Source of the DNA: Nitrospirillum viridazoti CBAmc
Lineage (GTDB): Bacteria; Pseudomonadota; Alphaproteobacteria; Azospirillales; Azospirillaceae
Reading direction: 5' to 3'
NCBI RefSeq assembly: GCF_000730165.1
Contig: NZ_CP022112.1
Coordinates: forward strand, 599,501 to 663,500
DNA length: 64,000 nucleotides
In this document: positions 1 through 64,000 of the stretch, in pieces
How the letters are laid out: each line of letters starts with the position of its first letter
Position numbering within the stretch: the stretch's first letter is position 1
The notes under the pieces: model-generated
What the model was told of the DNA's origin: nothing
Database searches by the model: none
Seen by the model: only the letters and a program-made list of their open reading frames with translations
Program-made: the position numbers and the translations under genes

Positions 1-99
1 CTGCGCGCGGCGGAGGGGCTCCAGGCCGGCTCCTTCGACGGCTTGGCCGCCGGCGCTTCCGGCAAGCAACTCAACGAGATCTTCGCCAATTTCACCTGA
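1..99 (+). CDS. C-terminal end of an unidentified protein
   Basis: The first 32 codons are open and end at TGA 97-99; the start lies before the window. The tail reads ...GKQLNEIFANFT. It is Ala/Gly rich and has no motif I recognise, so no function is assigned. It runs convergently into the O-methyltransferase gene, with 7 bases between the two stops. Confidence 0.55.
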   Translation: MRAAEGLQAGSFDGLAAGASGKQLNEIFANFT

Positions 100-106
100 C
101 GGGGCT

Positions 107-775
107 TCAGCGGAGCTTGAGCGATAGCTCAACATCCTCGCCGAAGGGCAGGGAGAGATAGCCGTTGGCGGGGTCGCGCACCCGAGCCAGATAATCCGGG
201 CTGTGGTCGGCGTTGTCGGCCAGGATGTAGGCGCCGGGTCGCAGGCGGCCTTCCACCAGATCCAGGATCTCCGGATACAGGGCCTTGGCGCCATCGAGCA
301 GCAACAGATCTATGGTCTGCGGCAGGTCGGTGGCCAGGGTCTGCAGGGCGTCGCCCTCACGGATTTCCACCAGGTCGATCAGGCAGCCTTCCGTCAGATT
401 TTCCCGCGCGCGGGCGACCTTGGATGGCTCGAACTCCGTGGTGATCAGCCGGCCGCCGCCATTGTCGCGCAGGGCCGCCGCCAGATGCAGGGTGGACAGG
501 CCGAAGGAGGTGCCGAACTCCACGATCGTGCGTGCGTTCGAGCCGCGTGCCAGCATGTACAGCAGCGTTCCCGCCTCACGCGACACCGCCAGGGGCATGT
601 CCTTCAGGGCGCTGTAGAACCTGCGGTACTCGGTCTTGCTGCGCATCAGGTGGGTATGGTCGCCGCGCGCCATCATGTCGGCCACGCCGGGAATGGAGGA
701 GGGCGTGATCCGGGCGGCCTCCGCGAACAGGCGGTCCAGCAAGGATGCCACGGGGGCGGTGGTCAGGGTGCTCAT
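107..775 (-). CDS. Class I SAM-dependent O-methyltransferase (222 aa)
   Basis: This is predicted to be a cytoplasmic enzyme that moves a methyl group from S-adenosylmethionine to an oxygen of a small molecule. Motif I appears as VEFGTSFGLSTLHLA around residues 85-100. An acidic residue follows in TTEFEPSK, then LLLLDGAK and the late RPGAYILADNAD segment, an order typical of the caffeoyl-CoA O-methyltransferase-like family. Length is normal for that family. It is divergent from a TetR gene across about 95 bases holding an imperfect palindrome, so TetR control is plausible. The substrate cannot be read from the sequence. Confidence 0.85.
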   Translation of the reverse strand: MSTLTTAPVASLLDRLFAEAARITPSSIPGVADMMARGDHTHLMRSKTEYRRFYSALKDMPLAVSREAGTLLYMLARGSNARTIVEFGTSFGLSTLHLAAALRDNGGGRLITTEFEPSKVARARENLTEGCLIDLVEIREGDALQTLATDLPQTIDLLLLDGAKALYPEILDLVEGRLRPGAYILADNADHSPDYLARVRDPANGYLSLPFGEDVELSLKLR

Positions 776-826
776 GGGGATAAATCCGGGTTGACGCGGC
801 GCGGTCTTGCGCCGCCCTCAAAATAC

Positions 827-838
827 GACTAATTCGTC
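827..838. promoter_or_regulatory. Candidate TetR operator between divergent genes
   Basis: GACTAATTCGTC is an imperfect dyad (10 of 12 positions symmetric) in the gap between the divergent methyltransferase and TetR genes. Its size and place suit a TetR-family operator. It is short, so chance is not excluded. Confidence 0.35.
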
Positions 839-869
839 ATGTTCCCTATTCGCATTGCCCCGGCCCGCC

Positions 870-1502
870 ATGCCCGACCGCGCCAGCCCCCGCATTTCCT
901 CACGAAAGCAGCCGCAGCAGGCCCGCTCCGCCGGGCTGGTCGCCACCATCCTGGAGGCGGCGGTTCAGGTTTTGGCGAAGGAGGGGGCGGCCCGCTTCAC
1001 CACCGCCCGTGTGGCGGAAAAGGCGGGCGTCAGCGTCGGGTCGCTGTACCAGTATTTTCCCAACAAGGCCGCCATCCTGTTCCGCCTGCAAAGCGACGAA
1101 TGGCGGCAGACCGCCGACATGCTGCGCGCCATCCTGGAGGATCGCGCCCGGCCGCCGCTGGACCGGCTGCGCGCTCTGGTCCACGCCTTCCTGAAGTCGG
1201 AGTGTGAGGAGGCGGCGATGCGGGGCGCCCTGGCCGATGCCGCCCCCCTCTACCGCGACGCGCCGGAGGCCAAGGAGGCGCGGGGATCGGCCGACGATGT
1301 CGTCGCGACCTTCATGCGTGAGGCCTTGCCCAACGCCAGCGACGCCGTGCGCGCCATGGCGGGCGATCTGATCAAGACGACCGTGAGCCAAGTGGGCAAG
1401 GACTATTCCGAAACCCCGCGCACGGATGCGGAGATATCGACCTATGCCGACGCCATGGCCGACATGTTCTGCGCCTATCTCCGCAGCTTGGATCGGGGCT
1501 GA
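870..1502 (+). CDS. TetR/AcrR family transcriptional regulator (210 aa)
   Basis: The N-terminal helix-turn-helix is clear: ILEAAVQVLAKEGAARFT, then VAEKAGVSVGSLYQYF, about residues 25-65, ending with the NK motif usual for this family. The C-terminal helical ligand domain begins with RLQSDEWRQ and has no obvious ligand signature. I chose the ATG at 870 (MPDRASP) because the upstream in-frame extension is low in coding character and would overlap the candidate operator. It is likely an autorepressor that also controls the divergent methyltransferase; this is inference from gene order. Confidence 0.85.
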   Translation: MPDRASPRISSRKQPQQARSAGLVATILEAAVQVLAKEGAARFTTARVAEKAGVSVGSLYQYFPNKAAILFRLQSDEWRQTADMLRAILEDRARPPLDRLRALVHAFLKSECEEAAMRGALADAAPLYRDAPEAKEARGSADDVVATFMREALPNASDAVRAMAGDLIKTTVSQVGKDYSETPRTDAEISTYADAMADMFCAYLRSLDRG

Positions 1503-1526
1503 GCGGACCCGTAGACTGAGAAAGTT

Positions 1527-1568
1527 TGGCCCATAGCATGAGAATTGGGGGGCTCACCTTATGGGCCA
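1527..1568. repeat. 9-bp inverted repeat with 24-nt loop
   Basis: TGGCCCATA (1527-1535) is matched by TATGGGCCA (1560-1568) just after the TetR stop. There is no U-tract, so it is a poor terminator. It may be an insertion-sequence scar at the left edge of the accessory patch, but nothing else supports that. Confidence 0.3.
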
Positions 1569-1680
1569 GCGCGTCCTTGGGTCTGGGCGGGTTAGGGGAG
1601 TGGCGGCTATGGAGCCGGAAGCGGATGGTCGACTGTCGGATGTGCCATTCTGGCCTTCCTTGATCTCTTGCCCTAGCCAA

Positions 1681-1722
1681 GTTGACGAAAATTAAAAAAT
1701 GCACAGAAAATCGGTTGACGAA
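1681..1722 (+). repeat. Two direct copies of GTTGACGAA, 33 bp apart
   Basis: Identical 9-mers lie at 1681-1689 and 1714-1722. The second contains the TTGACG of the predicted promoter. The 33-bp offset is close to three helical turns, as expected for two sites on one DNA face. They are candidate binding sites for the downstream XRE regulator (inference). Confidence 0.4.
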
Positions 1723-1746
1723 TTTCCGCTTTTGCACAATTATAAT
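1715..1746 (+). promoter_or_regulatory. Candidate housekeeping promoter of the 1771-3458 pair
   Basis: TTGACG (1715-1720) and a perfect TATAAT (1741-1746) are separated by 20 bp, longer than the usual 16-18. The transcript would begin near 1753, which excludes an ATG at 1699 and supports the start at 1771. Confidence 0.5.
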
Positions 1747-1770
1747 GGCCTTATTACGCGGAGTATCAGC

Positions 1771-2376
1771 ATGAGCCATCCCTTGCCTTCGGTCTTTCAC
1801 CCAAGCTTGACCACGGTCCGCCTTGAGCAGGTCGCGCGCTGGCTTTTGGATGAACTGTATGCGACTGAGGATGATCTCACCCGCGACACGGACAACGGCT
1901 ACACGCGTGGCTGCACCACTTTCGGTCGCCAAAAGAATCGCGTCGTGAAGGAATGGCGCTCCCGCCAGTTTGAGTGGCTTGGTGTGCTCAACTCCAATAA
2001 CGATCTGGTTTTTACTATTGGTGACGTACCTTGCCGCTTCAGCAATGATGATGCCAGCAACCCCTCAAAGGATGCCGTGCTAACGGCTAATCGCCATCAG
2101 TTGGATTTTTTTACTGAGGCTGATAAGGGGAAGCCTGCACGTTTCTGCTTCGTGATTGATCGCACTCGCGGTCATGACGATAGCGTTGATCCCCGCGTCG
2201 AGTTTCTCGGCTTTGCGGCAAGCGGCGAGATTGTATGTCGCTGGATTTCCAGCGAAGTGCGTGTCTTCCGCATTGAAGGTCAGGCTGAACTGCCGTCGGC
2301 GGTCGAAGTCAATAAGCCGCAGGTTACGCCGAAGCGGCGTGATGAGGGTGATGTGAACGCTTCTGTCACAAAATGA
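1771..2376 (+). CDS. Unrecognised 201-aa protein paired with an XRE/ImmA-IrrE regulator
   Basis: I do not recognise this family. The protein is soluble and mixed-charge, with no signal peptide or membrane segment. It has an N-terminal helical part (RLEQVARWLLDELYA), a Trp/Arg-rich middle (VVKEWRSRQFEWLGV) and a predicted beta-rich second half (FCFVIDRTRG, VEFLGFAASGEIV) with a polar C-terminal tail. The start at 1771 follows GGAG by 7 bases and lies just after the predicted promoter. The stop overlaps the next ATG (ATGA), so the two are translationally coupled. GC is visibly below its neighbours, which suggests transfer. It may be the partner or target of the metallopeptidase; that is inference from coupling. 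Confidence 0.7.
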   Translation: MSHPLPSVFHPSLTTVRLEQVARWLLDELYATEDDLTRDTDNGYTRGCTTFGRQKNRVVKEWRSRQFEWLGVLNSNNDLVFTIGDVPCRFSNDDASNPSKDAVLTANRHQLDFFTEADKGKPARFCFVIDRTRGHDDSVDPRVEFLGFAASGEIVCRWISSEVRVFRIEGQAELPSAVEVNKPQVTPKRRDEGDVNASVTK

Positions 2377-3458
2377 CCCAGTTTGTCGGTGCAAATCTGC
2401 GGTTACTCCGCTTGTTCCATGACCTTTCCCTCGCCGAGTTGGGGCAGAAGGTCGATGTTTCGAAGCAGTTCCTGAGCCGGGTAGAAAGCGGGGCCGAAGC
2501 TGTTTCTGAGCAGCTTCGCATGGCGCTTGCCGATGAGCTTGACGTTCTTCCGGATTTTTTTTCGCACCCTGACCTTGATCCGATTTCTGAGGAGCAGTGC
2601 CACTTCCGTCGACAACTGACGACCAAAGTTGCGCTACGACAAAGTGCCAGGGCAAAGGGCGAGATGCTTAAGCGGGTAGTCAGCTATCTCGATGAACATG
2701 TGGATTTGCCACCTTTTAAGGTCATGGAAGCAGACCCCACATCGCCCGAATCAATTGAGCGTGGTGCTGAGAAATTCCGATCGCTGTTCAGTCTTGGCTT
2801 AGGCCCTCTCAGCAACGTGACTAGGATTGCGGAGAACGCCGGTGCAGTAGTCATGAAGATCGACGGTTTAGCAGCAGAAATTGACGCTATTTCATTTTCT
2901 ACTAAGCATCCGCTAATCGCGCTGAATAAACATGGTCGCTCTGTCTGCCGTGAGAGATTCGGAATTGCTCATGAACTAGGACATTTTTCTTTACACATTG
3001 GAATTTTGACCGGGGATAGGTTGACTGAAACGCAAGCGAACAGGTTCGCGAGCGCGTTGTTGATGCCTAGGTCTACGTTCGCTACTGAATGCCAGAGCGC
3101 AATCCGTGGTTCACGGCTTAACTGGCCGCGTCTAGCTGAATTAAAGATGCGCTGGGGGGTGTCTAAGGCGGCGATCCTATTTCGAGGGCGAGAACTGGGT
3201 GTGTTTTCAGATGATCAGGCGAGGGCCGGGTATATCGGGCTTAATCGGCACGGTGAAGCCATACAGGAGTATGAGGATAACGTCATGGCGCCGGAGAGTC
3301 CTGAAGTTCTCACAGAAAGTCTGGACTTAATAAGCGGTCAGATGGGAATTCCAATTCCTGCGATTTCTAGATCCCTATTTATCAAACCCCGGTTGCTGGA
3401 TAGAATTTTGGGTCGAGATCCAGTGCCGCAGCCTAACAACGTAACCAGTATTTTTTAG
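2373..3458 (+). CDS. XRE-family HTH regulator fused to ImmA/IrrE (M78) metallopeptidase domain (361 aa)
   Basis: Residues about 5-60 form an XRE helix-turn-helix (LSLAELGQKVDVSKQFLSRVE). After a helical linker comes a zinc peptidase domain with HELGH at residues 200-204 and a downstream ETQANRFASALLMP helix that would give the third ligand. This matches the ImmA/IrrE family, whose members cleave repressors or antitoxins after DNA damage or phage signals. It overlaps the upstream gene by ATGA. Roles could include control of a mobile element, a toxin-antitoxin function or defence. Codon use is AT-richer than the flanks, so the pair looks horizontally acquired. The fold call is secure; the role is not. 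Confidence 0.85.
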   Translation: MTQFVGANLRLLRLFHDLSLAELGQKVDVSKQFLSRVESGAEAVSEQLRMALADELDVLPDFFSHPDLDPISEEQCHFRRQLTTKVALRQSARAKGEMLKRVVSYLDEHVDLPPFKVMEADPTSPESIERGAEKFRSLFSLGLGPLSNVTRIAENAGAVVMKIDGLAAEIDAISFSTKHPLIALNKHGRSVCRERFGIAHELGHFSLHIGILTGDRLTETQANRFASALLMPRSTFATECQSAIRGSRLNWPRLAELKMRWGVSKAAILFRGRELGVFSDDQARAGYIGLNRHGEAIQEYEDNVMAPESPEVLTESLDLISGQMGIPIPAISRSLFIKPRLLDRILGRDPVPQPNNVTSIF

Positions 3459-3875
3459 TGTGGGAAGGTTTGCATTTTTACATCTGTAAGAACATGCCCT
3501 TATTTGATCAAATCCTCCTGCACAAAATTCCTTGTCGCCGAATGTAGAGGTTAACGAACGGCCGCTTTCGGGAAACGCCCTGAGTCCCGAGAACGACTAT
3601 TATGGAGCGCGAAGCGGACAGAAGCGGTTTTCTCAAACTACAGCGTCAGGACGGCCAGATTTTGCATCGGTGGGGTCAGGCTTTGTTCAGGAGATGCAGC
3701 AACATTGCCTGAGCTTTGGCGGTCCGCCTCGCCGCCATTCTCATGGTATGGGTCAGCCCACACCGGGGCCGGGTCCGTATACGAAGTTACGTCCTATCCC
3801 GCCGTTTTCCCTTGGTTTTAAGGTGGCGCGCGGCCCCGCTGGCGGGGCCGGGTTCGGCCATGTGGGACCCTGAGG
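3459..3875. other. 417-bp gap with no supported gene
   Basis: This stretch carries the AT-rich tail of the accessory patch, then returns to high GC. A 113-codon open frame at 3532-3873 is rejected because it is low-complexity Pro/Gly and resembles no protein family. The end holds a strong GC hairpin just before wzi. No ECF-type promoter is seen here. Confidence 0.5.
3831..3850. terminator. GC-rich hairpin before wzi
   Basis: CGGCCCCGC and GCGGGGCCG form a 9-bp perfect inverted repeat around two bases. No T-run follows, so it could be a weak terminator or a structure in the wzi leader. Confidence 0.3.
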
Positions 3876-5339
3876 ATGCGGACCGGGGCGATGGGCCGGC
3901 GGCTGGCCGGCGCGCTGTTTCTTTTGCTGGGCACGACGGGTTTGGCCGGCGCCTCGCCTTGGGGCGAGGTGGGCGATAACCCGTTGCGGGGCGATATCGA
4001 AATGCTGGCGGCGGCCGGCCTGATCGATGGCGTCACCACGCAATGGCCCTTACCCTGGACGGCCATCGTGCCGGCGCTGAAGGCCGCCGATCTGGACGCC
4101 CAGCCGGATGCGGTGCAGGCGGCGGCGCTGCGCGTGCTGGGCCGCGCCACGCGGGAGAACCGGCCGGGTTTCAGCACCAGCGCCAGCCTGGACCTGACCA
4201 ATGCACCGGCGCTGGTCCACGGCTTCGACAGTCTGGGCCGGGGGGAGGGACAGACCCAGGTGGCGCTGTCCTACAGTTCCAACACCGTGGCCGCCCGGCT
4301 GGCCGTGGGCAGCTACACCCAGGACTTCAAGAACGGCGCCACCAAGCTGGCGCTGGATGACAGCTATCTGGCGGTGAAGGCGGGCGACGCCCTGGTCTAC
4401 GGCGGCTGGCTGACCCACTGGTGGGGACCGGGCTGGATCTCGGCCCTGACCCTGTCCAACAACGCCCGGCCGATGCCCCAGGTGGGCATCCAGCGCCTGG
4501 ACACCTCCCCCTCGACCTGGCCGGTGCTGGAATGGCTGGGGCCGTGGCAGGCGGAGTTCTTCCTGGGCCTTCTCGACGGCCCGCGCCTGCAGAAGAACAC
4601 GGTGTTCGACGCCCTGCGCGTCACCGTCAACCCGGCCCCGGGCTTGGAGATCGGCCTGGCGCGCACGGGGGAAATCTGCGGCCAGGGGCACCCCTGCGAC
4701 CCGGCGGAGTATTTCCAGCTGAACAACTCCCCCACCGACGTCAACCGGACCAATGACGAGGGCGTGGTGGACATCAAGTACAGCCATGACCTGTGGGGTG
4801 TGCCGGTCCAGGCCTATATGCAGCTGATGAACGAGGACAGCTCCCCCATTACCCATTCCGGCACCAGCCATTTGTTCGGCGCCACCGCCTTCATACCCCT
4901 GGCGGGCCGCCCCCTGCGGCTGACGGCGGAGTATGCCGACAGCATCTCCACCACCGACATCTTCAGCTTCGCCAGCCGCATCTACGGCTTCTCCTACACC
5001 AACGGCGGCTACCCCGATGGCATGCGCTATCGCGGCCGCACCATCGGCTTCAGCCTGGACGACGACTCTCGCCTCTTGTCCCTGCAGGGCAGTTGGACCG
5101 ATGCCGATGGCTGGACCTATGAGATGACGCTGCACCACGCCGTCATCGGCACGGCGCAGTCGGCCGGCGCCAACATCGTCAGCCCCGCCCCCGTCAAGGT
5201 GAACATCCTGGAAGGACGCCTCAGCCTGCCGTTCCGCCACTTCACCCTGGACCTGCGCGGCAGCGTCCAGGACGACCAGGCGCGGCCGGACCATGGCGTC
5301 CTGCCGGCGGTGGAGGCGGCGCTGCGTATTGCGCTGTGA
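3876..5339 (+). CDS. wzi: Wzi-like capsule assembly outer-membrane protein (487 aa)
   Basis: This is predicted to be an outer-membrane beta-barrel that helps anchor or assemble extracellular polysaccharide at the surface. A signal peptide (RRLAGALFLLLGTTGLAGA) precedes a short helical region with GDIEMLAAAGLIDG, then many alternating aromatic/polar strands, including GGWLTHWWGPGW, a segment typical of the Wzi family. The C-terminus ends in a short hydrophobic strand (ALRIAL) suited to barrel assembly. Length matches Wzi (about 460-500 aa). It opens the exopolysaccharide region and is followed by a TetR gene and a sugar transferase. An alternative ATG at 3891 cannot be excluded. Confidence 0.85.
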   Translation: MRTGAMGRRLAGALFLLLGTTGLAGASPWGEVGDNPLRGDIEMLAAAGLIDGVTTQWPLPWTAIVPALKAADLDAQPDAVQAAALRVLGRATRENRPGFSTSASLDLTNAPALVHGFDSLGRGEGQTQVALSYSSNTVAARLAVGSYTQDFKNGATKLALDDSYLAVKAGDALVYGGWLTHWWGPGWISALTLSNNARPMPQVGIQRLDTSPSTWPVLEWLGPWQAEFFLGLLDGPRLQKNTVFDALRVTVNPAPGLEIGLARTGEICGQGHPCDPAEYFQLNNSPTDVNRTNDEGVVDIKYSHDLWGVPVQAYMQLMNEDSSPITHSGTSHLFGATAFIPLAGRPLRLTAEYADSISTTDIFSFASRIYGFSYTNGGYPDGMRYRGRTIGFSLDDDSRLLSLQGSWTDADGWTYEMTLHHAVIGTAQSAGANIVSPAPVKVNILEGRLSLPFRHFTLDLRGSVQDDQARPDHGVLPAVEAALRIAL

Positions 5340-5357
5340 AAATAGCGCCGGCTCATG

Positions 5358-5384
5358 GGAATAAACCCGCGGTCCGTATCCGTC
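5358..5384 (+). promoter_or_regulatory. ECF-type promoter A (tetR - sugar transferase)
   Basis: GGAATAA at 5358-5364 and CGTC at 5381-5384 with a 16-bp spacer, one base longer than the other six copies. The full pattern GGGAATA...CCGTC is shared. A start near 5391 fits the tetR ATG at 5430 and rules out the in-frame ATG at 5355. Confidence 0.65.
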
Positions 5385-5429
5385 ATGGGAATGAGGGGAG
5401 ACATCCCCACGTTGCCTGTCGGAGGATCC

Positions 5430-6086
5430 ATGCCGTCCATCGTCGCCTGCGCCAAGACCACCACCCCGCGCGATCGCGTCCGCGATGTCGCCGCCGGCCT
5501 CTTCGCCGACCGGGGGTTAGACGGGTTCAAGATGCGGGACCTGGCGCAGCGCCTGGGCGTCAGCGTCATGACGCCCTACCGCTATTTCGAGAATAAGGAG
5601 GCCATCCTGGCCTGCGTCCGCGCCCACGGCTTCGCCTGCCTGGCCGACGCGCTGGACCAGGCGCGGGGCGGCGGCACGCTGGAGGAGCGGGTGGCCGGCC
5701 TGGCCACGGCCTACGGCGCCTTCGCGACGGCCGAGCCCGCGCGCTATCGCCTGATGTTCGCCCTGGCGCCGGCCCAGGTGCCCGGGGTGGCGGAAGTGCG
5801 GCGCCAGGAACGCCGGGTGGAGGATGCCTTCGCCGCCCACGCCGCCGGCTTCGCGGTGGTGGGGCCGTCGTGTGCCGATCCGGTCGCCGATCCGGTCGCC
5901 CTGGGCCGCCTGCTGTGGTCCACCCTGCACGGCGTGGCCGTCCTGCACCTGGGCGGCCAGCTGCCGCAGGCGGACCTGACCGACGCCCTGTGCCAAGCCG
6001 CCCGGGCGCTGGTCATCGCTTGTGCCGGGACCGGCCCTGCCGTTATCACACCCGCCGGGACCACATTTGCCGGGACCGCCGCGTGA
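5430..6086 (+). CDS. TetR/AcrR family regulator with WHG-type C-terminal domain (218 aa)
   Basis: The HTH is clear: RDVAAGLFADRGLDGFKMRD, then LAQRLGVSVMTPYRYF and ENKEAILA. The C-terminal part (RYRLMFALAPAQ ... LWSTLHGVAVLHLGG) resembles the WHG domain of some TetR regulators. I start at 5430 because GGAGG lies 4 bases upstream and the ECF promoter predicts a transcript beginning near 5391. Its TGA overlaps the GTG of the sugar transferase gene, so it is co-transcribed with the enzyme that would prime polysaccharide synthesis. It probably tunes the EPS locus; the ligand is unknown. Confidence 0.85.
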   Translation: MPSIVACAKTTTPRDRVRDVAAGLFADRGLDGFKMRDLAQRLGVSVMTPYRYFENKEAILACVRAHGFACLADALDQARGGGTLEERVAGLATAYGAFATAEPARYRLMFALAPAQVPGVAEVRRQERRVEDAFAAHAAGFAVVGPSCADPVADPVALGRLLWSTLHGVAVLHLGGQLPQADLTDALCQAARALVIACAGTGPAVITPAGTTFAGTAA

Positions 6087-6760
6087 CCATGACGGCGCCC
6101 CAGCCGTTGCGGATGCCGGAGCCGGCGCCGCGGGCCGAAGTGGTCGAGGTGCCGCCGCGCCGCGCCCGGCGGCACCTGACGCCCAAGCGCGCGCTGGACA
6201 TGGCGCTCAGCCTGGCGCTGTTGCTGGCTTGCCTGCCGCTGCTGGGCCTGATCGCCCTGCTGATCCGCCTGGACAGCCGGGGGCCCATCCTGTTCCGCCA
6301 GCAGCGCATCGGCCTGGCGGGCCAACCCTTCCACATCGTGAAGTTCCGCACCATGCACGTGCTGGAGGATGGCGCCGACGTGGTGCAGGCCACCGAGGGC
6401 GACCCCCGCGTCACCCGGGTGGGCGGCGTCCTGCGGGTGACCAGCCTGGACGAGCTGCCGCAACTGCTGAACGTGCTGTCGGGGGAGATGTCGCTGGTGG
6501 GGCCGCGGCCCCATGCCGCCGCCCATGACGACTATTACCGCGCCCGCATTCCCAATTATCTCTACCGCCAGAACGTGCGGCCCGGCATCACCGGCTGGGC
6601 CCAGGTCAACGGCGCGCGCGGGGCGACGCCCCAGGTGGCGGACATGCAGGCGCGGGTGGACCTGGACGCCTGGTACGTGGACAACGCGAGCCTGACCCTG
6701 GACCTCAAGATCCTGGCGCGCACGCCCCTGGTGGTCCTGAGCCGGCGCAAGGCGTGCTGA
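6083..6760 (+). CDS. Polyprenyl-phosphate sugar-1-phosphate transferase (EPS priming enzyme, 225 aa)
   Basis: This enzyme is predicted to start repeat-unit synthesis by moving a sugar-1-phosphate from a UDP-sugar to undecaprenyl phosphate at the inner membrane. The bacterial sugar transferase domain is complete: KRALDMALSLALLL with the membrane re-entrant helix, then GPILFRQQRIG, FHIVKFRTM, TSLDELPQLLNVLSG, MSLVGPRP, RPGITGWAQVNG and DAWYVDNASLTLDLKIL. It is a short ExoY-type protein without the extra N-terminal membrane domain of full-length WcaJ. GTG at 6083 overlaps the TetR stop; an ATG two codons later is possible. The sugar specificity is not readable. Confidence 0.9.
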   Translation: MTMTAPQPLRMPEPAPRAEVVEVPPRRARRHLTPKRALDMALSLALLLACLPLLGLIALLIRLDSRGPILFRQQRIGLAGQPFHIVKFRTMHVLEDGADVVQATEGDPRVTRVGGVLRVTSLDELPQLLNVLSGEMSLVGPRPHAAAHDDYYRARIPNYLYRQNVRPGITGWAQVNGARGATPQVADMQARVDLDAWYVDNASLTLDLKILARTPLVVLSRRKAC

Positions 6761-6815
6761 CGAAGCCCGGCACTATTTCGCCGACACTATTTCGAACGCA
6801 TAGCGGTTGCCTCGG

Positions 6816-6841
6816 GGAATAAACGCGGAAGGCCATCCGTC
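6816..6841 (+). promoter_or_regulatory. ECF-type promoter B (autoregulation of the ECF sigma gene)
   Basis: GGAATAA (6816-6822), 15-bp spacer, CGTC (6838-6841). It precedes the ECF sigma gene by about 150 bases, giving a long leader that contains a CACCGG/CCGGTG dyad (6865-6870, 6890-6895). Autoregulation from the sigma's own motif is the usual ECF arrangement and is the main link between this motif and this sigma factor. Confidence 0.75.
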
Positions 6842-6993
6842 TTAGGGATGAGAGGACCGTGATCCACCGGGGAATTGGCCCCTGGGATGCCGGTGAAGAT
6901 GGACGTAAGCTGATGCGGCGTAGGCACGGGCGCGAGGTTTCCCATTGGTTCGACATGGCCCGTGTCTGGCCCCGCGTCGGAGAGCCCTAAGCC

Positions 6994-7539
6994 GTGCCCC
7001 AGCAATTCGCGAACGCCCTGGTCATGCAGTTGCCGGCGCTGAGGCGATATGCCTTGGCGCTGGTGGGCAATGCCGCGCTGGCGGATGATCTGGTCCAGGA
7101 TTGTGTGGAACGCGCGCTGCGCCAATCAGCGCAATTGCGGGAGTTGCCCCGCATCTCCGGCTGGCTGCGGCGTATCTTGCGGAACCTGTACACCGACGAG
7201 ATCCGCCGCGGCAACAGCCGGGGGGAGGAGCAGGACATCACCGAGTTGGCCGACCATGTGGAACTGAGCGCGCCGCCGACCGACGTCGGGGCCGCGCGGG
7301 ACTTCGTGAAGGCCGTCAGCCGGCTGACGCCGGAGCATCGGGAAATCCTGCTGCTGTCCAGTGTCGAGGAACTGAACTATCGCGAGATCGCGGAGGAGTT
7401 GGGCATCCCGGTGGGTACCGTGATGTCGCGCCTGGCGCGAGCCCGTGAGCGGTTGCGTAGCGTGATGCAAGGCGAGGGCGCGGAAATCATCCCGCTGCCC
7501 CTGGGCCAACAGCACCCAGTATCGAAAGACCGAAAGTGA
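6994..7539 (+). CDS. ECF-subfamily RNA polymerase sigma factor (181 aa)
   Basis: Sigma region 2 appears as LADDLVQDCVERALRQ followed by ISGWLRRILRNLYTDEIRR. Region 4 is LTPEHREILLLSSVEELNYR then EIAEELGIPVGTVMSRLARA, a complete HTH. There is no region 1 or 3, as expected for an ECF sigma. The start is GTG at 6994 with GGAGAG about 10 bases upstream. Its last codons overlap the anti-sigma gene (GTGA). Seven matching promoter sites lie in this window, one upstream of this gene, so it is the best candidate regulator of the EPS and cytochrome operons. The inducing signal is unknown. Confidence 0.93.
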   Translation: MPQQFANALVMQLPALRRYALALVGNAALADDLVQDCVERALRQSAQLRELPRISGWLRRILRNLYTDEIRRGNSRGEEQDITELADHVELSAPPTDVGAARDFVKAVSRLTPEHREILLLSSVEELNYREIAEELGIPVGTVMSRLARARERLRSVMQGEGAEIIPLPLGQQHPVSKDRK

Positions 7540-8279
7540 GCGACCATACCCCCAACCATCCCTCCATCGCGGAGGTCGACCTGCACGCCTTCCTGGATGG
7601 CGAGTTGCCGGAAGACCGCGCCCGCGTTGTCGAGGCCGCCCTGCTGGCCGACCCCGCCCTGGCCGAGCGCCTGGCCGGGTACGAGGCCGACAAGGCCATG
7701 ATGAAGCGGCTGTACAGCCCGCTGATCGACCGGCCGGTGCCGCAGCACCTGGTCGACCTGGCGCAATCTGCCGCCAATGGGCACGCCGCCCGGCCCTGGG
7801 CCGACTGGCGCCGCCTGGGCGCCGTGGCCGCCGTCGTGCTGCTGCTGGTGGGCGGTGGCACCTATCTGGCGGGCCGCCCGGCAGGCGGGCCGGCCGGCGA
7901 TGTCGTGCAGATGGCGCTGGCGGCACGCGATGTGCCGGCGGCTGTGCCCAGCGACCTCGCCCCCTACAACGCGGCGCTCAGCCGCGTCGTGGCCCTGAAC
8001 ATCAAGGTGCCTGACCTGACCCGCGCCGGCTATCGCCTGGCCGGCGTGAAGGTGGAGGGGCAGGCGGCCACCGTGGCCTACCGCGACGCCGACGACCGGC
8101 TGTTCACCATCTACCTGCGCCATTCCGACGGCACGGTGCGCTTCGACCAGTTCAAGCGCGACAAGCTGCGCGTCTGCATCTGGCAGGACGACCAGCTGAG
8201 CATGGTCATGGCCGGGGAGATGTCGGCCGCCGTGATGCAGAAGCTGGCCAGCATGGCCTATGTCGGGCTGACGGCGTGA
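7536..8279 (+). CDS. Membrane-bound anti-sigma factor (247 aa)
   Basis: The N-terminal cytoplasmic part carries the usual anti-sigma start (EVDLHAFLDGELPEDRARVV), but no HxxxCxxC zinc motif. A single membrane segment follows at about residues 90-107 (LGAVAAVVLLLVGGGTYLAG), then a periplasmic domain of about 140 residues. Topology and the GTGA overlap with the sigma gene support a role in holding the sigma factor at the inner membrane until a periplasmic signal arrives. Lack of the zinc motif makes a thiol-redox switch less likely. Identification rests mainly on context and topology. Confidence 0.85.
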   Translation: MSDHTPNHPSIAEVDLHAFLDGELPEDRARVVEAALLADPALAERLAGYEADKAMMKRLYSPLIDRPVPQHLVDLAQSAANGHAARPWADWRRLGAVAAVVLLLVGGGTYLAGRPAGGPAGDVVQMALAARDVPAAVPSDLAPYNAALSRVVALNIKVPDLTRAGYRLAGVKVEGQAATVAYRDADDRLFTIYLRHSDGTVRFDQFKRDKLRVCIWQDDQLSMVMAGEMSAAVMQKLASMAYVGLTA

Positions 8280-8282
8280 GGA

Positions 8283-9665
8283 TTAGCGCACCGATCTTGC
8301 CGAGAGGCTATCCGGGCTGAACAGCGTGGCGGGGTGCGGGGCGGTGACGGTGTAGGGCCTCGCCTCGCCATTGAAGGCGAAGGTGTAGGCGTAGCCGCCC
8401 AGTTCGAAGTCATGGATGAACTGGCTGCCGATCACCACCGCCGGCACGTCCGGCATGAGGTACATGGTGGCCTGCCCGAACTTCCACAGCTTGCCTTGCT
8501 CGTCCCAGGAATCCCCGTAAACCGCCATCCAGGTGTCTTCGTCGAGGTAGAGCCGCCGATGCGGGACAACGTCATGCGCGCCAGCGGCCAGGGTGCCGTC
8601 CACCACCCAGACGCGGTGCAGCTCATAGCGCAGCGCGTCGGGGTTGGGGTGGGTGCGGCCCAGCACCTCGCCCACCGGCTTGGCGTACAAGCGGTTGTTG
8701 TTGTAGGGCACGAACATCTCGGCCTTGCCCACCAGCTTGAAGTCATAGTGGTCCAGGCCGCCGAAGAAGATGTAGTACTCGTCCTCGCTCATATAGCCGG
8801 CGGCGTCGGTGTCCGGCACGTCGTAGGAGATGGCCGGCGCCTTGCGCACGCGGTGTTCCCCCGGCAGCAGGCGCCAGGCGGCGAAGTCGTGGCGCTTGAT
8901 GTTGATGGGCTGCCAGTTGAGGTAACCTTCGCCCGCGCGGGAGGCCGGGGCCACGGCCAGATGCAGCGTCTTGAAGTAATAGCCGCCGTAACTGTCGGGC
9001 GTGGCGTCGCGGTAGTAATAGGGGAAGTCGGCGACTTCCTTGTAGCCGCTGGCCTTTTCCACCACCCCGTCCGCCGGCACGACATAGGTGCTGACCGTCA
9101 CCTCGCGCGCGGGGCCCCAGTATGCCAGCAGGTGGTTCCACATGGCCTGGAACCCATCCTTGGGGATGGGGAAGGGGATGCCGCCCACGGCCCCCTCCAC
9201 CCCATAGGCGATGCCTTCCGGCGCCGGCCGGGCGCGCGTGGCGTTCAGCCGGATGTTCTCATAGACCCAGTCGGGGGCGGCGGCCGTGCGGTGGCTGGGA
9301 TAGATGTCCATGCGATAGTCGGCGTCGCGCTCGAACAGGTGCTTGGCCCCCTCCGGCAACCGGTCGGCGTAATCGCGGAAGTTCTTGGCGGTGATGGAGA
9401 ACAGCGGTTTTTCCGCCGCGAACGGGTCCGGGCGCGGGCCGGCAGGCGCAGGGCCCGGCGCGCTCAATCCGCCCGTCCAGGCCGGAATGCTGCCGTCCGC
9501 GTTGCCCGCCCGCTCCGCGCCCACCGGGGTCAGTCGGGACTTCAGCTGTGCCGCCTCCTGCTCCGTCACCTGGGCGCGGGTGCTGGTGGGCTGGCAGGCC
9601 AGCGCCAGCGTGGCCAGCAGCACGGCGGCCAGCGATATGGGGGACGGGACGGCAGTAGATCGCAT
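8283..9665 (-). CDS. DUF1329 family exported protein (460 aa)
   Basis: This is a periplasmic or outer-membrane-associated protein of unknown biochemical function. A signal peptide (PISLAAVLLATLALACQ) is followed by KSRLTPVGAERAGNADGSIP, the conserved opening of DUF1329, and the Tyr/Trp-rich body typical of that family. Start 9665 is the first ATG giving a normal signal peptide; longer in-frame starts add an Arg-rich leader and are less likely. It lies divergent from a DUF1302 gene, the same pairing seen in many proteobacteria, where the two are often near lipid or sterol transport functions. Here it sits next to the ECF anti-sigma gene inside an EPS locus. Confidence 0.88.
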   Translation of the reverse strand: MRSTAVPSPISLAAVLLATLALACQPTSTRAQVTEQEAAQLKSRLTPVGAERAGNADGSIPAWTGGLSAPGPAPAGPRPDPFAAEKPLFSITAKNFRDYADRLPEGAKHLFERDADYRMDIYPSHRTAAAPDWVYENIRLNATRARPAPEGIAYGVEGAVGGIPFPIPKDGFQAMWNHLLAYWGPAREVTVSTYVVPADGVVEKASGYKEVADFPYYYRDATPDSYGGYYFKTLHLAVAPASRAGEGYLNWQPINIKRHDFAAWRLLPGEHRVRKAPAISYDVPDTDAAGYMSEDEYYIFFGGLDHYDFKLVGKAEMFVPYNNNRLYAKPVGEVLGRTHPNPDALRYELHRVWVVDGTLAAGAHDVVPHRRLYLDEDTWMAVYGDSWDEQGKLWKFGQATMYLMPDVPAVVIGSQFIHDFELGGYAYTFAFNGEARPYTVTAPHPATLFSPDSLSARSVR

Positions 9666-9871
9666 GGGCTCGCGTACGGCGCCTGGTGGTGTAAGGGGCT
9701 GCGCGCCGGCGTGCCGGGATTTCCCGTGTTTCGGCCGGCGCCGGCGATGGGTGCCGGGGATCATGGCGTGCGGCCCTTGGCGACACAAGCGGGATGTGGC
9801 GCTGGCGCATCCTGTCGCGGGGTATGGTAGTGTCGATGCGGCAAGCCTTTGATGGATTGAGCCAAAGCGCA

Positions 9872-11419
9872 ATGGCGTCCCGCGTTCTCGGCCTATTGGT
9901 CTTCCCCGTCCTGTGCCTGGCCGCTCCTGTCCGCGCGGCGGATCTCTATTCCGGCGACGGACTGGATCTGCGCTGGGACAACACGGTGCGCTACACGATG
10001 GCGGATCGCATCGGCCCTCGTAAGGGGGCTTTGCTGACCAACACCAACTGGGATGACGGCGACCGCAATTTCGGCCCCGGCCTGGTCTCCAACCGGCTGG
10101 ATCTGCTGTCGGCCCTGGACCTGGGCTGGGGCGACTGGGGCGTGCACGCCAGTGCCGCCGCCTGGTACGACACCGCCTATCAGGGCCGGACGGATGACGC
10201 GGACCCGCAGGCCATCAACGCCTCCACCGCCACGCCCGGCCACTTCGCCCCGGCGGTGCGCGACCTGCAGGGCCAGCACGCCGAAATGCGCGAGGCCTTC
10301 GCCCATGGCGCTTTCACCCTGGCCGGCATGCCGGTGTCGGTGCGCGTGGGCCGGCAGGCCCTGGTGTGGGGTGAAAGCCTGTTCTACGACACCAATTCCA
10401 TCGCCGCCGCCATGGCGCCGGCGGACTACAGCCGGGCCGTGGGCGGGCCCAGCGCCTATACCAGCGACATCTACCGGCCGGTGGGGCAGGCGGCGGTGAC
10501 GGTCCAGCCCTGGCCCGAGGTGGCCCTGTCCTTCTATGACCAGTTCGAATGGCGGCCGACGCGCCAGGCCGGCAGCGGCAGCTATTTCAGTTACCTGGAC
10601 TATCTGGGCGCCGGCGCCGACCGCCTCTATGTCGGGCCCGGCCGCTACCTGGCCCGCCAAGGCGACCGCACGCCCGGTGCCGATGGCCAATTCGGCGTGT
10701 CGCTGCACGCCACCGTGGACGGGGTGGATTACGGTCTCTACGCCCTGCGCTACAATGCAATGGACCCGCAGTATGTCGTCGGTCCCGACGGCGACGCCTC
10801 GGCCCCTGGCGCGGCCGGCTATTACCGCCTGGTCTATCCCGGCAGCGTCCACCTCTATGGCGCCAGCTTCAGCGCGTCCCTGGGAGACAACACCGTGACG
10901 GGCGAGGTCTCCGCCCGGCACAACATGCCGCTGGTGCTGCCGCCGCCCTTCGTGAGCGGGTCGGTGACGGAACGCTATGCCGCGTACGTCCGGGGTGACA
11001 TGGTGCACGGCCAACTGTCGCTGACCACGGCCCTGGGCCGGTCCAGCCTGTGGGACAGCGCCGACGTGAATGCCGAGGCGGCGGTGGACGACGTGGTGGG
11101 TGTCGTGCGCGACGATGACGGCAACCAGTGGCACCAGGTCGCCACCAAGGCCCGCGTGCTGTTCGAACCGCACTACTTCCAGGTCCTGCCCAACCTGGAC
11201 CTGACGGTGCCGTTGGGCCTGGGCTACAACATCACGGGCCACAGCCTCAGCTACTACGCCCAGAACGCCGGTGCCGGCGACCTGACGGTGGGGGTGACGG
11301 CGACCTACCGCAGCGTGTGGAAGGCCAACCTGACCCTGACCCATTATATCGGCGCCCCTAGCCAGCAACTGCTGGCGGATCGCGATTTCGTGGCCCTGGG
11401 TCTGGAACGGACGTTCTAG
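9872..11419 (+). CDS. DUF1302 family outer-membrane protein (515 aa)
   Basis: A signal peptide (VLGLLVFPVLCLAAPVRA, cut before ADLYSG) leads into a beta-barrel-like protein with many aromatic strands. The conserved features LRWDNTVRYTMADRIG, VRVGRQALVWGESLFYDT and the final LGLERTF strand fit DUF1302, thought to be porin-like partners of DUF1329 proteins. An upstream in-frame ATG at 9836 is possible; I prefer 9872 because it gives the cleaner signal peptide. The 206-bp divergent gap with DUF1329 has no ECF motif. The C-terminal gene end overlaps the convergent dehydrogenase fusion by 4 bases. A transport role is inferred; the substrate is unknown. Confidence 0.85.
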   Translation: MASRVLGLLVFPVLCLAAPVRAADLYSGDGLDLRWDNTVRYTMADRIGPRKGALLTNTNWDDGDRNFGPGLVSNRLDLLSALDLGWGDWGVHASAAAWYDTAYQGRTDDADPQAINASTATPGHFAPAVRDLQGQHAEMREAFAHGAFTLAGMPVSVRVGRQALVWGESLFYDTNSIAAAMAPADYSRAVGGPSAYTSDIYRPVGQAAVTVQPWPEVALSFYDQFEWRPTRQAGSGSYFSYLDYLGAGADRLYVGPGRYLARQGDRTPGADGQFGVSLHATVDGVDYGLYALRYNAMDPQYVVGPDGDASAPGAAGYYRLVYPGSVHLYGASFSASLGDNTVTGEVSARHNMPLVLPPPFVSGSVTERYAAYVRGDMVHGQLSLTTALGRSSLWDSADVNAEAAVDDVVGVVRDDDGNQWHQVATKARVLFEPHYFQVLPNLDLTVPLGLGYNITGHSLSYYAQNAGAGDLTVGVTATYRSVWKANLTLTHYIGAPSQQLLADRDFVALGLERTF

Positions 11420-13455
11420 CTCATGCTGCGCAGGCGCGCGGGCGTCAGGATGTCGGTCGCCCCGCCATCCAGCAGGCGCGCCACCTTGGCCACCACCTCA
11501 TCCGCCGCCCGGGCCTGCATGTCGGCGCTGCCGCCGGCGATGTGGGGCGTCAGGAAGACATTGGGCAGGCGCCGCAAGGGGTGGCGGGGCGGCAGCGGCT
11601 CTTCCTCAAAGGTGTCCAGGCAGGCGAAGATGTCGCCCCGGCGCAGGCGGTCCAGCAGGGCCGTGGGCTCGATCAGGCCCCCCCGCGCCACGTTGATCAA
11701 GACGGCACCGGGGCGCAGGCGGGTCAGTTCGGCCGCCCCCAGGGTATGCCGGGTGGCGGGCGTCAGGCCCCGGTGCAGGCTGACGATATCGGCCGCCAGT
11801 ACTTGATCCAGGGCGGCGGCGCTGGCGCCCGCCTGGCGGATGTCCGCTTCGGCGGCGTTCTCGGACCACACCAGCACTCGGGCGCCGCAGGCGGTTAGGC
11901 GCCGAGCGAAAGCGTAAGCGTTGGAGCCCCAGCCGACCAGGCCCACCGTGGCGCCGGTCAGGTCGCGGGCTTGCGGCGGCCGGCCGCGCCCGTCGCCGCC
12001 CAGGCGCGCCTTCATTTTCTGCGCCAGGGGCAATAGGCCCAGGCGCGTTAGCGTGGGCTTCAGCCGCCGGGCCAGGCCGCGCAGACCTCGGAGCGGTGGC
12101 ACCACTCCCCAGCCGCCATCACGCATGACCGCATCACCCTGGAAGGCACGTCGGCGGCCCAGGATGGCCAGGCCCAGCGCGAACTCCGCCACGCTGTCGG
12201 CATGGGCGTCGCTGGCGTTGACCACGGCCACGCCCCGGGCCAGCAGGTCGTCGGCGCCGAAACGCGCCACCGACAGGCCGGCGACGCCCACCACCGCCAG
12301 ATTGGGCAGGCGGGCGAGCAGGTCCGGCGCCAGTGGCAGGGCGCCCCGGCCCAGCAAGGCGGCCACCACGTCCGACCGCGTTTCCGTCATGTCGCCCGGG
12401 GTGACCAGGCGATAGCCAGCCAGCAGGGGCGACAGGGCGGCCCCCCAATGTCCATCCACCAGGATGGTGCGTTCCGCGGGCGCGGGCGCCGTGGTCGCCG
12501 CCGCCAAGAACGGGGGGACGGCGCCGATGTGCCCGCGCTCGATCAGGTCGCACAGGTGCAGGGATGGGACCAGGGCGGCCAGGCTGTGCGGCGGCTCCGT
12601 CCCCGTGCGGATGGCGTCCAGGAAAGCGTCGTGCTCCAGGGCGAAGCTGGTCATGCCGCCGGGGAAGGCGGTGGTGAGGGGGCGGCCATCCGTCTGCACG
12701 GTCAGCGCCGTCTCGGTGACAGCACAGCTTTCGCCGGCGGCATGGAAGGCGTAGTCCTCGCGCCGGCACCCGGCGGCGTTGTCGCAAAGGAAGGCGGCCT
12801 GGGCGCCGCCCGGCCAGCGCATCAGGGCGCTGAATGTCTCACCCGAGGCATGGGCCGTCAGATGGTCCGGCAGGCCCCCCATCATCCACAGCAGGGCGTC
12901 CAGGGCATGGATGCCGTTGGCACCCAGCCAACTGGTGGCGCCGAAGCCCGGCGGCTGGCCTGCCAGGGGCTTGTGGAACACGGCCTCCGCCTGGCGCCAC
13001 CCGGCCAGGCCGGCGCGCGCCCGGGCGGCGCGCAGCGAGGGGTAGAAGCGGCGGTTGTGGCCACCCGCCGCCACAACTCCCCGGGCACGGGCCAAGTCGG
13101 CCATGGCCTGGGCCTGGGCGGCGCCGGGCGCCACTGGCTTTTCCACAAACAGATGTTTGCCCTGGCTCAAGGCCCTCATTCCATATTCGTAATGAAGCTG
13201 GGCGCTGGCGTAGATGTGGACGGCGTCGATATCGTCGCGGGCCAGGGCCGCACCTGCATCCCCGGTGCTAGCGCCAAAGCCGAAGGTGGCCGCCGCCGCG
13301 TCCGCCCGTGCCCTGTCCAGGTCGCAGACCAGGGCGAGGTCCATCAGCCCCCGGTCGCGCAGGGCGGCCAGCACGGGCATGTGGACCTGGGTTGCCATCG
13401 GGCCGGCGCCGATGACCAGGACCCTCAGGGGTGGGATGGGGATCGCGGAAGACAT
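11416..13455 (-). CDS. Fused Gfo/Idh/MocA oxidoreductase and D-2-hydroxyacid dehydrogenase (679 aa)
   Basis: Two complete NAD(P)-dependent dehydrogenases are joined in one chain. Residues about 8-320 are Gfo/Idh/MocA-like: LRVLVIGAGPMATQVHMPVL, then GKHLFVEKPVAPG with the catalytic-type EKP, and GGHNRRFYPS. Residues about 335-679 are D-isomer-specific 2-hydroxyacid dehydrogenase: VAVVNASDAHADSVAEFALG, dinucleotide loop VGLVGWGSNA, Arg in NVARGGLIEP, Glu in DTFEEEPLPP and His in LTPHIAGG, so the Arg-Glu-His set is intact. It is likely to make or recycle an unusual sugar or 2-keto acid for the EPS repeat unit (inference). The ATG at 13455 lies only about 11 bases below the CGTC of an ECF promoter, implying a leaderless or near-leaderless message. 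Confidence 0.88.
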   Translation of the reverse strand: MSSAIPIPPLRVLVIGAGPMATQVHMPVLAALRDRGLMDLALVCDLDRARADAAAATFGFGASTGDAGAALARDDIDAVHIYASAQLHYEYGMRALSQGKHLFVEKPVAPGAAQAQAMADLARARGVVAAGGHNRRFYPSLRAARARAGLAGWRQAEAVFHKPLAGQPPGFGATSWLGANGIHALDALLWMMGGLPDHLTAHASGETFSALMRWPGGAQAAFLCDNAAGCRREDYAFHAAGESCAVTETALTVQTDGRPLTTAFPGGMTSFALEHDAFLDAIRTGTEPPHSLAALVPSLHLCDLIERGHIGAVPPFLAAATTAPAPAERTILVDGHWGAALSPLLAGYRLVTPGDMTETRSDVVAALLGRGALPLAPDLLARLPNLAVVGVAGLSVARFGADDLLARGVAVVNASDAHADSVAEFALGLAILGRRRAFQGDAVMRDGGWGVVPPLRGLRGLARRLKPTLTRLGLLPLAQKMKARLGGDGRGRPPQARDLTGATVGLVGWGSNAYAFARRLTACGARVLVWSENAAEADIRQAGASAAALDQVLAADIVSLHRGLTPATRHTLGAAELTRLRPGAVLINVARGGLIEPTALLDRLRRGDIFACLDTFEEEPLPPRHPLRRLPNVFLTPHIAGGSADMQARAADEVVAKVARLLDGGATDILTPARLRSMS

Positions 13456-13465
13456 CACCCTTGAA

Positions 13466-13491
13466 GACGGATGGCGGCGCCTGCTTATTCC
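13466..13491 (-). promoter_or_regulatory. ECF-type promoter D (dehydrogenase fusion)
   Basis: On the minus strand: GGAATAA at 13491-13485, 15-bp spacer, CGTC at 13469-13466. The predicted transcript start (about 13459-13460) is almost at the start codon, so no room remains for a normal ribosome binding site. Confidence 0.75.
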
Positions 13492-13574
13492 CCACCCGGT
13501 GAAATATATAGTTGCGGTGTCCGACCCCGATTTGTGCCAAGAAATCAGCGCGTAACCAGGGATTCCTCATCATC

Positions 13575-15368
13575 ATGGACAAGCGTGGCGCAGGGCGTGA
13601 GCTGGCCCGGTCGGCCTGGGACTTCTTCCGGGATTTCCGGGTCCACGCCGGCGGCGACGGGCTGAAGGCCGCCATCCTGATCATGCTGGGCGCGGGACTT
13701 GAGGGCGTGGGCCTGGTGCTGCTGGTCCCCCTGCTGGATCTGGTGGTGGGGGGCGACCGTGGGGGTTGGGCAGCGGCGCTGGCGGGGCGTTTGCCGTGGC
13801 GGTCCGCCGGCGACGACCCCCTGGCCCGGCTGCTGCCGCTGCTGGCCTGCTTCGCCCTGCTGGTGGGCCTGAGGGCGGTTGTGCTGTGGCACCGGGATGT
13901 ACTGCTGGCCACCCTGCGCATCGGCTTTGTCGAGGCGCAGCGCACGCGGCTGGTGGCCCGGCTGGTCGCGGCACCCTGGACGCGGCTGTCGACCCTGCCG
14001 CATGCCCGGGTTAACCACCTGCTCAGCAGCGACATCATCCTGACCGGCGCCTGTGCCCACTTCATGCTTCAGGGCGCCACCTCCCTCTTCCTGCTGCTGG
14101 TGCAGTGGGGGCTGGCCTGCCTGTTCTCTGTCCCCCTGGCGGCCGTCACCGGTGCACTGTTGGCGGTGGCCACCCTGGCCCTGCTGCCACAGCTGGCGCG
14201 GTCGCGCCGCCTGGGGCGCGAGGTGGCCGACGCCAATCTGCACCTGGCCACCAGCGGCGCCCAATTCCTGGGGGGGCTCAAGCTGGCGCTCAGCCAGAAT
14301 ATGCAGCAGCGCTTCGCCGATGAGTTCAACGGCACCCTGGGTCGGCTGATGGGCCGCCAGGTCGCCCTGACCCGGGAACAGACCAAGGCGCAGTTGGCCT
14401 TCACCACGCTGGCGTCCCTGGCGGGCGCCGCCGCCATAATGGTGGGGGTCTGGGCGCTGGACGTGCCGCCGGCGGTGCTGATTGTCTTCGTGCTGGTGCT
14501 GGCGCGGATGAGCGCGCCGGCCGCCCAGTTGCAGCAGGGCGCGCAGCAGTTCGCCAACTTCCTGCCGTCGTACGAGAAGATCCGGGCGCTGGAGGCGGAG
14601 TTGGCCGGCGCCGCGCCGGCGGCGGCGGCCGAGATCGGGGCCGGCGGCGCATTCGCCGGCCCGCAGCCCATCCGCTTCCACCAGGTCAGCTACCGCCACC
14701 CCGGCGGCGACCGGGGTGTGTCCGGCCTGGACTTGACCCTTGAGGCCGGCAGCTTCGTGGGGGTGACGGGCGCCTCCGGTGCCGGCAAGACCACCTTCGC
14801 CGATCTGCTGGTCGGCCTGACGGTGCCCGATACCGGCACCATCACCGTGGGCGACCGGACCCTGGCCGGTGCCGCGCGGCGGCAATGGGCGGCCGCCATC
14901 GCCTATGCCCCGCAGGATACCTTCCTGTTCCACGACAGCATCCGCGCCAACCTGGCCTGGGCCAACCCCTCGGCCAGCGAAGCCAACATGCGCGCCGCCC
15001 TTGGCCTGGTGGGCGCCAGCGCCCTGGTGGACCGCCTGGACCAGGGGCTGGACACGGTCGTGGGCGCCCAGGGTGGCCTGCTGTCGGGCGGGGAACGCCA
15101 GCGCCTGGCCCTGGCCCGCGCGCTGATGCGTGAGCCGCCTTTGCTGGTGCTGGACGAAAGCACCGGCGCCATCGACATCGCGGGCGAGCGCGCCCTGCTG
15201 GCCGGCCTGGCGACGCTGCCGTGGCGGCCCACCATTGTGCTGATCGCCCACCGGCGGGAAAGCCTGATGCTGTGCGACCGCGTCCTGGAATTCGCCGAGG
15301 GCCGTGTCGTCGCCGACCGCCGAATGGGCACGCCCGCCGCTCAGGCGTCGGCCCACAGGGCGCGGTAG
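13575..15368 (+). CDS. ABC exporter, fused permease and ATPase (597 aa)
   Basis: This is an inner-membrane exporter half-transporter, MsbA-like in layout. The N-terminal half has about six hydrophobic segments (e.g. LKAAILIMLGAGLEGVGLVL, FLLLVQWGLACLFSVPL). The C-terminal ATPase has Walker A GASGAGKTT, Q-loop AYAPQD, signature LLSGGERQRLALA, Walker B LLVLDEST and switch His in IAHRRE. Start 13575 (MDKRGAG) gives a sensible N-terminus; an upstream TTG frame is unlikely. It is the only plus-strand gene between two minus-strand EPS units, and its end overlaps the convergent GT-B gene by 28 bases. The cargo may be a lipid-linked glycan or lipid (inference), since a Wzx flippase is also encoded nearby. 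Confidence 0.9.
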   Translation: MDKRGAGRELARSAWDFFRDFRVHAGGDGLKAAILIMLGAGLEGVGLVLLVPLLDLVVGGDRGGWAAALAGRLPWRSAGDDPLARLLPLLACFALLVGLRAVVLWHRDVLLATLRIGFVEAQRTRLVARLVAAPWTRLSTLPHARVNHLLSSDIILTGACAHFMLQGATSLFLLLVQWGLACLFSVPLAAVTGALLAVATLALLPQLARSRRLGREVADANLHLATSGAQFLGGLKLALSQNMQQRFADEFNGTLGRLMGRQVALTREQTKAQLAFTTLASLAGAAAIMVGVWALDVPPAVLIVFVLVLARMSAPAAQLQQGAQQFANFLPSYEKIRALEAELAGAAPAAAAEIGAGGAFAGPQPIRFHQVSYRHPGGDRGVSGLDLTLEAGSFVGVTGASGAGKTTFADLLVGLTVPDTGTITVGDRTLAGAARRQWAAAIAYAPQDTFLFHDSIRANLAWANPSASEANMRAALGLVGASALVDRLDQGLDTVVGAQGGLLSGGERQRLALARALMREPPLLVLDESTGAIDIAGERALLAGLATLPWRPTIVLIAHRRESLMLCDRVLEFAEGRVVADRRMGTPAAQASAHRAR

Positions 15369-16825
15369 CTGGCGGCGATCGCCTCCAGCCGCCGCAGGCC
15401 GACGGCCAGGTTCGGGATTTGGGCGGCACGGCGCGATCGTGCCTTGGGCAGGGCGGCCAGCGTGGGGATCAGGGCATCCAGGTCCGCCACCACCCGGGCA
15501 TGTCCCGCCTCCGCGAGGTGGCCGAAGGGGCCGGTGGCGTCGGCGCTGAGGAACAAGGCCGGCACACCGAAGGGTACCGCCTCCGCCGCCACGCCGGAGG
15601 CCAGCGACACCACGGCGTCCATATGGCGTAGCAGGGCTGGCAGCGGCAGGGCCGAGGCGGATTCCATGCGGATGTTCGGGCCGCGCAGCGCCAGCAACCG
15701 GGCATGGCGCCGGTCGTCCCTGGGGGCGGCGGCGGGGTGCCGGCGGATCCACCAGCGCCATTCCGGCGGGCCCGCGGCGATGCGATCGGCCACCGCATCC
15801 CAAATCGCGGACGGACCGGTGGTTTGCAAGGCCACCAGGATATCGCGCTGGGCGTCGCCGCCGGCGGCCTGGCGGAACCTCTCATCCCAAGCCTGGGTGC
15901 GCGGATCGGCATCGTCGAGAAAGGGGCCCAGGCGGGGATGGCCCCCGGCCAGGGCCTGATGCCAATGCCCGTCCGTCCAGGTGCTGATGTGGGCGGCATC
16001 GGCCGGGTCCCAGGTCCAGAACAGCGCGGGCAGGGTGGTATAGCCTTGCGCTGGCACGCCCGCCCAGCCATAGGCCTTGTGCCGTCCGCCTTGGGGGCAA
16101 TGCTGCACATCCACCGACAGGATGCCACGCCGCCGGCAGGCGAGCGCCAGGGCGGATCCCAAGCCGGCATACCAGGTGGTGGTGAAGGCCAGGCGCGGCC
16201 GGGCGATGTCCAGCACCAGGCCCAAGGCCTGGGCCCGGGCGCGCAGCCCCATGGCACGCCGCGCCAGGCGTTCCGGCCGCAAGGAGGGCGCCGGCACGCC
16301 CTGGCGGGCCAGGAAGTCCACCACTTCAGCATGCTGCGGCAGATCCAGCGGCGCGCGAACCAGCGGGGCCAGCGCGCGGGCGGCGCTTGCGATCAAGTCG
16401 ATCTTCAGGGTGGGCCGGCGCCAGGGCGTGCGCCGGCCGGGTTGCAGGTGCAGGCAGCGGGCCCCGTCGCCCTCCAGCACCGCCATGAGGGGTTCGCCAT
16501 AGCGATCCTCCCAGGCGCCGTCGATGCGCTCCACCGATACGCCGTCGCCCAGGAACAGGATGTCGGCCCGGTGGGGCCGGAGGATGACGTTGTCCCGGCG
16601 CCCCAGCGTCGCCAGCGGCTGGGCCAGAGTGCGCAAGCCGCGCGCGACCCGGGATGGCCGGCCGGCCTGAGGGTCGGCCACATGCTGGCGGTAGAGGTCC
16701 AGGTACAGGTCCATGCGCGCCAACGGCCACAGATGGGCGTCGCCGCTGGTCCAGCGGCTGACGGCAAAGCGTGTCTCGATCTCCGCCACCAGGGCCAGGT
16801 ACTGGGTGTGGAAGGGCGTCGCCAT
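15341..16825 (-). CDS. Putative GT-B fold glycosyltransferase or capsule-type transferase (494 aa)
   Basis: No family is certain. The C-terminal half reads like a GT-B nucleotide-sugar binding domain: DILVALQTTG, WWIRRHPAA, then VSLASGVAAEAVPFGVPALFL, the Ser/Glu/Gly pattern seen in glycosyltransferases and UDP-GlcNAc 2-epimerase-like folds. The middle has TTWYAGLGSALALACRRRG, also usual for surface-polysaccharide transferases acting on soluble donors. It has no signal peptide or membrane helix, so it should be cytoplasmic. It follows the nucleotidyltransferase gene by 6 bases and is co-transcribed with it. The pair may add a modified sugar or alcohol unit to the EPS (inference). Confidence 0.6.
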   Translation of the reverse strand: MATPFHTQYLALVAEIETRFAVSRWTSGDAHLWPLARMDLYLDLYRQHVADPQAGRPSRVARGLRTLAQPLATLGRRDNVILRPHRADILFLGDGVSVERIDGAWEDRYGEPLMAVLEGDGARCLHLQPGRRTPWRRPTLKIDLIASAARALAPLVRAPLDLPQHAEVVDFLARQGVPAPSLRPERLARRAMGLRARAQALGLVLDIARPRLAFTTTWYAGLGSALALACRRRGILSVDVQHCPQGGRHKAYGWAGVPAQGYTTLPALFWTWDPADAAHISTWTDGHWHQALAGGHPRLGPFLDDADPRTQAWDERFRQAAGGDAQRDILVALQTTGPSAIWDAVADRIAAGPPEWRWWIRRHPAAAPRDDRRHARLLALRGPNIRMESASALPLPALLRHMDAVVSLASGVAAEAVPFGVPALFLSADATGPFGHLAEAGHARVVADLDALIPTLAALPKARSRRAAQIPNLAVGLRRLEAIAASYRALWADA

Positions 16826-16831
16826 GGCCGC

Positions 16832-17731
16832 CTACCGGGCCGCCAGTTCATCCATGCGCGCCTGCCACGCCGCCTCGATCTTCAAGCGCATCTCATCCCA
16901 CATGCTGTGGGATTCCCGGGTGGAGCGGGTCCAGGCGCCCTTCAGCCGGTCGGTTTCATTGAAGCGGTGGATCTTGCGCCGCGCCTCCAGTCCCTCCAGC
17001 GCGCGGCCCAGGGGGCTGGCCAGCAGCCATTCCCCGGCGCGCTTCAGGGCGGTGGTGTAAGGGACGCAGTTCAGGCTGCCTAATGGCGCCCCCACGGCGT
17101 TGGGCAGCCAGTCGGCTGTCCAGGCGTTGGCCTCCCGCACCGTCTCATACACGTCCGGGCCATACAGCGGGATCATCTGGCACAGCTCCTGCGCGTCATA
17201 GAGGCTGCGGCGCGCCAGGGGCAGGGCCGCCAGCGACAGGAAGGTGTTGGGGCAGAACAGGCCGTTCGCCAGCTTGGCGTCGGCCAGGGCCAGCAGGCGG
17301 CAGAAGGCGCGCGTGCGCCACATGGTGCCGGCGTCGGTCACCAGCAGGAAGTCGATGTCGCCGTCGGGGGGGAAGTTGCCGGCGGCCAGCGAGCCCGTCA
17401 TCGCCACCATGCGCACGTTGGGCAGGCTGGCCAGGAAGCGGGCATAGCGTCGCGCGGTCGGCCATTGCCGGCGCGACAGCTCCCGCCGGGTACGGCGGAT
17501 GGCGAACAGGTCGGCCCGGCCGCGCAGAGCGTGATAGGTGCCGTCCGTTTCCAGGTGGCGGGCCAGGGCCGGGCCGCCCAGCGCGTGCTGCACGTCGCCG
17601 GGCGTGCAGCGGATGCCATGCAGGTAGCGGTGGATTTCAGGCACAGACACCGGGAAATGGAAAATATCCCGGTAGGCGATCGTCGAGTAAATCGCCGTTT
17701 CCAATTTATTCATCGTAAGGACGACGGTCAT
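16832..17731 (-). CDS. Polymerase-beta-like nucleotidyltransferase protein (299 aa)
   Basis: The minimal nucleotidyltransferase core is visible at about residues 108-130: MTGSLAAGNFPPDGDIDFLL, with the GS and D-x-D metal-binding signature. Flanking regions are helical and Arg-rich, and I do not recognise a subfamily. Proteins of this fold activate small molecules by adding NMP or modify proteins and RNA. It lies directly upstream of a GT-B gene on the same transcript, divergent from a radical SAM gene, so a role in activating an unusual EPS building block is possible. AGGGG five bases before ATG 17731 supports the start. Confidence 0.75.
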   Translation of the reverse strand: MTVVLTMNKLETAIYSTIAYRDIFHFPVSVPEIHRYLHGIRCTPGDVQHALGGPALARHLETDGTYHALRGRADLFAIRRTRRELSRRQWPTARRYARFLASLPNVRMVAMTGSLAAGNFPPDGDIDFLLVTDAGTMWRTRAFCRLLALADAKLANGLFCPNTFLSLAALPLARRSLYDAQELCQMIPLYGPDVYETVREANAWTADWLPNAVGAPLGSLNCVPYTTALKRAGEWLLASPLGRALEGLEARRKIHRFNETDRLKGAWTRSTRESHSMWDEMRLKIEAAWQARMDELAAR

Positions 17732-17745
17732 GAAATCCCCTGTCG

Positions 17746-17761
17746 GCCGATCAATATCGGC
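17746..17761. repeat. 6-bp inverted repeat GCCGAT/ATCGGC
   Basis: A short perfect dyad with a 4-base loop in the AT-rich divergent gap between the nucleotidyltransferase and radical SAM genes. It may be a regulator site; length is too small for certainty. Confidence 0.25.
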
Positions 17762-17797
17762 GTCCGCACATTCAGATTATTTATTTTAAAAGGCGCA

Positions 17798-17826
17798 TTG
17801 TTTATTTTATTTATGCTGGATATGCT
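17798..17826 (+). promoter_or_regulatory. Candidate sigma70-type promoter of the first radical SAM gene
   Basis: TTGTTT (17798-17803), 17-bp spacer, TATGCT (17821-17826), in an AT-rich island unusual for this GC-rich region. No ECF motif is present here. The predicted transcript start near 17833 favours the ATG at 17857. Confidence 0.45.
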
Positions 17827-17856
17827 GCGCCATCGATGTTTGATTTTTGGTGGATC

Positions 17857-19275
17857 ATGGCCATCCGACACAAGGTCGTCCTTTACAACCCGGCGGCTGT
17901 CTTCCACACCATGCCGTTGGGCTTGTTGGCCATCGGTTCCAACCTTGATTCCGCGCGCTTCGACGTGCGCATCGTCGACGCGCGGATCGAGGCGGACCCC
18001 TTGGGCGCAGTGCTGCGGGCCATCGACGGCGCATTGTGCTTTGGCGTTACCATGCTGACCGGCCGGCCGCTGGGCGACGCGCTGGCCGTGCTGCGGGCGG
18101 TGAAGCGGGCGCGGCCCGACCTCACCACCGTGGCCGGCGGCTGGCATCCCTCCCTGTTCCCGGTGGAGACGCTGGACGAGCCCAGCATCGACATCACAGT
18201 GGCGGGGCAGGGCGAGCGCACCTTCGCGGAGATCATGGATCGTCTGGCCGAGGGCGATGATGTTGAGGGCATCGCCGGCGTCGCCTACCGTGACGGTGAC
18301 CGCGTGGTGCGCACCAAGGCGCGGCATCTGGAAAGCCTGGACGCCTTCGCCCCGCCCAACTTCGACCTGATCCCGGTCGAGCGGTACTTCGAGCTTAAGG
18401 GCCGGCGGCAGCTGGACTACATCGGCTCCATCGGCTGCAACTTCCGCTGCGCCTTCTGTGCCGACCCCTTCGTCTATGGCCGCGACTGGAAGGCGACCTC
18501 GGCCAGCCGCATGGGGGTGGAGATCGAAGCGCTGTGGCGCCGCTATCGCTTCACCGACCTGAATTTCCAGGACGAAACCTACTTCACCCACCGCCACCGC
18601 GTGGCCGACATCTGTGAGGAATTCTTGCGGCGAGGGCTGGACTTCACGTGGGCTGGCACCATGCGCGCCGACCAGGGCGTGCGCCTGCCGGACGAGATCT
18701 GGCGCCTCTGCGTCCGGTCCGGCCTGCGCCGCGTGCTGGTGGGGGTGGAGACCGGGTCGCACGAGATGATGAAGCGCATCAAGAAGGACACCACCATCGA
18801 TGCCATCCTGGAAACGGCAGCCAAGTGCCGGCAGCACGACGTTGCCGTCATCTTCTCCTTCATCGTGGGCTTCCCGGAGGAGACGGAAGCGCAGGTCGAG
18901 GCGACGCTGGGCCTGATCAAGACCCTGCGGGCCATGAGCCCCAAGTTCGAAACACCGCTGTTCTACTACAAGCCCTATCCCGGCTCGGCCCTGGCCGCCG
19001 CCGTGGCGGACCAGACCCCGCGCACCTTGGACGACTGGGCACGGTTCGACTATGTGGCGGGTCCGGCCGGCACCTGGGTGCCGCCGCATCTCTACCGCCG
19101 CATCGAGCGCTTCAAGTTCTACAATAAGTACGCTGCCGGGCCGGTGGCCACTGGCCAGGGGGCCGGCCGGCTGCTGCGCCGGGTGGCGCGCTGGCGCATC
19201 GACCATGACGTCTACGCGGCACCGGTTGAGAAGTTCCTGGTCCAGCATCTGCGCCCCGAACCCTCCTTATCCTGA
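17857..19275 (+). CDS. Radical SAM protein with B12-type N-terminal domain, no. 1 (472 aa)
   Basis: The enzyme should cleave SAM with a [4Fe-4S] cluster to start a radical reaction. Cluster cysteines C194, C198 and C201 are in GCNFRCAFCAD (CX3CX2C). The N-terminal 140 residues have the Rossmann-like cobalamin-binding layout (ALCFGVTMLTGRPLG, VAGGWHPSL, GQGERTFAEIM), but no D-x-H-x-x-G; the equivalent place reads VDARIEADPLG. VLVGVETGSHEMMKRIKK is typical of this class. A start at 17857 has GGTGG five bases upstream. The gene ends 9 bases inside the convergent GT4 gene. C-methylation, epimerisation or another C-H modification of an EPS sugar or lipid carrier is possible (inference). Confidence 0.88.
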   Translation: MAIRHKVVLYNPAAVFHTMPLGLLAIGSNLDSARFDVRIVDARIEADPLGAVLRAIDGALCFGVTMLTGRPLGDALAVLRAVKRARPDLTTVAGGWHPSLFPVETLDEPSIDITVAGQGERTFAEIMDRLAEGDDVEGIAGVAYRDGDRVVRTKARHLESLDAFAPPNFDLIPVERYFELKGRRQLDYIGSIGCNFRCAFCADPFVYGRDWKATSASRMGVEIEALWRRYRFTDLNFQDETYFTHRHRVADICEEFLRRGLDFTWAGTMRADQGVRLPDEIWRLCVRSGLRRVLVGVETGSHEMMKRIKKDTTIDAILETAAKCRQHDVAVIFSFIVGFPEETEAQVEATLGLIKTLRAMSPKFETPLFYYKPYPGSALAAAVADQTPRTLDDWARFDYVAGPAGTWVPPHLYRRIERFKFYNKYAAGPVATGQGAGRLLRRVARWRIDHDVYAAPVEKFLVQHLRPEPSLS

Positions 19276-20544
19276 GGCTTGTTCCGCGTCGATTAAGGAG
19301 GCGCCGGCCGGTGCCTCCCGCGTCGCGGACTTGGGCCGCAGGGCCATTTCCCAGGCGCGCTCGAACCCCGCCGGCGACAGGGCGCGGCGCACGAACGCGG
19401 CCCCCTTGCGCGCGGCGTCGGCCCACAGGTCGGCATAGGCCTCAGGCTGCGTTAGGTAGGGATCCCATTGGTCCTCGGACAGCGTCAGGGGATATCCGGG
19501 GGCCCGCAGCCCCTCCATGGCCGTGCGGTTGCCCAGCACGGGGCAGCCCCAGGCCCAGGCCTCCGCCACCTTGGTCTTGATGCCGCCGGCCACCAGCGCC
19601 GGCACCAGGGCGATGCTGCCTGGCCGGTAAACCTGGGCCAGGTCGTCGGCATAGCCGTGCCAGTGCACGCCGGGCACATTGGCCAGGGGGCGGGTCTGGC
19701 GGCCGTGGATGTGCAGCGGCGTGGCCGGCTTCAGGCGCCGCCATTGATCCAGCAGGAAATCTATAGCCGTGCGGTTCTGCAGCTGCCGATCACTGCCGAT
19801 GAAGACGAAGCGAAGGGGCGCATGGCCGTGCCCCCAAGGCTCCGCCCGCAGGGGCACGCCGGGCGGGATGGCGCGCACCACCGGCGGCCCGTCCTTGGAC
19901 TGTGCCTCCGGGGGCGCGTACCGGCACAGCATCTGCCGTTCCACCGGCGACAGCAGCACCGTGGCGCTGGAGGCCAGCATCACCTCCCGCTCCGCCGCCG
20001 GCAGGGTGCGGGCCTCATAGGCCGTCACCAGGCGGGCCAGCGGTCCTTCCGCCAGGCGGCGCGCCCAGCGGGGAAAGTGCGGGCCGACATGGCCGGTCAG
20101 CAAGGGCAGGCGGTGATGGCGCAGATAGGTCATGCGCCGCGACATCAGGTCGTCGAAGTCGGTGACGATGTGCAGGTCGGGCAGGGCGCGCCGCAGGGTG
20201 CGCAGCAGGGTCTGGCAGCGCACGGTGTCGAGGTAGACGGCATCGAACGCCCCCGCCGCGATGCGCGCCGCCACCCGCTCCGCCTCCCCCGGGCCGGCGT
20301 ACAGCAGGCATTGCAGGGGTGGCGGCCGCCCGCTCGCCAGGCCCGCCAGCCAGGCGGCGGCGGCGCCCAGGCGGTCGGCCCTGCCGCCCTGCAGCACGGA
20401 ATGCAGGGTGATCACCTCCACCGTATGCTGGCGGCGCAGGGCCACCAGGATGTGACCCATGATGGGGGTGCGGCCGTTGCGCTGGGCCAGGTCGCGGGTC
20501 GTCACGAAGGCGATCCGCAAGGCGGGTCTGGAATGGCTGTCCAT
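19267..20544 (-). CDS. Glycosyltransferase, GT4-like (425 aa)
   Basis: A cytoplasmic GT-B glycosyltransferase is predicted. The N-terminal domain begins LRIAFVTTRDLAQRNG and the C-terminal donor-binding domain has FVFIGSDRQLQNRTAIDFLL, HWHGYADDLAQVYRPGSIAL and VAGGIKTKVAEAWAWGCPVL, where the KxxEA segment is the GT4-type E-x7-E region. It should add one sugar to the lipid-linked repeat unit. It is transcribed alone from its own ECF-type promoter, whose -35 overlaps the stop codon of wzy. Donor and acceptor are not readable. Confidence 0.85.
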   Translation of the reverse strand: MDSHSRPALRIAFVTTRDLAQRNGRTPIMGHILVALRRQHTVEVITLHSVLQGGRADRLGAAAAWLAGLASGRPPPLQCLLYAGPGEAERVAARIAAGAFDAVYLDTVRCQTLLRTLRRALPDLHIVTDFDDLMSRRMTYLRHHRLPLLTGHVGPHFPRWARRLAEGPLARLVTAYEARTLPAAEREVMLASSATVLLSPVERQMLCRYAPPEAQSKDGPPVVRAIPPGVPLRAEPWGHGHAPLRFVFIGSDRQLQNRTAIDFLLDQWRRLKPATPLHIHGRQTRPLANVPGVHWHGYADDLAQVYRPGSIALVPALVAGGIKTKVAEAWAWGCPVLGNRTAMEGLRAPGYPLTLSEDQWDPYLTQPEAYADLWADAARKGAAFVRRALSPAGFERAWEMALRPKSATREAPAGASLIDAEQASG

Positions 20545-20588
20545 GGGTCTACCTGAGGCGGGCGCATCCCATGTGCGCCTATCCCCAG

Positions 20589-20614
20589 GACGGATGGCGG
20601 TGCCGGTCTATTCC
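20589..20614 (-). promoter_or_regulatory. ECF-type promoter E (GT4 gene)
   Basis: On the minus strand: GGAATAG at 20614-20608, 15-bp spacer, CGTC at 20592-20589. The -35 element contains the TAG stop codon of the preceding wzy gene (20610-20608). The transcript would start near 20583, about 38 bases before the GT4 ATG. Confidence 0.72.
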
Positions 20615-22050
20615 CTGACTTGAGGCAAATGATTCATGGCGCAGCAGAGGGCCAGCGGAATCCACAGGCCGGCGTCGACGAAGGTGTCCTGGTTCAGGAA
20701 GCTGAATCCTAAGGCCGCGGCGCTGGCCAGGCGGAAATAGCGGTGGAAGGCGTCGTGCGGCCGGCCGCGGAACAGCTGGCGCCAGAAGAAGACGATGAAC
20801 AGGGCGAAGCCCACCACCCCGGTTTCCGACAGCAGGCGCAGGAACAGGTTCTTGGCATTGCCCTTTTCCGGCGAATTGGGGTCCAGCCAGCCGATGCCTT
20901 CCTTGGCCCCCTGGGTGAACAGCTGGGTGGTGAAGGCCCAGTCGGGGGCGTATTCGCCGAAATAGCGGTAGTTGTTGCCCAGGGACACGCCGAAGACGGG
21001 ATGGTCCAGCCAGGTCAGGCCGGCGGCCTCCGCCGCGGCGAAGCGGCCGGCCAGGGCCAGGGCGTCGGTGACGCCGGTGGCGACATCCCCGCCGGCCAGG
21101 CTGTTGAGGTCGGCGGACTCCGTCAGGTAGGCGACCGGCCCCATGACATAGGTGGCCCCCGCCCCGGCGCCCAGGCCGCTCATGGCCACCACCGCCCCGC
21201 CGCCCGCCACCAGCACGCCCAGAAAGGTGGCCGCCGCCAGGATGCGGCCGCGCAGCGCGGCGAAGAAGACGCTGAGCCCCAGCATGGCGACGATGCAGGC
21301 CAGACCGAAGCGGGAGCCGGAGAACAGCAGGCCGCCGATGGCGACGGCGAAGCCGCCGGCCAGGCGCAGGGCGTGGCCGGGCAGGGCCGGCAGCCCCACC
21401 CCCTCCTGCCGCGCCATGGCGCGGGCGATCAGGGCCGGGATCAGCAGCACGATGATCTGGGTGGCCAGCCACGACGGTTCGAACGTCATGCCCTGGGCAC
21501 GGTTGACCAGGCCGTCATAGCGCACGGCGATCAGGTCGGTGAGGGCCTGGACGACGCGCAGCAGCTCCCCATGCTGGGCCATGGCCACCACCTGCACGCC
21601 AGCGAAGGCGATGGAGACGCCCATGCCGATGAACAGGAAGCGCAGGGTCATGCGGATGTCGGCGGCGTTGCGGATCTGCAGCCGGGCCACGACGTAGAAG
21701 GCCAGGCCCACGCCCCAGGTCAGCAGGGCGCGGACCAGGCTGTCCAGCGGGGTCTGGCCCTTGAAGGCGTCCGGTGGCTGGACCATCACGACGCCCAGGC
21801 CGCTGACGACGATGTAGAGGGTGAACAGGCCCAGCGCCGCGAAACCGTCGCCTGCCAGACGGGGCCGCTGATTCAGCACCACCAGGCGGTAGGCGGCCAG
21901 GGTCAGCAGCAATGTTGCCGGCACGATGGCCAAGGGCCGGGCCAGCGTGCCGTTGCCGAAGGGCAGCAGCGGCGTGGCCGAAACCGGCACGCACAACAGC
22001 AGCGCCTGCCATAGGCGTCGTTCGATGGGCTGTAGCGGATCGGCCGTCAT
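20608..22050 (-). CDS. Wzy-like O-antigen ligase/polymerase family membrane protein (480 aa)
   Basis: About 10-12 hydrophobic helices span the protein (e.g. LWQALLLCVPVSATPLLPFG, AAYRLVVL, GLFTLYIVVSGLGVVMV). A large loop near the C-terminus contains HPVFGVSLGNNYRYFG and SPEKGNAKNLFLRLLSETG, the pattern of Wzy_C/O-antigen ligase proteins, with RLLSETGVVGF as the family's conserved end. It would polymerise repeat units on the periplasmic side. The ATG at 22050 overlaps the wzx stop (ATGA). A longer reading that extends upstream to 23391 runs through wzx in another frame and is rejected. Confidence 0.85.
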   Translation of the reverse strand: MTADPLQPIERRLWQALLLCVPVSATPLLPFGNGTLARPLAIVPATLLLTLAAYRLVVLNQRPRLAGDGFAALGLFTLYIVVSGLGVVMVQPPDAFKGQTPLDSLVRALLTWGVGLAFYVVARLQIRNAADIRMTLRFLFIGMGVSIAFAGVQVVAMAQHGELLRVVQALTDLIAVRYDGLVNRAQGMTFEPSWLATQIIVLLIPALIARAMARQEGVGLPALPGHALRLAGGFAVAIGGLLFSGSRFGLACIVAMLGLSVFFAALRGRILAAATFLGVLVAGGGAVVAMSGLGAGAGATYVMGPVAYLTESADLNSLAGGDVATGVTDALALAGRFAAAEAAGLTWLDHPVFGVSLGNNYRYFGEYAPDWAFTTQLFTQGAKEGIGWLDPNSPEKGNAKNLFLRLLSETGVVGFALFIVFFWRQLFRGRPHDAFHRYFRLASAAALGFSFLNQDTFVDAGLWIPLALCCAMNHLPQVRE

Positions 22051-23279
22051 GATGACGCCAGGGCGGGCCGCGCCACGGTCAGGGGGCGCAGGCGCAGCAG
22101 ATAGATGAGGCCGACGGCGGCCCGCAGGGCGCCGGCGGCCACCGAGGCGACGCAGGCGCCGCCCAGTCCCAAGCGCCAGGTGAGCCAGCTGCCCACCGTC
22201 AGGCCGAACAGGGCGGGGTAGAACTGCATGCGGAAGACGGCGCCGCTGGCACGATAGCCGCGCAAGGCGGCGCTGAACAGCGTCGCCGCCAGATAGCAGG
22301 CGTAGGCCAGCGCCAGTAGGCGCAGCTCCCCCGGATGCGCGGCGTAGGCGCTGTCGCGGCCATAGAACAACCGGGCGGCCCAGGTGGGCGCGGCCAGGAT
22401 GACCAGGAACAGCGGCCCGACCAGGCCGGCCGCCACCAATCCGCGCCGACCCACCAGGCGCAGCAGGTCCGGGAAGCTCAAGGTGTCGCGGGCGCGCGCC
22501 ACCTCCGGCACCAGGACGTTCTCCATGCCGAAGATGACGGGGCTGGCCACGGCTACGACGTTGGCCAGCGCCACCAGGGCGGCGGCTCCGGGCGCATCGT
22601 CGTGCCAGGCCAGCAGCCACAGGAACCATTGCGTGGACAGGGCCGCCAGCAGGTTGGCGCCCAGCACCGGCGCGCCCAGGCGCCAGTGGTCCGCCATCTC
22701 GGTCCGCAATCCGCTGGCGGCGGCTTGCCCATTCCGTTCCAGGTGCCGGGCCGCCGGCAACGCCGCCAAGGCCGAGGCGGCGGCGACCAGCAGGAACACC
22801 CCCTCGATGGCGAGGTTGGCGCGCAGGGCCCACACCGCTACCAGCGGCCCCAGGTAGCGCAGGGCGTCCAAGGCGATCAGGGGTATGTGCCGGCTCTCCG
22901 CCAGCAGGGCGCGCCGCACCACCTCTTGCAATTGCCAGCAGACCAGGGCGGCCCCGGCGGCCGGCAGCAGGCCCAGGTGGCCGACACTGGCCGTGGCGAC
23001 GCCCAGGAGGGGCAGGAAGGCCAGGGCGCAGAGGGGCGTCAGCAGCAGGGCCACCGCCAGGGGCCGGCCGCCGGGGGCCGGGCGCACCGACAAGGGGTAG
23101 GTCACCAGCGCCTGGTGCAGGGTGTTCAGCACCAGGATGAAGGACAGCACCACGGAATAGGCGCCGTATTCCGCCGCCGGCAGGCTGCGGGCCAGCGTCA
23201 CGTTCAGCGCGAAATTGCCGAAGCTGACGATGGCCTGATCGGCCAGCCCGCCGGCAAGTCCCAGCCCCGTCCTTTTCAC
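22047..23279 (-). CDS. Wzx-like polysaccharide flippase (410 aa)
   Basis: This membrane protein is predicted to flip the undecaprenyl-linked repeat unit across the inner membrane. About 12 hydrophobic helices are visible, starting with LADQAIVSFGNFALNVTLAR and SLPAAEYGAYSVVLSFILV, the characteristic opening of Wzx/polysaccharide biosynthesis proteins. The gene is coupled to wzy by ATGA. The start is uncertain: I use GTG at 23279 (VKRTGLG) because the in-frame extension beyond it runs through the divergent promoter region. No ECF motif reads toward this operon, unlike its neighbours. Confidence 0.82.
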   Translation of the reverse strand: MKRTGLGLAGGLADQAIVSFGNFALNVTLARSLPAAEYGAYSVVLSFILVLNTLHQALVTYPLSVRPAPGGRPLAVALLLTPLCALAFLPLLGVATASVGHLGLLPAAGAALVCWQLQEVVRRALLAESRHIPLIALDALRYLGPLVAVWALRANLAIEGVFLLVAAASALAALPAARHLERNGQAAASGLRTEMADHWRLGAPVLGANLLAALSTQWFLWLLAWHDDAPGAAALVALANVVAVASPVIFGMENVLVPEVARARDTLSFPDLLRLVGRRGLVAAGLVGPLFLVILAAPTWAARLFYGRDSAYAAHPGELRLLALAYACYLAATLFSAALRGYRASGAVFRMQFYPALFGLTVGSWLTWRLGLGGACVASVAAGALRAAVGLIYLLRLRPLTVARPALASS

Positions 23280-23370
23280 TGATGCACCCGATGCGGTGAA
23301 GACCTTCGAAGTGGGGGCAGAGTGGTCCGGCCGCGCCTCGCGGGAAAGCACTATATTTTTCCGGAATTGG

Positions 23371-23396
23371 GGAATATCGGCCGACCGCCATCCGTC
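23371..23396 (+). promoter_or_regulatory. ECF-type promoter F (wzz-GT2-SLBB operon)
   Basis: GGAATAT (23371-23377), 15-bp spacer, CGTC (23393-23396). It lies 30 bases before the wzz ATG in the 147-bp gap that separates the wzx-wzy and wzz operons. Confidence 0.75.
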
Positions 23397-23426
23397 GTTC
23401 TGCCAGGTTTCAGGCGATCGGGGGCG

Positions 23427-24446
23427 ATGACGGTGGGTGTGGATACTCCAGATTTGGCATGGGCCGGCCGCACCGTCCCCGATGGCGCGTCCGATGGCGC
23501 CTGGGTGCCGCGCGGCCAGGGGGGCGATGGGCTTGGGGGCGACGGGCTGGGGGGCGACGGGCTGGGGGGCGATGGCCTGGGCCTGTTCCTGGGCCGCCTG
23601 CGCCGCCACTGGTTTCTGGCCGCCTTCCTGTTCCTGGCCAGCGTCGGCGCCTCCGTCGCGGCCGCCTTCCTGCTGCCCTCCTACTGGCGGGTGGAGGTGC
23701 TGGTGATGCCGGTATCCAAGAGTGGTGCCGGCTTCGGCAACCTGGATCTGGGCAGCGCCTCCGGCCTGTTGGGCGGTCTGGGTGGGCTGGGCGGCGTCGC
23801 CGGCCTGCTGGGCAAGTCATCCTCCTCCAACGAGGATGAGGCCATGGCCGTGCTCGGCTCCCGCGAGCTGTTCGACACCTATGCCGCCCAGCAGGACCTG
23901 CTGCCCATCCTGTTCGCCAGCAAGTGGGACGCGGCGGCCAAGCAATGGAAGGTGCCGGCGGACGAGGTTCCCACCCTGCGCCGGGGTTTCAAGCTGTTCA
24001 ACCGCAGCATCCGCGACATCACCCTTGACCGGCGCAGCGGCATCGTCACGCTGGCCATCACCTGGAAGGACCGCGACCTGGCGGTGCGCTGGGCGCGCGA
24101 CCTGATCGCGCTAACCAACGCCCAATTGCGGGACCGCGCCTTGGCCGACGCCAACCGCAACCTGGCCTATCTGCGCACCGCCATGGCCAACGCCCAGAAG
24201 GAAGGCAACAGCAACGCCCTGAACGCCGCCCTGGTCAGCGCCTACGAACGCACGCTGCAGAATTACATGTACGCGACGGGGCAGACGGAATTCGCCTTCC
24301 GCATCATCGATCCGCCCACCGTGCCCGACGTGCGCGAACGGGTGTGGCCCAACCGGCCCCTGTTCCTGGCCCTGGGCGTCATCCTGGGCGCCCTGCTGGC
24401 CGCCGGGGCGGCGCACTTGCGTGGCCGGGCTGTGGAGCGCCGCTGA
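23427..24446 (+). CDS. Wzz/chain-length determinant-like protein (339 aa)
   Basis: This inner-membrane protein is predicted to set the polymer length. Membrane helices lie near residues 61-85 (FLAAFLFLASVGASVAAAFL) and at the C-terminus (LFLALGVILGALLAAGAAHL), and the periplasmic domain between them is helical, as in Wzz. Residues 32-51 hold four GGDGL repeats encoded by a 15-bp tandem repeat before the first helix. A Gly/Leu-rich segment follows the first helix (LLGGLGGLGGVAGLLG). No tyrosine-kinase domain is fused and none is found nearby. ATG 23427 is preceded by a G-rich stretch and the ECF promoter, so longer frames are rejected. GT2 follows after 3 bases. Confidence 0.85.
   Translation: MTVGVDTPDLAWAGRTVPDGASDGAWVPRGQGGDGLGGDGLGGDGLGGDGLGLFLGRLRRHWFLAAFLFLASVGASVAAAFLLPSYWRVEVLVMPVSKSGAGFGNLDLGSASGLLGGLGGLGGVAGLLGKSSSSNEDEAMAVLGSRELFDTYAAQQDLLPILFASKWDAAAKQWKVPADEVPTLRRGFKLFNRSIRDITLDRRSGIVTLAITWKDRDLAVRWARDLIALTNAQLRDRALADANRNLAYLRTAMANAQKEGNSNALNAALVSAYERTLQNYMYATGQTEFAFRIIDPPTVPDVRERVWPNRPLFLALGVILGALLAAGAAHLRGRAVERR
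23520..23579 (+). repeat. 15-bp tandem repeat x4 in wzz
   Basis: Four in-frame 15-bp units with near-identical sequence (core GGGGGCGACGGGCTG) encode GGDGL four times. Units two and three are identical. Such repeats can change copy number by slippage without breaking the frame. Confidence 0.8.
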
Positions 24447-24449
24447 CGA

Positions 24450-25391
24450 ATGCGCGCGTCCAAGATCGCCATCCTGGTCCCCAGCTACAACGGCGGCGCC
24501 CTGCTGGCCGAGACGGTGGCCTCCGCCGCCCAGGCCGGCGTGCCGCCAGACTGCTATGAGATCGTGGTCTGCGACAACGCTTCCACCGACGGCAGCGCCG
24601 ACGCCTTGCCGGCTCGCGATGCGCAAGGGGCGGCCATCACCGTGCGCCGCAATGCCCAAAATCTTGGCCGTGTCGCCAACTGGAACCTCGCCGTCGAGGT
24701 GGCGGAGGAAATGGGCTTCGGCTTCGCCCTGTTCCTGATGGTGGGCGACCTGGTGCATGGGACGGGCCTCACCAAGTTGCGCGACCGCATGGTGGCCGCC
24801 GGCGCCTGCCTGGGGATCGGCAGCTACGAGATCGTGGATGAGACCTTGCGGCCCCAGCGGGTAGCTCGCCGCATCGTGTGGCGGGGCGCCACGGGCCTTA
24901 CGGCGCAGGCCTTCCTGGCCCAGTCGCTGGCCAGGGGCGCCATGCTTTACGGTCCCCTGGGCGCCAATCTCTATTGGCTTGGGGGCGGCGCGCATCTGCG
25001 CTTCGACCCGTCGGACGAAAGCCACACAGACCAGTTGGCCACCGCCGTCTTCACCCGCGTGGCCGGGGGTGGGGTGGTCTATCTGGACCAGCCCATTTCC
25101 CGCTGGCGGGCGCGGCCCGGCCGCTTCCACAGCGGCATGGAACCCCGGGGGCGGCTGGCCAGCGACGTGCGGGTCATGGAATGGGCCTGCCAGGCCGCCC
25201 GGGTGGCGCCTGACTATCCCAAGATCCGGGCCAGCCTGCTGCTGCGCGGCGCCTGGCTGACCCGGGGCGACCTCAGGGCCGCCTGGGCCTGGTCCGGCGC
25301 CCTGGTGCCGGCCGCCCCCTCCTGGACTTGGTTATTCCGCCTGCTGTGCCGGCAGGCGTTCCACAAGACACCCTGGCTGGTGAAGGCCTGA
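24450..25391 (+). CDS. Glycosyltransferase family 2 protein (313 aa)
   Basis: The GT-A fold is shown by IAILVPSYNGGALLAETVAS, then YEIVVCDNASTDGSAD and a FLMVGDLVHG segment in the place of the DxD metal site. The order and length match GT2 enzymes that use nucleotide-sugar donors. The protein is soluble with a C-terminal helical tail. It is in the wzz operon (3-base gap) and 4 bases before the SLBB gene. It probably adds one EPS sugar; the donor is unknown. Confidence 0.87.
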   Translation: MRASKIAILVPSYNGGALLAETVASAAQAGVPPDCYEIVVCDNASTDGSADALPARDAQGAAITVRRNAQNLGRVANWNLAVEVAEEMGFGFALFLMVGDLVHGTGLTKLRDRMVAAGACLGIGSYEIVDETLRPQRVARRIVWRGATGLTAQAFLAQSLARGAMLYGPLGANLYWLGGGAHLRFDPSDESHTDQLATAVFTRVAGGGVVYLDQPISRWRARPGRFHSGMEPRGRLASDVRVMEWACQAARVAPDYPKIRASLLLRGAWLTRGDLRAAWAWSGALVPAAPSWTWLFRLLCRQAFHKTPWLVKA

Positions 25392-25395
25392 AACG

Positions 25396-28377
25396 ATGAC
25401 GAAAATGAATGGGGCGACGATGAGCTCAGGCCGGAAATGGGCCCGCCACGCCATGCTGCTGGCGGCGTTGGCCTCCAGCGTGACGCCGGGCCTGGCGCAG
25501 GCGCAGGGGCTGTCGCAGCTGCTGGGCGGCGGCAACGGCAACGACCTGACCGGCGACCTGCTGCGCACGGTGCAGCAGCGCCTGACCGGCCAGTCCACCA
25601 TACCCTCGCTGCAGCCCGACGTTCAGGTGCAGAACCCGGCCGTTCAGCAGGGCCCCCAGGCCTATGGCCCGCCCTCGGCCATCGAACGGCTGATGAGCGC
25701 CCGCGCCGGCCAGCCCATCCGCCAGTACGGCTATGAGGTCTTCGGCCGGGGCGCCCCGGTGGTGGTCAGGCAGAGCGGCGCCCTGCAGGACGGCTACATT
25801 CTGGGCGAGGGGGATGAGATCGTGCTGACCCTGCGCGGGCAGCAGAACGCCAGCTACCGCACCCGGGTGGACCGCGACGGCCGGGTGGTGTTCCCCGGCT
25901 TGCCGCCCGTCGCGGCGGCCGGCCGGTCATTCGGCGGCTTCCGCGAGGATCTGGAGGATGCGGCCGGGCGCGCCCTGACGGGGACGGAGGTGCTGGTGTC
26001 CGTCGGCGCGGTGCGCCAGATTGCCGTGCGCGTGACGGGGGAGGTCAACGCCCCCGGCCTGTTCAACCTATCCGGCCTGGCCACCGCCATGGATGCCCTG
26101 TCCCTGGCGGGCGGTATCAAGAACACGGGCTCCCTGCGCGACGTGCAGGTGGTGCGGGGCGGCCGCAGCTTCCGCCTGGATCTGTACACCCTGCTGATGG
26201 GGGACGCCGCCGGCCGCGACATTCCGCTGGCGGAAGGGGACCGCATCGTCGTGCCCTTGCAGACCAGCGCCGTGGCCGTTGTCGGCCAGGTGAAGCGCCC
26301 CGCCATCTATGAACTGCCGGCCGGGCAGCAGGCCACGCCGCTGTCCTCCCTCATGGCCATGGCGGGGGGCACGGAGGTACGCGGCAGCTACCGCTACTCC
26401 ATCCTGCGTACCCGCGACGATGGCAAGCGGGAGATGGTGCAGGTGGGTGCCGGCGGCGGCGCCACGGTCCATGACGGCGACGTGGTGTTCGTGGCGCCCA
26501 CGGCCGACATCTCGCTGGCCAAGGTGGAGTTGCGCGGCGCGACCACCCTGAACGGCAGCTATCCCCTGGAAACGGTGCGCTCCCTGCGCGGCCTGCTGGC
26601 CTCCAGCGACATGTTCGCGCCCGCGGTGGGGCGGCCCTTGCCCTATCTGCTGGCCGACGCCGTCATCCGCCTGGATCCGGCGACCCTGCAGCGCACGGTC
26701 ATCCCCTTCGCCGTGTCCGACGTGCTGGAGGGCAAGGCCGACATGGCCCTGCAGTCCAACGACGTCGTCTACATCACCAACGTGGCGGAGATGCGCTACA
26801 TCGCCCACAAGGCGGGGGACCTGCAGCGCAACCCGACCCGCAAGGTGAACGACCATCCCGACCCGGTGCCGCCGCCGCCGGTGCCTGATGCCAACGCCGC
26901 CCTGCAAGTCCAGGCGTTGCCGCCCGGCCTGGCGGCGGATCCGCGCCTGGCGCAGCTGGCGGCCATACAGGGCATCCAGCTGCCGGCCGGCCAGTCGGGC
27001 GGGGCCGGGCAGGGTGCCGCCCTGCTGGCCGCCAACCCGACCTATGCCGCCTACGCCGCCAACCAGCTGGGCCAGCAGAACCCGGCGCTTCAGGACCAGG
27101 GCCCGCCCAAGCCGGAGGAGGAGCGGCTGAACCCTGGCATTGTGGCGCCGCCGGATATTCTCACCGCCCAGGACGGCAGCACCGCCCGGGCGGATGACGA
27201 TCAGGACCAGACGATGACCCTGCCGGCCGGTGCCGGGCCCCTGAGTGCCAGCCAACTGGGTGTCAGCCAGGCCCAGCATTCCCGCCGGCCGCCCCTGCGC
27301 CTGTTCGTCGGTCTGGATGACGATACCCGCCGCCTGCTGGTCGGCACCCTGACCAACTACCACGTCACGGTGGTGGGCGAGGTCAACAGCCCCGGCGATT
27401 TCCTGGTCATGCCCGGCGCCACGCTGGACAAGCTGGTGCAGGCGGCGGGCGGCCTGACGCCCAAGGTGGATCTGCACGCCTTCGAGGTCACCTCCGCCGA
27501 TATCGACAATGCGTCCGGCCTGTCGCGCACCGTGCGCCACAGCTATGGCCTGCCGGTGGCGCAGTTCGCGCAGGTGGCGCTGAAGCCCTTCGATCGCGTG
27601 CGCTTCAACCCCGTTTTCTCCGACCGCGACACGGGCGACGTCACCCTGTCGGGCGAGGTCAAGTTCCCCGGCGGGTATGAGATCTTGCGCGGCGAGCATC
27701 TGTCGTCCGTCCTGGCGCGGGCTGGCGGCTTCACGGACGCCGCCTACCCGGCCGGCGTGGTGTTCCTGCGCCAGTCGGTGGCGGAATCCCAGCGCGACAC
27801 CCTGCAGAAGGAGGCGGATGCGCTGGAGCGCCAAATCATCTCCATCGTCGGCAATGTCAGCGGCAAGGTGCAGGTGACGGATGGGGAAATCGCCTACGTC
27901 ACCCAGATGATCGGCCGTCTGCGCCAGGGCATCGGCCCCGCCAGCGGCCGGGTGGCGGTGCATGTCGACCCGAGGGAGATTGCGGCCCATCCGGAACTGG
28001 ACCTGGTGATGGAGCCGGGCGACCAGCTGGTGGTGCCGCGCCAGCCCAGCGCCGTGGTGGTCTCGGGTGAGGTCATGGCCCCGGGCGGCATCCAGTTCCG
28101 CAGCGACCGCAGCGTGGACGACTACATCGCCATGGCCGGCGGCATGACGGAAATCGCGGACGACGACCATGTCTTCGTGGTGCAGCCAGACGGTTCCGCC
28201 ATCCAGGTGGACGGTGGCGGCTGGCTATCCAGCCCGCCGAAGCTGGCGCCCGGCTCGGTCATCGTCGTGCCGCGCAAGCTGCGCCACTTCACCTGGGACA
28301 GCATCCTGATGGACATCATCCAGGTCACCAGCCAGCTGGCCATCACCGGCGCCTCGCTGGCCGTGATCTCAAAGTAA
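25396..28377 (+). CDS. Large SLBB-domain polysaccharide export protein, Wza-like (993 aa)
   Basis: The protein should form the periplasm and outer-membrane export channel for the polymer. A signal peptide (HAMLLAALASSVTPGLAQA) has no lipobox. The polysaccharide export domain begins around residue 134 (YILGEGDEIVLTLRG). SLBB-type units follow near residues 213 (VTGEVNAPGLFNLSG), 293 (VVGQVKRPAIYELPAG), 376, 657 (VVGEVNSPGDFLVMPG), 748 (LSGEVKFPGGYEILRG) and 887 (VSGEVMAPGGIQFRSD). At 993 aa it is much longer than E. coli Wza (about 380 aa), because of the SLBB repeats and a Pro/Gln/Ala-rich linker (about 480-620). It ends the wzz operon; a GC hairpin and another ECF promoter follow. Confidence 0.9.
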   Translation: MTKMNGATMSSGRKWARHAMLLAALASSVTPGLAQAQGLSQLLGGGNGNDLTGDLLRTVQQRLTGQSTIPSLQPDVQVQNPAVQQGPQAYGPPSAIERLMSARAGQPIRQYGYEVFGRGAPVVVRQSGALQDGYILGEGDEIVLTLRGQQNASYRTRVDRDGRVVFPGLPPVAAAGRSFGGFREDLEDAAGRALTGTEVLVSVGAVRQIAVRVTGEVNAPGLFNLSGLATAMDALSLAGGIKNTGSLRDVQVVRGGRSFRLDLYTLLMGDAAGRDIPLAEGDRIVVPLQTSAVAVVGQVKRPAIYELPAGQQATPLSSLMAMAGGTEVRGSYRYSILRTRDDGKREMVQVGAGGGATVHDGDVVFVAPTADISLAKVELRGATTLNGSYPLETVRSLRGLLASSDMFAPAVGRPLPYLLADAVIRLDPATLQRTVIPFAVSDVLEGKADMALQSNDVVYITNVAEMRYIAHKAGDLQRNPTRKVNDHPDPVPPPPVPDANAALQVQALPPGLAADPRLAQLAAIQGIQLPAGQSGGAGQGAALLAANPTYAAYAANQLGQQNPALQDQGPPKPEEERLNPGIVAPPDILTAQDGSTARADDDQDQTMTLPAGAGPLSASQLGVSQAQHSRRPPLRLFVGLDDDTRRLLVGTLTNYHVTVVGEVNSPGDFLVMPGATLDKLVQAAGGLTPKVDLHAFEVTSADIDNASGLSRTVRHSYGLPVAQFAQVALKPFDRVRFNPVFSDRDTGDVTLSGEVKFPGGYEILRGEHLSSVLARAGGFTDAAYPAGVVFLRQSVAESQRDTLQKEADALERQIISIVGNVSGKVQVTDGEIAYVTQMIGRLRQGIGPASGRVAVHVDPREIAAHPELDLVMEPGDQLVVPRQPSAVVVSGEVMAPGGIQFRSDRSVDDYIAMAGGMTEIADDDHVFVVQPDGSAIQVDGGGWLSSPPKLAPGSVIVVPRKLRHFTWDSILMDIIQVTSQLAITGASLAVISK

Positions 28378-28385
28378 GCCTGCGG

Positions 28386-28411
28386 GGAATAAAGGGCCCC
28401 CGGTTTCCGTC
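28386..28411 (+). promoter_or_regulatory. ECF-type promoter C (radical SAM operon)
   Basis: GGAATAA (28386-28392), 15-bp spacer, CGTC (28408-28411), 9 bases after the SLBB stop codon. It drives the operon that begins with radical SAM no. 2. The spacer contains the left arm of a long hairpin. Confidence 0.75.
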
Positions 28412-28438
28412 CTTGGGTTAAGGGCGGGCCGGGGGCCC
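28394..28438. terminator. 10-bp perfect hairpin nested with ECF promoter C
   Basis: GGGCCCCCGG (28394-28403) pairs with CCGGGGGCCC (28429-28438) around a 25-base loop. Transcripts reading through from the SLBB gene would carry both arms. Transcripts begun at promoter C (about 28418) would carry only the right arm. No U-run is clear (GTTCCATTCTTCC follows), so termination may need Rho or be partial. Confidence 0.5.
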
Positions 28439-28469
28439 GTTCCATTCTTCCTCCGCGATGGGATGGCGG

Positions 28470-29975
28470 ATGCCTCGCATATTAGTCGGCAGTGTTTATT
28501 TCCTGCGCCTGGATCCGGCGCGGTGGGCGGAACATCAGCCGTTCCCGCCGCTGGGCACCCTCTATGCCGCCGGCACGCTGCAGGCGGCCGGGCATGAGGT
28601 GCATTTCTTTGACGCCATGATCGCCCAGGCCGTGACGGAGTGGTCGGCGCGGGTGGCGGAAGTGCGGCCGGAGGTCGCCGTCCTCTATGACGACAATTTC
28701 AACTACCTGTCCAAGATGTGCCTGTCGGCCATGCGGCTGGCGGCGCTGGAGATGATCGCCGCCGCCACGGCTGTGGGGGCCAAGGTCGCCATCTGCAGTG
28801 CCGACGCCGCCGACCATCCCGACCTCTACCTCGACGCCGGTGCCGGCGCCGTCATCGTGGGCGAGGGGGAGTTAACCTTGGCGGAGCTGACGGCCGCCTG
28901 GCGCGATGGTGCCGATGACCTGTCCGCTGTCAAGGGCCTGGCCTGGCGCAAGGGCGCGGAAACCGTACGTAATCCCAAGCGTGAGGTGCTGCGCGATCTG
29001 GACGCCCTGCCGCCGCCGGCCTGGGAACTGGTGGACATGGATGCCTACCGCCAGGTCTGGCGCCGGCACCACGGCTTCTTCGCCCTCAACCTGGTCACCT
29101 CGCGCGGCTGTCCCTATTCCTGCAATTGGTGCGCGAAGCCCATCTGGGGCCAAGGCTACGCCGTGCGCGGTGCCCGGGCTGTGGCGGAGGAATTGGCGCG
29201 CCTGGTCTGCCTGGCAGCACCCGACTACATCTGGTTCATGGACGACATCATGGGGCTGAAGCCCCGCTGGTGGGGGGAGTTCGCCGCCGCCATCGACGAT
29301 CTGGGCGTCAAGGTACCGTTCAAATGCCTCAGCCGCGCCGACCTCGTGCTGCGCGAGGGCGCAGTCGACGACCTGAAGCGCGCCGGCTGCGACATCGTCT
29401 GGCTGGGGGCGGAGTCCGGCAGCCAGAAGATCCTGGACGCCATGGACAAGGACCTGTCGACCGGGGAGATCGCGGAGGCGACGGCGAAGCTGAAGGCCGC
29501 GGGCATCCGCGTCGGCCACTTCCTGCAATTCGGCTATCCCGGCGAGGGCATGGCCGAAATCGGCCAGACCCTGGCCATGCTGCGCGCCACCCGGCCGGAT
29601 GAGATGGGCATTTCCGTCTCCTACCCCCTGCCCGGGACGGTGTTTTATGAGCGGGTGCAAAGCCAGCTGCGGGACAAGCGGCATTGGGACGTGTCGTCCG
29701 ACATGGCCATGCTGTACCGGGGCCCCTACACCACCGCCTTTTACCGCCACCTGCACACTTACGTGCATCGTGACTTCCGTGTGCGCCGGGCGGTGGCGCA
29801 GTTGCGGGAGGCCGTGAGGGGCCGGGCCGAGGGCGGCGATCATCTGCGGGCCCTGGCCTTCGTCGCCTATTGCGGCGTGGCCATCCCGTTGTCCTGGGCG
29901 CGGCTGCAGCTGCTGCGCCTGATGCCCCATCCGGCGGCCCCCCGGGTGATGACCGCAGGCAGGGCGGCGCCGTGA
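28470..29975 (+). CDS. Radical SAM protein with B12-type N-terminal domain, no. 2 (501 aa)
   Basis: Cluster cysteines C214, C218 and C221 are in GCPYSCNWCAK. The N-terminal half has the cobalamin-domain layout (FPPLGTLYAAGTLQAAGHEV, VIVGEGELTLAEL) but lacks D-x-H-x-x-G (FFDAMIAQAV instead). The core has DYIWFMDDIMG and WLGAESGSQKILDAMDKD, usual in this class. The start at 28470 (MPRILVG) is preceded by a purine-rich GGGATGG; an ATG at 28458 is possible. It is the first gene of the operon that runs to 35390 and overlaps the next gene (GTGA). The C-terminal 80 residues, with HLHTYVHRDFRVRRAV, may bind a lipid or carrier; this is a guess. Confidence 0.88.
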   Translation: MPRILVGSVYFLRLDPARWAEHQPFPPLGTLYAAGTLQAAGHEVHFFDAMIAQAVTEWSARVAEVRPEVAVLYDDNFNYLSKMCLSAMRLAALEMIAAATAVGAKVAICSADAADHPDLYLDAGAGAVIVGEGELTLAELTAAWRDGADDLSAVKGLAWRKGAETVRNPKREVLRDLDALPPPAWELVDMDAYRQVWRRHHGFFALNLVTSRGCPYSCNWCAKPIWGQGYAVRGARAVAEELARLVCLAAPDYIWFMDDIMGLKPRWWGEFAAAIDDLGVKVPFKCLSRADLVLREGAVDDLKRAGCDIVWLGAESGSQKILDAMDKDLSTGEIAEATAKLKAAGIRVGHFLQFGYPGEGMAEIGQTLAMLRATRPDEMGISVSYPLPGTVFYERVQSQLRDKRHWDVSSDMAMLYRGPYTTAFYRHLHTYVHRDFRVRRAVAQLREAVRGRAEGGDHLRALAFVAYCGVAIPLSWARLQLLRLMPHPAAPRVMTAGRAAP

Positions 29976-31372
29976 CCGACATCCTGCTGACCCACGGCTA
30001 TTTCCTGATGGCGGATCCGGCGGAGCGGGCGGTGATGAAGCCCTATCCGCCGCTGGGCCTGCTCTACATCTCCTCCCACCTCAAGGCCCAGGGCTTCGGG
30101 GTGGAGGTGATGGACACCACTTTCATGGACATGGCCGCCGCCCAGGCCACCTTGGCGGCGAAGCGGCCGGCGGTGGTGGGCATCTACGTCAATCTCATGA
30201 CGCGCGGCAACGCCCTGCGTCTGGCGGCGGCGGCCAAGGCAGCGGGCGCCACCGTCATTTTCGGGGGGCCGGAGCCCGCCAACTACGCCGAGGAATACCT
30301 GGCGCGCGGTGGCGACATCGTCGTGTCGGGGGAGGGGGAGCTGACCCTGGCGGAGCTGATCCCCCATCTGGCCCGCCACGGTCTGACGGAACTGGAGCAG
30401 GTTCACGGCATCGCCTATCGCGGCGAGGACGGCGGCGTGTGCTGTACCCCGGCGCGCAAGCAGATCGCTGACCTGGACGCCCAGCCCTTCCCCGACCGGG
30501 GCGCCATCGATCTGGAGCGTTATCTGCAGACCTGGAAGACGCACCACGGCGTGCGCTCCGTCTCCCTGATCGTGGCGCGGGGCTGCCCCTACACCTGCAA
30601 CTGGTGCAGCCATTCCGTCTTCGGGCACAGCCACCGCCGCCGATCCCCCCAGAACGTGGCGGATGAGATCGAGTTCATTCGCGACACCTATGCCCCGGAC
30701 CAGCTGTGGTTCGCCGATGACGTTTTCACCATCAACCAGAAATGGCTGGAACAGTTCGCGGCCGAAATGAAGCGCCGGGGCCTGCGCTACCCGTTCGAGA
30801 CCATCACGCGTGAGGACAGGCTGAACGAGCGGGTGGCCGACCTGTTGGCGGAACTGGGCTGCTACCGCATCTGGATCGGGGCGGAAAGCGGCTCACAGCG
30901 CATCCTGGACGCCATGCAGCGCCGGACCAACGCCGTGCGCATGCGCGAGATGATCGCCCTGGTGCAGGATCGGGGCATCCGCGCCGGCACCTTCATCATG
31001 CTGGGCTACGATGGCGAGACCTGGCAGGACATTGACGAGACGGCCCGCCACCTGCGCCTGTCGGCGCCCGATGACGTGCTGACCACCATCAGTTATCCCA
31101 TCAAGGGCACGCCCTATTACGACAAGGTGGCGGACCGCATAGCCGGCGGCGGCGCCTGGCAGGAGAGCAGCGACCGCGCCCTGACGGTGGTGGGGCGCAA
31201 GTCGCGCCGCTTCTACCGCCATGCCCAGCACTGGCTTGCGGCGGAAAGCCGCCTGGGCCGGCTGGAGGCCGCGCCCCGCCGCGACCTGCTGCGGCATGCC
31301 AAGGCGCGCGCCTCCTCCGCGCTCAGCCGCCTTGCCATGTACGCCACCCGGCATGAGGTGGAACATGGCTGA
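29972..31372 (+). CDS. Radical SAM protein with B12-type N-terminal domain, no. 3 (466 aa)
   Basis: Cluster cysteines C205, C209 and C212 are in GCPYTCNWCSH. N-terminal features are YPPLGLLYISSHLKAQGFGV and VVSGEGELTLAELI, with VMDTTFMDMA where D-x-H-x-x-G would be. WIGAESGSQRILDAMQRR follows. The protein is similar in layout to radical SAM no. 2, so the two probably arose by duplication and act on related substrates. GTG at 29972 overlaps the previous stop, and the gene's 3' end overlaps the methyltransferase start by 8 bases. Confidence 0.88.
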   Translation: MTDILLTHGYFLMADPAERAVMKPYPPLGLLYISSHLKAQGFGVEVMDTTFMDMAAAQATLAAKRPAVVGIYVNLMTRGNALRLAAAAKAAGATVIFGGPEPANYAEEYLARGGDIVVSGEGELTLAELIPHLARHGLTELEQVHGIAYRGEDGGVCCTPARKQIADLDAQPFPDRGAIDLERYLQTWKTHHGVRSVSLIVARGCPYTCNWCSHSVFGHSHRRRSPQNVADEIEFIRDTYAPDQLWFADDVFTINQKWLEQFAAEMKRRGLRYPFETITREDRLNERVADLLAELGCYRIWIGAESGSQRILDAMQRRTNAVRMREMIALVQDRGIRAGTFIMLGYDGETWQDIDETARHLRLSAPDDVLTTISYPIKGTPYYDKVADRIAGGGAWQESSDRALTVVGRKSRRFYRHAQHWLAAESRLGRLEAAPRRDLLRHAKARASSALSRLAMYATRHEVEHG

Positions 31373-32171
31373 GGCCCTGTTGCAGCCGGCGGCCTTCGAC
31401 CGCTTCGCCGACGATTACGACGCCGGCTTTGCCCACAGCATTCCCGGCCGCTGGCTGCGCCATGCCGTGTGGCGGCAGGTCGGCGCCCACCTCCGGCCGG
31501 GCATGCGCGCCCTGGACCTGGGCTGCGGCACGGGGGAGGACGCCCTGTGGCTGGCCCATGCCGGCACCCAGGTGACGGCGGCCGACGGGTCCCCCGCCAT
31601 GCTGCGGGTGACGGCCGATAAGGCGGCGCGCCTGGGCATGGCCGACAGGGTCGTCACGCGCCGGATCGACCTCAACGCCCCCGCCGACCTTTCTCCGGCG
31701 GATGGTGGCGGCCCCTATGACCTGGTGCTATCCAACTTCGGCGCCTTGAACTGCGCTATTGACCTGGCGCCCTTGGCCGACGCCCTGCGCCGGGCGGTGG
31801 CACCGGGCGGGGTGGTGGCCCTGGTGGTCATGGGACGCTTCTGCGCCTGGGAAACCCTGTGGTACGGGGCGCGCCTGCGCCGTACCGCTGTGCGCCGCTG
31901 GTCTGGCCGCTCCACCGCCGACATTGGCGGCGCCACCATCCCCATCCGCTATTGGACCCCAGGCGACATCGCCCGCGCTTTCGCGCCGGCGTTCCAGCCG
32001 GTCTCCGTCCATCCGGTGGGGGTGTTCCTGCCGCCATCCGACCTGTTCGCCGGGCTGGAGCGTCATCCCCGCCACCTGACTCGCCTGATGCGCTGGGAGA
32101 CCCGGGTGGTCGGCCGTTCGTGGCTGGCTGGGCTGGCCGACCATCATCTGACCTTGCTGCGGCATGTTTAA
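31365..32171 (+). CDS. Class I SAM-dependent methyltransferase (268 aa)
   Basis: Motif I is ALDLGCGTGEDALWLAHAG; an acidic motif II follows in VTAADGSPAML, then YDLVLSNFGALNC and a late VAPGGVVALVVMG strand. The N-terminus (FDRFADDYDAGFAH) is typical of methyltransferase type 11/12 proteins. It is soluble, in the middle of the radical SAM operon and overlaps radical SAM no. 3 (ATGGCTGA). It may O- or N-methylate an EPS sugar or precursor. The substrate is unknown. Confidence 0.85.
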   Translation: MAEALLQPAAFDRFADDYDAGFAHSIPGRWLRHAVWRQVGAHLRPGMRALDLGCGTGEDALWLAHAGTQVTAADGSPAMLRVTADKAARLGMADRVVTRRIDLNAPADLSPADGGGPYDLVLSNFGALNCAIDLAPLADALRRAVAPGGVVALVVMGRFCAWETLWYGARLRRTAVRRWSGRSTADIGGATIPIRYWTPGDIARAFAPAFQPVSVHPVGVFLPPSDLFAGLERHPRHLTRLMRWETRVVGRSWLAGLADHHLTLLRHV

Positions 32172-32186
32172 GGAAGCGACCGCGCC

Positions 32187-33659
32187 ATGATCCTGTTCTA
32201 CAACCCCGTCAGCTCCGCCTCCAAGAAGCCGGTCCTGCCCATGTCGTTGCTGGCCATCGGCGCCATGCTGGAGGGGGTGGAGGAGTATCGCATCGTCGAT
32301 GGCAACCTGGTGCCGGATGGCTTGACGGCCTTGCGCCAGGCGCTGGTCGAGACCAAGGCCGACATCCTGTGCGTGACGGTGATGCCGGGGCCGCAGCTGT
32401 CCAACGCCTCCCCCATCTGCCGGGCGCTGAAGGCGGAGTTTCCTCACGTCACCATACTCTGGGGCGGCTATTTCCCCACCCTGCACGGCCAGATCGTGAT
32501 GCAGGAGGCTTACGTCGATTATGTCTTCCGAGGCCATTGCGAACTGGCCTTTGGCGAGTTCGTCGCCAAGGTGCGGGCGGGGGAGGATGTGACCGGCCTG
32601 CCGGGCCTGGGCTGGCGCGATGCCGAGGGCAAGGTGCACCTGAACCAGAAGCCGCCGGTGCCCGACATCAACGCGCTGCCGGACTTCCCCTATCACCGGG
32701 TGGATATGGACGCATACGTCCGCTCCTCCTTCTTAGGATCCCGCACCATCGCTCACCACGCCAGCTACGGCTGCCCCTTCCAGTGCAATTTCTGCGCGGT
32801 GGTGCACAAGGTGAACGGCCGCTATTCCGCCCAGACGGCGGAGCGCACGGCCGCCGTGGTGGAAAAGCTGGTGCGCGAGCACGGCGCCACGGCGGTGGAA
32901 TTCTACGACAGCAACTTCTTCGTCCATGAGGCCCGCTGCGCCGAGTTCGCGGAGCGCATCACCCACCTGGACATCGGCTGGTGGGGCTTCGGCCGCGCCG
33001 ACACCATGCTGAAGTTCAGCGACGCGACCTGGGCCAAGATGCGCAAGAGCGGCCTGAAGATGGTGTTCATGGGGGCGGAATCCGGCGACCTGGAAACCCT
33101 GAAGCGCATGAACAAGGGCGGCAAGCAGGACGGCAACGCCATCCTGGCGGTGGCGGAAAAGATGCGCCGCCATGACGTGGTGCCGGAGATGTCCTTCATC
33201 ATCGGCAACCCGCCGGACCCGGCGAAGGATGCCGAAAACACTATCCAGTTCATACGGATGCTGAAGAAAGTTAATCCGGCGACGGAGATCGTGTTCTACA
33301 TCTACAGCCCCGTGCCGGTGGAGGGCGCCATGCTGCAGGAGGCGCAGGCAGCCGGCTTCGAATACCCCAAGGACGTGGCGACCTGGACCGAGGCGAAGTG
33401 GGAGAAGTTCGCCCAGCACCTGTCGTCCAACCTGCCGTGGATGAACGACGACATCCGCCGCAAGATCGGCAATTTCCAGCGGGTGCTGCACGCCCGCTAC
33501 CCCACCATGACCGACACCCGCCTGACCCGCACGGGGCGCTTCGCCCTGCGCACCATGGCGGCTTGGCGCTACAAGACGCAGTTCTACGACTTCCCCATCG
33601 AACTGCGCCTGCTGGACAAGGTGTTCCCCTACCAGCGTCCCGAAATCCAGGGATTCTAG
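32187..33659 (+). CDS. Radical SAM protein with B12-type N-terminal domain, no. 4 (490 aa)
   Basis: Cluster cysteines C196, C200 and C203 are in GCPFQCNFCAV. The N-terminal region begins MILFYNPVSSASKKPVLPMS and continues WGGYFPTLHGQIVM and FRGHCELAFGEFV, a cobalamin-domain layout; IVDGNLVPDG replaces D-x-H-x-x-G. MGAESGDLETLKRMNKGG follows in the core. It resembles radical SAM no. 1 (MAIRHKVVLYNP) at its N-terminus more than nos. 2 and 3, suggesting two subtypes in the cluster. It begins 15 bases after the methyltransferase and ends one base before radical SAM no. 5. Confidence 0.88.
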   Translation: MILFYNPVSSASKKPVLPMSLLAIGAMLEGVEEYRIVDGNLVPDGLTALRQALVETKADILCVTVMPGPQLSNASPICRALKAEFPHVTILWGGYFPTLHGQIVMQEAYVDYVFRGHCELAFGEFVAKVRAGEDVTGLPGLGWRDAEGKVHLNQKPPVPDINALPDFPYHRVDMDAYVRSSFLGSRTIAHHASYGCPFQCNFCAVVHKVNGRYSAQTAERTAAVVEKLVREHGATAVEFYDSNFFVHEARCAEFAERITHLDIGWWGFGRADTMLKFSDATWAKMRKSGLKMVFMGAESGDLETLKRMNKGGKQDGNAILAVAEKMRRHDVVPEMSFIIGNPPDPAKDAENTIQFIRMLKKVNPATEIVFYIYSPVPVEGAMLQEAQAAGFEYPKDVATWTEAKWEKFAQHLSSNLPWMNDDIRRKIGNFQRVLHARYPTMTDTRLTRTGRFALRTMAAWRYKTQFYDFPIELRLLDKVFPYQRPEIQGF

Positions 33660-33660
33660 G

Positions 33661-34671
33661 ATGGGCGCCCTTCCCCTAGCGCGCGCCTGGCGGGGCCGGC
33701 GCCTGGCCCGGGTGCCGGTGGTCACCCTGATGCCGCACAGCCGCTGCAACTGCCGTTGTGTCATGTGCGACATCTGGAAGGCCAACCGCAACGGCACCAG
33801 CCTGGAACAGGCGGCGATGGACCGTCTGGTGGAGGATTTCAGCGCCCTGGGCGTGCGCTGGGTGGTGCTCTCGGGCGGGGAGGCGCTGATGCACCCCAAC
33901 CTGTGGGGCCTGTGCGCGGCGCTGAAGACCCTGCCGCTGAAGATCACCCTGCTCAGCAGCGGGCTGCTGCTGGAACGGCACGCCGCCGACATCGTGGACT
34001 GGTGTGACGAGGTTATCGTGTCGCTGGACGGGCCCGAGGCCACGCATAACCGCATCCGCGGCATCAAGGGCGCCTACGCCTCCCTGGCCGCCGGCGTGGA
34101 CGCGTTGCGCCGTCGCCGTGCCGATTATCCTGTGGCGGCGCGCTGCGTCATCCAGCGCGGTAATTTCCATGAGCTGCCCGCCATCGTCGATGCCGCCAAG
34201 GCCATCGGCCTGGACAGCATTTCCTTCCTGGGCGCTGACCTCACCTCCACCGCCTTCAACCGGCCGCAGGCCTGGGCGGAGGGCCGGGTGGAGGAGGTGG
34301 GCCTGGCACCTGCGGAATGCGACGCCCTGGATGTCGCCATCGATCAGTTGGCCGCCAGCCATGGCGGCGACTTCGCCGGCCGCTACATCCAGGAAAGCCC
34401 GGCCCGTCTGCGCCGCATCAGCGCCCGGTACCGTGCGGCCCATGGCATGACGCCGCCGCCACCCGTGCGCTGCAACGCGCCTTGGGTCTCCACGGTGGTG
34501 GAGGCCGACGGCACGGTGCGGCCCTGCTTCTTCCATGACCCCATCGGCAGCCTGCGCGACGGCACCCTGCCGGAAATCCTGAACGGCCCTGTGGCGCGCT
34601 CCTTCCGCGCCGCGTTGGACGTGGACAGCAATCCCGTCTGTCAGCGCTGCGTCTGCAGCCTCAAGCTATGA
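33661..34671 (+). CDS. Radical SAM/SPASM protein, no. 5 (336 aa)
   Basis: Cluster cysteines C29, C33 and C36 lie in SRCNCRCVMCDIW, close to the N-terminus, so there is no B12 domain. GVRWVVLSGGEALMHPNL and EVIVSLDGPEATHNRIRG follow the usual radical SAM core. The C-terminal region has RCNAPWVSTVVEADGTVRP, CFFHDPIG and PVCQRCVCSLKL, a SPASM-type second cluster site. SPASM enzymes often modify peptides or sugars; no small precursor peptide is evident in the adjacent gaps, so a glycan or lipid substrate is equally possible. Its stop overlaps the next ATG (ATGA). Confidence 0.88.
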   Translation: MGALPLARAWRGRRLARVPVVTLMPHSRCNCRCVMCDIWKANRNGTSLEQAAMDRLVEDFSALGVRWVVLSGGEALMHPNLWGLCAALKTLPLKITLLSSGLLLERHAADIVDWCDEVIVSLDGPEATHNRIRGIKGAYASLAAGVDALRRRRADYPVAARCVIQRGNFHELPAIVDAAKAIGLDSISFLGADLTSTAFNRPQAWAEGRVEEVGLAPAECDALDVAIDQLAASHGGDFAGRYIQESPARLRRISARYRAAHGMTPPPPVRCNAPWVSTVVEADGTVRPCFFHDPIGSLRDGTLPEILNGPVARSFRAALDVDSNPVCQRCVCSLKL

Positions 34672-35390
34672 GTACCGCCATGGCCATTCCCCAGCCGGCC
34701 CCGCCGCCCCCGCCCGTTTCCACCGCCACCCGCCTGTTGTGGACGCCCTGGACGGCGGCCAAGCGCGCGGTGCTGCGCCGCCGCCTGGGCCGGGCGGTGT
34801 TCGAGAAGATCCGGGGCCGCTCCTTCGTTGTCTGGCCGGGGGTGTTCAACCCGGTAGTCTTCCGCACCGGCCGCTTCCTGGCGGAATTCATCGCCACCAG
34901 CCAGCTGCTGGAACCGGCGGAGGGGGCGACGGCGCTGGACATGGGCACCGGCTGCGGCGTGTTAGGAATCTTTGCGGCCTTGCGCGGCTATCAGGTGACG
35001 GCGGTCGACGTGGTGCCCGAGGCGGTGTCCTGCGCCCGGGCCAACGCCATCCTGAACCGGGTGGCGGTGGAACTGCACCAAGGCGACCTGTTCGCCCCCG
35101 TGGCTGGCCGCACCTTCGACGTCGTGCTGTTCTCCTTGCCGAAGTTCCGGGGCACGCCCACCACGACGTTCGAACAGTCCTGGCGCAGCCCCGACGTCAT
35201 CGACCGCCTGGCCGCCGAACTGCCCGCTATGCTGAAGCCGGGTGGCCGGGCCTACTTCGTGCTCACCAGCCACGGCGACTGCGCCGGCATGCTGAACGGC
35301 CTGGCCCAAGCCGGGTTGGTGGTGGAACGGGTTCTGTGGCGGCACTTCGGGGTGGAAACGCTGGCGATCTATTCCGCGACGCTGCCCTAA
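34668..35390 (+). CDS. HemK-like class I methyltransferase (240 aa)
   Basis: Motif I is ALDMGTGCGVLGIFAALRG, followed by VTAVDVVPEAVSCARANA and FDVVLFSLPKF. The layout matches HemK/RsmC-like enzymes, but the catalytic NPPY motif is replaced by SLPKF, so it is not expected to be a standard glutamine or adenine N-methyltransferase. A Pro-rich start (PQPAPPPPPV) precedes the domain. It ends the operon that starts at 28470 and is coupled to radical SAM no. 5 by ATGA. A role on an EPS-linked substrate is inferred from place only. Confidence 0.8.
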   Translation: MSTAMAIPQPAPPPPPVSTATRLLWTPWTAAKRAVLRRRLGRAVFEKIRGRSFVVWPGVFNPVVFRTGRFLAEFIATSQLLEPAEGATALDMGTGCGVLGIFAALRGYQVTAVDVVPEAVSCARANAILNRVAVELHQGDLFAPVAGRTFDVVLFSLPKFRGTPTTTFEQSWRSPDVIDRLAAELPAMLKPGGRAYFVLTSHGDCAGMLNGLAQAGLVVERVLWRHFGVETLAIYSATLP

Positions 35391-35423
35391 GTTCAGGCGG
35401 CGGCTGGACGGCGAGTGGCCATT

Positions 35424-35446
35424 GGAATAGGATTAAATCATATTCC
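35424..35446. promoter_or_regulatory. 23-bp near-palindrome, candidate ParD operator
   Basis: GGAATAGGATTA...TATTCC is a dyad with 20 of 23 symmetric positions, 17 bases before parD. ParD-type RHH antitoxins repress their own operon through such sites. The GGAATA here is part of the dyad; no CGTC follows at the ECF distance, so it is not counted as an ECF promoter. Confidence 0.55.
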
Positions 35447-35463
35447 GGCCAAGGAGCCAGCAC

Positions 35464-35736
35464 ATGCGGACCACCCAGCAACTGAGCATCACACTGCCCA
35501 ACGAAATGGCGGAGGCGGTAAAGGCCAAGGTGCAGGCCGGCGAATACGCCAGTGAAAGCGAAGTAATCCGTGATGGACTCCGGGCGCTGATGGCGCGAGA
35601 TCGGGCTGTGGAAAACTGGCTGCACAGTGAGGTTGGTCCCGCCTATGACGCGCTGAAGGCTGATCCGTCCCGAGCCGTCACTGTCGATCAAGTGCGCGCC
35701 CGCTTGGCAGCTGAACATGCGAAAAGGACGCGATGA
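35464..35736 (+). CDS. parD: ParD-family ribbon-helix-helix antitoxin (90 aa)
   Basis: The RHH DNA-binding domain is at residues 5-45 (QQLSITLPNEMAEAVKAKV, EYASESEVIRDGLRALMARD), and the C-terminal tail that should wrap the toxin follows. AAGGAG seven bases upstream supports ATG 35464. It overlaps the toxin gene by ATGA. Neutralises ParE and represses its own promoter (known for the family). Confidence 0.9.
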   Translation: MRTTQQLSITLPNEMAEAVKAKVQAGEYASESEVIRDGLRALMARDRAVENWLHSEVGPAYDALKADPSRAVTVDQVRARLAAEHAKRTR

Positions 35737-36053
35737 TCTATCGCGTTATCTTTAGCCTTCAAGCCCAGGAACAGCTGGCTGCGCTGTATCGCTATATAGC
35801 GGACGCAGCGTCACCGGACATCGCGGCCCAGTATACCGAAGCAATCGTAAGTTACTGTGAACGCCTTTGTGCTCATCCATATCGCGGCACCATGCGTGAC
35901 GATGTGCGACCCGGCCTGCGCATCACCAATTACAGAAAGCGCGTGGTGATCGCTTTCGGCATAGAAGCGGACTTGGTGTCTATTGTTGGCGTTTTCTATG
36001 GCGGTCGGAATTACGAAGCCATACTGCGGGATGACGCTGACGATGGTGGATAA
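35733..36053 (+). CDS. parE: ParE/RelE-superfamily toxin (106 aa)
   Basis: The compact alpha-beta toxin fold is shown by YRVIFSLQAQEQLAALYRYI, HPYRGTMRDDVRPGLRI and VIAFGIEADLVSIVGVFYGG, the last being the usual ParE beta-strand end. ParE toxins inhibit DNA gyrase. The pair sits between the radical SAM operon and the amidohydrolase, with lower GC than either. It may stabilise this region of the replicon (inference). Confidence 0.9.
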   Translation: MIYRVIFSLQAQEQLAALYRYIADAASPDIAAQYTEAIVSYCERLCAHPYRGTMRDDVRPGLRITNYRKRVVIAFGIEADLVSIVGVFYGGRNYEAILRDDADDGG

Positions 36054-36067
36054 CATTGACTGGTCCG

Positions 36068-37120
36068 TCAGATAACCGATAGGTCACCGCAGCCGAACCG
36101 TGACAACAGCGCCGTCGTGTCCAACTGAGGCCGCAGCGCCGCCAGCAGATCCGTGACGTTCATGCGCACGTGCTTGGCCTCGCCGCCCACCACCAGGCGG
36201 CCGAAGCCCGGCGGGGCGCCCAGGCTGTCATCCACCAGCACCGGCTGTCCGGCGCGGACCACCAGCAGGATGTCGGCGGGTGTGAGGGCGAAGAAGGCAT
36301 CCCACGGGTCGTCGGCGGTGCGCCGGGCAATGACCAGATCGTCGGGGGCGGCGTGCCGCCAGAAGCGGGCGGCGCGGAAGGTCAGGCTGGCGAACAGCTC
36401 CGCATCCGCCACGCGGCCCCGGGCCAGGCGCAAATGATCCCATAGGGTGCCGGGGGCGGAGATGGTGGCGTCCGTGCCGAACAGCAGCTGCGTGTGGCGC
36501 AGGGCCGCCGCCGCGTCCGCCGTGCGGCCGAACAGGAACAGGTTGCTGGCGGGGCACCACACCAGCGCGGCCAGCCGCTGGAAATCCTCACCCTCCAGGC
36601 TCACGCCGTGCACGCCGGCGACGGCGCGGCGGAACAGGTTCTCTTTCAGGAAGGCCAGGGCGCGGCGGCGGCTGTCGGCCGTCACGCCTTCCGCCAGGTG
36701 CGTCACCGCCGGTCCCAGCCCGGCCATCCAGCGCCAGGGGCTGGCCAGTTCCGGCGAATGCAGGTCCTGAAAGGATGCCAGCACGCGGATGGGCCCGTCG
36801 ACCGGGGCGCCACCATGGTCGGCCACGGCCGTTACGCCCCATAACAGATTCTTCAGCAGGCCGACCTGGACGCGCAGGCGGGCGGGGATGGCTTCGATGC
36901 GGGTGACCAGCGCACGGTTCGCCTGCACGTCTTGGCTCCAGCCCAGGAAGTCGTCGTAGGGCGGGGAACCGGTGGGGGGATAGCAGTTGAAGGCCAGGTG
37001 GTCGTGGGAATTGACCAACCCGGGAAAGGCGATGCAGTCGCCCAGCCGCCGGCCGTAGGTCGCCGCCAGATCCGCCAGGCTGGCCGGGGGCGCGGTGGGC
37101 CCCATCCAGTGCGGCGGCAT
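36068..37120 (-). CDS. Amidohydrolase-superfamily protein (350 aa)
   Basis: This is a metal-dependent hydrolase of the TIM-barrel type. Metal ligands are visible as HDH in FPGLVNSHDHLAFN (residues about 40), His in VTHLAEGV, His in AGVHGVSLEGEDF and Asp in GTDATISAPGT, the full set for this superfamily. It is probably cytoplasmic, since no signal peptide is seen. The ATG at 37120 follows the ydcF stop as TGATG; a GTG one codon earlier is also possible. A role in deacetylating or trimming EPS precursors is a guess from context. Confidence 0.8.
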   Translation of the reverse strand: MPPHWMGPTAPPASLADLAATYGRRLGDCIAFPGLVNSHDHLAFNCYPPTGSPPYDDFLGWSQDVQANRALVTRIEAIPARLRVQVGLLKNLLWGVTAVADHGGAPVDGPIRVLASFQDLHSPELASPWRWMAGLGPAVTHLAEGVTADSRRRALAFLKENLFRRAVAGVHGVSLEGEDFQRLAALVWCPASNLFLFGRTADAAAALRHTQLLFGTDATISAPGTLWDHLRLARGRVADAELFASLTFRAARFWRHAAPDDLVIARRTADDPWDAFFALTPADILLVVRAGQPVLVDDSLGAPPGFGRLVVGGEAKHVRMNVTDLLAALRPQLDTTALLSRFGCGDLSVI

Positions 37121-37905
37121 CACGGTGTCTCCGGCCCGGCATGGGACAGGCGATAGGCCAGCAGGCCCAGCGCCTCATGCGCCGCCAGATCCAGGTGCGC
37201 CAGGTTGGCGGCCAGGGACAGATGGGTTTCCGGCCCCCGGGCCGTGGTCAGATAGTCGGACGGCCAGGGCGTTACCCGCCAGCCCACGCGGGATGCCGAC
37301 AGCATGGCGCGTGGCATGTGATAGGCCGACGCCACCAGCAGCCAGGTTTGCCCCGGCGCCGGTTGCGCCATCCGCTTGGCCAGCACCAGATTTTCCAGGG
37401 TGGTGCGCGACTGCGCCTCATAGCTCACCCGCGTGTCGTCCAGGCCCAGGTCAGCCAGCACGTGGCGCGCCACCTCGGCCTCCGGCAAGCCAGCCGTGCC
37501 CAACTCACCCGATCCGCCGCTGAAGACTACGCGCGCCTCCGGATGGCGCCGCGCCAGGGCGGCGGTGGCCAGCAGGGTGCCGCCGTCCGGACCCACGCCC
37601 GGCACCCCCCGGTCGCGCAGCACCTCGCCATTCAGGCCTTCGCCCAACACCAGGATGCCATCGATGGCGGTCGGCTCCGCCGGCCGGGGGTACAAGCTCT
37701 CCAAGGGCCGCAGGGCCCAATTTCCCACCGGGCAGGTCAGCAGGACCAGCAGCGTCAGGGCGCAGGCCGTGGCCGGCACCACGGCCGCCCCATGGCGCCG
37801 GGCCGCCAGCACGGCGGCGGCGAGGGCGGTCCATACCAGCACGTGGCTGGGCGCCACCAGGTACCAGCCGATCTTGGAGACGGTGAAGAATTCCAGCGGC
37901 GTCAT
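37120..37905 (-). CDS. YdcF family protein, DUF218 (261 aa)
   Basis: Two or three N-terminal membrane helices (VLVWTALAAAVLAARRHGA, ACALTLLVLLTCPVGNWALR) precede a DUF218 domain with DGILVLGEGLN, VVFSGGSGELG, AQSRTTLENLVLAKR and WLLVASAYHMPRAMLS, the conserved blocks of YdcF/SanA/ElyC proteins. Members influence envelope integrity and polysaccharide carrier use. Coupled to the amidohydrolase, it lies at the end of the EPS region and is divergent from a methyltransferase gene. Confidence 0.88.
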   Translation of the reverse strand: MTPLEFFTVSKIGWYLVAPSHVLVWTALAAAVLAARRHGAAVVPATACALTLLVLLTCPVGNWALRPLESLYPRPAEPTAIDGILVLGEGLNGEVLRDRGVPGVGPDGGTLLATAALARRHPEARVVFSGGSGELGTAGLPEAEVARHVLADLGLDDTRVSYEAQSRTTLENLVLAKRMAQPAPGQTWLLVASAYHMPRAMLSASRVGWRVTPWPSDYLTTARGPETHLSLAANLAHLDLAAHEALGLLAYRLSHAGPETP

Positions 37906-37985
37906 CCTGGTACACCGCCCATCAAGTATTTGAGTTTACACCGTATAGTCCTACGCTTTCGCCTCAAGTTTAAGGGGTGCCGGCC

Positions 37986-38648
37986 ATGACGATGACGGAT
38001 GTGATGAGGACGCCGATGCGCCTGCTGCGCGGCCTGGGGCCGTGGCGCCGCTCGCCCCGGCGCTTCCAGCCCTTCAGCTACACGGCCCCCGACCGCTATC
38101 CCTGGCTGTTTACCTTCGTGCGCGATCGGCTGGGCGACGGACCAGATCGCCGCCTGCTGTCCTTCGGCTGTTCGGTGGGGCAGGAGGTTGCCAGCCTGCG
38201 CCGGCTGTTCCCGCAGGCGCGGCTGAAGGGCATCGACATCGATCCCCGTAACATCGCCGAGGCCCGCGCTCTGCGGCTGCCAGGCGTGGGCTTCGCCGTG
38301 GGCGACAGCACGGCAGGGGAGGATGACGGCGCCTATGACGCCATCTTCTGCCTGGCGGTGTTGTGCAACGGCCGGCTGACCGTCAACGGGGCCGAGCGCT
38401 GTGACCCCGTGCTGCATTTCGCGACCTTCCAGGCCATGGTGGCGGACTTCGCCCGCTGCCTGAAGCCGGGTGGCCTGCTGTGCCTGGTCACCACCAACTT
38501 CCGCTTCCGTGATACCGAGGTGGCCGCCGGCTTCAACGTGGCCCTGACCATCACCCCCGACCAGTTGGCGCCCGACGTCATATTCGGGCCGGACAACCGC
38601 CTGATGCCGGGGGAGCGCTACACCGACGTCGTCTTCGTCAAGCGTTGA
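37986..38648 (+). CDS. Class I SAM-dependent methyltransferase (220 aa)
   Basis: Motif I is LLSFGCSVGQEVASLRRLF, followed by LKGIDIDPRNIAEARAL and YDAIFCLAVLCNG. CLKPGGLLCLVTTNFRF is the post-motif strand. ATG 37986 is preceded by AAGGGG about 8 bases upstream. It ends 2 bases before the convergent MtrB gene. It may complete the EPS region's methylation set. The substrate is not readable. Confidence 0.82.
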   Translation: MTMTDVMRTPMRLLRGLGPWRRSPRRFQPFSYTAPDRYPWLFTFVRDRLGDGPDRRLLSFGCSVGQEVASLRRLFPQARLKGIDIDPRNIAEARALRLPGVGFAVGDSTAGEDDGAYDAIFCLAVLCNGRLTVNGAERCDPVLHFATFQAMVADFARCLKPGGLLCLVTTNFRFRDTEVAAGFNVALTITPDQLAPDVIFGPDNRLMPGERYTDVVFVKR

Positions 38649-38649
38649 G

Positions 38650-41169
38650 CTAGAAGACATACTGGACCAGCAGGCCGATGGTCTGGACCGTGTAGGTCTC
38701 GGGAACGACGCCCAGGTAGGTGTTGTTGTTGATGGCGCCGGCCGTCAGGCCCGTGTAGTGGAAATCCACCACCCGCTCATAATTGAAGCGATAATACAGG
38801 CGGTAGGACAGCTCCTCCGACATCTGCCAGCGCACATCGGTTTGCAGGGCGTGGCTGTCGTAGGTGATGTCGGGGAAGCTGCTGCCGGCCTGCGCCGGCG
38901 TCAGGCTGTTGAAGAAGGCGCCGGTGCTGGCGAAGGCGTAGTCAATTGCCGTTCTGGCGCGGGTGAAGGTGTAGTCCGCGTTCAGTGAGATGACGCCCCA
39001 ACTGTGGTGGGCGTTCAGGCCCACCGTGTAATTGTCCGACCCCACCGTTTCCGTCCAGCCGTTGGCCAGGGGATAGCCCGCGCTGCCGGCACTGCCGCTG
39101 GTGCCGCTGCCGGTGGCATTGATGTTGGCCACGCCCCGGTCCTGGTTCTGATAGGTGAAATAGCCCGTCAGCGTGGTCGCCGCCGACATCTGGTAGGTAT
39201 AGGCGGCGGTGACATCATAGGCGTGGGTGGCCTGCAGGCCGTAGGCGGCGTCGTACTCGTCAACCTTGACGCTGCCGGTCAGCTGCAGGTCGCTGCGCGG
39301 GGACAGGATGTAGTTGGCTTGGCCGCGCAGCACATGCTCTGTCCGGTTGGCCACGTCGAACTTGCGCAGGTCCGCCAGGGCGAAGGCCGGGTCGCCCGCC
39401 GGTGTCGCCGGGATGTAGCCGGGCAGGGCGGAGGAATAATAGGGCGTGTAGGGGTTGGACTGGTAATCGCTGCCGATGCGGCGCGCGAACTCATAGGACA
39501 GGCGGGCGGTGCCCCACTCATAGCCCGTGGTGCTGACCTGCAGCCGGGCGATGTTGTCGTGGGCGTCCGCGATCTCGCGCACCGTGTGGTCTATGGTGTC
39601 GTTCTCGTAACTGAGGTCCAGCTTCCAATGCGTGTCCAGGCGGTAGGCCGCCTTGACCGTCGCCTGCAACTCATTGTTGGCGAAGGGCATGTTGCGGATT
39701 TGGACCAGGCTGCCCGGGGTGTTGGCCTGGTAGATGCCGCTCAAGGACGGGATGAAGGGCGCCAGCCCGCCGTCGATGGCGATGTAGCCGTACTGCCCCG
39801 TCTGCGGGTTGTAGGCGACGTAGTTGGTGCGGTTGGCCTCATCCCGGTCGCGCACCTCCACCGTCAGGCCCAGGTCTGGGCTGACGGTGTAATGGTACTG
39901 CGCCACCGCGTTCAGGATGTTGATGGCGGCGTTGGCCGTGGGCTGGCTCAGCGCCGAGGCGCTGTTCCATTGGCCGAGGTTGATGGTGTTGGCACCGCTG
40001 GTGATCAGGCCGGCGCCCGTGCTGGGCGCCTGCAACTCATCATCCTGGCGCATCAGGCTGTAGGACAGGCTGGCGGTGAAGCGGGAGGCCGGCGACAGCT
40101 GCACCGCCAGATCGCCCTTCACCGTGTGATAGTCGTTGTTGGGCGCCAGGCTCAGCCGGCCGGTCTGCGGGATATAGGCGCCGGGCGTGGTGTTCGACGT
40201 TAGCCCCGGGTTCTGCCAGGTAAGGTCCAGGATGTCGTTGCGGAAGAAGGACCCGGCATAGGCCAGGTTGGCCTGGAAGTTCTGTTCCTTGTAGCGGACA
40301 CCGCCGGTGACATCGACGGTCTGGTAATGGATGGGCTGGATCAGCTGGGTGGCGCCGTTCTGGAACGGATAGCCGAAGGTGGCGCTGATGGGCTGGGTGC
40401 CGTTGCGCTGTTCGTCCGAAATCTTCAGGAACAGCTCGGTATGCTCATCCGCCGTATAGGTCAGGGAACTGCCGGCCTTTTCCCGCAGGATGCGCAGCGT
40501 GCTGGGCCCCACCGCCGCCGCCACGGCGTTGACCTGCGCCGGGGTGGAGCCGCCGGGCGTCAGGCCGCCGCGCAGGGTGAGGTTGCCGGTGCCCGCCCCG
40601 TCCCACAGCGACTTGGCGGTGGTGGAGAAGGTGTGCGGGATGCTGTCGAAATAGGCCTGCAGGTCGAACACGCCATAGCGGCCGACATCCACCTGATAAT
40701 ACTGGTCGGTACGACCCAGGTTCTGGCCGTAGGCGGAGGCGTGCAGGGCGGTCTTGCGGTTCTCCGCCGAGAAGCCCAAGCCGGTTACGGTGAAGCCGTT
40801 CTTCCAGTCGCCGTATTCGTTCAGCGCGGCCGAGCGGCTGTCCTGGCCGAAGGTGCCCATGATGCCGGCCTCGAACCAGCCCTGGGTCCACCAGTCGGGG
40901 TCGCTCTGGCTCTGCGTCATGTCCGGCGTGCGGAAGGGCACGGGGTACATCAGGCCCGTGGGCGTGCGCGTCACGTCGTCGATGATGGACAGGCCGTCGT
41001 TGTCCCGCGCCCGGTTCATCACCTGGGCCGTGGGGTTGAGGACGTTGCCCGGGCCGCCATAGCCGGTGGTGCCGCTGTCGGCCTGAGCCGCCGTCACGGC
41101 CAAGGGGGCCGCCAAGGGGGCGGTGGCCGCCAGCAGCCAGCGGGTGGGGGTTTTCAGACGAGGTCTCAT
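38650..41169 (-). CDS. MtrB/PioB-family outer-membrane beta-barrel (839 aa)
   Basis: The protein should form the outer-membrane sheath that lets a decahaem cytochrome pass electrons across the membrane. A signal peptide (WLLAATAPLAAPLAVTAAQA) is followed by a very large barrel of alternating aromatic/polar strands (e.g. YYQVDVGRYGVFDLQAYFD, NDYHTVKGDLAVQLSPASRF) and a C-terminal strand ending LLVQYVF. Length is at the upper end of the family. The N-terminal CXXC of Shewanella MtrB is not obvious. It is the last gene of the cytochrome operon, coupled to dmsE by ATGA. A longer reading upstream to 41685 runs through dmsE and is rejected. Confidence 0.88.
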   Translation of the reverse strand: MRPRLKTPTRWLLAATAPLAAPLAVTAAQADSGTTGYGGPGNVLNPTAQVMNRARDNDGLSIIDDVTRTPTGLMYPVPFRTPDMTQSQSDPDWWTQGWFEAGIMGTFGQDSRSAALNEYGDWKNGFTVTGLGFSAENRKTALHASAYGQNLGRTDQYYQVDVGRYGVFDLQAYFDSIPHTFSTTAKSLWDGAGTGNLTLRGGLTPGGSTPAQVNAVAAAVGPSTLRILREKAGSSLTYTADEHTELFLKISDEQRNGTQPISATFGYPFQNGATQLIQPIHYQTVDVTGGVRYKEQNFQANLAYAGSFFRNDILDLTWQNPGLTSNTTPGAYIPQTGRLSLAPNNDYHTVKGDLAVQLSPASRFTASLSYSLMRQDDELQAPSTGAGLITSGANTINLGQWNSASALSQPTANAAINILNAVAQYHYTVSPDLGLTVEVRDRDEANRTNYVAYNPQTGQYGYIAIDGGLAPFIPSLSGIYQANTPGSLVQIRNMPFANNELQATVKAAYRLDTHWKLDLSYENDTIDHTVREIADAHDNIARLQVSTTGYEWGTARLSYEFARRIGSDYQSNPYTPYYSSALPGYIPATPAGDPAFALADLRKFDVANRTEHVLRGQANYILSPRSDLQLTGSVKVDEYDAAYGLQATHAYDVTAAYTYQMSAATTLTGYFTYQNQDRGVANINATGSGTSGSAGSAGYPLANGWTETVGSDNYTVGLNAHHSWGVISLNADYTFTRARTAIDYAFASTGAFFNSLTPAQAGSSFPDITYDSHALQTDVRWQMSEELSYRLYYRFNYERVVDFHYTGLTAGAINNNTYLGVVPETYTVQTIGLLVQYVF

Positions 41170-42404
41170 CGTTCGAACCGTGCGCCGGAGGGACTGTTGG
41201 ACCCGTGGATGTTCACGTGGCAGGTCTGGCAGCTGGTGGCGATCAGGCGCGGGTCGGGCATGGGGCCGCGCGCCATGTTGCCGGCCGTCAGCAGGCTGCC
41301 GGGATGGCCGTCTTGCGAGTGACACTGCTGGCACAGCACCGGGCGCGGCGCGTTCAGCAGGTTCTCGAAGTTGGATCCGTGCGGCGAATGGCAGTTCAGG
41401 CAGCTTTCGCGCACCGGCGCATGCTCGAACAGGAAGGGCCCGCGCTTGTCGGCATGGCAGGTGAAGCAGACCTCGTTCACGCTGTCGGCCTTCAGCAGGG
41501 GGGCGGTGGTCGAGCCGTGGGGGTTGTGGCAGTCGGTGCAGCTGAGCTTGCCCTCCAGCAGGGGCATGTGCGACCGGCGGGCGAATTCCGCGTGCTGGGC
41601 CTTGTGGCATTGGAAGCAGGTCTCGTTGATGCTTTCCCGGGCGGTCAGGCCGCGCGCGCCGAAGGTGGTCATGGGGTTGTGGCAATCGGCACAGCCCAGC
41701 TGATTGCTGTCATGGATGCTGTCATGCCAGAAGATGCGCTGGCCGCCGGCGTGGCAGGTCAGGCATTGGCCGTTCTGTTCCGCCACCGGTGTTTTGCTTT
41801 TCTTGGAAAAGCTGATGATGGTCGTCAGGTCCGAGGGATCCTCGACATGGGCCGAGCCGGGACCATGGCAGGCCTCGCAATTCTGCGCCTGCAACTCCGT
41901 GCGGGGGTTCTGCTGGAACACCTTGGCGTGGATGGTGTGGGCCCAGTTGGTCGCCTCCTGCTGGTGGCAGCTCTCGCACGTTTCGCGCCCGACATAGGTG
42001 CGCTGCGGCTTGGCCTCCGCCTTTGGCGCGTCGGGCTTGGAGACTTCGGCCTTGGGCGTGTCAGCTTTCGGAGTGTCAGCCCTGGGACTATCAGGGGCGT
42101 AGCTGGCCAGGCGGGTCCATTTGGACGTGGGCGGCTGGGCCGCTGGAGCAGGCGTGAACTGGGTGGCCTTCAGGCTAGGGTAGGGCGCGCCCGTCGCCAT
42201 GCCCATGTGCGCGGCGCCCGCAGGCATGGCGGCGATGTCGCTGTCGATGCGCTGCAGGGCGTCGGCATCGACATGGCCCGCATGGATGCGCGCCATCTCA
42301 TCCCGCAGGGCCGCCTGATCAGGCGGCAGCACAGGCGTTTCCGCCTGGGCCAGGCCCGCCAGGCCGCAGGCCAGCAGCAGGGCCAGGACGATGGCGCGCC
42401 TCAT
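41166..42404 (-). CDS. DmsE/MtrA-like decahaem c-type cytochrome (412 aa)
   Basis: Ten CXXCH haem sites are visible in order: CESCH, CEACH, CLTCH, CADCH, CFQCH, CTDCH, CFTCH, CLNCH, CQQCH and CQTCH. A signal peptide (IVLALLLACGLAGLAQA) directs export. The first haem comes only after about 145 residues. The extra N-terminal region contains an Ala/Pro/Lys linker (DTPKADTPKAEVSKPDAPKA), recalling the extended PioA form and absent from short MtrA. The protein should sit in the MtrB barrel and move electrons between periplasm and outside. It is coupled to the genes on both sides by ATGA. Confidence 0.95.
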   Translation of the reverse strand: MRRAIVLALLLACGLAGLAQAETPVLPPDQAALRDEMARIHAGHVDADALQRIDSDIAAMPAGAAHMGMATGAPYPSLKATQFTPAPAAQPPTSKWTRLASYAPDSPRADTPKADTPKAEVSKPDAPKAEAKPQRTYVGRETCESCHQQEATNWAHTIHAKVFQQNPRTELQAQNCEACHGPGSAHVEDPSDLTTIISFSKKSKTPVAEQNGQCLTCHAGGQRIFWHDSIHDSNQLGCADCHNPMTTFGARGLTARESINETCFQCHKAQHAEFARRSHMPLLEGKLSCTDCHNPHGSTTAPLLKADSVNEVCFTCHADKRGPFLFEHAPVRESCLNCHSPHGSNFENLLNAPRPVLCQQCHSQDGHPGSLLTAGNMARGPMPDPRLIATSCQTCHVNIHGSNSPSGARFER

Positions 42405-42820
42405 TGCGGCGCCAGGGATTTGAGGTAGGCGACCACGTCCCGGCGCTGCTGCTCATCCGCCAGGCTGAAGGGCATCTTGTTCGGGACGGATGGATCGCCG
42501 ACGAAATCGCCCAGGTATTTGTGCGGGTTGGCCAGGTAGGCGACGATATTGTCCTCGCTCCACACCAGGCCCTTGGCCGCCGCCTGCTGCACGGCTGGGG
42601 AATAGCTGTAGCCGCTGATGCTGCCGGCCGGGCGGCCGACCACGCCGAACAGGCTGGGACCCACCTTGTTCACGCCCTGCTCCGCCGAATGGCAGGCGGC
42701 GCATTTCTTGAAGATGGTGGCGCCGTTGGCGGCATCGCCCGCGGCGTGGGCCGTGCCGGCACCCCCCACGGCCAAGGCCACCACCAGTGCGGCGGAAAAC
42801 AGGTTTTGCTTCGGCGTCAT
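42401..42820 (-). CDS. Monohaem cytochrome c, class I (139 aa)
   Basis: A signal peptide (AALVVALAVGGAGTAHA) precedes one haem site, CAACH, and a class I cytochrome fold with VGPSLFGVVGRPAG, WSEDNIVAYLANPHKYLG and the axial Met in NKMPF. It is similar to c2/c550 soluble carriers and should shuttle electrons between the inner-membrane chain and the decahaem protein. It is the first gene of the operon, about 30 bases below ECF-type promoter J. Confidence 0.92.
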   Translation of the reverse strand: MTPKQNLFSAALVVALAVGGAGTAHAAGDAANGATIFKKCAACHSAEQGVNKVGPSLFGVVGRPAGSISGYSYSPAVQQAAAKGLVWSEDNIVAYLANPHKYLGDFVGDPSVPNKMPFSLADEQQRRDVVAYLKSLAPQ

Positions 42821-42850
42821 ACAGCGGCTCCCTCAGTCCCTGTCCCCTCA

Positions 42851-42876
42851 GACGGGTGGGACCGGCGGGATATTCC
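42851..42876 (-). promoter_or_regulatory. ECF-type promoter J (cytochrome c - dmsE - mtrB operon)
   Basis: On the minus strand: GGAATAT at 42876-42870, 15-bp spacer, CGTC at 42854-42851, with the shared GGG before and CC at the -10. It is the only copy outside the EPS region and links the electron conduit to the same sigma factor. Confidence 0.72.
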
Positions 42877-42945
42877 CCTGCCGCCTCGAAAAAGAGTGAT
42901 TTGGGGAAAAGTGATTAGGAAAGGTTTGGGGCCGGTGGGTGGCTA

Positions 42946-43539
42946 TCAGACGGTCTTCTTGGCCTCCCCCGTCACCGGCGTCCAGGATGGCGGGTCGCTG
43001 GCGGGGAAAGAGTCCTCGCTGGCGTCCTCCACCGCGTCGCGATCCGGCACATAGGGCGGTGGGGCGTTGGCCCTGTCGATCAGCGCCTTCTGGCCATCGG
43101 CCATGGCCTGGGGCACCACGGGGCCCGGCGTCGTGACCACGGTCTGATGGCCCCGAATGCTCGGATCCTCCTGACGGGCCGGCGCCATGGTGGGGCCGCT
43201 CAACACCTGGCGCATCTGGTGCGTCTGCGGCCGGGGCAGGGGGCGCGGTCGCTCTTCCGGATCGCTGATCTCATAGGGCAGGTTGTGGCGCTCGGCATAG
43301 TCCACCGCCTCCTGCAGCTTGTCGAAGGCGAGGTACACGTCCTGCTGCGGATCGCCGCCGCCCTTCCAGCCCATCAGCGGATCGGTTTCATGGGTGGGCT
43401 TGGCCTCATAGGTCAGGATCCAGGAGGTTTTGCGGCCCGGCGCGTTCTGCATCGCGGCGGGCGAGGGCCGGCGGATATAGACGCGGAGGGGGACGGGAAT
43501 GCCCAGGGGATCGCCCGGGGATCGAAGCGGCTTGGTCAT
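42946..43539 (-). CDS. NDUFS4-like (ETC complex I subunit) protein with C-terminal tail (197 aa)
   Basis: Residues about 15-90 match the NDUFS4 family: VRIYIRRPSP is approximated by LRVYIRRPSPAAMQNA, then GRKTSWILTYEAK and DPLMGWKGGGDPQQDVYLAF, followed by LQEAVDYAERHNLPYEI. In alphaproteobacteria this protein belongs to respiratory complex I. Here it lies alone, without nuo genes, and has a Pro-rich tail of about 100 residues that ends with ASEDSFPASDPPSW, a short motif seen in small stress-linked alphaproteobacterial proteins. It could be a paralogue used under stress. Confidence 0.75.
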   Translation of the reverse strand: MTKPLRSPGDPLGIPVPLRVYIRRPSPAAMQNAPGRKTSWILTYEAKPTHETDPLMGWKGGGDPQQDVYLAFDKLQEAVDYAERHNLPYEISDPEERPRPLPRPQTHQMRQVLSGPTMAPARQEDPSIRGHQTVVTTPGPVVPQAMADGQKALIDRANAPPPYVPDRDAVEDASEDSFPASDPPSWTPVTGEAKKTV

Positions 43540-43664
43540 CTATCACCTCCAACAAAGGAAACACCGCTTCAAGCGCCACTGAACGGCTTCGTTCCCCCGG
43601 TCCGAAACGGAACCGGCCGCCCTTGCGTCTGTTGACGCCGCATACCCCTTGCGGAGACAGGATC

Positions 43665-44660
43665 ATGAGCGAAGAAGGCAACGGCACCTCCCGCCGCACC
43701 GTCATCGGCGGCTTGGCGGCGGGCACGGCGATGGCGGGTTTCACGGCGGTCCCCGCCCGGGCGGCGCCCGCGACCGCCGGCGGCAAGCGCGCGACGCCCG
43801 AATATCCCAGCCCGCCTTTCCCCAAGCAGGAACAGCAGGAACCGCCGGGCCTGGCCAGCCGCATGAACCCAAGGCCGGACCATGGCGAGGAAAGCTACAA
43901 AGGGTCCGGCCGCCTGGCGGGGCGGAAGGCGCTGATCACGGGAGGCGACAGCGGCATCGGCCGCGCCGCCGCCATCGCCTTCGCCCGCGAGGGGGCGGAC
44001 GTGGCCTTCGGCTACCTGCCGGTGGAGGAACCGGACGCGAAGGAGGTGGTGACACTGATCCAGGACGCAGGCCGCAAGGCCGTGCCCCTTCCGGGCGACA
44101 TCCGGAACGAGGCCTTCTGCCAGAAGCTGGTGGCCGACGCGGCGCGCGAACTGGGGGGACTGGACATCCTGGTCAACAACGCCGCCCGGCAGCATTCGGT
44201 GGACAGCCTCACCGACATCAGCAGCGAGCAGTTCGACGACACCTTCAAGACCAACGTCTACGCCATGTTCTGGATCACCAAGGCGGCCATGGCGCACCTG
44301 GGCAAAGGGGCGGCCATCATCAACACCGCCTCGGTCAACGCCTACGATCCGTCGCCCAACATTCTGGATTATTCGGCGACCAAGGGCGCCATCATGATTT
44401 TTACCAAAGGCCTGGCCAAGCAGTTGGCCAAGAAGGGCATCCGGGTGAATGCCGTGGCGCCCGGCCCGGTGTGGACGCCCCTGCAGCCCAGCGGCGGCCA
44501 GCCGCCGGAAAAACTGGTGACCTTCGGGTCGGATACGCCCCTGGGCCGGCCGGGGCAGCCGGCGGAGCTGGCGGCGCTCTACGTGCTGCTGGCCAGCAAC
44601 GAGGACACCTTCTCCACCGGCCAGGTCTTCGGCGCCACGGGCGGTCACGGCGGGCCATGA
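43665..44660 (+). CDS. Short-chain dehydrogenase with Tat-type leader (331 aa)
   Basis: The enzyme is a classical SDR oxidoreductase: cofactor loop ITGGDSGIGRAAAIAFAREG, NNAA in ILVNNAARQHS, catalytic Ser in INTASVNAY and YxxxK in DYSATKGAIM. The sequence resembles YghA-type stress SDRs. Unusually, residues 9-32 form a twin-arginine leader (SRRTVIGGLAAGTAMAGF, then VPARAAP), which suggests export of the folded enzyme. ATG 43665 is preceded by GGAGA. It is divergent from the NDUFS4-like gene. Confidence 0.9.
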   Translation: MSEEGNGTSRRTVIGGLAAGTAMAGFTAVPARAAPATAGGKRATPEYPSPPFPKQEQQEPPGLASRMNPRPDHGEESYKGSGRLAGRKALITGGDSGIGRAAAIAFAREGADVAFGYLPVEEPDAKEVVTLIQDAGRKAVPLPGDIRNEAFCQKLVADAARELGGLDILVNNAARQHSVDSLTDISSEQFDDTFKTNVYAMFWITKAAMAHLGKGAAIINTASVNAYDPSPNILDYSATKGAIMIFTKGLAKQLAKKGIRVNAVAPGPVWTPLQPSGGQPPEKLVTFGSDTPLGRPGQPAELAALYVLLASNEDTFSTGQVFGATGGHGGP

Positions 44661-44690
44661 GGCCCGCCGCCACGCCGCCCCCGGGGGAGC

Positions 44691-45611
44691 TCAAGCGACC
44701 TTGAGCACCACTTTGCCCCGCACATGCTCATCCTCCAGCACGTGCTCCGCCTCCGCCGCCTCTTCCAGGGCGAAGACCTTGTCGACTTGTACCCGCACCT
44801 GCCCGGCGTCGATGAGGCGGCCGATTTCCGCCAGCTGGCGGCCATCGGGGTGCGCGGTGTAGCGCGTGCCCTCGGCGCCATGCTCCCTGGCCTTGTCGGC
44901 CGAGGGCTCGGTCAGGGTGGAAATCAGGATGCCGCCCTGTTTCAGCACCGACCAGGATCGGTCTTGGGTCTCACCCGCCACCAGGTCATAGACCAGGTCG
45001 ACCTCCGGCACCTCATCCTCGAAGCGCTGGTTCTTGTAGTCGATGGCCTTGTCCACGCCCAGGGATCGCACCCACTCCAGATCTCCCTCGGAACAGGTGG
45101 CGTAGACGGTGGCGCCGTAGGCCTTGGCAAACTGCACGGCGAAGTGACCCACGCCGCCGGCAGCACCGTGAACCAGCACCCGCTGCCCGCCCTTCAGGCG
45201 GCCATGGTCGAACAGGCCCTGCCAGGCCGTCAGGGCCGCCAGCGGGACGGCTGCGGCCTGGATGGGGTCCAGCCGTTCCGGCTTGGGCGCGCAATGGGCG
45301 ACGTTGGCGACCACGTACTCGGCATAGCCGCCCCGGTCGGTGGGCAGCATGGCGAAGACCGCGTCCCCTTCGGTGTAGCCGGTGACGGCGCGGCCGCATT
45401 TCTCGACCGTGCCGCACATGTCGCGGCCCAGGGTCAGCGGCAGCTGGTCGGCCGGGAGGTATTTGCCATTGCGGATCTTGTAGTCGACAGGGTTCACACT
45501 GGCCGCCTGCACCCGCACCAGCACCTCATAGTCACCGGGCTCGGGCTTGGGCACATCTTCCAGCGTCAGAACCTCGGTTCCGCCAAAGCTGTGGATACGC
45601 ACCGCCTGCAT
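44691..45611 (-). CDS. Medium-chain quinone oxidoreductase-like NADP enzyme (306 aa)
   Basis: The MDR fold is shown by MQAVRIHSFGGTEVL, VLVRVQAASVNPVDYKIRNG and the cofactor loop VLVHGAAGGVGHFAVQFAKA. Structural and catalytic zinc Cys sets are missing, so it belongs with zinc-free quinone oxidoreductases. ATG 45611 follows GGAGG by 6 bases. It likely reduces quinones or reactive carbonyls with NADPH. It is convergent with the SDR gene and divergent from paoA. Confidence 0.9.
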   Translation of the reverse strand: MQAVRIHSFGGTEVLTLEDVPKPEPGDYEVLVRVQAASVNPVDYKIRNGKYLPADQLPLTLGRDMCGTVEKCGRAVTGYTEGDAVFAMLPTDRGGYAEYVVANVAHCAPKPERLDPIQAAAVPLAALTAWQGLFDHGRLKGGQRVLVHGAAGGVGHFAVQFAKAYGATVYATCSEGDLEWVRSLGVDKAIDYKNQRFEDEVPEVDLVYDLVAGETQDRSWSVLKQGGILISTLTEPSADKAREHGAEGTRYTAHPDGRQLAEIGRLIDAGQVRVQVDKVFALEEAAEAEHVLEDEHVRGKVVLKVA

Positions 45612-45780
45612 CGGAGCCTCCTCTCTCGCATGGGAATGATGGAGGCAGCAAAACCCGCCATCACGGTCATGGTTCCGCATTTGCGATGGGAATGAGGGGC
45701 GATGGGAACCAAGCAGGCCCTGCCGGGTTCAGGAGCGGTACCTTGGCGTTGCCACGTTGGCGGTTGGCAGAGGGGACGAC

Positions 45781-46481
45781 ATGCGAAATCATGGGAACGC
45801 CGACGTCAGTCGGCGCGGACTGTTGCTGGGGGCGGCGGCGTCCGCCGCCTTGACGGCGACGCCGCGGCACGGCCAGGCTATGCCCGCCGACGCCGATGAG
45901 CCGCCGGCCCCCCATCCCGGTCCGGTGCCTCTCATGAACCCTGTGATGACCCGCGTGTCTCTTACCGTGAACGGCACGGCGCAGACGCTGGAGGTGGACA
46001 CCCGCACCACCCTGCTGGACGCGCTACGCGAGCATCTGCACCTGACTGGCACCAAGAAGGGCTGCGACCATGGCCAGTGCGGCGCCTGCACCGTCATCGT
46101 CGACGGCCGGCGCATCAATTCCTGCCTTACCCTGGCCGTCATGCATGAGGGCGGAAGCGTCACGACGGTGGAGGGGCTGGGCACGCCGGCCAAGCTGCAC
46201 CCTATGCAGGCAGCTTTCGTGAAGCATGACGGGTACCAATGCGGTTACTGCACGCCGGGTCAAATCTGCTCCGCCGTTGCCGTGCTGGATGAGATCAAGG
46301 CCGGCATCCCCAGCCATGTCACCGGCAGCCTGACGGACGCGCCCCAGGCCACCAACGTGGAGATGCGGGAACGCATGAGCGGCAACATCTGCCGTTGCGG
46401 CGCCTATTCCAACATCCTGGACGCCATGACCGAGGTGGCCGGCCAGAGGACGGCGGGCCAACAAAATGGGAGGGATCCGGC

Positions 46482-46485
<4 letters not shown>
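45781..46485 (+). CDS. paoA: PaoA-like 2Fe-2S subunit of periplasmic aldehyde oxidoreductase (234 aa)
   Basis: A Tat leader ([19 protein letters not shown]) targets the folded complex to the periplasm. Two [2Fe-2S] sites are visible: [13 protein letters not shown] with a later Cys in INSCLTL, and [13 protein letters not shown] with NICRCGAY. The protein passes electrons from the molybdenum site to FAD. GTP/ATP-binding motifs are absent. It overlaps paoB by ATGA. In E. coli, PaoABC detoxifies aromatic aldehydes; no paoD maturation gene is in the window. Confidence 0.92.
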
Positions 46486-47447
<962 letters not shown>

Positions 47448-47451
47448 GGCC

Positions 47452-49647
47452 ATGAAGTTCGACACACCCGCCGCCACCAACCCCATCGACCAGCTGAAGG
47501 TGGTGGGAAAGGCCACCGACCGCATCGACGGGCCGCTGAAGACAACCGGCACGGCCCCCTATGCCTATGAGCGGCACGACGTGGTGGCCAACCAGGCCTA
47601 CGGTTTCATTGTCGGATCCGCCATCGCCAAGGGCCGCATCAGCCGCATGGACGTTGCCGCCGCCAAGGCCGCCCCCGGCGTCATCGCCGTCGTGACGGCA
47701 GAGAACGCGGGCACGCTGGGCAAGGGCAAGTGGAACACCGCCGTCCTGCTGGGCGGGCCGGAAATCCAGCACTACCACCAGGCCGTGGCCCTGGTGGTGG
47801 CCGAGACGTTCGAGCAGGCGCGCGACGCCGCCAGCCTGATCAGGGTGGACTATCAGGCGGAGGCTGGGGCCTATGACCTGGCGGCCGCCCGGGACGGGGC
47901 GGCGGTGGCCAAGGGTGAACCGGACAGCACGGTGGGCGATTTCACCGGCGCCTACGCCGCGGCGCCGGTGCAACTGGACGCCACCTACACCACGCCCGAC
48001 CAGGGCCACGCGATGATGGAGCCGCATGCCACCATTGCCGCCTGGAATGGTGACAAGCTGACCCTGTGGACTGCCAACCAGATGATCAACTGGGGTGTCA
48101 AGGACGTCTCGCAAACCCTTAACATACCAGTAGAAAACATCCGGCTGATCTCGCCTTATATCGGTGGTGGCTTCGGCGGCAAGCTGTTCGTGCGCAGCGA
48201 TGCGCTGATGGCGGCCCTGGGCGCGAAGGTGGCGGGGCGGCCGGTGAAGGTGGCGCTGACCCGACCGCTGATGTTCAACAACACCACCCATCGTCCGGCC
48301 ACCATCCAGCGCATCCGCATCGGCGCCACGCGTGAGGGCAGGATCACCGCCATCGGCCATGAAAGCTGGTCCGGCGATCTGCCCGGCGGCAAGCCGGAGA
48401 CGGCGGTGCAGCAGACCCGCCTGCTGTATGCCGGGGCCAACCGTCTGACCGCCATGCGCCTGGCCGTGCTGGACCTGCCGGAAGGCAATGCCATGCGTGC
48501 CCCCGGCGAGGCGCCGGGCCTGATGGCGCTGGAGATCGCCATGGATGAGATGGCGGAAAAGCTGGGCATGGATCCCATCCAGTTCCGCATCCTGAACGAC
48601 ACGCAGGAGGATCCGGAAAAGCCGGGCCGCCCCTACTCGCAACGCCAGCTGGCGGAATGCCTGCGGCAGGGGGCCGAGCGCTTCGGATGGGCCAAGCGCA
48701 ACCCAAAGCCCGCCAGTATGCGTGAGGGGCGCTGGCTGGTGGGCATGGGCGTGGCGGCGGGCTTCCGCAACAACCTGGTGACCAAATCCGCCGCCCGCGT
48801 GCGGCTGGACGGCCAGGGCATGGTGACGGTGGAAACGGACATGACCGACATCGGCACCGGCACCTACACCATCATCGCCCAGACGGCGGCGGAAACCATG
48901 GGCGTGCCGCTGGACAAGGTGGCGGTGCGCTTAGGCGACAGCAGCTTCCCCGTCTCCTGCGGCTCCGGCGGGCAGTGGGGGGCCAACAATTCGACGGCGG
49001 GCGTTTATGCCGCCTGCATGAAGCTGCGCCAGGCCGTGGCGCGCAAGCTGGGCTTCAACGCTGCCGAACCGCAATTCGCCGATGGCCATGTCTCATCCGG
49101 CGGGCACACCATGCCGCTGGCCCAGGCAGCCAAGGATGGGGAACTGGTGGCGGAAGACCTGATCGAATACGGCGACCTGGACAAGAAGTACCAGCAATCC
49201 ACCTTCGCCGGCCATTTCGTGGAGGTAGTGGTGGACAGCGCCACGGGTGAGATCCGGCTGCGCCGCATGCTGGCGGTCTGTGCCGCCGGACGCATCCTGA
49301 ACCCCAAGTCGGCCCGCAGCCAGGTCATCGGCGCCATGACCATGGGGGCGGGGGCGGCCCTGATGGAGGAACTGGCGGTGGACAAGCGCCGGGGCTTCTT
49401 CGTCAACCATGACCTGGCGGGATACGAGGTGCCGGTGCACGCCGACATCCCGCACCAGGAGGTGGTCTTCCTGGATGAGGTCGATCCCATCTCCTCCCCC
49501 ATGAAGGCCAAGGGCGTGGGCGAGTTGGGGATCTGCGGCGTGGGGGCGGCGGTGGCCAACGCCGTCTACAACGCCATCGGCGTGCGGGTGCGCGACTATC
49601 CCATCACCCTGGACAAGGTTCTGGACCATCTGCCGGAGATGACCTGA
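47452..49647 (+). CDS. paoC: PaoC-like molybdenum-cofactor catalytic subunit (731 aa)
   Basis: The large xanthine oxidase-type subunit binds molybdopterin cytosine dinucleotide. VTAENAGTLGKGKW, QGHAMMEPHATIAAW, ISPYIGGGFGGKLFVRSDAL and RAPGEAPGLMALE are the conserved blocks. The catalytic Glu is in KGVGELGICGVGAAV. Length matches PaoC (about 730 aa). The gene is followed by a bidirectional hairpin that separates it from the convergent ridA-like gene. Confidence 0.93.
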   Translation: MKFDTPAATNPIDQLKVVGKATDRIDGPLKTTGTAPYAYERHDVVANQAYGFIVGSAIAKGRISRMDVAAAKAAPGVIAVVTAENAGTLGKGKWNTAVLLGGPEIQHYHQAVALVVAETFEQARDAASLIRVDYQAEAGAYDLAAARDGAAVAKGEPDSTVGDFTGAYAAAPVQLDATYTTPDQGHAMMEPHATIAAWNGDKLTLWTANQMINWGVKDVSQTLNIPVENIRLISPYIGGGFGGKLFVRSDALMAALGAKVAGRPVKVALTRPLMFNNTTHRPATIQRIRIGATREGRITAIGHESWSGDLPGGKPETAVQQTRLLYAGANRLTAMRLAVLDLPEGNAMRAPGEAPGLMALEIAMDEMAEKLGMDPIQFRILNDTQEDPEKPGRPYSQRQLAECLRQGAERFGWAKRNPKPASMREGRWLVGMGVAAGFRNNLVTKSAARVRLDGQGMVTVETDMTDIGTGTYTIIAQTAAETMGVPLDKVAVRLGDSSFPVSCGSGGQWGANNSTAGVYAACMKLRQAVARKLGFNAAEPQFADGHVSSGGHTMPLAQAAKDGELVAEDLIEYGDLDKKYQQSTFAGHFVEVVVDSATGEIRLRRMLAVCAAGRILNPKSARSQVIGAMTMGAGAALMEELAVDKRRGFFVNHDLAGYEVPVHADIPHQEVVFLDEVDPISSPMKAKGVGELGICGVGAAVANAVYNAIGVRVRDYPITLDKVLDHLPEMT

Positions 49648-49674
49648 GGAGAAGGCCCGCGTCCCTGGCCTGGG

Positions 49675-49703
49675 TGGCGCTGTGGCTGGACGACACAGCG
49701 CCA
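49675..49703. terminator. Bidirectional terminator between paoC and ridA-like gene
   Basis: TGGCGCTGTG (49675-49684) and CACAGCGCCA (49694-49703) form a perfect 10-bp stem with a 9-base loop, between convergent gene ends at 49647 and 49717. Short A/T stretches follow on both sides. Confidence 0.65.
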
Positions 49704-49716
49704 TAATAAGCCTGGG

Positions 49717-50217
49717 TCAGTGCTTCACCTTGGCGGCGGTCACCTCGATCTCCACCAGGGCGCCGGGCAGCACCAGGGCCGCCACCTTCACCGTGCTGCG
49801 CGCCGGCTTGTTGGGCTGCGCCGCCGTGCCGAAGTACTGCGTCCAGGCGGCCTGCAGGCCGGCGAAATCGATGTCGCCGCCCTTGTTGGGATCGCCCGCC
49901 AGAAAGACGTGGGCCTGCACCACATCGCCCATGCCATAGCCCAGGCCTTCCAGCGTGGCCTTCAGCTTGCCCAGCACGCTCAGCACCTGCGCCTGGGTAT
50001 CGCCGTAGGCCTGGACGCTGCCCTTGGGGGCGTTGGGATCGATGACCGAGGCCAGCGCGCCGCTGAGGTACACCGTCTCCGCCCCGGCGGGCACGGTGAC
50101 GGCGGCGGCGATGGGGCTGTCCGCGTTGGGGCCCTGGGTGCGGACGATGCCGGTTTCAGCGAAGGCGGCGGGGGCGGCCAGCAGGGCCAGGGCGGACAGC
50201 AGGATGGACAGGCGCAT
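49717..50217 (-). CDS. Exported RidA/YjgF family protein (166 aa)
   Basis: A clear signal peptide (SILLSALALLAAPAAFA) precedes a RidA-like domain: AETVYLSGALAS, QAQVLSVLGKLKATLEGLG, DVVQAHVFLAGDPNKGG and ARSTVKVAALVLPGALVEIE. Cytosolic RidA removes reactive imines; this copy should work in the periplasm. The Arg of ARSTV, which binds the substrate carboxylate in active members, is present. It follows creatininase on the same strand, but a palindrome lies between them. Confidence 0.88.
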   Translation of the reverse strand: MRLSILLSALALLAAPAAFAETGIVRTQGPNADSPIAAAVTVPAGAETVYLSGALASVIDPNAPKGSVQAYGDTQAQVLSVLGKLKATLEGLGYGMGDVVQAHVFLAGDPNKGGDIDFAGLQAAWTQYFGTAAQPNKPARSTVKVAALVLPGALVEIEVTAAKVKH

Positions 50218-50260
50218 CTTCTTGGGTCTCCTTCCGAGTGTTGGCTATACCGCGCCGGGT

Positions 50261-50286
50261 GGGGCCTTGCGACGTCGCAAGGCCCC
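50261..50286. repeat. 26-bp perfect palindrome between creatininase and ridA-like genes
   Basis: GGGGCCTTGCGAC followed by GTCGCAAGGCCCC, with no loop. It lies between the creatininase stop (50313) and the ridA-like ATG (50217). It may be a terminator or an operator. A TTT follows on the plus strand only. Confidence 0.6.
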
Positions 50287-50312
50287 TTTGACGTTCTAAA
50301 CGGTGGCTCGCT

Positions 50313-51062
50313 TCAGACGGCGGGCTCGTTGCCGAAAGCCGCGACCTCGGCCACCAGGCCGGTCACCGCCAGCCGCACCAGCTGGCCGCCTTTCTCCGGC
50401 GTGGCCAGCGCGGGATCGGAACCCATGCGGCCGTCCGGGTGCCGGGCGCGGAAGTCCAGCGCCTCCCGGATGGGGCCGGAGCCGGCGATCTTGGGCGTGT
50501 ACTCGGCGGATTTGATGGCGTCGGGATAGGCCCATTGCGTCACCGCGATTTCCGACGGGGTGGCGTGGCTGCCGTGGCCGGCGGGAAACAGCTGCTGCGC
50601 CAGGGCGTTGACGCCGGGCAGATCCCACCAGTTGCGCAGCTTGAGGGCGAAGCCGGCACGGCGCTTGGCGAAACTGGCCTCGGCATACAATTCGGAGAAG
50701 GCGGCCTCGATGGTGGCGATGTTGCCGCCATGGCCGTTCAGGAAATAGATCCGCTGAAAGCCGTGCACGGCCAGGGACCGCACCCAGTCGCCGATCGCCG
50801 CCATGAAGGTGGAGGGGCGCAGGCTGATGGTGCCGGGGAAGCCCAGATGGTGCTGGGCCATGCCGATGTTGAAGGTGGGGCCCACTAGGATGTCGGCGCC
50901 GCCCTTGTGCGCCTCGTGCGCAATGATCTCCGGGCACAGCCAGTCCGTCCCCAGCAGGCCGGTGGGGCCGTGCTGCTCATTGGAGCCGATGGGGATGACG
51001 ATGGTCTTGGAGCGTTCCAGATGGCGCTCGGTCTCCGACCAGGTGGACAGGTGCAACAGCAT
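50313..51062 (-). CDS. Creatininase/MftE-family amidohydrolase (249 aa)
   Basis: The metal-binding pattern of the family is intact: IPIGSNEQHGPTGLLGTDW gives Glu, His and Asp, and FLNGHGGNIATIEAA the later His/Gly block, with a C-terminal Glu in ATPSEIAVTQW. Members hydrolyse cyclic amides or trim peptides (MftE acts next to a radical SAM peptide system, but no mftA/mftC-like gene is near). ATG 51062 is preceded by GAGG about 9 bases upstream; a longer frame exists but is Pro-rich. Neighbouring RidA-like and Pao genes suggest small nitrogenous or carbonyl compounds. Confidence 0.85.
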   Translation of the reverse strand: MLLHLSTWSETERHLERSKTIVIPIGSNEQHGPTGLLGTDWLCPEIIAHEAHKGGADILVGPTFNIGMAQHHLGFPGTISLRPSTFMAAIGDWVRSLAVHGFQRIYFLNGHGGNIATIEAAFSELYAEASFAKRRAGFALKLRNWWDLPGVNALAQQLFPAGHGSHATPSEIAVTQWAYPDAIKSAEYTPKIAGSGPIREALDFRARHPDGRMGSDPALATPEKGGQLVRLAVTGLVAEVAAFGNEPAV

Positions 51063-51241
51063 GGGTTCGTTCCTCAAAGCCTTATTGGCCGCCACCATAG
51101 GGGGGACCGCCGGTAAAGGCATCCCAAAAGCACCCAAAGGAACCGCGGCACCACCTTGGCGGTTGGCAGGGGATGGGGGATGAACGCTGGGCTTGCCGGA
51201 TGAGGCCTTGCCGGACGGAACCTGCTTTACGGATTTGGGCC

Positions 51242-53155
51242 ATGCGACGGGCATTCAAGATAATCGGCTGGTCCCTGGGTGTGCTGGTGGTGCTGGTGCT
51301 GCTGGCCGGAACGGGGGTCTATTTCTTCGTCACCTCCGACTATGTGCGCGCCCAGCTGGAAAACCGGGCCGACGCCTTTTCCGGGCGCAAGACCAAGATC
51401 GGCAAGATCTCCGTCCACTGGGGCTGGGTCACCCACATCCTGCTGGACGACGTGCAGGTCTCCAACACCGGTTGGGGCCAGGCGCCGCACCTGTTTACCG
51501 CCAAGCAGATCGAGCTGGATATCGAGCTCAAACCCCTGCTGCTGCACCGCGACCTGGTGTTCCCCCAGCTGGTCCTGCGTCAGCCGGTGGTGGCGCTGGA
51601 AAAGAATGAGCAGGAACAATGGAACTGGAGCCCGGGGGAAAGTCCCGTGGCCAGTGGCACGGTGAACCAGCTGAAACCCGAAAGCCGGGATGAGGTGCCG
51701 TTGATCGGCCGGCTGGAGATCGATGACGGCCGCGTCAGTTATCGCGACGCGAAGCGCAAGCTGAACCTCGACGGCACGGTGCAGACGGCCACCGGCCAGG
51801 CGCCCGCCGAACCCAAGGCCGAGCTGGACCTGAAGGGCAGCATCGAAAACCAGCCCCTGACCGTGCACTTCATCGGCGGCAGCGTGCTGATGCTGCGCGA
51901 CACGGACCAGCCCTATCCCGTGGACTTGAAGGTCGATTACGGGGCCACCAAGCTGACGGTGAACGGCACCTTGGAGGATCCCTTCCAATTCACCGGATCC
52001 AACGTGCAGGTGGCACTGTCCGGCCCCAACCTCTCGGACATCTTTCCCCTGCTGGGCATTCCGGGCCCGCCCACGCCGCCGTACCGCATCACTGGCAAGC
52101 TGACGCATGAGCCAGGTGTCTGGCGGGTGGTGGACATGGCCTGGCATGCGGGCGACAGCGACCTGGCCGGGGACATCGCCATCGATCACCATGCCAAGCC
52201 CTCTTTCCTCACGGCGCATCTCACATCCGACCATCTGGCCTTCGCCGACCTGGCCCCCCTGGTGGGTGCCACGCCCGGCGCCAAGGGCAACGTTTCGGCG
52301 GAGCAGAAGAAGACCCAGGCCCAGCTGGAGGCGACGGGGGACCTGTTCCCCAACGTACCGCTGAAAATGGAACGGCTGCGCGCTATGAACATGGATGTGA
52401 GCCTGGACGCGCGCCGCGTGGTGGCGCCGGACTACCTGCCGGTGACGGCCCTGAACTTCCGTGTCCGCGTCCGGGACGGGCAGGCAATGGTGGACCCGTT
52501 GCGGATGAGCGTGGGCGGCGGCACCCTGGCCGGCACCCTGGCGCTGGACGCCCGCAGCGACAACCCGCAGACCCGCGCCAACCTGTCCTATCAGGACGTG
52601 GACCTGAAGACTTTCTTCCGTGGCTCTGACTATTTCGACACCACCACGGGCAAGCTGCGGGGCCGGGTGCAACTGGTGGGTAACGGCCATTCCCTGGCGG
52701 AGGTCATGGGGTCGGCCACCGGCAACGTCGTCGTCACCATGTCCGGCGGCACCATCAGTTCCCTGATGGTCAGCCTGGCTGGCCTGCAGATCGCCGACGC
52801 CCTGGTGCTGTATATCACCGGCGACGACCAGATCCCCATCCGCTGCGCCCTGGGGCGCCTGAATTTCAACCACGGCCAGGTGGCCTTCGACCGCACCATG
52901 ATGGACACCCGCAAATCGGTGGTCCACGTCAACGGCGAGGTGCGGTTGAAGACCCAGGAGGTGGATACCGAGGTCACGGCCGATACCAAGAAGTTCGACC
53001 TTCTGGACCTGCACGCCCCCGTGGTGGTCAGGGGCAAGATCCGCTCCCCCCGCATCACCATCGGCCGCCTGATCCCCATCCCGCTGCCCGACTTCGGTGG
53101 TGCCGACGACGTGGATTGCGACGGCCTGACGCGGCAATTGCTGGCCGCTGATTAG
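51242..53155 (+). CDS. AsmA family protein (637 aa)
   Basis: One N-terminal membrane helix (FKIIGWSLGVLVVLVLLAG) anchors a large periplasmic domain. The family features are ADAFSGRKTKIGKISVHWGW, ELDIELKPLLLHRDLVFPQL and a C-terminal AsmA-like segment with NVVVTMSGGTISSLMVSLAG and RTMMDTRKSVVHVNGEV. AsmA-like proteins help move lipids to the outer membrane. I start at ATG 51242; the upstream frame is not credible. Its stop overlaps the convergent sensor kinase by 4 bases. Confidence 0.88.
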   Translation: MRRAFKIIGWSLGVLVVLVLLAGTGVYFFVTSDYVRAQLENRADAFSGRKTKIGKISVHWGWVTHILLDDVQVSNTGWGQAPHLFTAKQIELDIELKPLLLHRDLVFPQLVLRQPVVALEKNEQEQWNWSPGESPVASGTVNQLKPESRDEVPLIGRLEIDDGRVSYRDAKRKLNLDGTVQTATGQAPAEPKAELDLKGSIENQPLTVHFIGGSVLMLRDTDQPYPVDLKVDYGATKLTVNGTLEDPFQFTGSNVQVALSGPNLSDIFPLLGIPGPPTPPYRITGKLTHEPGVWRVVDMAWHAGDSDLAGDIAIDHHAKPSFLTAHLTSDHLAFADLAPLVGATPGAKGNVSAEQKKTQAQLEATGDLFPNVPLKMERLRAMNMDVSLDARRVVAPDYLPVTALNFRVRVRDGQAMVDPLRMSVGGGTLAGTLALDARSDNPQTRANLSYQDVDLKTFFRGSDYFDTTTGKLRGRVQLVGNGHSLAEVMGSATGNVVVTMSGGTISSLMVSLAGLQIADALVLYITGDDQIPIRCALGRLNFNHGQVAFDRTMMDTRKSVVHVNGEVRLKTQEVDTEVTADTKKFDLLDLHAPVVVRGKIRSPRITIGRLIPIPLPDFGGADDVDCDGLTRQLLAAD

Positions 53156-54543
53156 CCCAGCCTGACCCGCATGATGCAGCCCGGCTGGCCGTCCCCGACG
53201 TCCAGGTGGAAGCCGTGCAGTTGCACCACGGCGGCCACCAGGCTGAGGCCCAGGCCGTTGCCCGGTGTGTGGCGGGCGTCATCGCCGCGGGTGAAGCGGC
53301 GGAACATCATGTTTTGCTGTTCGGGCGTGATGCCGGGCCCGGTGTCGCGGACGATGAGCTCCGGCGCCTGTCCCGTCTCCTGCCGCAGGGTCAGGCTGAC
53401 GGCGCCGCCCGCCCCGCCATATTTGATGGCCGTGAACTTGATGGCGTTGTCCAGCAGGTTGCCCAGCGCCTCGAACAGCAGGTCGGCGTCGCCGGTGACG
53501 GATCCGACCGGGTGGATGTCGGCGGCGAAGGCCAAGCCCTGGGCGGTGGCCAGCGGTTCATACAGCTCGGCGGCGGCGGTGGCCAGGGCCGCGGGATCGA
53601 CGGGGGCGAAGGCGGCGCGGCGGCGGCCATCCTCCACCTCCGCGATGCGCAGCAGGGCGCGGAAGGTCGCCAGGATCTGGTCGGCGTCGCTGATGGCGTC
53701 TTCCATGGCGGCGCGATGGGTCTCGACATCGCCGCCCCGGCGCAGGGCCCCCTCCAGCCGGGTGCGCAGGCGGGTGAGGGGGGTGCGCAGATCGTGGGCG
53801 ATGTTGTCGCCCGCCGCCTTCACGTCGCCGATCAGCCCTTCGATCTTGCCCAGCATGGCGTTGACGATGGCGGCCAGCTTGTCGAAGTCGTCGCTGGAGC
53901 CGCGCGTGGGCAGGCGCTGCGACAGGTCGCCGGCCATGATGGTGGCGCTGGCGCGATGGATGGCCTCGATGCGGCGCAGGGTGCCGAAGCTCAGCACCAG
54001 ACCGCCCGCCAGGGCCAGGCCGACACTGCCCACCAGGCCGGCCGCCATGGCGCGCAGGATCAGCTCGCGCACCTCGTGAACCTCATCGGTGCGCAGGGCC
54101 AGCACCAGGACGCCCCCTTCCGGCAGGCGGTGGGCCAGCCCGCGTGCCCTGTGGTGGTGCTCCGGCGTCGGGCCGGCGCCATGGGGCAGGGCGTGGACCT
54201 TGCCGTCGGCGTCCTTCAATTCCGGCGGCAACGCCGGCAGGTTGCCGGCCAGGACGTGACCGTCGGGGGCCAGCAGCAGGGCCTTCCAATACCCCCGGCC
54301 GTCGCTGTCAACCAGGCTGTCGATGTGGGCGGATTGCTCCGGTACCGAGGTGCGCAGGAATTCCTCCGTCTCGCGCACCAGGGTGTCGTCCAGCCGGCGG
54401 GTCAGGAACACGCCGGTGCGCCAGTAGACGAAGCCCAGCACCAGCAGCACGGCGGTGATCATCAGCACGCCGAACAGCAGGGTCATGCGGAAGGCGGTGG
54501 TGCGGGGCAGGTCCGCCAGGCGGAACCGTTCAATCCGGGGCAT
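53152..54543 (-). CDS. Sensor histidine kinase (463 aa)
   Basis: A membrane helix near residues 20-42 (TLLFGVLMITAVLLVLGFVY) and a second at about 165-190 bound a periplasmic sensor domain rich in His (GPTPEHHHRARGLAHR). HAMP follows (RRIEAIHRASATIMAGDLSQ), then the H-box DNIAHDLRTPLTRLRTRL, N-box LGNLLDNAIKF, G1 VRDTGPGITPEQQ and G2 GNGLGLSLVAAVV. The His cluster could bind a metal such as Cu or Zn (inference). It overlaps the response regulator gene by 14 bases. Confidence 0.92.
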   Translation of the reverse strand: MPRIERFRLADLPRTTAFRMTLLFGVLMITAVLLVLGFVYWRTGVFLTRRLDDTLVRETEEFLRTSVPEQSAHIDSLVDSDGRGYWKALLLAPDGHVLAGNLPALPPELKDADGKVHALPHGAGPTPEHHHRARGLAHRLPEGGVLVLALRTDEVHEVRELILRAMAAGLVGSVGLALAGGLVLSFGTLRRIEAIHRASATIMAGDLSQRLPTRGSSDDFDKLAAIVNAMLGKIEGLIGDVKAAGDNIAHDLRTPLTRLRTRLEGALRRGGDVETHRAAMEDAISDADQILATFRALLRIAEVEDGRRRAAFAPVDPAALATAAAELYEPLATAQGLAFAADIHPVGSVTGDADLLFEALGNLLDNAIKFTAIKYGGAGGAVSLTLRQETGQAPELIVRDTGPGITPEQQNMMFRRFTRGDDARHTPGNGLGLSLVAAVVQLHGFHLDVGDGQPGCIMRVRLG

Positions 54544-55210
54544 GCAGGCGCCAGCCCCCGCCGCGCACGGTGCGGATCATCGGGTCCTCGTTATCCCAGT
54601 CCACCTTGCGGCGCAGGCGGCCGATATGGACGTCGATGACGTTGGTGCCGGGATCGAAGCTGTACTCCCATACGGCCTGGTACAACATGCTACGGGTCAG
54701 GGTCTGTTCCGCGTTGCGCACAAAGTATTCCAGCAAGCGGAATTCGCGCGGTGTCAGGTCCAGATCCCGCGCCCCGCGCGTGGCCCGCCGATTCATCAGG
54801 TCCATGACCAGGGGGCCCGCTTGCAGCAGGGTGCCGGCCGGCTTGTCCGCCCGGCGGCGGGCCAGGGCCATGACCCGCGCCACCAGTTCCGCCAGGGCGA
54901 AGGGCTTGGTCAGGTAATCGTCACCGCCGGCGCGCAGGCCGCGCACCTTGTCATCCACCCCGTCCAGGGCGCTGACCACCAGCACGGGCGTGGTCACCCC
55001 TTCCCGCCGCAGGTCGGCCAGCAAGGTCAGCCCGTCCAGGCCCGGCAGCAGGCGGTCCAGGGTGATGGCGTCGTAATGGCCGCCGCGTGCCGCCGCTAGG
55101 CCGGCGGGGCCATCGGCGCGAAGGTCGACGGCATAGCCTTCGGCTTTCAGCGCGTCGACGATCTCCCGCGCCGTCCGCTCCTCATCCTCGATCACCAATA
55201 TCCTGGGCAT
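54530..55210 (-). CDS. OmpR-family response regulator (226 aa)
   Basis: The receiver domain has acidic residues in VIEDEERTAREIV, the phospho-acceptor Asp in AITLDRLLPGLDG (D-R-L-L-P), Thr/Ser in PVLVVSALDG and Lys in DYLTKPFAL. The C-terminal winged helix is RDLDLTPREFRLLEYFVR and DVHIGRLRRKVD. ATG 55210 (MPRILVIEDE) is preferred over one at 55234. It probably regulates the divergent beta-propeller and RND pump genes. Confidence 0.92.
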   Translation of the reverse strand: MPRILVIEDEERTAREIVDALKAEGYAVDLRADGPAGLAAARGGHYDAITLDRLLPGLDGLTLLADLRREGVTTPVLVVSALDGVDDKVRGLRAGGDDYLTKPFALAELVARVMALARRRADKPAGTLLQAGPLVMDLMNRRATRGARDLDLTPREFRLLEYFVRNAEQTLTRSMLYQAVWEYSFDPGTNVIDVHIGRLRRKVDWDNEDPMIRTVRGGGWRLHAPD

Positions 55211-55376
55211 GGGCGGGCAACTCTGGCTGGGCATTATTAGGGTATCTCGGCGCACGATAGCGGCCTTGCCGCCGTGGGGCACCAGGGCAGACGGGGCCTT
55301 AACGCAAAAGTTAGCGGTCCCCACGGCCGGGTTGCGGTTATTGAGCAGGGGGGTTCACCGCTTGGACGTGCCGATC

Positions 55377-56390
55377 ATGGCCTGCCGACTCTTCTGCGCC
55401 GCCATCGCCCTTCTGTCCGCCGGCCTCGCCTCCGCGGGGACGGCCGGGGCCGCCGACGCGCCTTACCGCCAGGGCGCCAGCATTGCCGCCGCCGATGGGC
55501 CGTGGGACTACGCCAGCGTGGATGCCGATGCCCGCCGGCTGTACGTGGCCCGGGGCGACGGCGTGCTGGCGCTGGACCTGGACAGCGGTCGGCTGACGCC
55601 CACTTTGGTGCCGGGCCAGCGAGTGCACGGCGTGTTGCCGCTGGGCGGCGGGCTGGCCGTCAGCACCAACGGCGACAGCAACACCGCCACCCTGTTCAAT
55701 ACGGCCGACGGCGCGGTCCTGGCCAGCCTGCCCACCGGGACCAAGCCGGACGCCGTGGTCCGGGCCGGCAAGCTGGTCGCGGTGATGGACGGCAAGCAGG
55801 GCGACATCACCCTGATCGATCCGGCCGCCCGCGCCGTCGTCGGCCATATTGCCGTGGGCGGGGCGCTGGAATTCGCGGCGGCGGACGCGCAGGGTCATCT
55901 CTACGTCAACGTGGAGGACAGGAACGAACTGGTGGTGGTCGACCTGCCCGGCCATGCCGTGCTGGCGCGACGGCCGCTGGCGGATTGCGACGGTCCCACC
56001 GGGCTTGCCTTGGACCCGGCCACGGGTATCCTGGTCACAGCCTGTTCCAGCGGCCGGGCCGTGGCCATGAATGCCGCCGACGGCCATGTCCTGGCCAGCC
56101 TGTCCATAGGCCAGGGAGCCGACGCGGTCATCCTGGACGCCAGGAATCACCGTTTCCTGATTCCTTGCGGCCATGACGGCGTGCTGACGGTGCTGAGCCA
56201 GGATGCCAGCGGCGTGCCCGCCGTCACTGCCATGGTGCCGACGGAGAAGGGCGCCCGCACCGGCGCCTTGGATCCGGTGACGGGTCGCGTCTATCTGCCA
56301 ACGGCGACCTTCGAGGCCGCCAGGGCCGGGGGCCGTCCGTCCATGGTGCCGGGCAGCTTCCATGTGCTGGTGCTTGAACCGGCCCAATGA
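55377..56390 (+). CDS. YncE-like exported beta-propeller protein (337 aa)
   Basis: A signal peptide (LFCAAIALLSAGLASAGTAG) is followed by repeated propeller blades, each with a turn like GDGVLALDLDSGRLT, GDITLIDPAARAVVGHIAVG and GTVVAMNAADGHVLASL-type segments. It resembles YncE/40-residue beta-propeller proteins of the periplasm, with unknown ligand. It is divergent from the two-component operon and 125 bases before the RND pump genes. Confidence 0.8.
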   Translation: MACRLFCAAIALLSAGLASAGTAGAADAPYRQGASIAAADGPWDYASVDADARRLYVARGDGVLALDLDSGRLTPTLVPGQRVHGVLPLGGGLAVSTNGDSNTATLFNTADGAVLASLPTGTKPDAVVRAGKLVAVMDGKQGDITLIDPAARAVVGHIAVGGALEFAAADAQGHLYVNVEDRNELVVVDLPGHAVLARRPLADCDGPTGLALDPATGILVTACSSGRAVAMNAADGHVLASLSIGQGADAVILDARNHRFLIPCGHDGVLTVLSQDASGVPAVTAMVPTEKGARTGALDPVTGRVYLPTATFEAARAGGRPSMVPGSFHVLVLEPAQ

Positions 56391-56515
56391 AGCCGCTGCC
56401 GTTTATGACAAATGCGTGAGTGTCGAAGACTAACTGAAAAGTCAATGGAGGGTTATCCCGTCTTCTGGCGTCGTGCGTCCATGATTTCGCGACCTCTTCC
56501 TCCAGAACCTGCCGC

Positions 56516-57916
56516 ATGATCCCACGCATATTGACATCAAGGGGCTTGGGCGGCCTGCTGGCCCTGTCCTGCCTGGCCGGCTGCGCCAGCTACAGCCCGG
56601 CCCCCCTGGCTGATGCGCCCGACCTGGCACAGGGCTTGGCCGGCATCACCGTCGACCCGGCGGCCATGCCCCTGCCGGCCCTGCGCCGGCACATGGTCGA
56701 CCCCGCCCGCCCGCTGGACGTCGACGCGGTGGCCATGGTGGCCGTGGCCCGCAATCCTGAGCTGAAGGCCGCGCGGGCCCAGCATGGCGTGGCGGTGGCG
56801 GAGGCGTTCACGGCGGGGCTGCTGCCCAACCCGCAGCTGTCGGTGGACTACGGCTTCCTCACCTCGGGCCCCGCGGTGATGGACGCCTTCACCATCGGCC
56901 TGATGCAGGACGTCATGCCTTTCCTCACCCGATCCTCCCGCAAGGACGCGGCGGCGGCCACCTTGCGGGGGGCGGAGCTGGACCTGCTGTGGCAGGAATG
57001 GCAGGTGGTGTCCCAGGCGCGGCTGCTGGTGGTGCGGGCCCAGGCTTTCGAGCGCCAGCGCGCCGTGCTGGAGGCCAATCGCGCCCTGTTCGCCGACCGC
57101 TACCGCCGCACCAGCACGGCCATGGGCCGGGGGGACGAAACCCTGCCCAACGTCGTCAGCGACCTGGCGGCGCTGAACGGCGTGGAAGCCCAGCTGCATG
57201 ACCTGGAGCAGCAGGCCTTGCGCAACCGCATGGACCTGAACGCGCTGCTGGGCTTGACGCCCACCGCCCCCCTGGCCCTGGCGCCCTTGACGGCCGGCGA
57301 TCTGCCCCTGCCGCCGGTCGACCGCATCCGGGCCGATCTGCCGCAATTGGCCGGCCGCCGGCCCGACCTGTTGGCGCTGAAGGCCGGCTACCAGGCGCAG
57401 GAGCAGGCGGTGTGGCAGGCGGTGCTGGGCCAGTTCCCGGCCCTCAGCATCGGCAGCAACCGCGCCCGCGACACCTCCAACGTCAAGACGCAGAGCCTGG
57501 CCCTGTCCATCAGCCTGCCGCTTTTCGATGGCAACCAGGGGGCCATCGCCGTGCAGCGCGCAACGCGGGAGCAACTGCGCCAGGACTATCAGGCGCGCCT
57601 GGACGCCGCGGTGGGCGGCGTCGGCCAGGGCCTGCTGGCCCTGGACCAACTGGAGGCCCAGGCGCGGGCGACCGCCGACAGCATCACCACCCTGGAACGG
57701 GCGGCGGCCGACGCCGATGCCGCTTTCCGCGCCGGCAGCCTGGATGAGCGCACCTTCGTCGACCTGCAGGGCGCCCTGCTGTCCCGCCGGCTGGAAGCGC
57801 TGAAGCTGGACCAGGCGGTGCAGGAACAGCGCGTCGACCTCATGACCCTGATCGGCGGCGATGTGCCGGAAAACCTGGGCACGGCCCCAGACGCGATCGA
57901 GAAAGCGACCCCATGA
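56516..57916 (+). CDS. TolC-like outer-membrane efflux lipoprotein (466 aa)
   Basis: The lipobox is SCLAGCASY, so the protein is lipid-anchored in the outer membrane. Two OEP domains follow: VARNPELKAARAQHGVAVAE and LRRPDL-type AGRRPDLLALKAGYQAQEQA, with long coiled-coil helices and LPLFDGNQGAIAV. It is the exit duct of the pump. Coupled to the fusion protein gene by ATGA. CusC/CzcC-like in pattern. Confidence 0.9.
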   Translation: MIPRILTSRGLGGLLALSCLAGCASYSPAPLADAPDLAQGLAGITVDPAAMPLPALRRHMVDPARPLDVDAVAMVAVARNPELKAARAQHGVAVAEAFTAGLLPNPQLSVDYGFLTSGPAVMDAFTIGLMQDVMPFLTRSSRKDAAAATLRGAELDLLWQEWQVVSQARLLVVRAQAFERQRAVLEANRALFADRYRRTSTAMGRGDETLPNVVSDLAALNGVEAQLHDLEQQALRNRMDLNALLGLTPTAPLALAPLTAGDLPLPPVDRIRADLPQLAGRRPDLLALKAGYQAQEQAVWQAVLGQFPALSIGSNRARDTSNVKTQSLALSISLPLFDGNQGAIAVQRATREQLRQDYQARLDAAVGGVGQGLLALDQLEAQARATADSITTLERAAADADAAFRAGSLDERTFVDLQGALLSRRLEALKLDQAVQEQRVDLMTLIGGDVPENLGTAPDAIEKATP

Positions 57917-58953
57917 CCACGTCCGCCCTGCGCGCCACGCTGCTGGCCGCGATCCTGCTGGCCGGTGGCGCCCATGCCGCCGAAGAGCCGGCCCCCGTCG
58001 TCACTGTGCGCACCGCGCCCCTGGCCCGCCAGGCGGTCAGCGTCACCGTCGGCGGTTATGGCACCCTGACGCCGGACAGCGACGCCCTGGTCAACGTCAG
58101 CTTCCAGCGGGCAGGGCAGGTGGCCCGCGTGCTGGTGCGGCCTGGCCAGCCGGTGGCCAAGGGTACCCCCCTGGTGGACCTGGCGACGGACCCCACGGCC
58201 GCCGCCGGCTATGCCAAGGCGCGCTCGGCCCTGACCTTCGCCACGGGTGAGCTGGAGCGGGCGCGCGCCCTGCGCGACCAGCACCTCGCGACCAATTCCC
58301 AGGTGGCGGCGGCGGAGCAGGCCGAACGGGACGCGCGCAGCGCCCTGGAGGCGGAGCAGCGCCTGGGCACCGATCACACCACCGAAACCCTGACCGCCCC
58401 CTTCGACGGCTATGTCGACAGCATCCCCGTGGCGCTGGGTGACCGCATCCAGCCGGGCGCGCCCGTGGTGCGGCTGGGCCAGGGCGCGGGTGTGCGCGTG
58501 GTGGCGGGCGTGGACCCGGCCGAGGTCGCCACGGTGAAGGTGGGCCAGCCGGTAGCCGTGACGCCGCTGGTGGGGGCCAGCACTACTCTCACCGGCACGG
58601 TGGCCGGCATCGCCGGCATGCTGAACCCGACCACTCGATGGGTGGACGTGACCGTCATCCTGCAGGCGGGCGGCGGCGCGCTGCCCGGCACCCCGGCCCG
58701 CATCGCCATCACCACCGACCGGCACGACGGCTATGTCGTGCCCCGGCAGGCGGTGCTGACGGATGAGGACGGCACCTACCTGTTCCAGTTGTCGGGGGCT
58801 AAGGCCCGGCGCGTGGGTATTGAGACCGGCGTGGAGGGCCCCGCCGGCACGGAGGTCAGCGGCGACAAGCTGGACCCCACGCTGCCGGTCATCGTCCTGG
58901 GCAATTACGGCCTGGAGGATGGCGCCGCCGTCAAGGTCGAGGCCGCCCGATGA
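57913..58953 (+). CDS. RND periplasmic adaptor (346 aa)
   Basis: A signal peptide (LLAAILLAGGAHAAEE) precedes the lipoyl and hairpin region (VARVLVRPGQPVAKGTPLVD, LERARALRDQHLATNSQVA), a barrel (LTAPFDGYVDSIPVALGDRI) and a membrane-proximal part (GYVVPRQAVLTDEDGTYLFQ). It links permease and outer-membrane duct. Coupled to the permease by ATGA. Confidence 0.9.
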   Translation: MTTSALRATLLAAILLAGGAHAAEEPAPVVTVRTAPLARQAVSVTVGGYGTLTPDSDALVNVSFQRAGQVARVLVRPGQPVAKGTPLVDLATDPTAAAGYAKARSALTFATGELERARALRDQHLATNSQVAAAEQAERDARSALEAEQRLGTDHTTETLTAPFDGYVDSIPVALGDRIQPGAPVVRLGQGAGVRVVAGVDPAEVATVKVGQPVAVTPLVGASTTLTGTVAGIAGMLNPTTRWVDVTVILQAGGGALPGTPARIAITTDRHDGYVVPRQAVLTDEDGTYLFQLSGAKARRVGIETGVEGPAGTEVSGDKLDPTLPVIVLGNYGLEDGAAVKVEAAR

Positions 58954-61900
58954 CCGGCTTCACCGCCTGGGTGGTCACCCATCGCCGCTCGCTGTTGTGC
59001 CTGCTGGCCCTGCCGGTGCTGGCGGGCCTGATCGCGGCGGGCCGCTTGCCCGTCACCCTGTTTCCCGCCGTGACCTTTCCCCGGGTGCGCGTCTCGCTGG
59101 ATGCCGGCGACCGGCCGGCGCCGCAGATGCTGCTGCTGGCCACCCGGCCGCTGGAACAGGCGGTGCACCGGGTGCCCGGGGTCACGGACGTGCGCTCCAC
59201 CACCAGCCGGGGCAGTGCGGAACTGTCCATCACCTTCGCCTGGGGCACCGATATGACCACGGCGGAGCTGCAGGTGAACGCGGCGGTAGGACAGGTGCTG
59301 CCCACCCTGCCAGCGGGCTCCACCGCCACCGTGCGTCGCATGGAACCGACGGTCTTCCCCATCATCGCCTACAGCTTGACCTCCGACACCCTGTCGCCCA
59401 CGCGGCTGCGCGACCTGGCGCAGTACCAGCTGCGTCCCCTGCTGGCCAGCATCGAGGGCGTTGCCGAGGTGGGTGTCGCCGGCGGGGCGGAGCAGGAATT
59501 CCAGGTCATCGCCGATCCCGACCGCCTGCTGGCCCATGGCCTGGCGTTCGAGGACGTGGTCAAGGCGGTGGGCAATGCCAGCCTGGTGCAGGCCGTGGGC
59601 CGCATCGAGGACCATTACAAGCTGTTCCTGGTGGTGTCAGACAACAGCCTGGGCGGCCTGGACGCCGTGCGCCACGTCGTCCTGTCCAGCGGTGCCGGCG
59701 GTGTCGTGACGGTGGGCGACGTGGCCCAGGTGGTGGACGGCACCGTGCCGCAATGGACGCGGGTGACGGCCGGTGGCCGCGATGCCGTGCTGCTGAACGT
59801 CTATCAGCAGCGCGACGGCAACAGCGTGCGCATCGCGGCGGCTGTACGCGACCGCTTGGCGGCCGCCAGCCTGCCCAAGGGCGTCACGGTCAGCAACTGG
59901 TACGACCAGAGCCAGCTGGTGCTGGCCTCCGCCGCCAGCGTGCGCGACGCCGTGCTGATCGGCATCGTGCTGGCGGCCCTGGTGCTGTGGCTGGTCCTGC
60001 GCGACCTGCGCATCACCTTGATCGCCGCCCTGGTGGTGCCGGCGGCCTTGGCGGCCACGGTGGCGCTGCTGAGCGTCCTGCGCCTCAGCTTCAACATCAT
60101 GACCCTGGGCGGCATGGCGGCGGCGGTGGGCCTGATCATCGACGACGCCATCGTCATGGTGGAACACATCGTGCGCCGCCTGCGCGAAGGGCATGGTAAT
60201 GGCGGCGGCGTGTTGGCCGCTGCGCGGGAATTCACGCGGCCCCTGGCCGGATCCAGCGCCGCCACCCTGGTCATCTTCGTGCCCCTGGCCTTCCTGGACG
60301 GCGTCACCGGCGCCTTTTTCCAGGCGCTGTCGCTGACCATGGCCTCCGGCCTGGCCTTTTCCTTCATCATCACCTGGCTGGCGGTGCCCCTGGCGGTGGA
60401 ACGGCTGGGGGACATCCATAAGCCGCACGGCGCGGGCAGGGTGCAGGCTTGGGTGGATGACCGCTACGGCCGCTTGTCGGCGCGCCTTCTGGTCCGGCCG
60501 TGGTTGGCGCTGGCCGGCTTGCTTCCCTTGATCGTCCTGGGTGGCCTGGCTTACCGCGCCGTGGGTTCAGGCTTCATGCCCGACATGGATGAGGGCGGCT
60601 TCGTCCTGGACTACCGCAGCGCCCCGGGCACGGCGATCAGCGAGACCGCCCGCCTGCTGCACCAGGTCGACGTCATCCTGGCCGACACGCCCGACGTCGC
60701 GACCTGGTCATGGCGCATCGGCGCCGGTCTGGGCGGCGAGTTGAACGAGCCTAACCGGGGCGATTATTTCGTGCGCCTGAAACCGACCGGCCGCCGCGAT
60801 ATCGATGAGGTCATCGCCGAGGTGCGGGCCCGCCTTGCCCATGAGGTGCCGGGCCTTGAGGTGGAGATCGCCCAGCAGATGGAGGATCTGATCGGCGACC
60901 TGACGGCCGTGCCGCAGCCCATCGAGGTCAAGATCTTCGGCGACGATCCCGCCACCGTGCTGCCCACGGCCCGCGCCGTGGCGGCGGCCCTGGCCAAGGT
61001 GGACGGCGTGGTCGACATCAAGGACGGCGTCAACCCGGCGGGCGACGCCCTGGACATTCGCGTGGACGCCGCCCGGGCGGCGGTGGAGGGCATGGACGTG
61101 GCCGGCGTCACCGCGGCGGTGGCTGATTACCTGCAGGGAGCCGTGGCGACGCAGCTGCCGCTGCAGACGGCGCTGGCCACGAAGCAGGTGGGGGTGCGCG
61201 TCTGGGTGCCGGCGGCGGTGCGCACCACCGACACCGACGTAGCCAACCTGCGCCTGCGCGCGCCTGACGGTCATATGTTTCCCTTGAAGCGGGTGGCGGC
61301 GGTGGTGCCGGTGAGCGGGGAGCCGGAGATCGGGCAGGAAAACCTGCAGGGCATGGTGGCCGTCACCGCCCGCATCGAGGGGCGCGACATGGGCTCCGTC
61401 GCCGCTGACGTCACCGCCCTGCTGGACAGCCAGCACCTGGTGAAGGCGCCCTTGCGCTATGAACTCGGCGGGCTTTATCAGCAGCAGCGCATCGCCTTCC
61501 GCGGCCTGCTGACCGTGTTCGCCGCCGCCGTGGCGGCCGTCTTCGTCCTGCTGCTGTTCCTGTACGAAAGCTTCATCACCGCCCTGGTGATCCTGGTCAT
61601 GCCCTTGCTGGCGGCGGGGGCGGTGTTCGTGGGGCTGTGGCTGACACGGACGGAGCTGAACATCACCGCCATGATGGGCATGACCATGGTCGTCGGCATC
61701 GTAACGGAGGTGGCGATCTTCTTCTTCTCGGAATTCGAGAGCCTGCCGGCGGGCATGCCGCTGGTGGAGCGGCTGTCCCAGGCGGGGCGCAACCGCTTCC
61801 GCCCCATCGCCATGACGACACTGGCCGCCATGCTGACCCTGCTGCCGCTCGCCTTCGGCCTGGGCGAAGGGGCGGGCATGCAGCAGCCGCTGGCCATCGC

Positions 61901-61994
61901 CATCCTGTCCGGATTAGCGGTGCAACTGCCGCTGGTGTTGCTGGTCATGCCCTGCCTGTACCGCCTGGCCGTGCGCGGTGGTGTCACGACTTGA
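58950..61994 (+). CDS. RND efflux permease (1014 aa)
   Basis: This inner-membrane proton-driven pump has the full RND layout with 12 membrane helices and two periplasmic loops. The helix 4 proton-relay Asp pair is present in GLIIDDAIVMVEHIV. Features such as FMPDMDEGGFVLDYRSAPGT, AQQMEDLIGDLTAVPQPIEV and KIFGDDPATVL resemble heavy-metal (CzcA/CusA-like) as well as general RND pumps, so metal ions are possible substrates, in line with the His-rich sensor kinase nearby. Length is slightly short for CusA. It overlaps the convergent pyrophosphatase gene by 11 bases. Confidence 0.9.
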   Translation: MTGFTAWVVTHRRSLLCLLALPVLAGLIAAGRLPVTLFPAVTFPRVRVSLDAGDRPAPQMLLLATRPLEQAVHRVPGVTDVRSTTSRGSAELSITFAWGTDMTTAELQVNAAVGQVLPTLPAGSTATVRRMEPTVFPIIAYSLTSDTLSPTRLRDLAQYQLRPLLASIEGVAEVGVAGGAEQEFQVIADPDRLLAHGLAFEDVVKAVGNASLVQAVGRIEDHYKLFLVVSDNSLGGLDAVRHVVLSSGAGGVVTVGDVAQVVDGTVPQWTRVTAGGRDAVLLNVYQQRDGNSVRIAAAVRDRLAAASLPKGVTVSNWYDQSQLVLASAASVRDAVLIGIVLAALVLWLVLRDLRITLIAALVVPAALAATVALLSVLRLSFNIMTLGGMAAAVGLIIDDAIVMVEHIVRRLREGHGNGGGVLAAAREFTRPLAGSSAATLVIFVPLAFLDGVTGAFFQALSLTMASGLAFSFIITWLAVPLAVERLGDIHKPHGAGRVQAWVDDRYGRLSARLLVRPWLALAGLLPLIVLGGLAYRAVGSGFMPDMDEGGFVLDYRSAPGTAISETARLLHQVDVILADTPDVATWSWRIGAGLGGELNEPNRGDYFVRLKPTGRRDIDEVIAEVRARLAHEVPGLEVEIAQQMEDLIGDLTAVPQPIEVKIFGDDPATVLPTARAVAAALAKVDGVVDIKDGVNPAGDALDIRVDAARAAVEGMDVAGVTAAVADYLQGAVATQLPLQTALATKQVGVRVWVPAAVRTTDTDVANLRLRAPDGHMFPLKRVAAVVPVSGEPEIGQENLQGMVAVTARIEGRDMGSVAADVTALLDSQHLVKAPLRYELGGLYQQQRIAFRGLLTVFAAAVAAVFVLLLFLYESFITALVILVMPLLAAGAVFVGLWLTRTELNITAMMGMTMVVGIVTEVAIFFFSEFESLPAGMPLVERLSQAGRNRFRPIAMTTLAAMLTLLPLAFGLGEGAGMQQPLAIAILSGLAVQLPLVLLVMPCLYRLAVRGGVTT

Positions 61995-62532
61995 CCACAC
62001 CCGCCTCCAGGATGGCGCGGGCGTCATCGGCGTCGCCCACGCCCAGGGGGCGGAAGTGCCGGCCGCGCCGGCGATTATAGTCGATGAAGAAGGCCTCGAT
62101 GTCCTTCAGCATCTGGCGGGACAGGACAGGCACGGGATCGTCGGCGATAGGCTCGCGCGCCTGGTCGGGCACGCCCAGCAAGCGATCGTTGCGCACCGTC
62201 TTGCCGTTCTGGTCCGTCTGCTCCGCCATGATCACGCCCAACAGGCGCGTCTGGACCAGCAAGCCGGTGGGCAGGGGCATGTCCAATATCAACAGCACAT
62301 CCAGGGGATCGCCGTCCTGCCCTTCCGTTCCTGGGATGAAGCCGAAATTATGGGGGAAGACCTGGCCCGGGGGCAGCAGGTAACTGAGCGTGAACAAGCC
62401 CAGCCCGGGCTCATACTTCAGCTTGCCCGGACATCCCTTGGGCGTCTCCAGCACCGTGTTGACCAGGCCGCTTTCCGGATCGAAGGCGGGCAGGTGGTCT
62501 ATGGCCGGAACAGGGCAGGGGGCCTGGTCCAT
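61984..62532 (-). CDS. ppa: Inorganic pyrophosphatase, family I (182 aa)
   Basis: The signature DGDPLDVLL carries the metal-binding Asp residues. KLKYEPGLGLFTLSYLLPPG and FPHNFGFIPGT are the family's conserved strands, and KDIEAFFIDYNRRRGR the C-terminal helix. The enzyme hydrolyses PPi to drive biosynthesis. ATG 62532 is preceded by GAGGG. It follows a 61-aa gene by 10 bases on the same strand. Confidence 0.92.
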   Translation of the reverse strand: MDQAPCPVPAIDHLPAFDPESGLVNTVLETPKGCPGKLKYEPGLGLFTLSYLLPPGQVFPHNFGFIPGTEGQDGDPLDVLLILDMPLPTGLLVQTRLLGVIMAEQTDQNGKTVRNDRLLGVPDQAREPIADDPVPVLSRQMLKDIEAFFIDYNRRRGRHFRPLGVGDADDARAILEAGVVKS

Positions 62533-62542
62533 GGTCCCTCGC

Positions 62543-62728
62543 TCAGCCAAGGAAGGTCCCGGCCTTGGGCACGGCGTCCTCGGGCAGTTCGGTGACGATG
62601 TACAACGCCTCCTCCGCCTCCACGATGTCGATGACAGCTGCGTCGATGGCGGTGGCCGGGGTGGGGGCGGCTGGGCAGCCCAGGGCCCGGGCGATGGTGG
62701 TGCCGTGGTCGATGGAATAGCGGGCCAT
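62543..62728 (-). CDS. Small conserved-looking protein upstream of ppa (61 aa)
   Basis: The protein (MARYSIDHGTTIARALG..., ending PKAGTFLG) is acidic and shows a predicted beta-helix-beta pattern. I do not recognise it. GGAGCG lies 7 bases before ATG 62728, and the stop is 10 bases before the ppa ATG, so both look co-transcribed. The reading frame has the codon bias of a real gene. Function unknown. Confidence 0.6.
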   Translation of the reverse strand: MARYSIDHGTTIARALGCPAAPTPATAIDAAVIDIVEAEEALYIVTELPEDAVPKAGTFLG

Positions 62729-63030
62729 GCCGGGCGCTCCGTCGATGATGGCTGTTCATGGGTTCAAGAGCCGGGGCGGCCTTTCCGTTCCCGGAACGGC
62801 ACCGAAAACAATGCGCCGTGGGGGCTGACGGGGGATGGGGCTGCCGGGCGGCATGTGCTATGCTGGCACCGCCACTCCATCCAGCGGGGGACCCGGTACC
62901 GTCTGCCTTGAGCCTATCTCAGGGGAAGGCCGGTGCGGGGCCGCCATGCTCGCTTCGTTCGTCTCGCCCGCGGCACCGGGGCCTTGCCCGTGCCACCCGT
63001 GCCGGGGATCGCAACAGAGGGGAGGACGCC
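62729..63030. other. 302-bp gap before the phasin gene
   Basis: No credible gene is seen. It is the divergent control region of the 61-aa/ppa unit and the phasin gene. A TATGCT (62859-62864) lacks a good -35. A GGAATAG at 62714 has CGTC 19 bases on, not 15, and is not counted as an ECF site. Confidence 0.45.
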
Positions 63031-63444
63031 ATGCCTGACGCCGTCAAAGCACCGTTTCCACCGCACGACCGGACCAACCAAGCCCTCTTCGGCACCATGC
63101 TGTCCGACAACGCCGCCTGGCTGGGTGACATCCAGCAGGTCTATGGCCGCATGGCCCATGGGGGCATGGCCTTCTTCCAGGAAGTGAGCCGCTTCTGGGA
63201 ACTGCGCATGCACGAGGACAGGGAGGCCTGCGCTGAGCTGATGGCCTGTCGCACGCCGCAGGAGCTGCAGGAATGCGGCCAGCGCTTCGCCCTGAAGGCC
63301 AGCCAGGATTATGCCGAGGGCATCAGCCGCCTGCTGCAAGCCAGCATCGGCGCGTTGGAGGACGGGCCCATTGGCAAGGGCGATGGGGCGAAGGGGGAGG
63401 ACGTCGGAGGCGGTGCCGCCGCGGCGCCCAAGCAAGTCGCCTGA
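63031..63444 (+). CDS. Phasin-family protein (137 aa)
   Basis: The helical core (GDIQQVYGRMAHGGMAFFQ, RTPQELQECGQRFALKASQD, GISRLLQASIGAL) is typical of phasins that coat polyhydroxyalkanoate granules. The tail is Gly/Ala rich. A strong GAGGGGAGG lies before ATG 63031. No PHA synthase is in the window. The role is inferred from the family only. Confidence 0.75.
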   Translation: MPDAVKAPFPPHDRTNQALFGTMLSDNAAWLGDIQQVYGRMAHGGMAFFQEVSRFWELRMHEDREACAELMACRTPQELQECGQRFALKASQDYAEGISRLLQASIGALEDGPIGKGDGAKGEDVGGGAAAAPKQVA

Positions 63445-63559
63445 CAGCCCGCGCCCTTGCCTGTCACGCAACAGATGCCGGTCGCGCAACAGACCTGTGC
63501 GTCGACGCCGCGTTCAAAGCGCGCGCCGGGGCCATTATGTTCAGGCGGTTAGCAATTCG

Positions 63560-63610
63560 GGCGGCCGCCCCACCGCCGGTAGACGCCAGCGGCGGCCGCC
63601 CCACCGCCGG
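63560..63610 (+). repeat. 20-bp direct repeat before the flavin reductase gene
   Basis: GGCGGCCGCCCCACCGCCGG occurs at 63560-63579 and 63591-63610. Each copy includes the palindrome GGCGGCCGCC. It may be a duplicated regulator site or a simple local duplication. Confidence 0.5.
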
Positions 63611-63621
63611 GACAGGACCTT

Positions 63622-64000
63622 ATGCGCCAGCACCATGACCTTTATTCCTATGAGCCGGCCAAGGGCCATGGGTTGCCGCACGACCCGCTGAACTCCATGG
63701 TGGGCCCTCGTCCCATCGGCTGGATCTCCAGCCGGGGGCGGGACGGCAGCGTCAACCTGGCGCCCTACAGCTTCTTCAACCTTTTCAACTACCGCCCGCC
63801 TATCGTGGGCTTCTGCAGCACCAGCGCCAAGGACAGCCTGCGCAACGCCCAGGAAACGGGCGTCTTCGTCTGGAACCTGGCCACGCGCGACCTGGCGGAA
63901 CAGATGAACGCCACCAGCGCCCCCCTGCCGTACGGGACCAACGAATTCGAGGCCGCCGGCCTGACCCAACTGCCGGCGGTGCACATAGACGTGCCGCGCG
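63622..64000 (+). CDS. Flavin reductase-like FMN-binding protein, 5' part
   Basis: The frame opens at ATG 63622 (MRQHHDLYSYEPAKG) after AGGA and runs past the window end. NSMVGPRPIGWISSRG, NLAPYSFFNLFNYRPPIVGF and NAQETGVFVWNLATRD are the FMN-binding blocks of the flavin reductase-like family. It would use NAD(P)H to reduce free flavin or act as a related FMN oxidoreductase. The C-terminus is not seen. Confidence 0.85.
   Translation, partial: MRQHHDLYSYEPAKGHGLPHDPLNSMVGPRPIGWISSRGRDGSVNLAPYSFFNLFNYRPPIVGFCSTSAKDSLRNAQETGVFVWNLATRDLAEQMNATSAPLPYGTNEFEAAGLTQLPAVHIDVPR

Follow-up and report, generated by a model that had tools for sequence, protein, structure and literature searches.

The window analysed here, a 64,000-nucleotide stretch of the Nitrospirillum viridazoti CBAmc genome, contains a capsule/slime-polysaccharide locus in which four B12-type radical SAM genes and one SPASM radical SAM gene lie within 17.8-34.7 kb, accompanied by a pair of methyltransferase genes and by Wzx/Wzy/Wzz/Wza-like genes. 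This locus runs beyond the segment: upstream are genes for a Wzi-like capsule assembly outer-membrane protein (3876..5339, + strand; PF14052 Caps_assemb_Wzi, E 2e-50) and a WcaJ/EPS-type priming sugar-1-phosphate transferase (5870..6760, + strand; PF02397, E 1.8e-65; TIGR03025, 307.6 bits against a cut-off of 295.55). Both belong to the host locus and not to the cassette described below.

Four further genes of the locus are on the - strand. A 494-aa protein (15341..16825), in line with the nucleotidyltransferase gene NTP, has no Pfam or NCBIfam match but is kept in other Nitrospirillum loci, and a reading of its sequence suggests that it is possibly a GT-B glycosyltransferase. It is accompanied by a GT1 glycosyltransferase (19267..20544; Glyco_trans_1_4), a Wzy-like polymerase/ligase (20608..22050; Wzy_C, E 4.9e-6, under the gathering score), and a putative Wzx-like flippase (22047..~23456, start approximate) that has no Pfam match and was named from its position and its many hydrophobic segments, read by eye. 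The + strand carries a Wzz/GNVR-type chain-length protein without a kinase domain (23427..24446; PF02706 and PF13807, both weak), a GT2 family glycosyltransferase (24450..25391; PF00535), and a 993-aa Wza-like protein of polysaccharide export that contains five SLBB stretches (25396..28377; PF02563 (Poly_export) and PF10531). As a Wzx/Wzy-dependent locus, the region thus has a clear priming glycosyltransferase and exporter, weak Wzy and Wzz matches, and a Wzx without a Pfam match.

Radical SAM enzymes and their relatives

All five radical SAM proteins carry the Radical_SAM domain of Pfam and an intact CX3CX2C motif, and RS1-RS4 also carry the B12-binding domain, marginally so in RS2 (31.2 bits, just below the cut-off of 32.1). 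PF04055 matches 24 places in the 7.38-Mb genome, five of them inside 17 kb here. The motif is also intact in every full-length orthologue collected, the sole exception being an RS5 fragment at a contig edge. The five genes and the methyltransferase, glycosyltransferase and Wzx/Wzy/Wzz/Wza-like genes reported beside them in a preliminary description are real, with the weaknesses given above.

The B12-type genes are all on the + strand: RS1 (17836..19275), RS2 (28458..29975), RS3 (29972..31372), and RS4 (32187..33659). In the tree, they form two sister pairs, RS2/RS3 and RS1/RS4. RS1, RS2, and RS4 are supported clades (38 members for RS2 and 31 for RS4, both with support 100), while 18 of the 20 RS3 rows group together with support 100 and one divergent sequence falls outside. 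RS1 is an uncommon addition, missing from one Nitrospirillum locus (G004) and with a sole Chloroflexi orthologue on one contig (L116).

AprD4 and OxsB are the structures nearest to the RS2 model (Z about 20, VIA-align), with AprD4, OxsB, MgmA, CysS, TsrM, and TokK almost tied (Z 18-21) and their substrates diverse. AprD4 acts on a pseudosaccharide and OxsB on a nucleotide. RS2 shares the whole B12-domain and radical SAM-barrel fold with these enzymes, and profile comparison links RS4 to the same set; however, these enzymes are only 15-20% identical to RS2, the NCBIfam equivalog cut-offs are missed widely, and their gene partners are different. AprD4, which ranks first among these structures, is not known to depend on B12, so RS2 could be B12-free as well.

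RS5 (33661..34671, + strand) is a radical SAM/SPASM protein (PF13186, 43.9 bits against a gathering score of 21.5) in which five C-terminal cysteines are invariant (C271, C289, C327, C330, and C332); a full SPASM domain has seven. It is missing even in a close relative (L031). Its nearest solved relative in a profile search of the PDB is a cytosylglucuronate decarboxylase (E 8e-21), the enzyme known as BlsE in the blasticidin S pathway (PMC3715490). The match runs across the radical SAM core and the substrate of BlsE is a sugar-acid nucleoside, but the alignment is limited to profile positions 12-175, and RS5 scored only 46.4 bits against the cut-off of 400 for TIGR04466, the BlsE-like decarboxylase model.

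Two methyltransferase genes accompany the radical SAM genes on the + strand: MT1 (31365..32171), a class I SAM methyltransferase by Pfam, and MT2 (34668..35390), an MTS/PrmC-like class I methyltransferase (PF05175). The genes from GT2 and Wza through RS2 to MT2 are packed tightly on one strand, with gaps of -8 to 80 bp.

None of the window radical SAM proteins exceeded the cut-off of an NCBIfam radical SAM equivalog (BchE, HpnJ, HpnR, AprD4, TIGR04295, PhpK, and others), the closest being BchE (113-168 bits against 481), and none of the curated NCBIfam models claims the cassette proteins. SPASM and B12-type radical SAM enzymes are frequent maturases of RiPPs, and weak similarity to RiPP models of NCBIfam was indeed seen, which would be compatible with a peptide as the modified substrate. 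Every RiPP model nevertheless remained below its cut-off, the packed operon leaves no room for a precursor gene, and the recurrent neighbours included no recognisable precursor, leader-binding domain or peptidase. A RiPP cluster was rejected on the lack of a precursor peptide gene in the window operon, and we regard this explanation as very unlikely.

A recurrent gene cassette across phyla

Comparison of the gene neighbourhoods reveals a separable and undescribed cassette with NTP, RS2, and MT1 as its core and with RS3, RS4, RS5, MT2, and a deaminase-like amidohydrolase as frequent additions. Alphaproteobacteria, Chloroflexota, Bacteroidota, and Schekmanbacteria all include genomes with the linked core. 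Among Bacteroidota, 27 of 395 genomes have an RS2 orthologue, compared with 18 of 301 in Chloroflexota and 2 of 398 in Pseudomonadota, and RS2 and RS4 were present in all seven Nitrospirillum genomes examined; a search of 72,556 plasmids gave no match to RS2.

NTP (16832..17731, - strand) encodes a winged-helix protein with a pol-beta nucleotidyltransferase-like domain that narrowly passes the NTP_transf_2 threshold (PF01909, 22.4 against 21.0 bits), and its motif [TS]GxL[AS]..DxD is kept in 26 of 26 orthologues. It occurs in 45 of 58 RS2 loci, at 500 bp or less in 35, and MT1 in 49 of 58. Among the 301 Chloroflexota genomes, which are not phylogenetically independent, 18 have RS2, 20 have NTP, and 17 have both (Fisher, 8e-24); with the same dependence, NTP is present in 11 of the 12 genomes with RS4 (5e-14). 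RS2- or RS3-type proteins were found in all 20 genomes with RS4 loci, including six where RS4 stands alone. Several of the partners are also fused, as NTP-RS2 (L019 and L119), RS3-MT1 (L042), and RS2-MT1 (L145).

Polysaccharide loci are hotspots of gene exchange, and the variability of RS1 and RS5 would fit a chance accumulation of unrelated radical SAM genes in a variable island. Orthology across phyla, synteny, co-occurrence and the fusions speak against it: such an accumulation is refuted for NTP, RS2, RS3, RS4, and MT1, might still hold for RS1, and is extremely improbable as an account of the whole.

The preliminary description had taken 17857-34671 as one locus and named a co-conserved block as support for its view. 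A co-conserved set beside polysaccharide genes does exist across phyla, but the five radical SAM genes are not one fixed unit, and treating all of those at 17.8-34.7 kb as one was rejected since RS1 and RS5 vary. The proposed limits also fail, as NTP and the amidohydrolase gene (36068..37123) lie outside them, and the commonest partners, NTP and MT1, had been missed or not singled out. The Wzx, Wzy, Wzz, and Wza genes had been counted as part of the system; the Nitrospirillum versions do not travel with the cassette, and they were rejected as members because its surroundings in Chloroflexota, Bacteroidota, and the Azospirillaceae genome G026 yielded no orthologues of them.

Glycan genes and nucleoside enzymes around the cassette

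Elsewhere, the cassette is usually flanked by unrelated flippases, Wzy-type ligases, and glycosyltransferases. Among 98 flanking proteins, we counted 13 GT4, 7 GT2, 7 Wzy_C, and 6 Polysacc_synt matches. A flippase or Wzy was present at 18 of 27 cassette loci and at none of 30 unrelated B12-type radical SAM loci, a contrast that is inflated because the flippase and Wzy profiles were partly trained on these cassette loci. Six loci (L019, L119, L042, L044, L046, and L047) have glycosyltransferases but no flippase or Wzy, glycosyltransferases are the only adjoining glycan genes in the Azospirillaceae genomes G026/G101 and several Bacteroidota, and a few loci lack a recognised glycan gene. Orthologues away from exopolysaccharide genes had been named beforehand as evidence against the system, and this is in part what we see, because these Azospirillaceae and Bacteroidota carry the cassette beside glycosyltransferases only, without a travelling Wzx/Wzy/Wzz/Wza set. 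The window resembles classical Wzx/Wzy/Wza capsule/EPS loci in its priming transferase, flippase-like, polymerase-like, chain-length, SLBB export, and Wzi-like proteins; it differs in that these genes are outside the cross-phylum cassette, other genomes using other export genes.

The amidohydrolase AMID (36068..37123, - strand; PF01979), of the adenosine/guanine-type deaminase group, is a recurrent member whose family keeps the metal-ligand motifs HDH, HLAE, VHG, and GTD, and it adjoins RS2 in five loci (L110-L113 and L115). The window protein matched only PRK12393 (23.9), and an orthologue (L036) fell short of the MTA/SAH/5'-deoxyadenosine deaminase cut-off, with 45.5 bits where the model for 5'-deoxyadenosine deaminase requires 522. 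Along with the amidohydrolase, a PNP_UDP_1 phosphorylase and, by reading, a CDA-like deaminase recur at cassette loci. Strong amidohydrolase and nucleoside phosphorylase matches were never found in the same genome (0 of 25, with 7 and 5 carriers, respectively), but this alternation was dropped as evidence, as chance gives such a result about one time in six.

The combination of a radical SAM enzyme with a nucleoside phosphorylase or an adenosine-type deaminase is the logic of the HpnH/HpnG/HpnJ hopanoid tail and of the aminofutalosine pathway, and the cassette shares it, although its enzymes are not orthologous and most cassette genomes lack the cyclase. A modification of hopanoids or other lipids, as by HpnH/HpnG/HpnJ/HpnR, could draw on the resemblance of the HpnJ/BchE-type B12 enzymes and the phosphorylase to HpnJ and HpnG, and on the hopanoid cyclitol ethers made by Nitrospirillum amazonense (PMC12583986). 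Nonetheless, HpnJ and HpnR scores were far below their cut-offs, and a convincing squalene-hopene cyclase was found in only one genome (G000), on the same replicon at a distance of about 0.5 Mb. The remaining 21 cassette genomes gave no match or weak ones below 50 bits (one split match, 66 bits). The hopanoid pathway was rejected for want of the cyclase outside G000, and a lipid substrate appears highly improbable.

Proposed function

Beside the gene set, orthology, co-occurrence, fusions, intact motifs, and frequent glycan-gene context observed here, we place the reading that we consider reasonably probable: a horizontally spread, modular radical SAM tailoring cassette, plugged into a Wzx/Wzy/Wza-type capsule/EPS locus, would modify and methylate a sugar building block of the surface glycan. 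Its product is probably an uncharacterised radical-modified surface sugar. Besides the glycan-gene context, the substrates of the enzymes nearest to RS2 and RS5 and the recurrent nucleoside enzymes speak for this reading; the loci without a flippase or Wzy and the diverse substrates of the nearly tied RS2 matches speak against it. NTP would attach a nucleotide to a small sugar-like substrate, or otherwise handle it, and RS2, the most constant of the B12-type enzymes, might then perform a radical change on this substrate (C-methylation or rearrangement/dehydration), followed by O- or N-methylation by MT1. RS3, RS4, RS1, RS5, and MT2 may make further changes that differ between lineages. Removal of 5'-deoxyadenosine or a nucleosyl part could fall to the amidohydrolase in this locus and to the nucleoside phosphorylase or CDA-type deaminase elsewhere. 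The host glycosyltransferases and an exchangeable exporter would finally build and export the modified glycan.

The NTP model has weak fold matches to ANT(4')/kanamycin nucleotidyltransferase (Z 7.4-7.7 over ~113 residues; moderate model, pLDDT 78); its VIA-align list is dominated by the winged-helix domain, and the absence of other nucleotidyltransferase families there carries no meaning. NTP shares a pol-beta-like domain with G(S)..DxD with the aminoglycoside nucleotidyltransferases (ANT(4'), kanamycin NTase, and AadA) and MNT antitoxins but differs in its N-terminal winged helix and radical SAM partner, and no significant match was found at the sequence level. This likeness, together with AprD4, an aminoglycoside enzyme, as the best structural match of RS2, the likeness of RS5 to BlsE, and the nucleoside-directed helper enzymes, could also indicate a small exported glycosylated metabolite, an aminoglycoside- or nucleoside-like natural product with no polymer, next to which the Nitrospirillum capsule genes would be a separate system. 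The G026/G101 operon, with a single glycosyltransferase and adjoining MacB/HlyD/TolC-type exporter genes, would fit such a product. Most Chloroflexota loci are, however, flanked by a flippase, Wzy_C, and several glycosyltransferases, three Bacteroidota loci have GT87- and GT9-type partners, and the window genes from RS2 to MT2 are tightly packed with GT2 and Wza, and we find a metabolite possible but rather unlikely.

More speculative still is a full cross-phylum pathway, previously undescribed, in which the pol-beta-type NTP would tag a sugar or sugar-like block with a nucleotide, a dedicated B12 radical SAM enzyme and a methyltransferase, both with fusion partners, would act on the nucleotidylated intermediate, and deaminases or nucleosidases would take the tag off again, so that surface glycans with radical-made changes result.

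If the tailoring reading is right, radical chemistry would be a portable module for bacterial surface glycans, sugars outside the scope of current glycan surveys would be predicted, and Nitrospirillum would be a genetically accessible model. The suggestion that the system is undescribed stands insofar as no curated family names the block, and a description of the cassette was not found in the open-licence literature. The cassette, which occurs in ~6-7% of the Chloroflexota and Bacteroidota genomes sampled, would also bring up to five new radical SAM families with defined partners, and the natural NTP-RS2 fusion, present in G026, is suited to structure and assay work.

The radical SAM genes and their host locus

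The Azospirillaceae genome that contains the window (G000:C3:599501-663500, on a 1.6-Mb replicon) is 7.38 Mb in size, and its closest named relatives are Nitrospirillum strains (RS4 identity 83-99%). All five radical SAM (rSAM) genes of the preliminary description are real, each with an intact CX3CX2C motif. Pfam places a B12-binding domain in RS1 (17836..19275), RS2 (28458..29975; slightly below the cut-off), RS3 (29972..31372) and RS4 (32187..33659), and a SPASM domain in RS5 (33661..34671), all on the forward strand. RS2, RS3, the methyltransferase gene MT1 (31365..32171, +), RS4, RS5 and a second methyltransferase gene, MT2 (34668..35390, +), are tightly packed (gaps of -8 to 15 bp) downstream of the Wza-like gene. 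The polysaccharide locus around them had been drawn too small, as genes for a Wzi-like protein (3876..5339) and for a priming transferase of the WcaJ type (5870..6760) were found upstream.

Elsewhere, the window encodes a DUF1302 protein (9794..11419, +; E 2e-104), from a family without known function, a 680-aa open frame joining Gfo/Idh/MocA oxidoreductase and D-2-hydroxyacid dehydrogenase domains (11416..13458, -), a TolC-type OEP with an AcrB-type RND pump (56516..61994, +), and an MtrB/PioB outer-membrane barrel beside a multihaem c-type cytochrome (38650..42404, -), likely an extracellular electron-transfer conduit.

A cassette that recurs across phyla

RS4 was searched against the genomes of 84,980 species, and all window genes were then placed on the loci found. 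Orthologues with 40-54% identity occurred in Chloroflexi, Schekmanbacteria and Bacteroidetes. The rSAM and exopolysaccharide genes had been grouped as one candidate system; across phyla, the nucleotidyltransferase-like gene NTP (16832..17731, -), RS2, RS3, MT1, RS4, RS5 and MT2 recur together, but among the loci compared window-type Wzx, Wzy, Wzz and glycosyltransferase GT1 are confined to Nitrospirillum, and GT2 and Wza to Nitrospirillum and two close alphaproteobacterial relatives. Judged from bit scores, orthology is clear for the RS2 set (about 410-510 bits to RS2 versus about 235-320 to RS3) and the RS4 set (mostly 400-550 to RS4 versus about 200 to RS1). In a FastTree of 116 proteins, RS1, RS2 and RS4 each form a supported clade, as does RS3 except for one divergent sequence (two identical rows), with RS2/RS3 and RS1/RS4 as sister pairs.

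None of RS1-RS5 reached NCBIfam cut-offs, NTP had no NCBIfam match, and our literature search found no description of the cassette; glycan loci and tailoring clusters with rSAM enzymes are both familiar, and it is their portable combination for which no description was found.

Core genes and possible chemistry

Among 58 RS2 loci, 45 carry NTP (35 within 500 bp) and 49 MT1, and the smallest consist of NTP-RS2-MT1 alone (L129, L133-L136, L138). NTP (22-324) and RS2 (344-828) share a single 846-aa frame in L019 and in the related L119, RS3 is fused to MT1 in L042 (784 aa), and RS2 to MT1 in L145 (727 aa); these fusions support a direct partnership. RS1 is missing from the locus of another Nitrospirillum (G004), and an orthologue stands between RS2 and RS3 in L116.

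NTP combines a winged helix (1-74) with a pol-beta-type domain (about 81-208), for which kanamycin/ANT(4') nucleotidyltransferases are the nearest solved folds, with modest Z. All 26 NTP orthologues keep the G(x)L..DxD motif. The RS2 model most resembles AprD4 (Z 20.8) and OxsB (20.2), then MgmA, CysS, TsrM and TokK, while the closest solved relative of RS5 is cytosylglucuronate decarboxylase.

Nucleoside-type enzymes of three unrelated kinds are found repeatedly next to the core: an amidohydrolase resembling deaminases (36068..37123, - in the window), a PNP_UDP_1 phosphorylase and a CDA-like deaminase, the last recognised by reading its HAE/PCxxC pattern. Several Chloroflexi have the amidohydrolase gene adjoining RS2; in several Bacteroidota it lies near RS4, accompanied by another methyltransferase gene (c21/b4). 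These helpers might clear 5'-deoxyadenosine, described as an inhibitory by-product of rSAM enzymes (PMC8102628), or might take the nucleosyl part off an intermediate; their recurrence fits both readings, and we infer all substrate-related steps of the mechanism. In Bacteroidota cassettes, short CDA-like deaminases beside MT1 (L146:8238, L150:8118, L160:11123) have an N-terminal hydrophobic segment, odd for a nucleoside deaminase.

Glycan context and distribution

The commonest Pfam families in 98 cassette-flanking proteins were GT4-kind (13) and GT2-kind (7) glycosyltransferases, Wzy_C (7) and Polysacc_synt (6). With profiles built here and partly trained on cassette loci, a flippase or Wzy was found in 18/27 cassette loci versus 0/30 unrelated B12-rSAM loci of similar length, and any GT4 or GT2 in 21/27 versus 8/30. 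Important exceptions were the loci of two other Azospirillaceae, with a single glycosyltransferase and with MacB/HlyD/TolC-type genes nearby, and three Bacteroidota loci with GT87- and GT9-type genes instead. L031 and L032 encode a nucleotidyltransferase along with an APH-like kinase; the nucleotidyltransferase of L031 is consistent with sugar activation, since it resembles a solved 'nucleoside-diphosphate-sugar pyrophosphorylase' (2e-63). An ABC exporter gene (MsbA/CydD/HepA-like; 13512..15368, +) adjoins the window's cassette, and its product falls into one BLAST cluster with transporters encoded close to cassettes elsewhere.

RS2, NTP and RS4 occur in 18, 20 and 12 of 301 Chloroflexota genomes, with RS2 and NTP together in 17 (Fisher 8e-24), NTP and RS4 in 11 (5e-14) and RS2 and RS4 in 10 (2e-12), P values that ignore shared ancestry. 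All 20 genomes reached via RS4 (18 distant, 2 close), solitary RS4 cases included, encode RS2- or RS3-type proteins. RS2 is present in 27/395 Bacteroidota versus 2/398 Pseudomonadota genomes and, within the window's order, in 7/7 Nitrospirillum and 3/75 other genomes. Because of this patchiness, and because the RS2 tree groups two other Azospirillaceae with Bacteroidota (support 90, not decisive), the sequences suggest spread by horizontal transfer.

Bacteroidota RS2 matches in L142 (G542:C18:30644-32134), G574:C17 and G812:C79 contain one to three in-frame stop codons and could be decayed copies, assembly errors or cases of recoding. Bathycorpusculum/Nitrososphaerota archaeal MAGs cluster up to four B12-rSAM genes in a separate array (L052-L054, L056, L058-L060, L062).

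Follow-up and report, generated by a model that had tools for sequence, protein, structure and literature searches.

A predicted MtrAB-type electron conduit within a polysaccharide locus of Nitrospirillum, with ECF-type promoter motifs in common

Introduction

MtrAB homologues are known from many bacteria, including Nitrospirillum (PMC10654088), and the role that they play in largely aerobic bacteria of soil and plants is unexplained. Nitrospirillum is itself soil and plant-associated. In N. viridazoti CBAmc the conduit genes lie beside genes for a polysaccharide, and the question is whether the two have anything to do with each other. We analysed a stretch of 64,000 nucleotides around them (the window), and give a probability of roughly 0.72 to the reading that they encode an MtrC-less trans-outer-membrane conduit which is an integral, co-expressed part of a polysaccharide locus with its own ECF sigma/anti-sigma control.

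Results

The operon cyc–mtrA–mtrB reads from 42820 to 38650 on the minus strand, with an ATGA overlap at each gene pair. The leading gene, cyc (42401..42820, minus), encodes a secreted, 139-aa monohaem class I cytochrome c with one CXXCH motif; it scores above the PF00034 cut-off, cytochromes c2 head its PDB matches (1fj0, E 1.1e-27), and it is a probable periplasmic shuttle. The mtrA product (41166..42404, minus; 412 aa, ten CXXCH) belongs to the decahaem MtrA family (TIGR03508, 257 vs a cut-off of 192 bits) and matches chain A of the solved MtrAB structure by sequence (6r2q_A, E 1.9e-59). The mtrB product (38650..41169, minus; 839 aa) is a predicted outer-membrane β-barrel and the predicted sheath for MtrA: it scores 328 against the PF11854 cut-off of 23, narrowly misses TIGR03509 (229 vs 240 bits) and also matches 6r2q by sequence, and the top PDB fold match of its predicted model (pLDDT 81.5) is 6r2q_B (E 2.3e-38, TM by target 0.89). 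By the PF11854 and 6r2q_B fold matches, an MtrB/PioB-family barrel thus adjoins the decahaem gene, as in a porin-cytochrome conduit. The three genes and their ATGA junctions are all where the original prediction had placed them, and its assignment to the core of an MtrAB/PioAB-type conduit is upheld by TIGR03508, PF11854 and the 6r2q sequence and fold matches. As to the DmsEF alternative, the annotated parts of the neighbourhood contain no DMSO reductase gene. A haem-stained Nitrospirillum product was not found in the literature searched.

The suggestion that an extracellular multihaem partner be sought elsewhere in the genome led to none. The OmcA/MtrC family model (TIGR03507), which gives 406-511 bits with three Shewanella and Halieaceae proteins as positive controls, has no match above cut-off in the genome, and the idea of an MtrC encoded at a distance was dropped, the best match being only E 0.16. 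A genome-wide search for pairs of CXXCH motifs returned MtrA and a single other ORF, a pentahaem protein at 745 kb of contig C3 that is QrcA-like below cut-off, and which we take to be an ActA-type inner-membrane subunit. The extracellular OmcA/MtrC-family cytochrome that marks MtrCAB systems was therefore not found by either search.

Of a Wzx/Wzy-type polysaccharide set, the rest of the locus has Bac_transf and Wza-like SLBB domains above cut-off, Wzy_C and co-polymerase matches below it, and a presumed flippase without Pfam match. It encodes a Wzi-like capsule assembly protein (3876..5339, plus; PF14052 above cut-off), a WbaP-like initiating sugar transferase (5870..6760, plus; PF02397, 220 bits), an ABC transporter (13512..15368, plus; PF00005 and PF00664), a glycosyltransferase (19267..20544, minus; PF13692), a family 2 glycosyltransferase (24450..25391, plus; PF00535) and a Wza-like export protein with SLBB domains (25396..28377, plus; PF02563 and PF10531). 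The stretch at 20608..23391 (minus) holds a presumed polymerase (Wzy_C) and, in another frame, the presumed flippase (22047-23609). The chain-length/co-polymerase-like protein (23322..24446, plus) has a GNVR match below cut-off, and its relative in L011, an alphaproteobacterial MAG, falls narrowly under the Wzz cut-off. A DUF1329 protein (8283..9872, minus; PF07044, 353 bits) and a DUF1302 protein (9794..11419, plus; PF06980, 351 bits) travel with the sigma pair described below.

The locus also encodes B12-binding radical SAM proteins, one at 17836..19275 (plus; PF04055 and PF02310 above cut-off) and three at 28458-29975, 29870-31372 and 32187-33659 (plus), all above the PF04055 cut-off and two above that of PF02310, which the protein at 28458-29975 narrowly misses (31.2 vs 32.1). 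A methyltransferase (31221-32171, plus; methyltransferase Pfams) lies among these three; a radical SAM/SPASM protein and a further methyltransferase occupy 33661..35390 (plus), and amidohydrolase-like, DUF218 and methyltransferase genes (36068..38648) are syntenic with the conduit. Such enzymes might add an unusual, possibly redox-active group to the polymer, and the conduit could then act on the polymer or the attached group, MtrAB oxidising or reducing it outside the cell for crosslinking, curing or charge storage. The partner set of B12-radical-SAM, methyltransferase and glycosyltransferase genes does recur, including next to the MtrAB genes of L007, a gammaproteobacterial MAG, and such genes carry the promoter motif described below in two genomes of another genus (G071 and G075). 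However, the enzymes are without known chemistry, their NCBIfam matches being generic and under cut-offs, and the 18.7 kb of L011 hold MtrAB and polymer genes without a radical-SAM gene of this type; we think this explanation quite unlikely. Decidedly unlikely, in our estimate, is a dedicated electroactive polymer, in which the B12-radical-SAM, methyltransferase and glycosyltransferase genes would build a polysaccharide bearing an unusual redox-active group, and the co-expressed conduit would charge or discharge it, the polymer standing in for MtrC.

Promoter J, the ECF-type motif of the conduit operon, is found at 42851..42876 (minus) and is conserved between genera. The window has 11 copies of the loose form (GGAAT-N15-19-CGTC) where 1.95 would be expected, and none of 100 shuffles reached 11. 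The strict form (GGAATA-N14-16-CCGTC) has 15 matches in the 7.38 Mb genome. Seven of these fall within the 37.5 kb (contig C3, 604858-642376) around the conduit, polysaccharide and ECF sigma genes; at the frequency of the remaining eight, 0.04 would be expected there. With a final T added, three sites are left in the genome, all inside the window and promoter J among them. Chance occurrence of the motif was rejected on these genome counts. The other sites, identified likewise from motif counts, lie ahead of the sigma gene (6816..6841, plus), where the site would imply autoregulation; between the Wzi-like gene and a TetR-like/sugar-transferase stretch (5358..5384, plus); and ahead of a MocA/2-hydroxyacid dehydrogenase gene (13466..13491, minus), the glycosyltransferase gene 19267-20544 (20589..20614, minus), the chain-length (Wzc/Wzz-like) gene (23371..23396, plus) and the B12-radical-SAM operon (28386..28411, plus; at the same position in G325, a genome of another family).

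The presumed reader of the motif is an ECF sigma factor (6994..7539, plus; Sigma70_r2 and r4_2 above cut-off), whose gene is overlapped by that of a presumed anti-sigma factor (7536..8279, plus), which travels with it and resembles zf-HC2 and anti-sigmaE domains weakly, under the cut-offs. The motif stands at the sigma gene in eight of the ten fetched genomes, with none there in G325 and G064. A two-part motif is thus present before member genes and the sigma gene, the pattern of an ECF regulon, and comparison of the sequences supports ECF-type promoters common to the conduit and polysaccharide genes; the predicted match of promoter J to the polysaccharide promoters was borne out by the clustering and by the comparison between genera. 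A different sigma factor may be the one that recognises the motif. As a consensus match only, the motif could also be something other than an ECF promoter, either the binding site of a different regulator or a product of chance, but its two-part form with nearly fixed spacing, its recurrence at the sigma gene and its strong clustering make this very improbable.

All seven Nitrospirillum genomes carry the conduit. The whole cluster, conduit included, is syntenic in two genomes of other families (G325 and G398), and in two alphaproteobacterial MAGs (L005 and L011) MtrAB lies among Wza/WbaP-type polysaccharide genes in differing orders. Among the 13 clade genomes compared, the motif precedes the conduit in 11, with diverging DNA upstream of it; L011 has a one-mismatch form and L005 none. 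The sigma gene has a strong orthologue in each of the 11 conduit-clade genomes searched, and none at E 1e-30 in four congeners of G071 and G075 that are without this MtrA. In G071 and G075 the sigma/anti-sigma genes and the conduit are divergently oriented, each with a motif, and the motif is found again ahead of a radical-SAM/glycosyltransferase operon far from them; since the conduit has no polysaccharide export genes close by there, its firmest partner in these genomes is the sigma factor rather than the polymer. The radical-SAM gene 32187-33659 occurs in three of 385 alphaproteobacterial genomes, the same three that have a close MtrA. The original prediction had the conduit bordering a polysaccharide region. 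The adjacency stands but was understated: because the locus is kept together across several families, the conduit belongs to it and is not a mere neighbour.

In a scan of named genomes, polymer, sigma or radical-SAM genes of the window match at 1e-8 in eight of 79 loci, many of which have short flanks, and two of the eight (L038 and L039) show generic radical-SAM matches of 23-31%. Betaproteobacterial and Rhodanobacteraceae relatives show no polysaccharide link in this 79-locus, often short-flanked scan, and L008, the sister of L007 in the tree, is without linkage of the polysaccharide type. On the count of eight in 79, we rejected the idea that polysaccharide linkage characterises every relative.

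As the 13 genomes form one clade, synteny in part reflects descent. The linkage might even be wholly a side effect of inheritance, with the conduit caught in a polysaccharide island and its motif and gene order retained from a block that is young or has been transferred: those alphaproteobacterial MtrA rows that have EPS/ECF linkage fall into a single clade, and the locus is as rare as the three genomes with a close MtrA suggest. Against this, linkage persists although gene order differs between L005, L011 and the others, the conduit and the radical-SAM operon of G071 and G075 lie apart and both have the motif, all seven Nitrospirillum genomes keep the conduit, and the motif is conserved while upstream DNA diverges. 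We therefore consider this explanation unlikely. Among the papers listed in the literature searched (few subscription journals, no preprints), none describes a polysaccharide locus that includes an MtrAB conduit and is governed by an ECF factor.

Met245 and Met280 of MtrA occupy columns that are His in Shewanella-type MtrA and that are, from the alignment, probably distal haem-ligand positions; His279, adjoining Met280, might serve as ligand instead. Both columns are Met in 36 of the 83 MtrA rows, from which L029, L031, L033 and L077 were excluded (cut or uncertain frames) and among which the MtrA of G081 does not figure. Among 75 named loci, an MtrC-like ORF is nearby in none of the 32 that are Met/Met vs 21 of the 43 that are His/His. 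The MtrA tree comprised 81 rows, L043 and L058 being excluded from it alone. MtoA and PioA are not in this tree, and published trees do not set directions apart (PMC8805035, PMC10734462); a direction read from the tree alone was dropped for both reasons.

Discussion

In which direction would electrons flow? MtrAB is described as able to conduct both ways (PMC10734462), and the ligand positions therefore leave direction unfixed. Together with the c2-like partner, these positions nevertheless favour Pio/Mto-like uptake over Mtr-type Fe(III) reduction, and on sequence grounds we hold uptake to be more probable than export. The same conduit and regulon could instead serve outward flow, an O2-limited cell in its polymer layer dumping respiratory electrons on matrix oxidants such as Fe(III), Mn(IV) or humics, with the cyc product donating to MtrA. 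Fe(III) reduction by Shewanella has MtrAB at its core, and a dense matrix would be expected to lower the oxygen level. However, the genome has no MtrC/OmcA match above cut-off, the partner resembles cytochromes c2, a class normally of high potential, and two probable His/Met positions would be expected to give two of the haems a higher potential. In the MtrAB structure paper, haem A10 is argued to be exposed without MtrC, so that extracellular reduction by MtrAB alone would be possible (PMC7198977). PioA, an uptake cytochrome for which His/Met ligation is reported, titrates up to +250 mV vs -100 mV for MtrA (PMC12203936). Outward flow is thus possible, if doubtful.

Among known systems, PioAB(C) of Rhodopseudomonas palustris TIE-1, which serves phototrophic Fe(II) oxidation, is likewise alphaproteobacterial and pairs a decahaem protein with a barrel and no extracellular cytochrome. 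PioA has a long N-terminal stretch ahead of its first haem and reported His/Met ligation, to be set beside the two His-to-Met positions of Nitrospirillum MtrA. In the latter, 142 residues precede the first CXXCH (a Ferrimonas row has 55 and a Shewanella row 61), apparently a shorter stretch than that of PioA; by eye, no internal hydrophobic region is seen ahead of the haems. The Nitrospirillum operon also differs in that its leading gene encodes a c2-like cytochrome and no PioC-type HiPIP is found in it, and in being embedded among polysaccharide genes and ECF motifs. MtoAB-MtoD of Sideroxydans lithotrophicus ES-1 likewise combines MtrA and MtrB homologues with a monohaem cytochrome from the same cluster and lacks MtrC, whereas the Nitrospirillum operon has no tetrahaem ImoA/CymA gene and its cyc resembles cytochrome c2, with no MtoD among the 60 PDB matches listed. 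Shewanella MtrCAB has homologous MtrA (6r2q_A) and MtrB (6r2q_B) of the same predicted barrel fold, and differs in having MtrC, in His at the two columns that are Met here, and in lacking the polysaccharide and ECF setting. In Geobacter biofilms the matrix, made with the xap polysaccharide, reportedly holds secreted cytochromes; the notion that a polysaccharide matrix and cytochrome electron transfer go together is common to both, whereas Nitrospirillum has the conduit inside the polymer locus, with a common motif.

In the reading that we prefer, MtrB would form the barrel and MtrA the ten-haem wire within it, while the c2-like cytochrome would shuttle electrons in the periplasm. The anti-sigma factor would sense an envelope or surface signal and free the sigma factor, which would then switch on polymer synthesis and outer-membrane wiring together. 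Electrons could come from matrix-bound donors such as Fe(II) or reduced humics and pass inward through MtrA and cytochrome c2 to an oxidase.

New here are a conduit that is a member of a polysaccharide locus, the conservation of the motif, the Met/Met state and a genome whose searches yielded no member of the MtrC/OmcA family. A sequence marker is provided by the Met/Met pair at the two columns that are probably distal-ligand positions, which was never near MtrC in the named loci. A conduit that travels and shares promoters with one polymer locus offers a testable reason for its presence in such bacteria: the membrane would be wired when the matrix is built.

Results

The operon on the minus strand opens with cyc (42401-42820), which encodes a cytochrome c2-like monohaem partner, and continues with mtrA (41166-42404), whose product has ten CXXCH motifs and scores over the cut-off of the DmsE/MtrA subfamily model, and mtrB (38650-41169), over the cut-off of Pfam MtrB_PioB and slightly under that of the NCBIfam model. 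The ATGA overlaps described in the original prediction are present between these consecutive genes, and its reading of them as the core of an Mtr/Pio-type conduit holds, MtrA and MtrB being homologous to their counterparts in the Shewanella MtrAB structure 6r2q. The barrel was modelled with AlphaFold (34 sequences; pLDDT 81.5, pTM 0.79), and the model matched 6r2q_B as top PDB chain by a wide margin (E 2.3e-38 vs 2.0e-10 for the next). In the organism's own genome, whose closest named relatives are N. amazonense BR 12005 and N. iridis, the barrel is the sole PF11854 member and MtrA the sole ORF with doubled-CXXCH matches over cut-off. A second multihaem ORF, with five CXXCH motifs, lies at about 745 kb on the same contig (1348-2568 of locus L085); it is QrcA-like, under cut-off, and we take it to be an ActA-type subunit of an inner-membrane complex. 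A gene for an NDUS4-domain protein (42946-43539) immediately precedes cyc on the same strand and was found at this position in several Nitrospirillum genomes only.

The ECF-type motif GGAATA-N14-16-CCGTC has 15 matches in the 7.38 Mb genome, seven of them inside 37.5 kb of the window, where 0.04 would be expected at the rate of the eight scattered matches. These seven precede the stretch after a Wzi-like gene, the ECF sigma gene (6994-7539, plus strand), a MocA-type gene, a glycosyltransferase, a co-polymerase-like gene, a B12-radical-SAM operon and, as promoter J (42851-42876, minus), cyc, so that the predicted likeness of promoter J to the EPS promoters is borne out. With a terminal T, the motif has three sites in the whole genome: sigma, MocA and cyc. 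The full motif class also precedes the conduit in 11 of the 13 genomes of the conduit clade; of the two exceptions, L011 has one mismatch and L005 a weak resemblance only.

A strong orthologue of the sigma gene (58–99% identity) was found in all 11 searched genomes with close MtrA, and a single match (44%, G081) among nine others. In G071 and G075, from another genus of the same family, the sigma and anti-sigma genes diverge from cyc-mtrA-mtrB, each direction with its own motif; a radical-SAM/glycosyltransferase operon also starts with the motif, 33 kb off in G071 and on a separate contig in G075. In G398, a motif accompanies the sigma pair, which is on a separate contig, and another remains at the conduit, its spacing one base shorter. 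DUF1329 and DUF1302 genes (8283-11419) accompany the sigma/anti-sigma pair in Nitrospirillum, G071 and G398, accompany a paralogous sigma in G325, and lie just beyond the conduit in G075.

Close MtrA occurs in all seven Nitrospirillum genomes compared and in two of 11 genomes of the other genus (G071, G075); three further family members have distant homologues only. Among 385 Alphaproteobacteria, five have MtrA at E<=1e-40: G000 (the organism itself), G325 (65% identity), G398 (62%) and two at 42–43%. The radical-SAM gene (32187-33659) is found at E<=1e-120 in exactly G000, G325 and G398. The claim that the conduit borders an EPS region is correct as to adjacency but too weak, since the entire cluster with the conduit is syntenic in G325 (contig of L004) and G398, each from other families. 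In the alphaproteobacterial MAGs L005 and L011, MtrAB lies amid Wza/WbaP-type genes in differing orders. In the gammaproteobacterial MAG L007, it follows genes for two B12-radical-SAM proteins, two methyltransferases, a SPASM protein and a glycosyltransferase; this neighbourhood (1740-19504) also holds a nucleotidyltransferase, with DUF1592/DUF1552 genes downstream. A quick maximum-likelihood MtrA tree (81 rows) groups the ten alphaproteobacterial rows that show EPS or ECF linkage into a single clade (SH-aLRT 99), nested in a 32-row group (SH-aLRT 99) of betaproteobacterial, Rhodanobacteraceae and other gammaproteobacterial relatives; the linkage in L007 falls outside that clade.

Two neighbouring features vary among relatives. 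A ParD/ParE-like pair, named by look (35464-36053), lies inside the locus in G000, G061, G064 and L006, and was not found at the locus of G059, G060, G062, G325 or G398. SDR and ADH genes and those of a periplasmic aldehyde oxidoreductase (45757-49647; over cut-off for PaoA and PaoC) adjoin the conduit in several Nitrospirillum genomes and are absent from the conduit neighbourhoods of G325 and G398; the oxidoreductase might supply electrons in the periplasm.

The ten CXXCH histidines of the window MtrA are all conserved in each of the 27 rows examined first. At columns 245 and 280 (residue numbers of the window MtrA), 47 of 83 aligned rows have His/His and 36 Met/Met. Two haems of the window MtrA are probably His/Met-ligated, because the solved MtrA aligns with His at both columns and each of its haems is bis-His, according to PMC7198977; the second is uncertain, as His279 adjoins Met280. 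An MtrC-like ORF is nearby in none of 32 Met/Met loci vs 21 of 43 His/His loci (Fisher p 6.5e-7, a value that is too small, since the loci are related). In MtrC-less beta- and gammaproteobacterial loci, including L013, L015 and L018, a two-CXXCH ORF lies downstream of MtrAB; the ORFs of L013 and L018, the two that were scanned, give weak matches to the dihaem shuttle PdsA.

Discussion

The upper end of the titration range is +250 mV for PioA, +100 mV for MtoA and −100 mV for MtrA according to a review (PMC12203936). Coupling these values with the ligand columns, the MtrC-like ORF counts and the c2-like partner, uptake of electrons through c2 to an oxidase is favoured, though only modestly.

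The Pio and Mto systems are already known examples of MtrAB without MtrC (PMC8805035, PMC13390432), and Nitrospirillum homologues of pio/mto components are listed in PMC10654088, the only paper our search returned on Nitrospirillum and extracellular electron transfer. Separate literature searches found no paper on a polysaccharide/ECF linkage of an MtrAB conduit. The conduit gene family is ordinary; its setting is not. Promoter motif, sigma co-occurrence and conserved neighbourhood link a putative conduit without MtrC to a locus for surface polysaccharide across genera.
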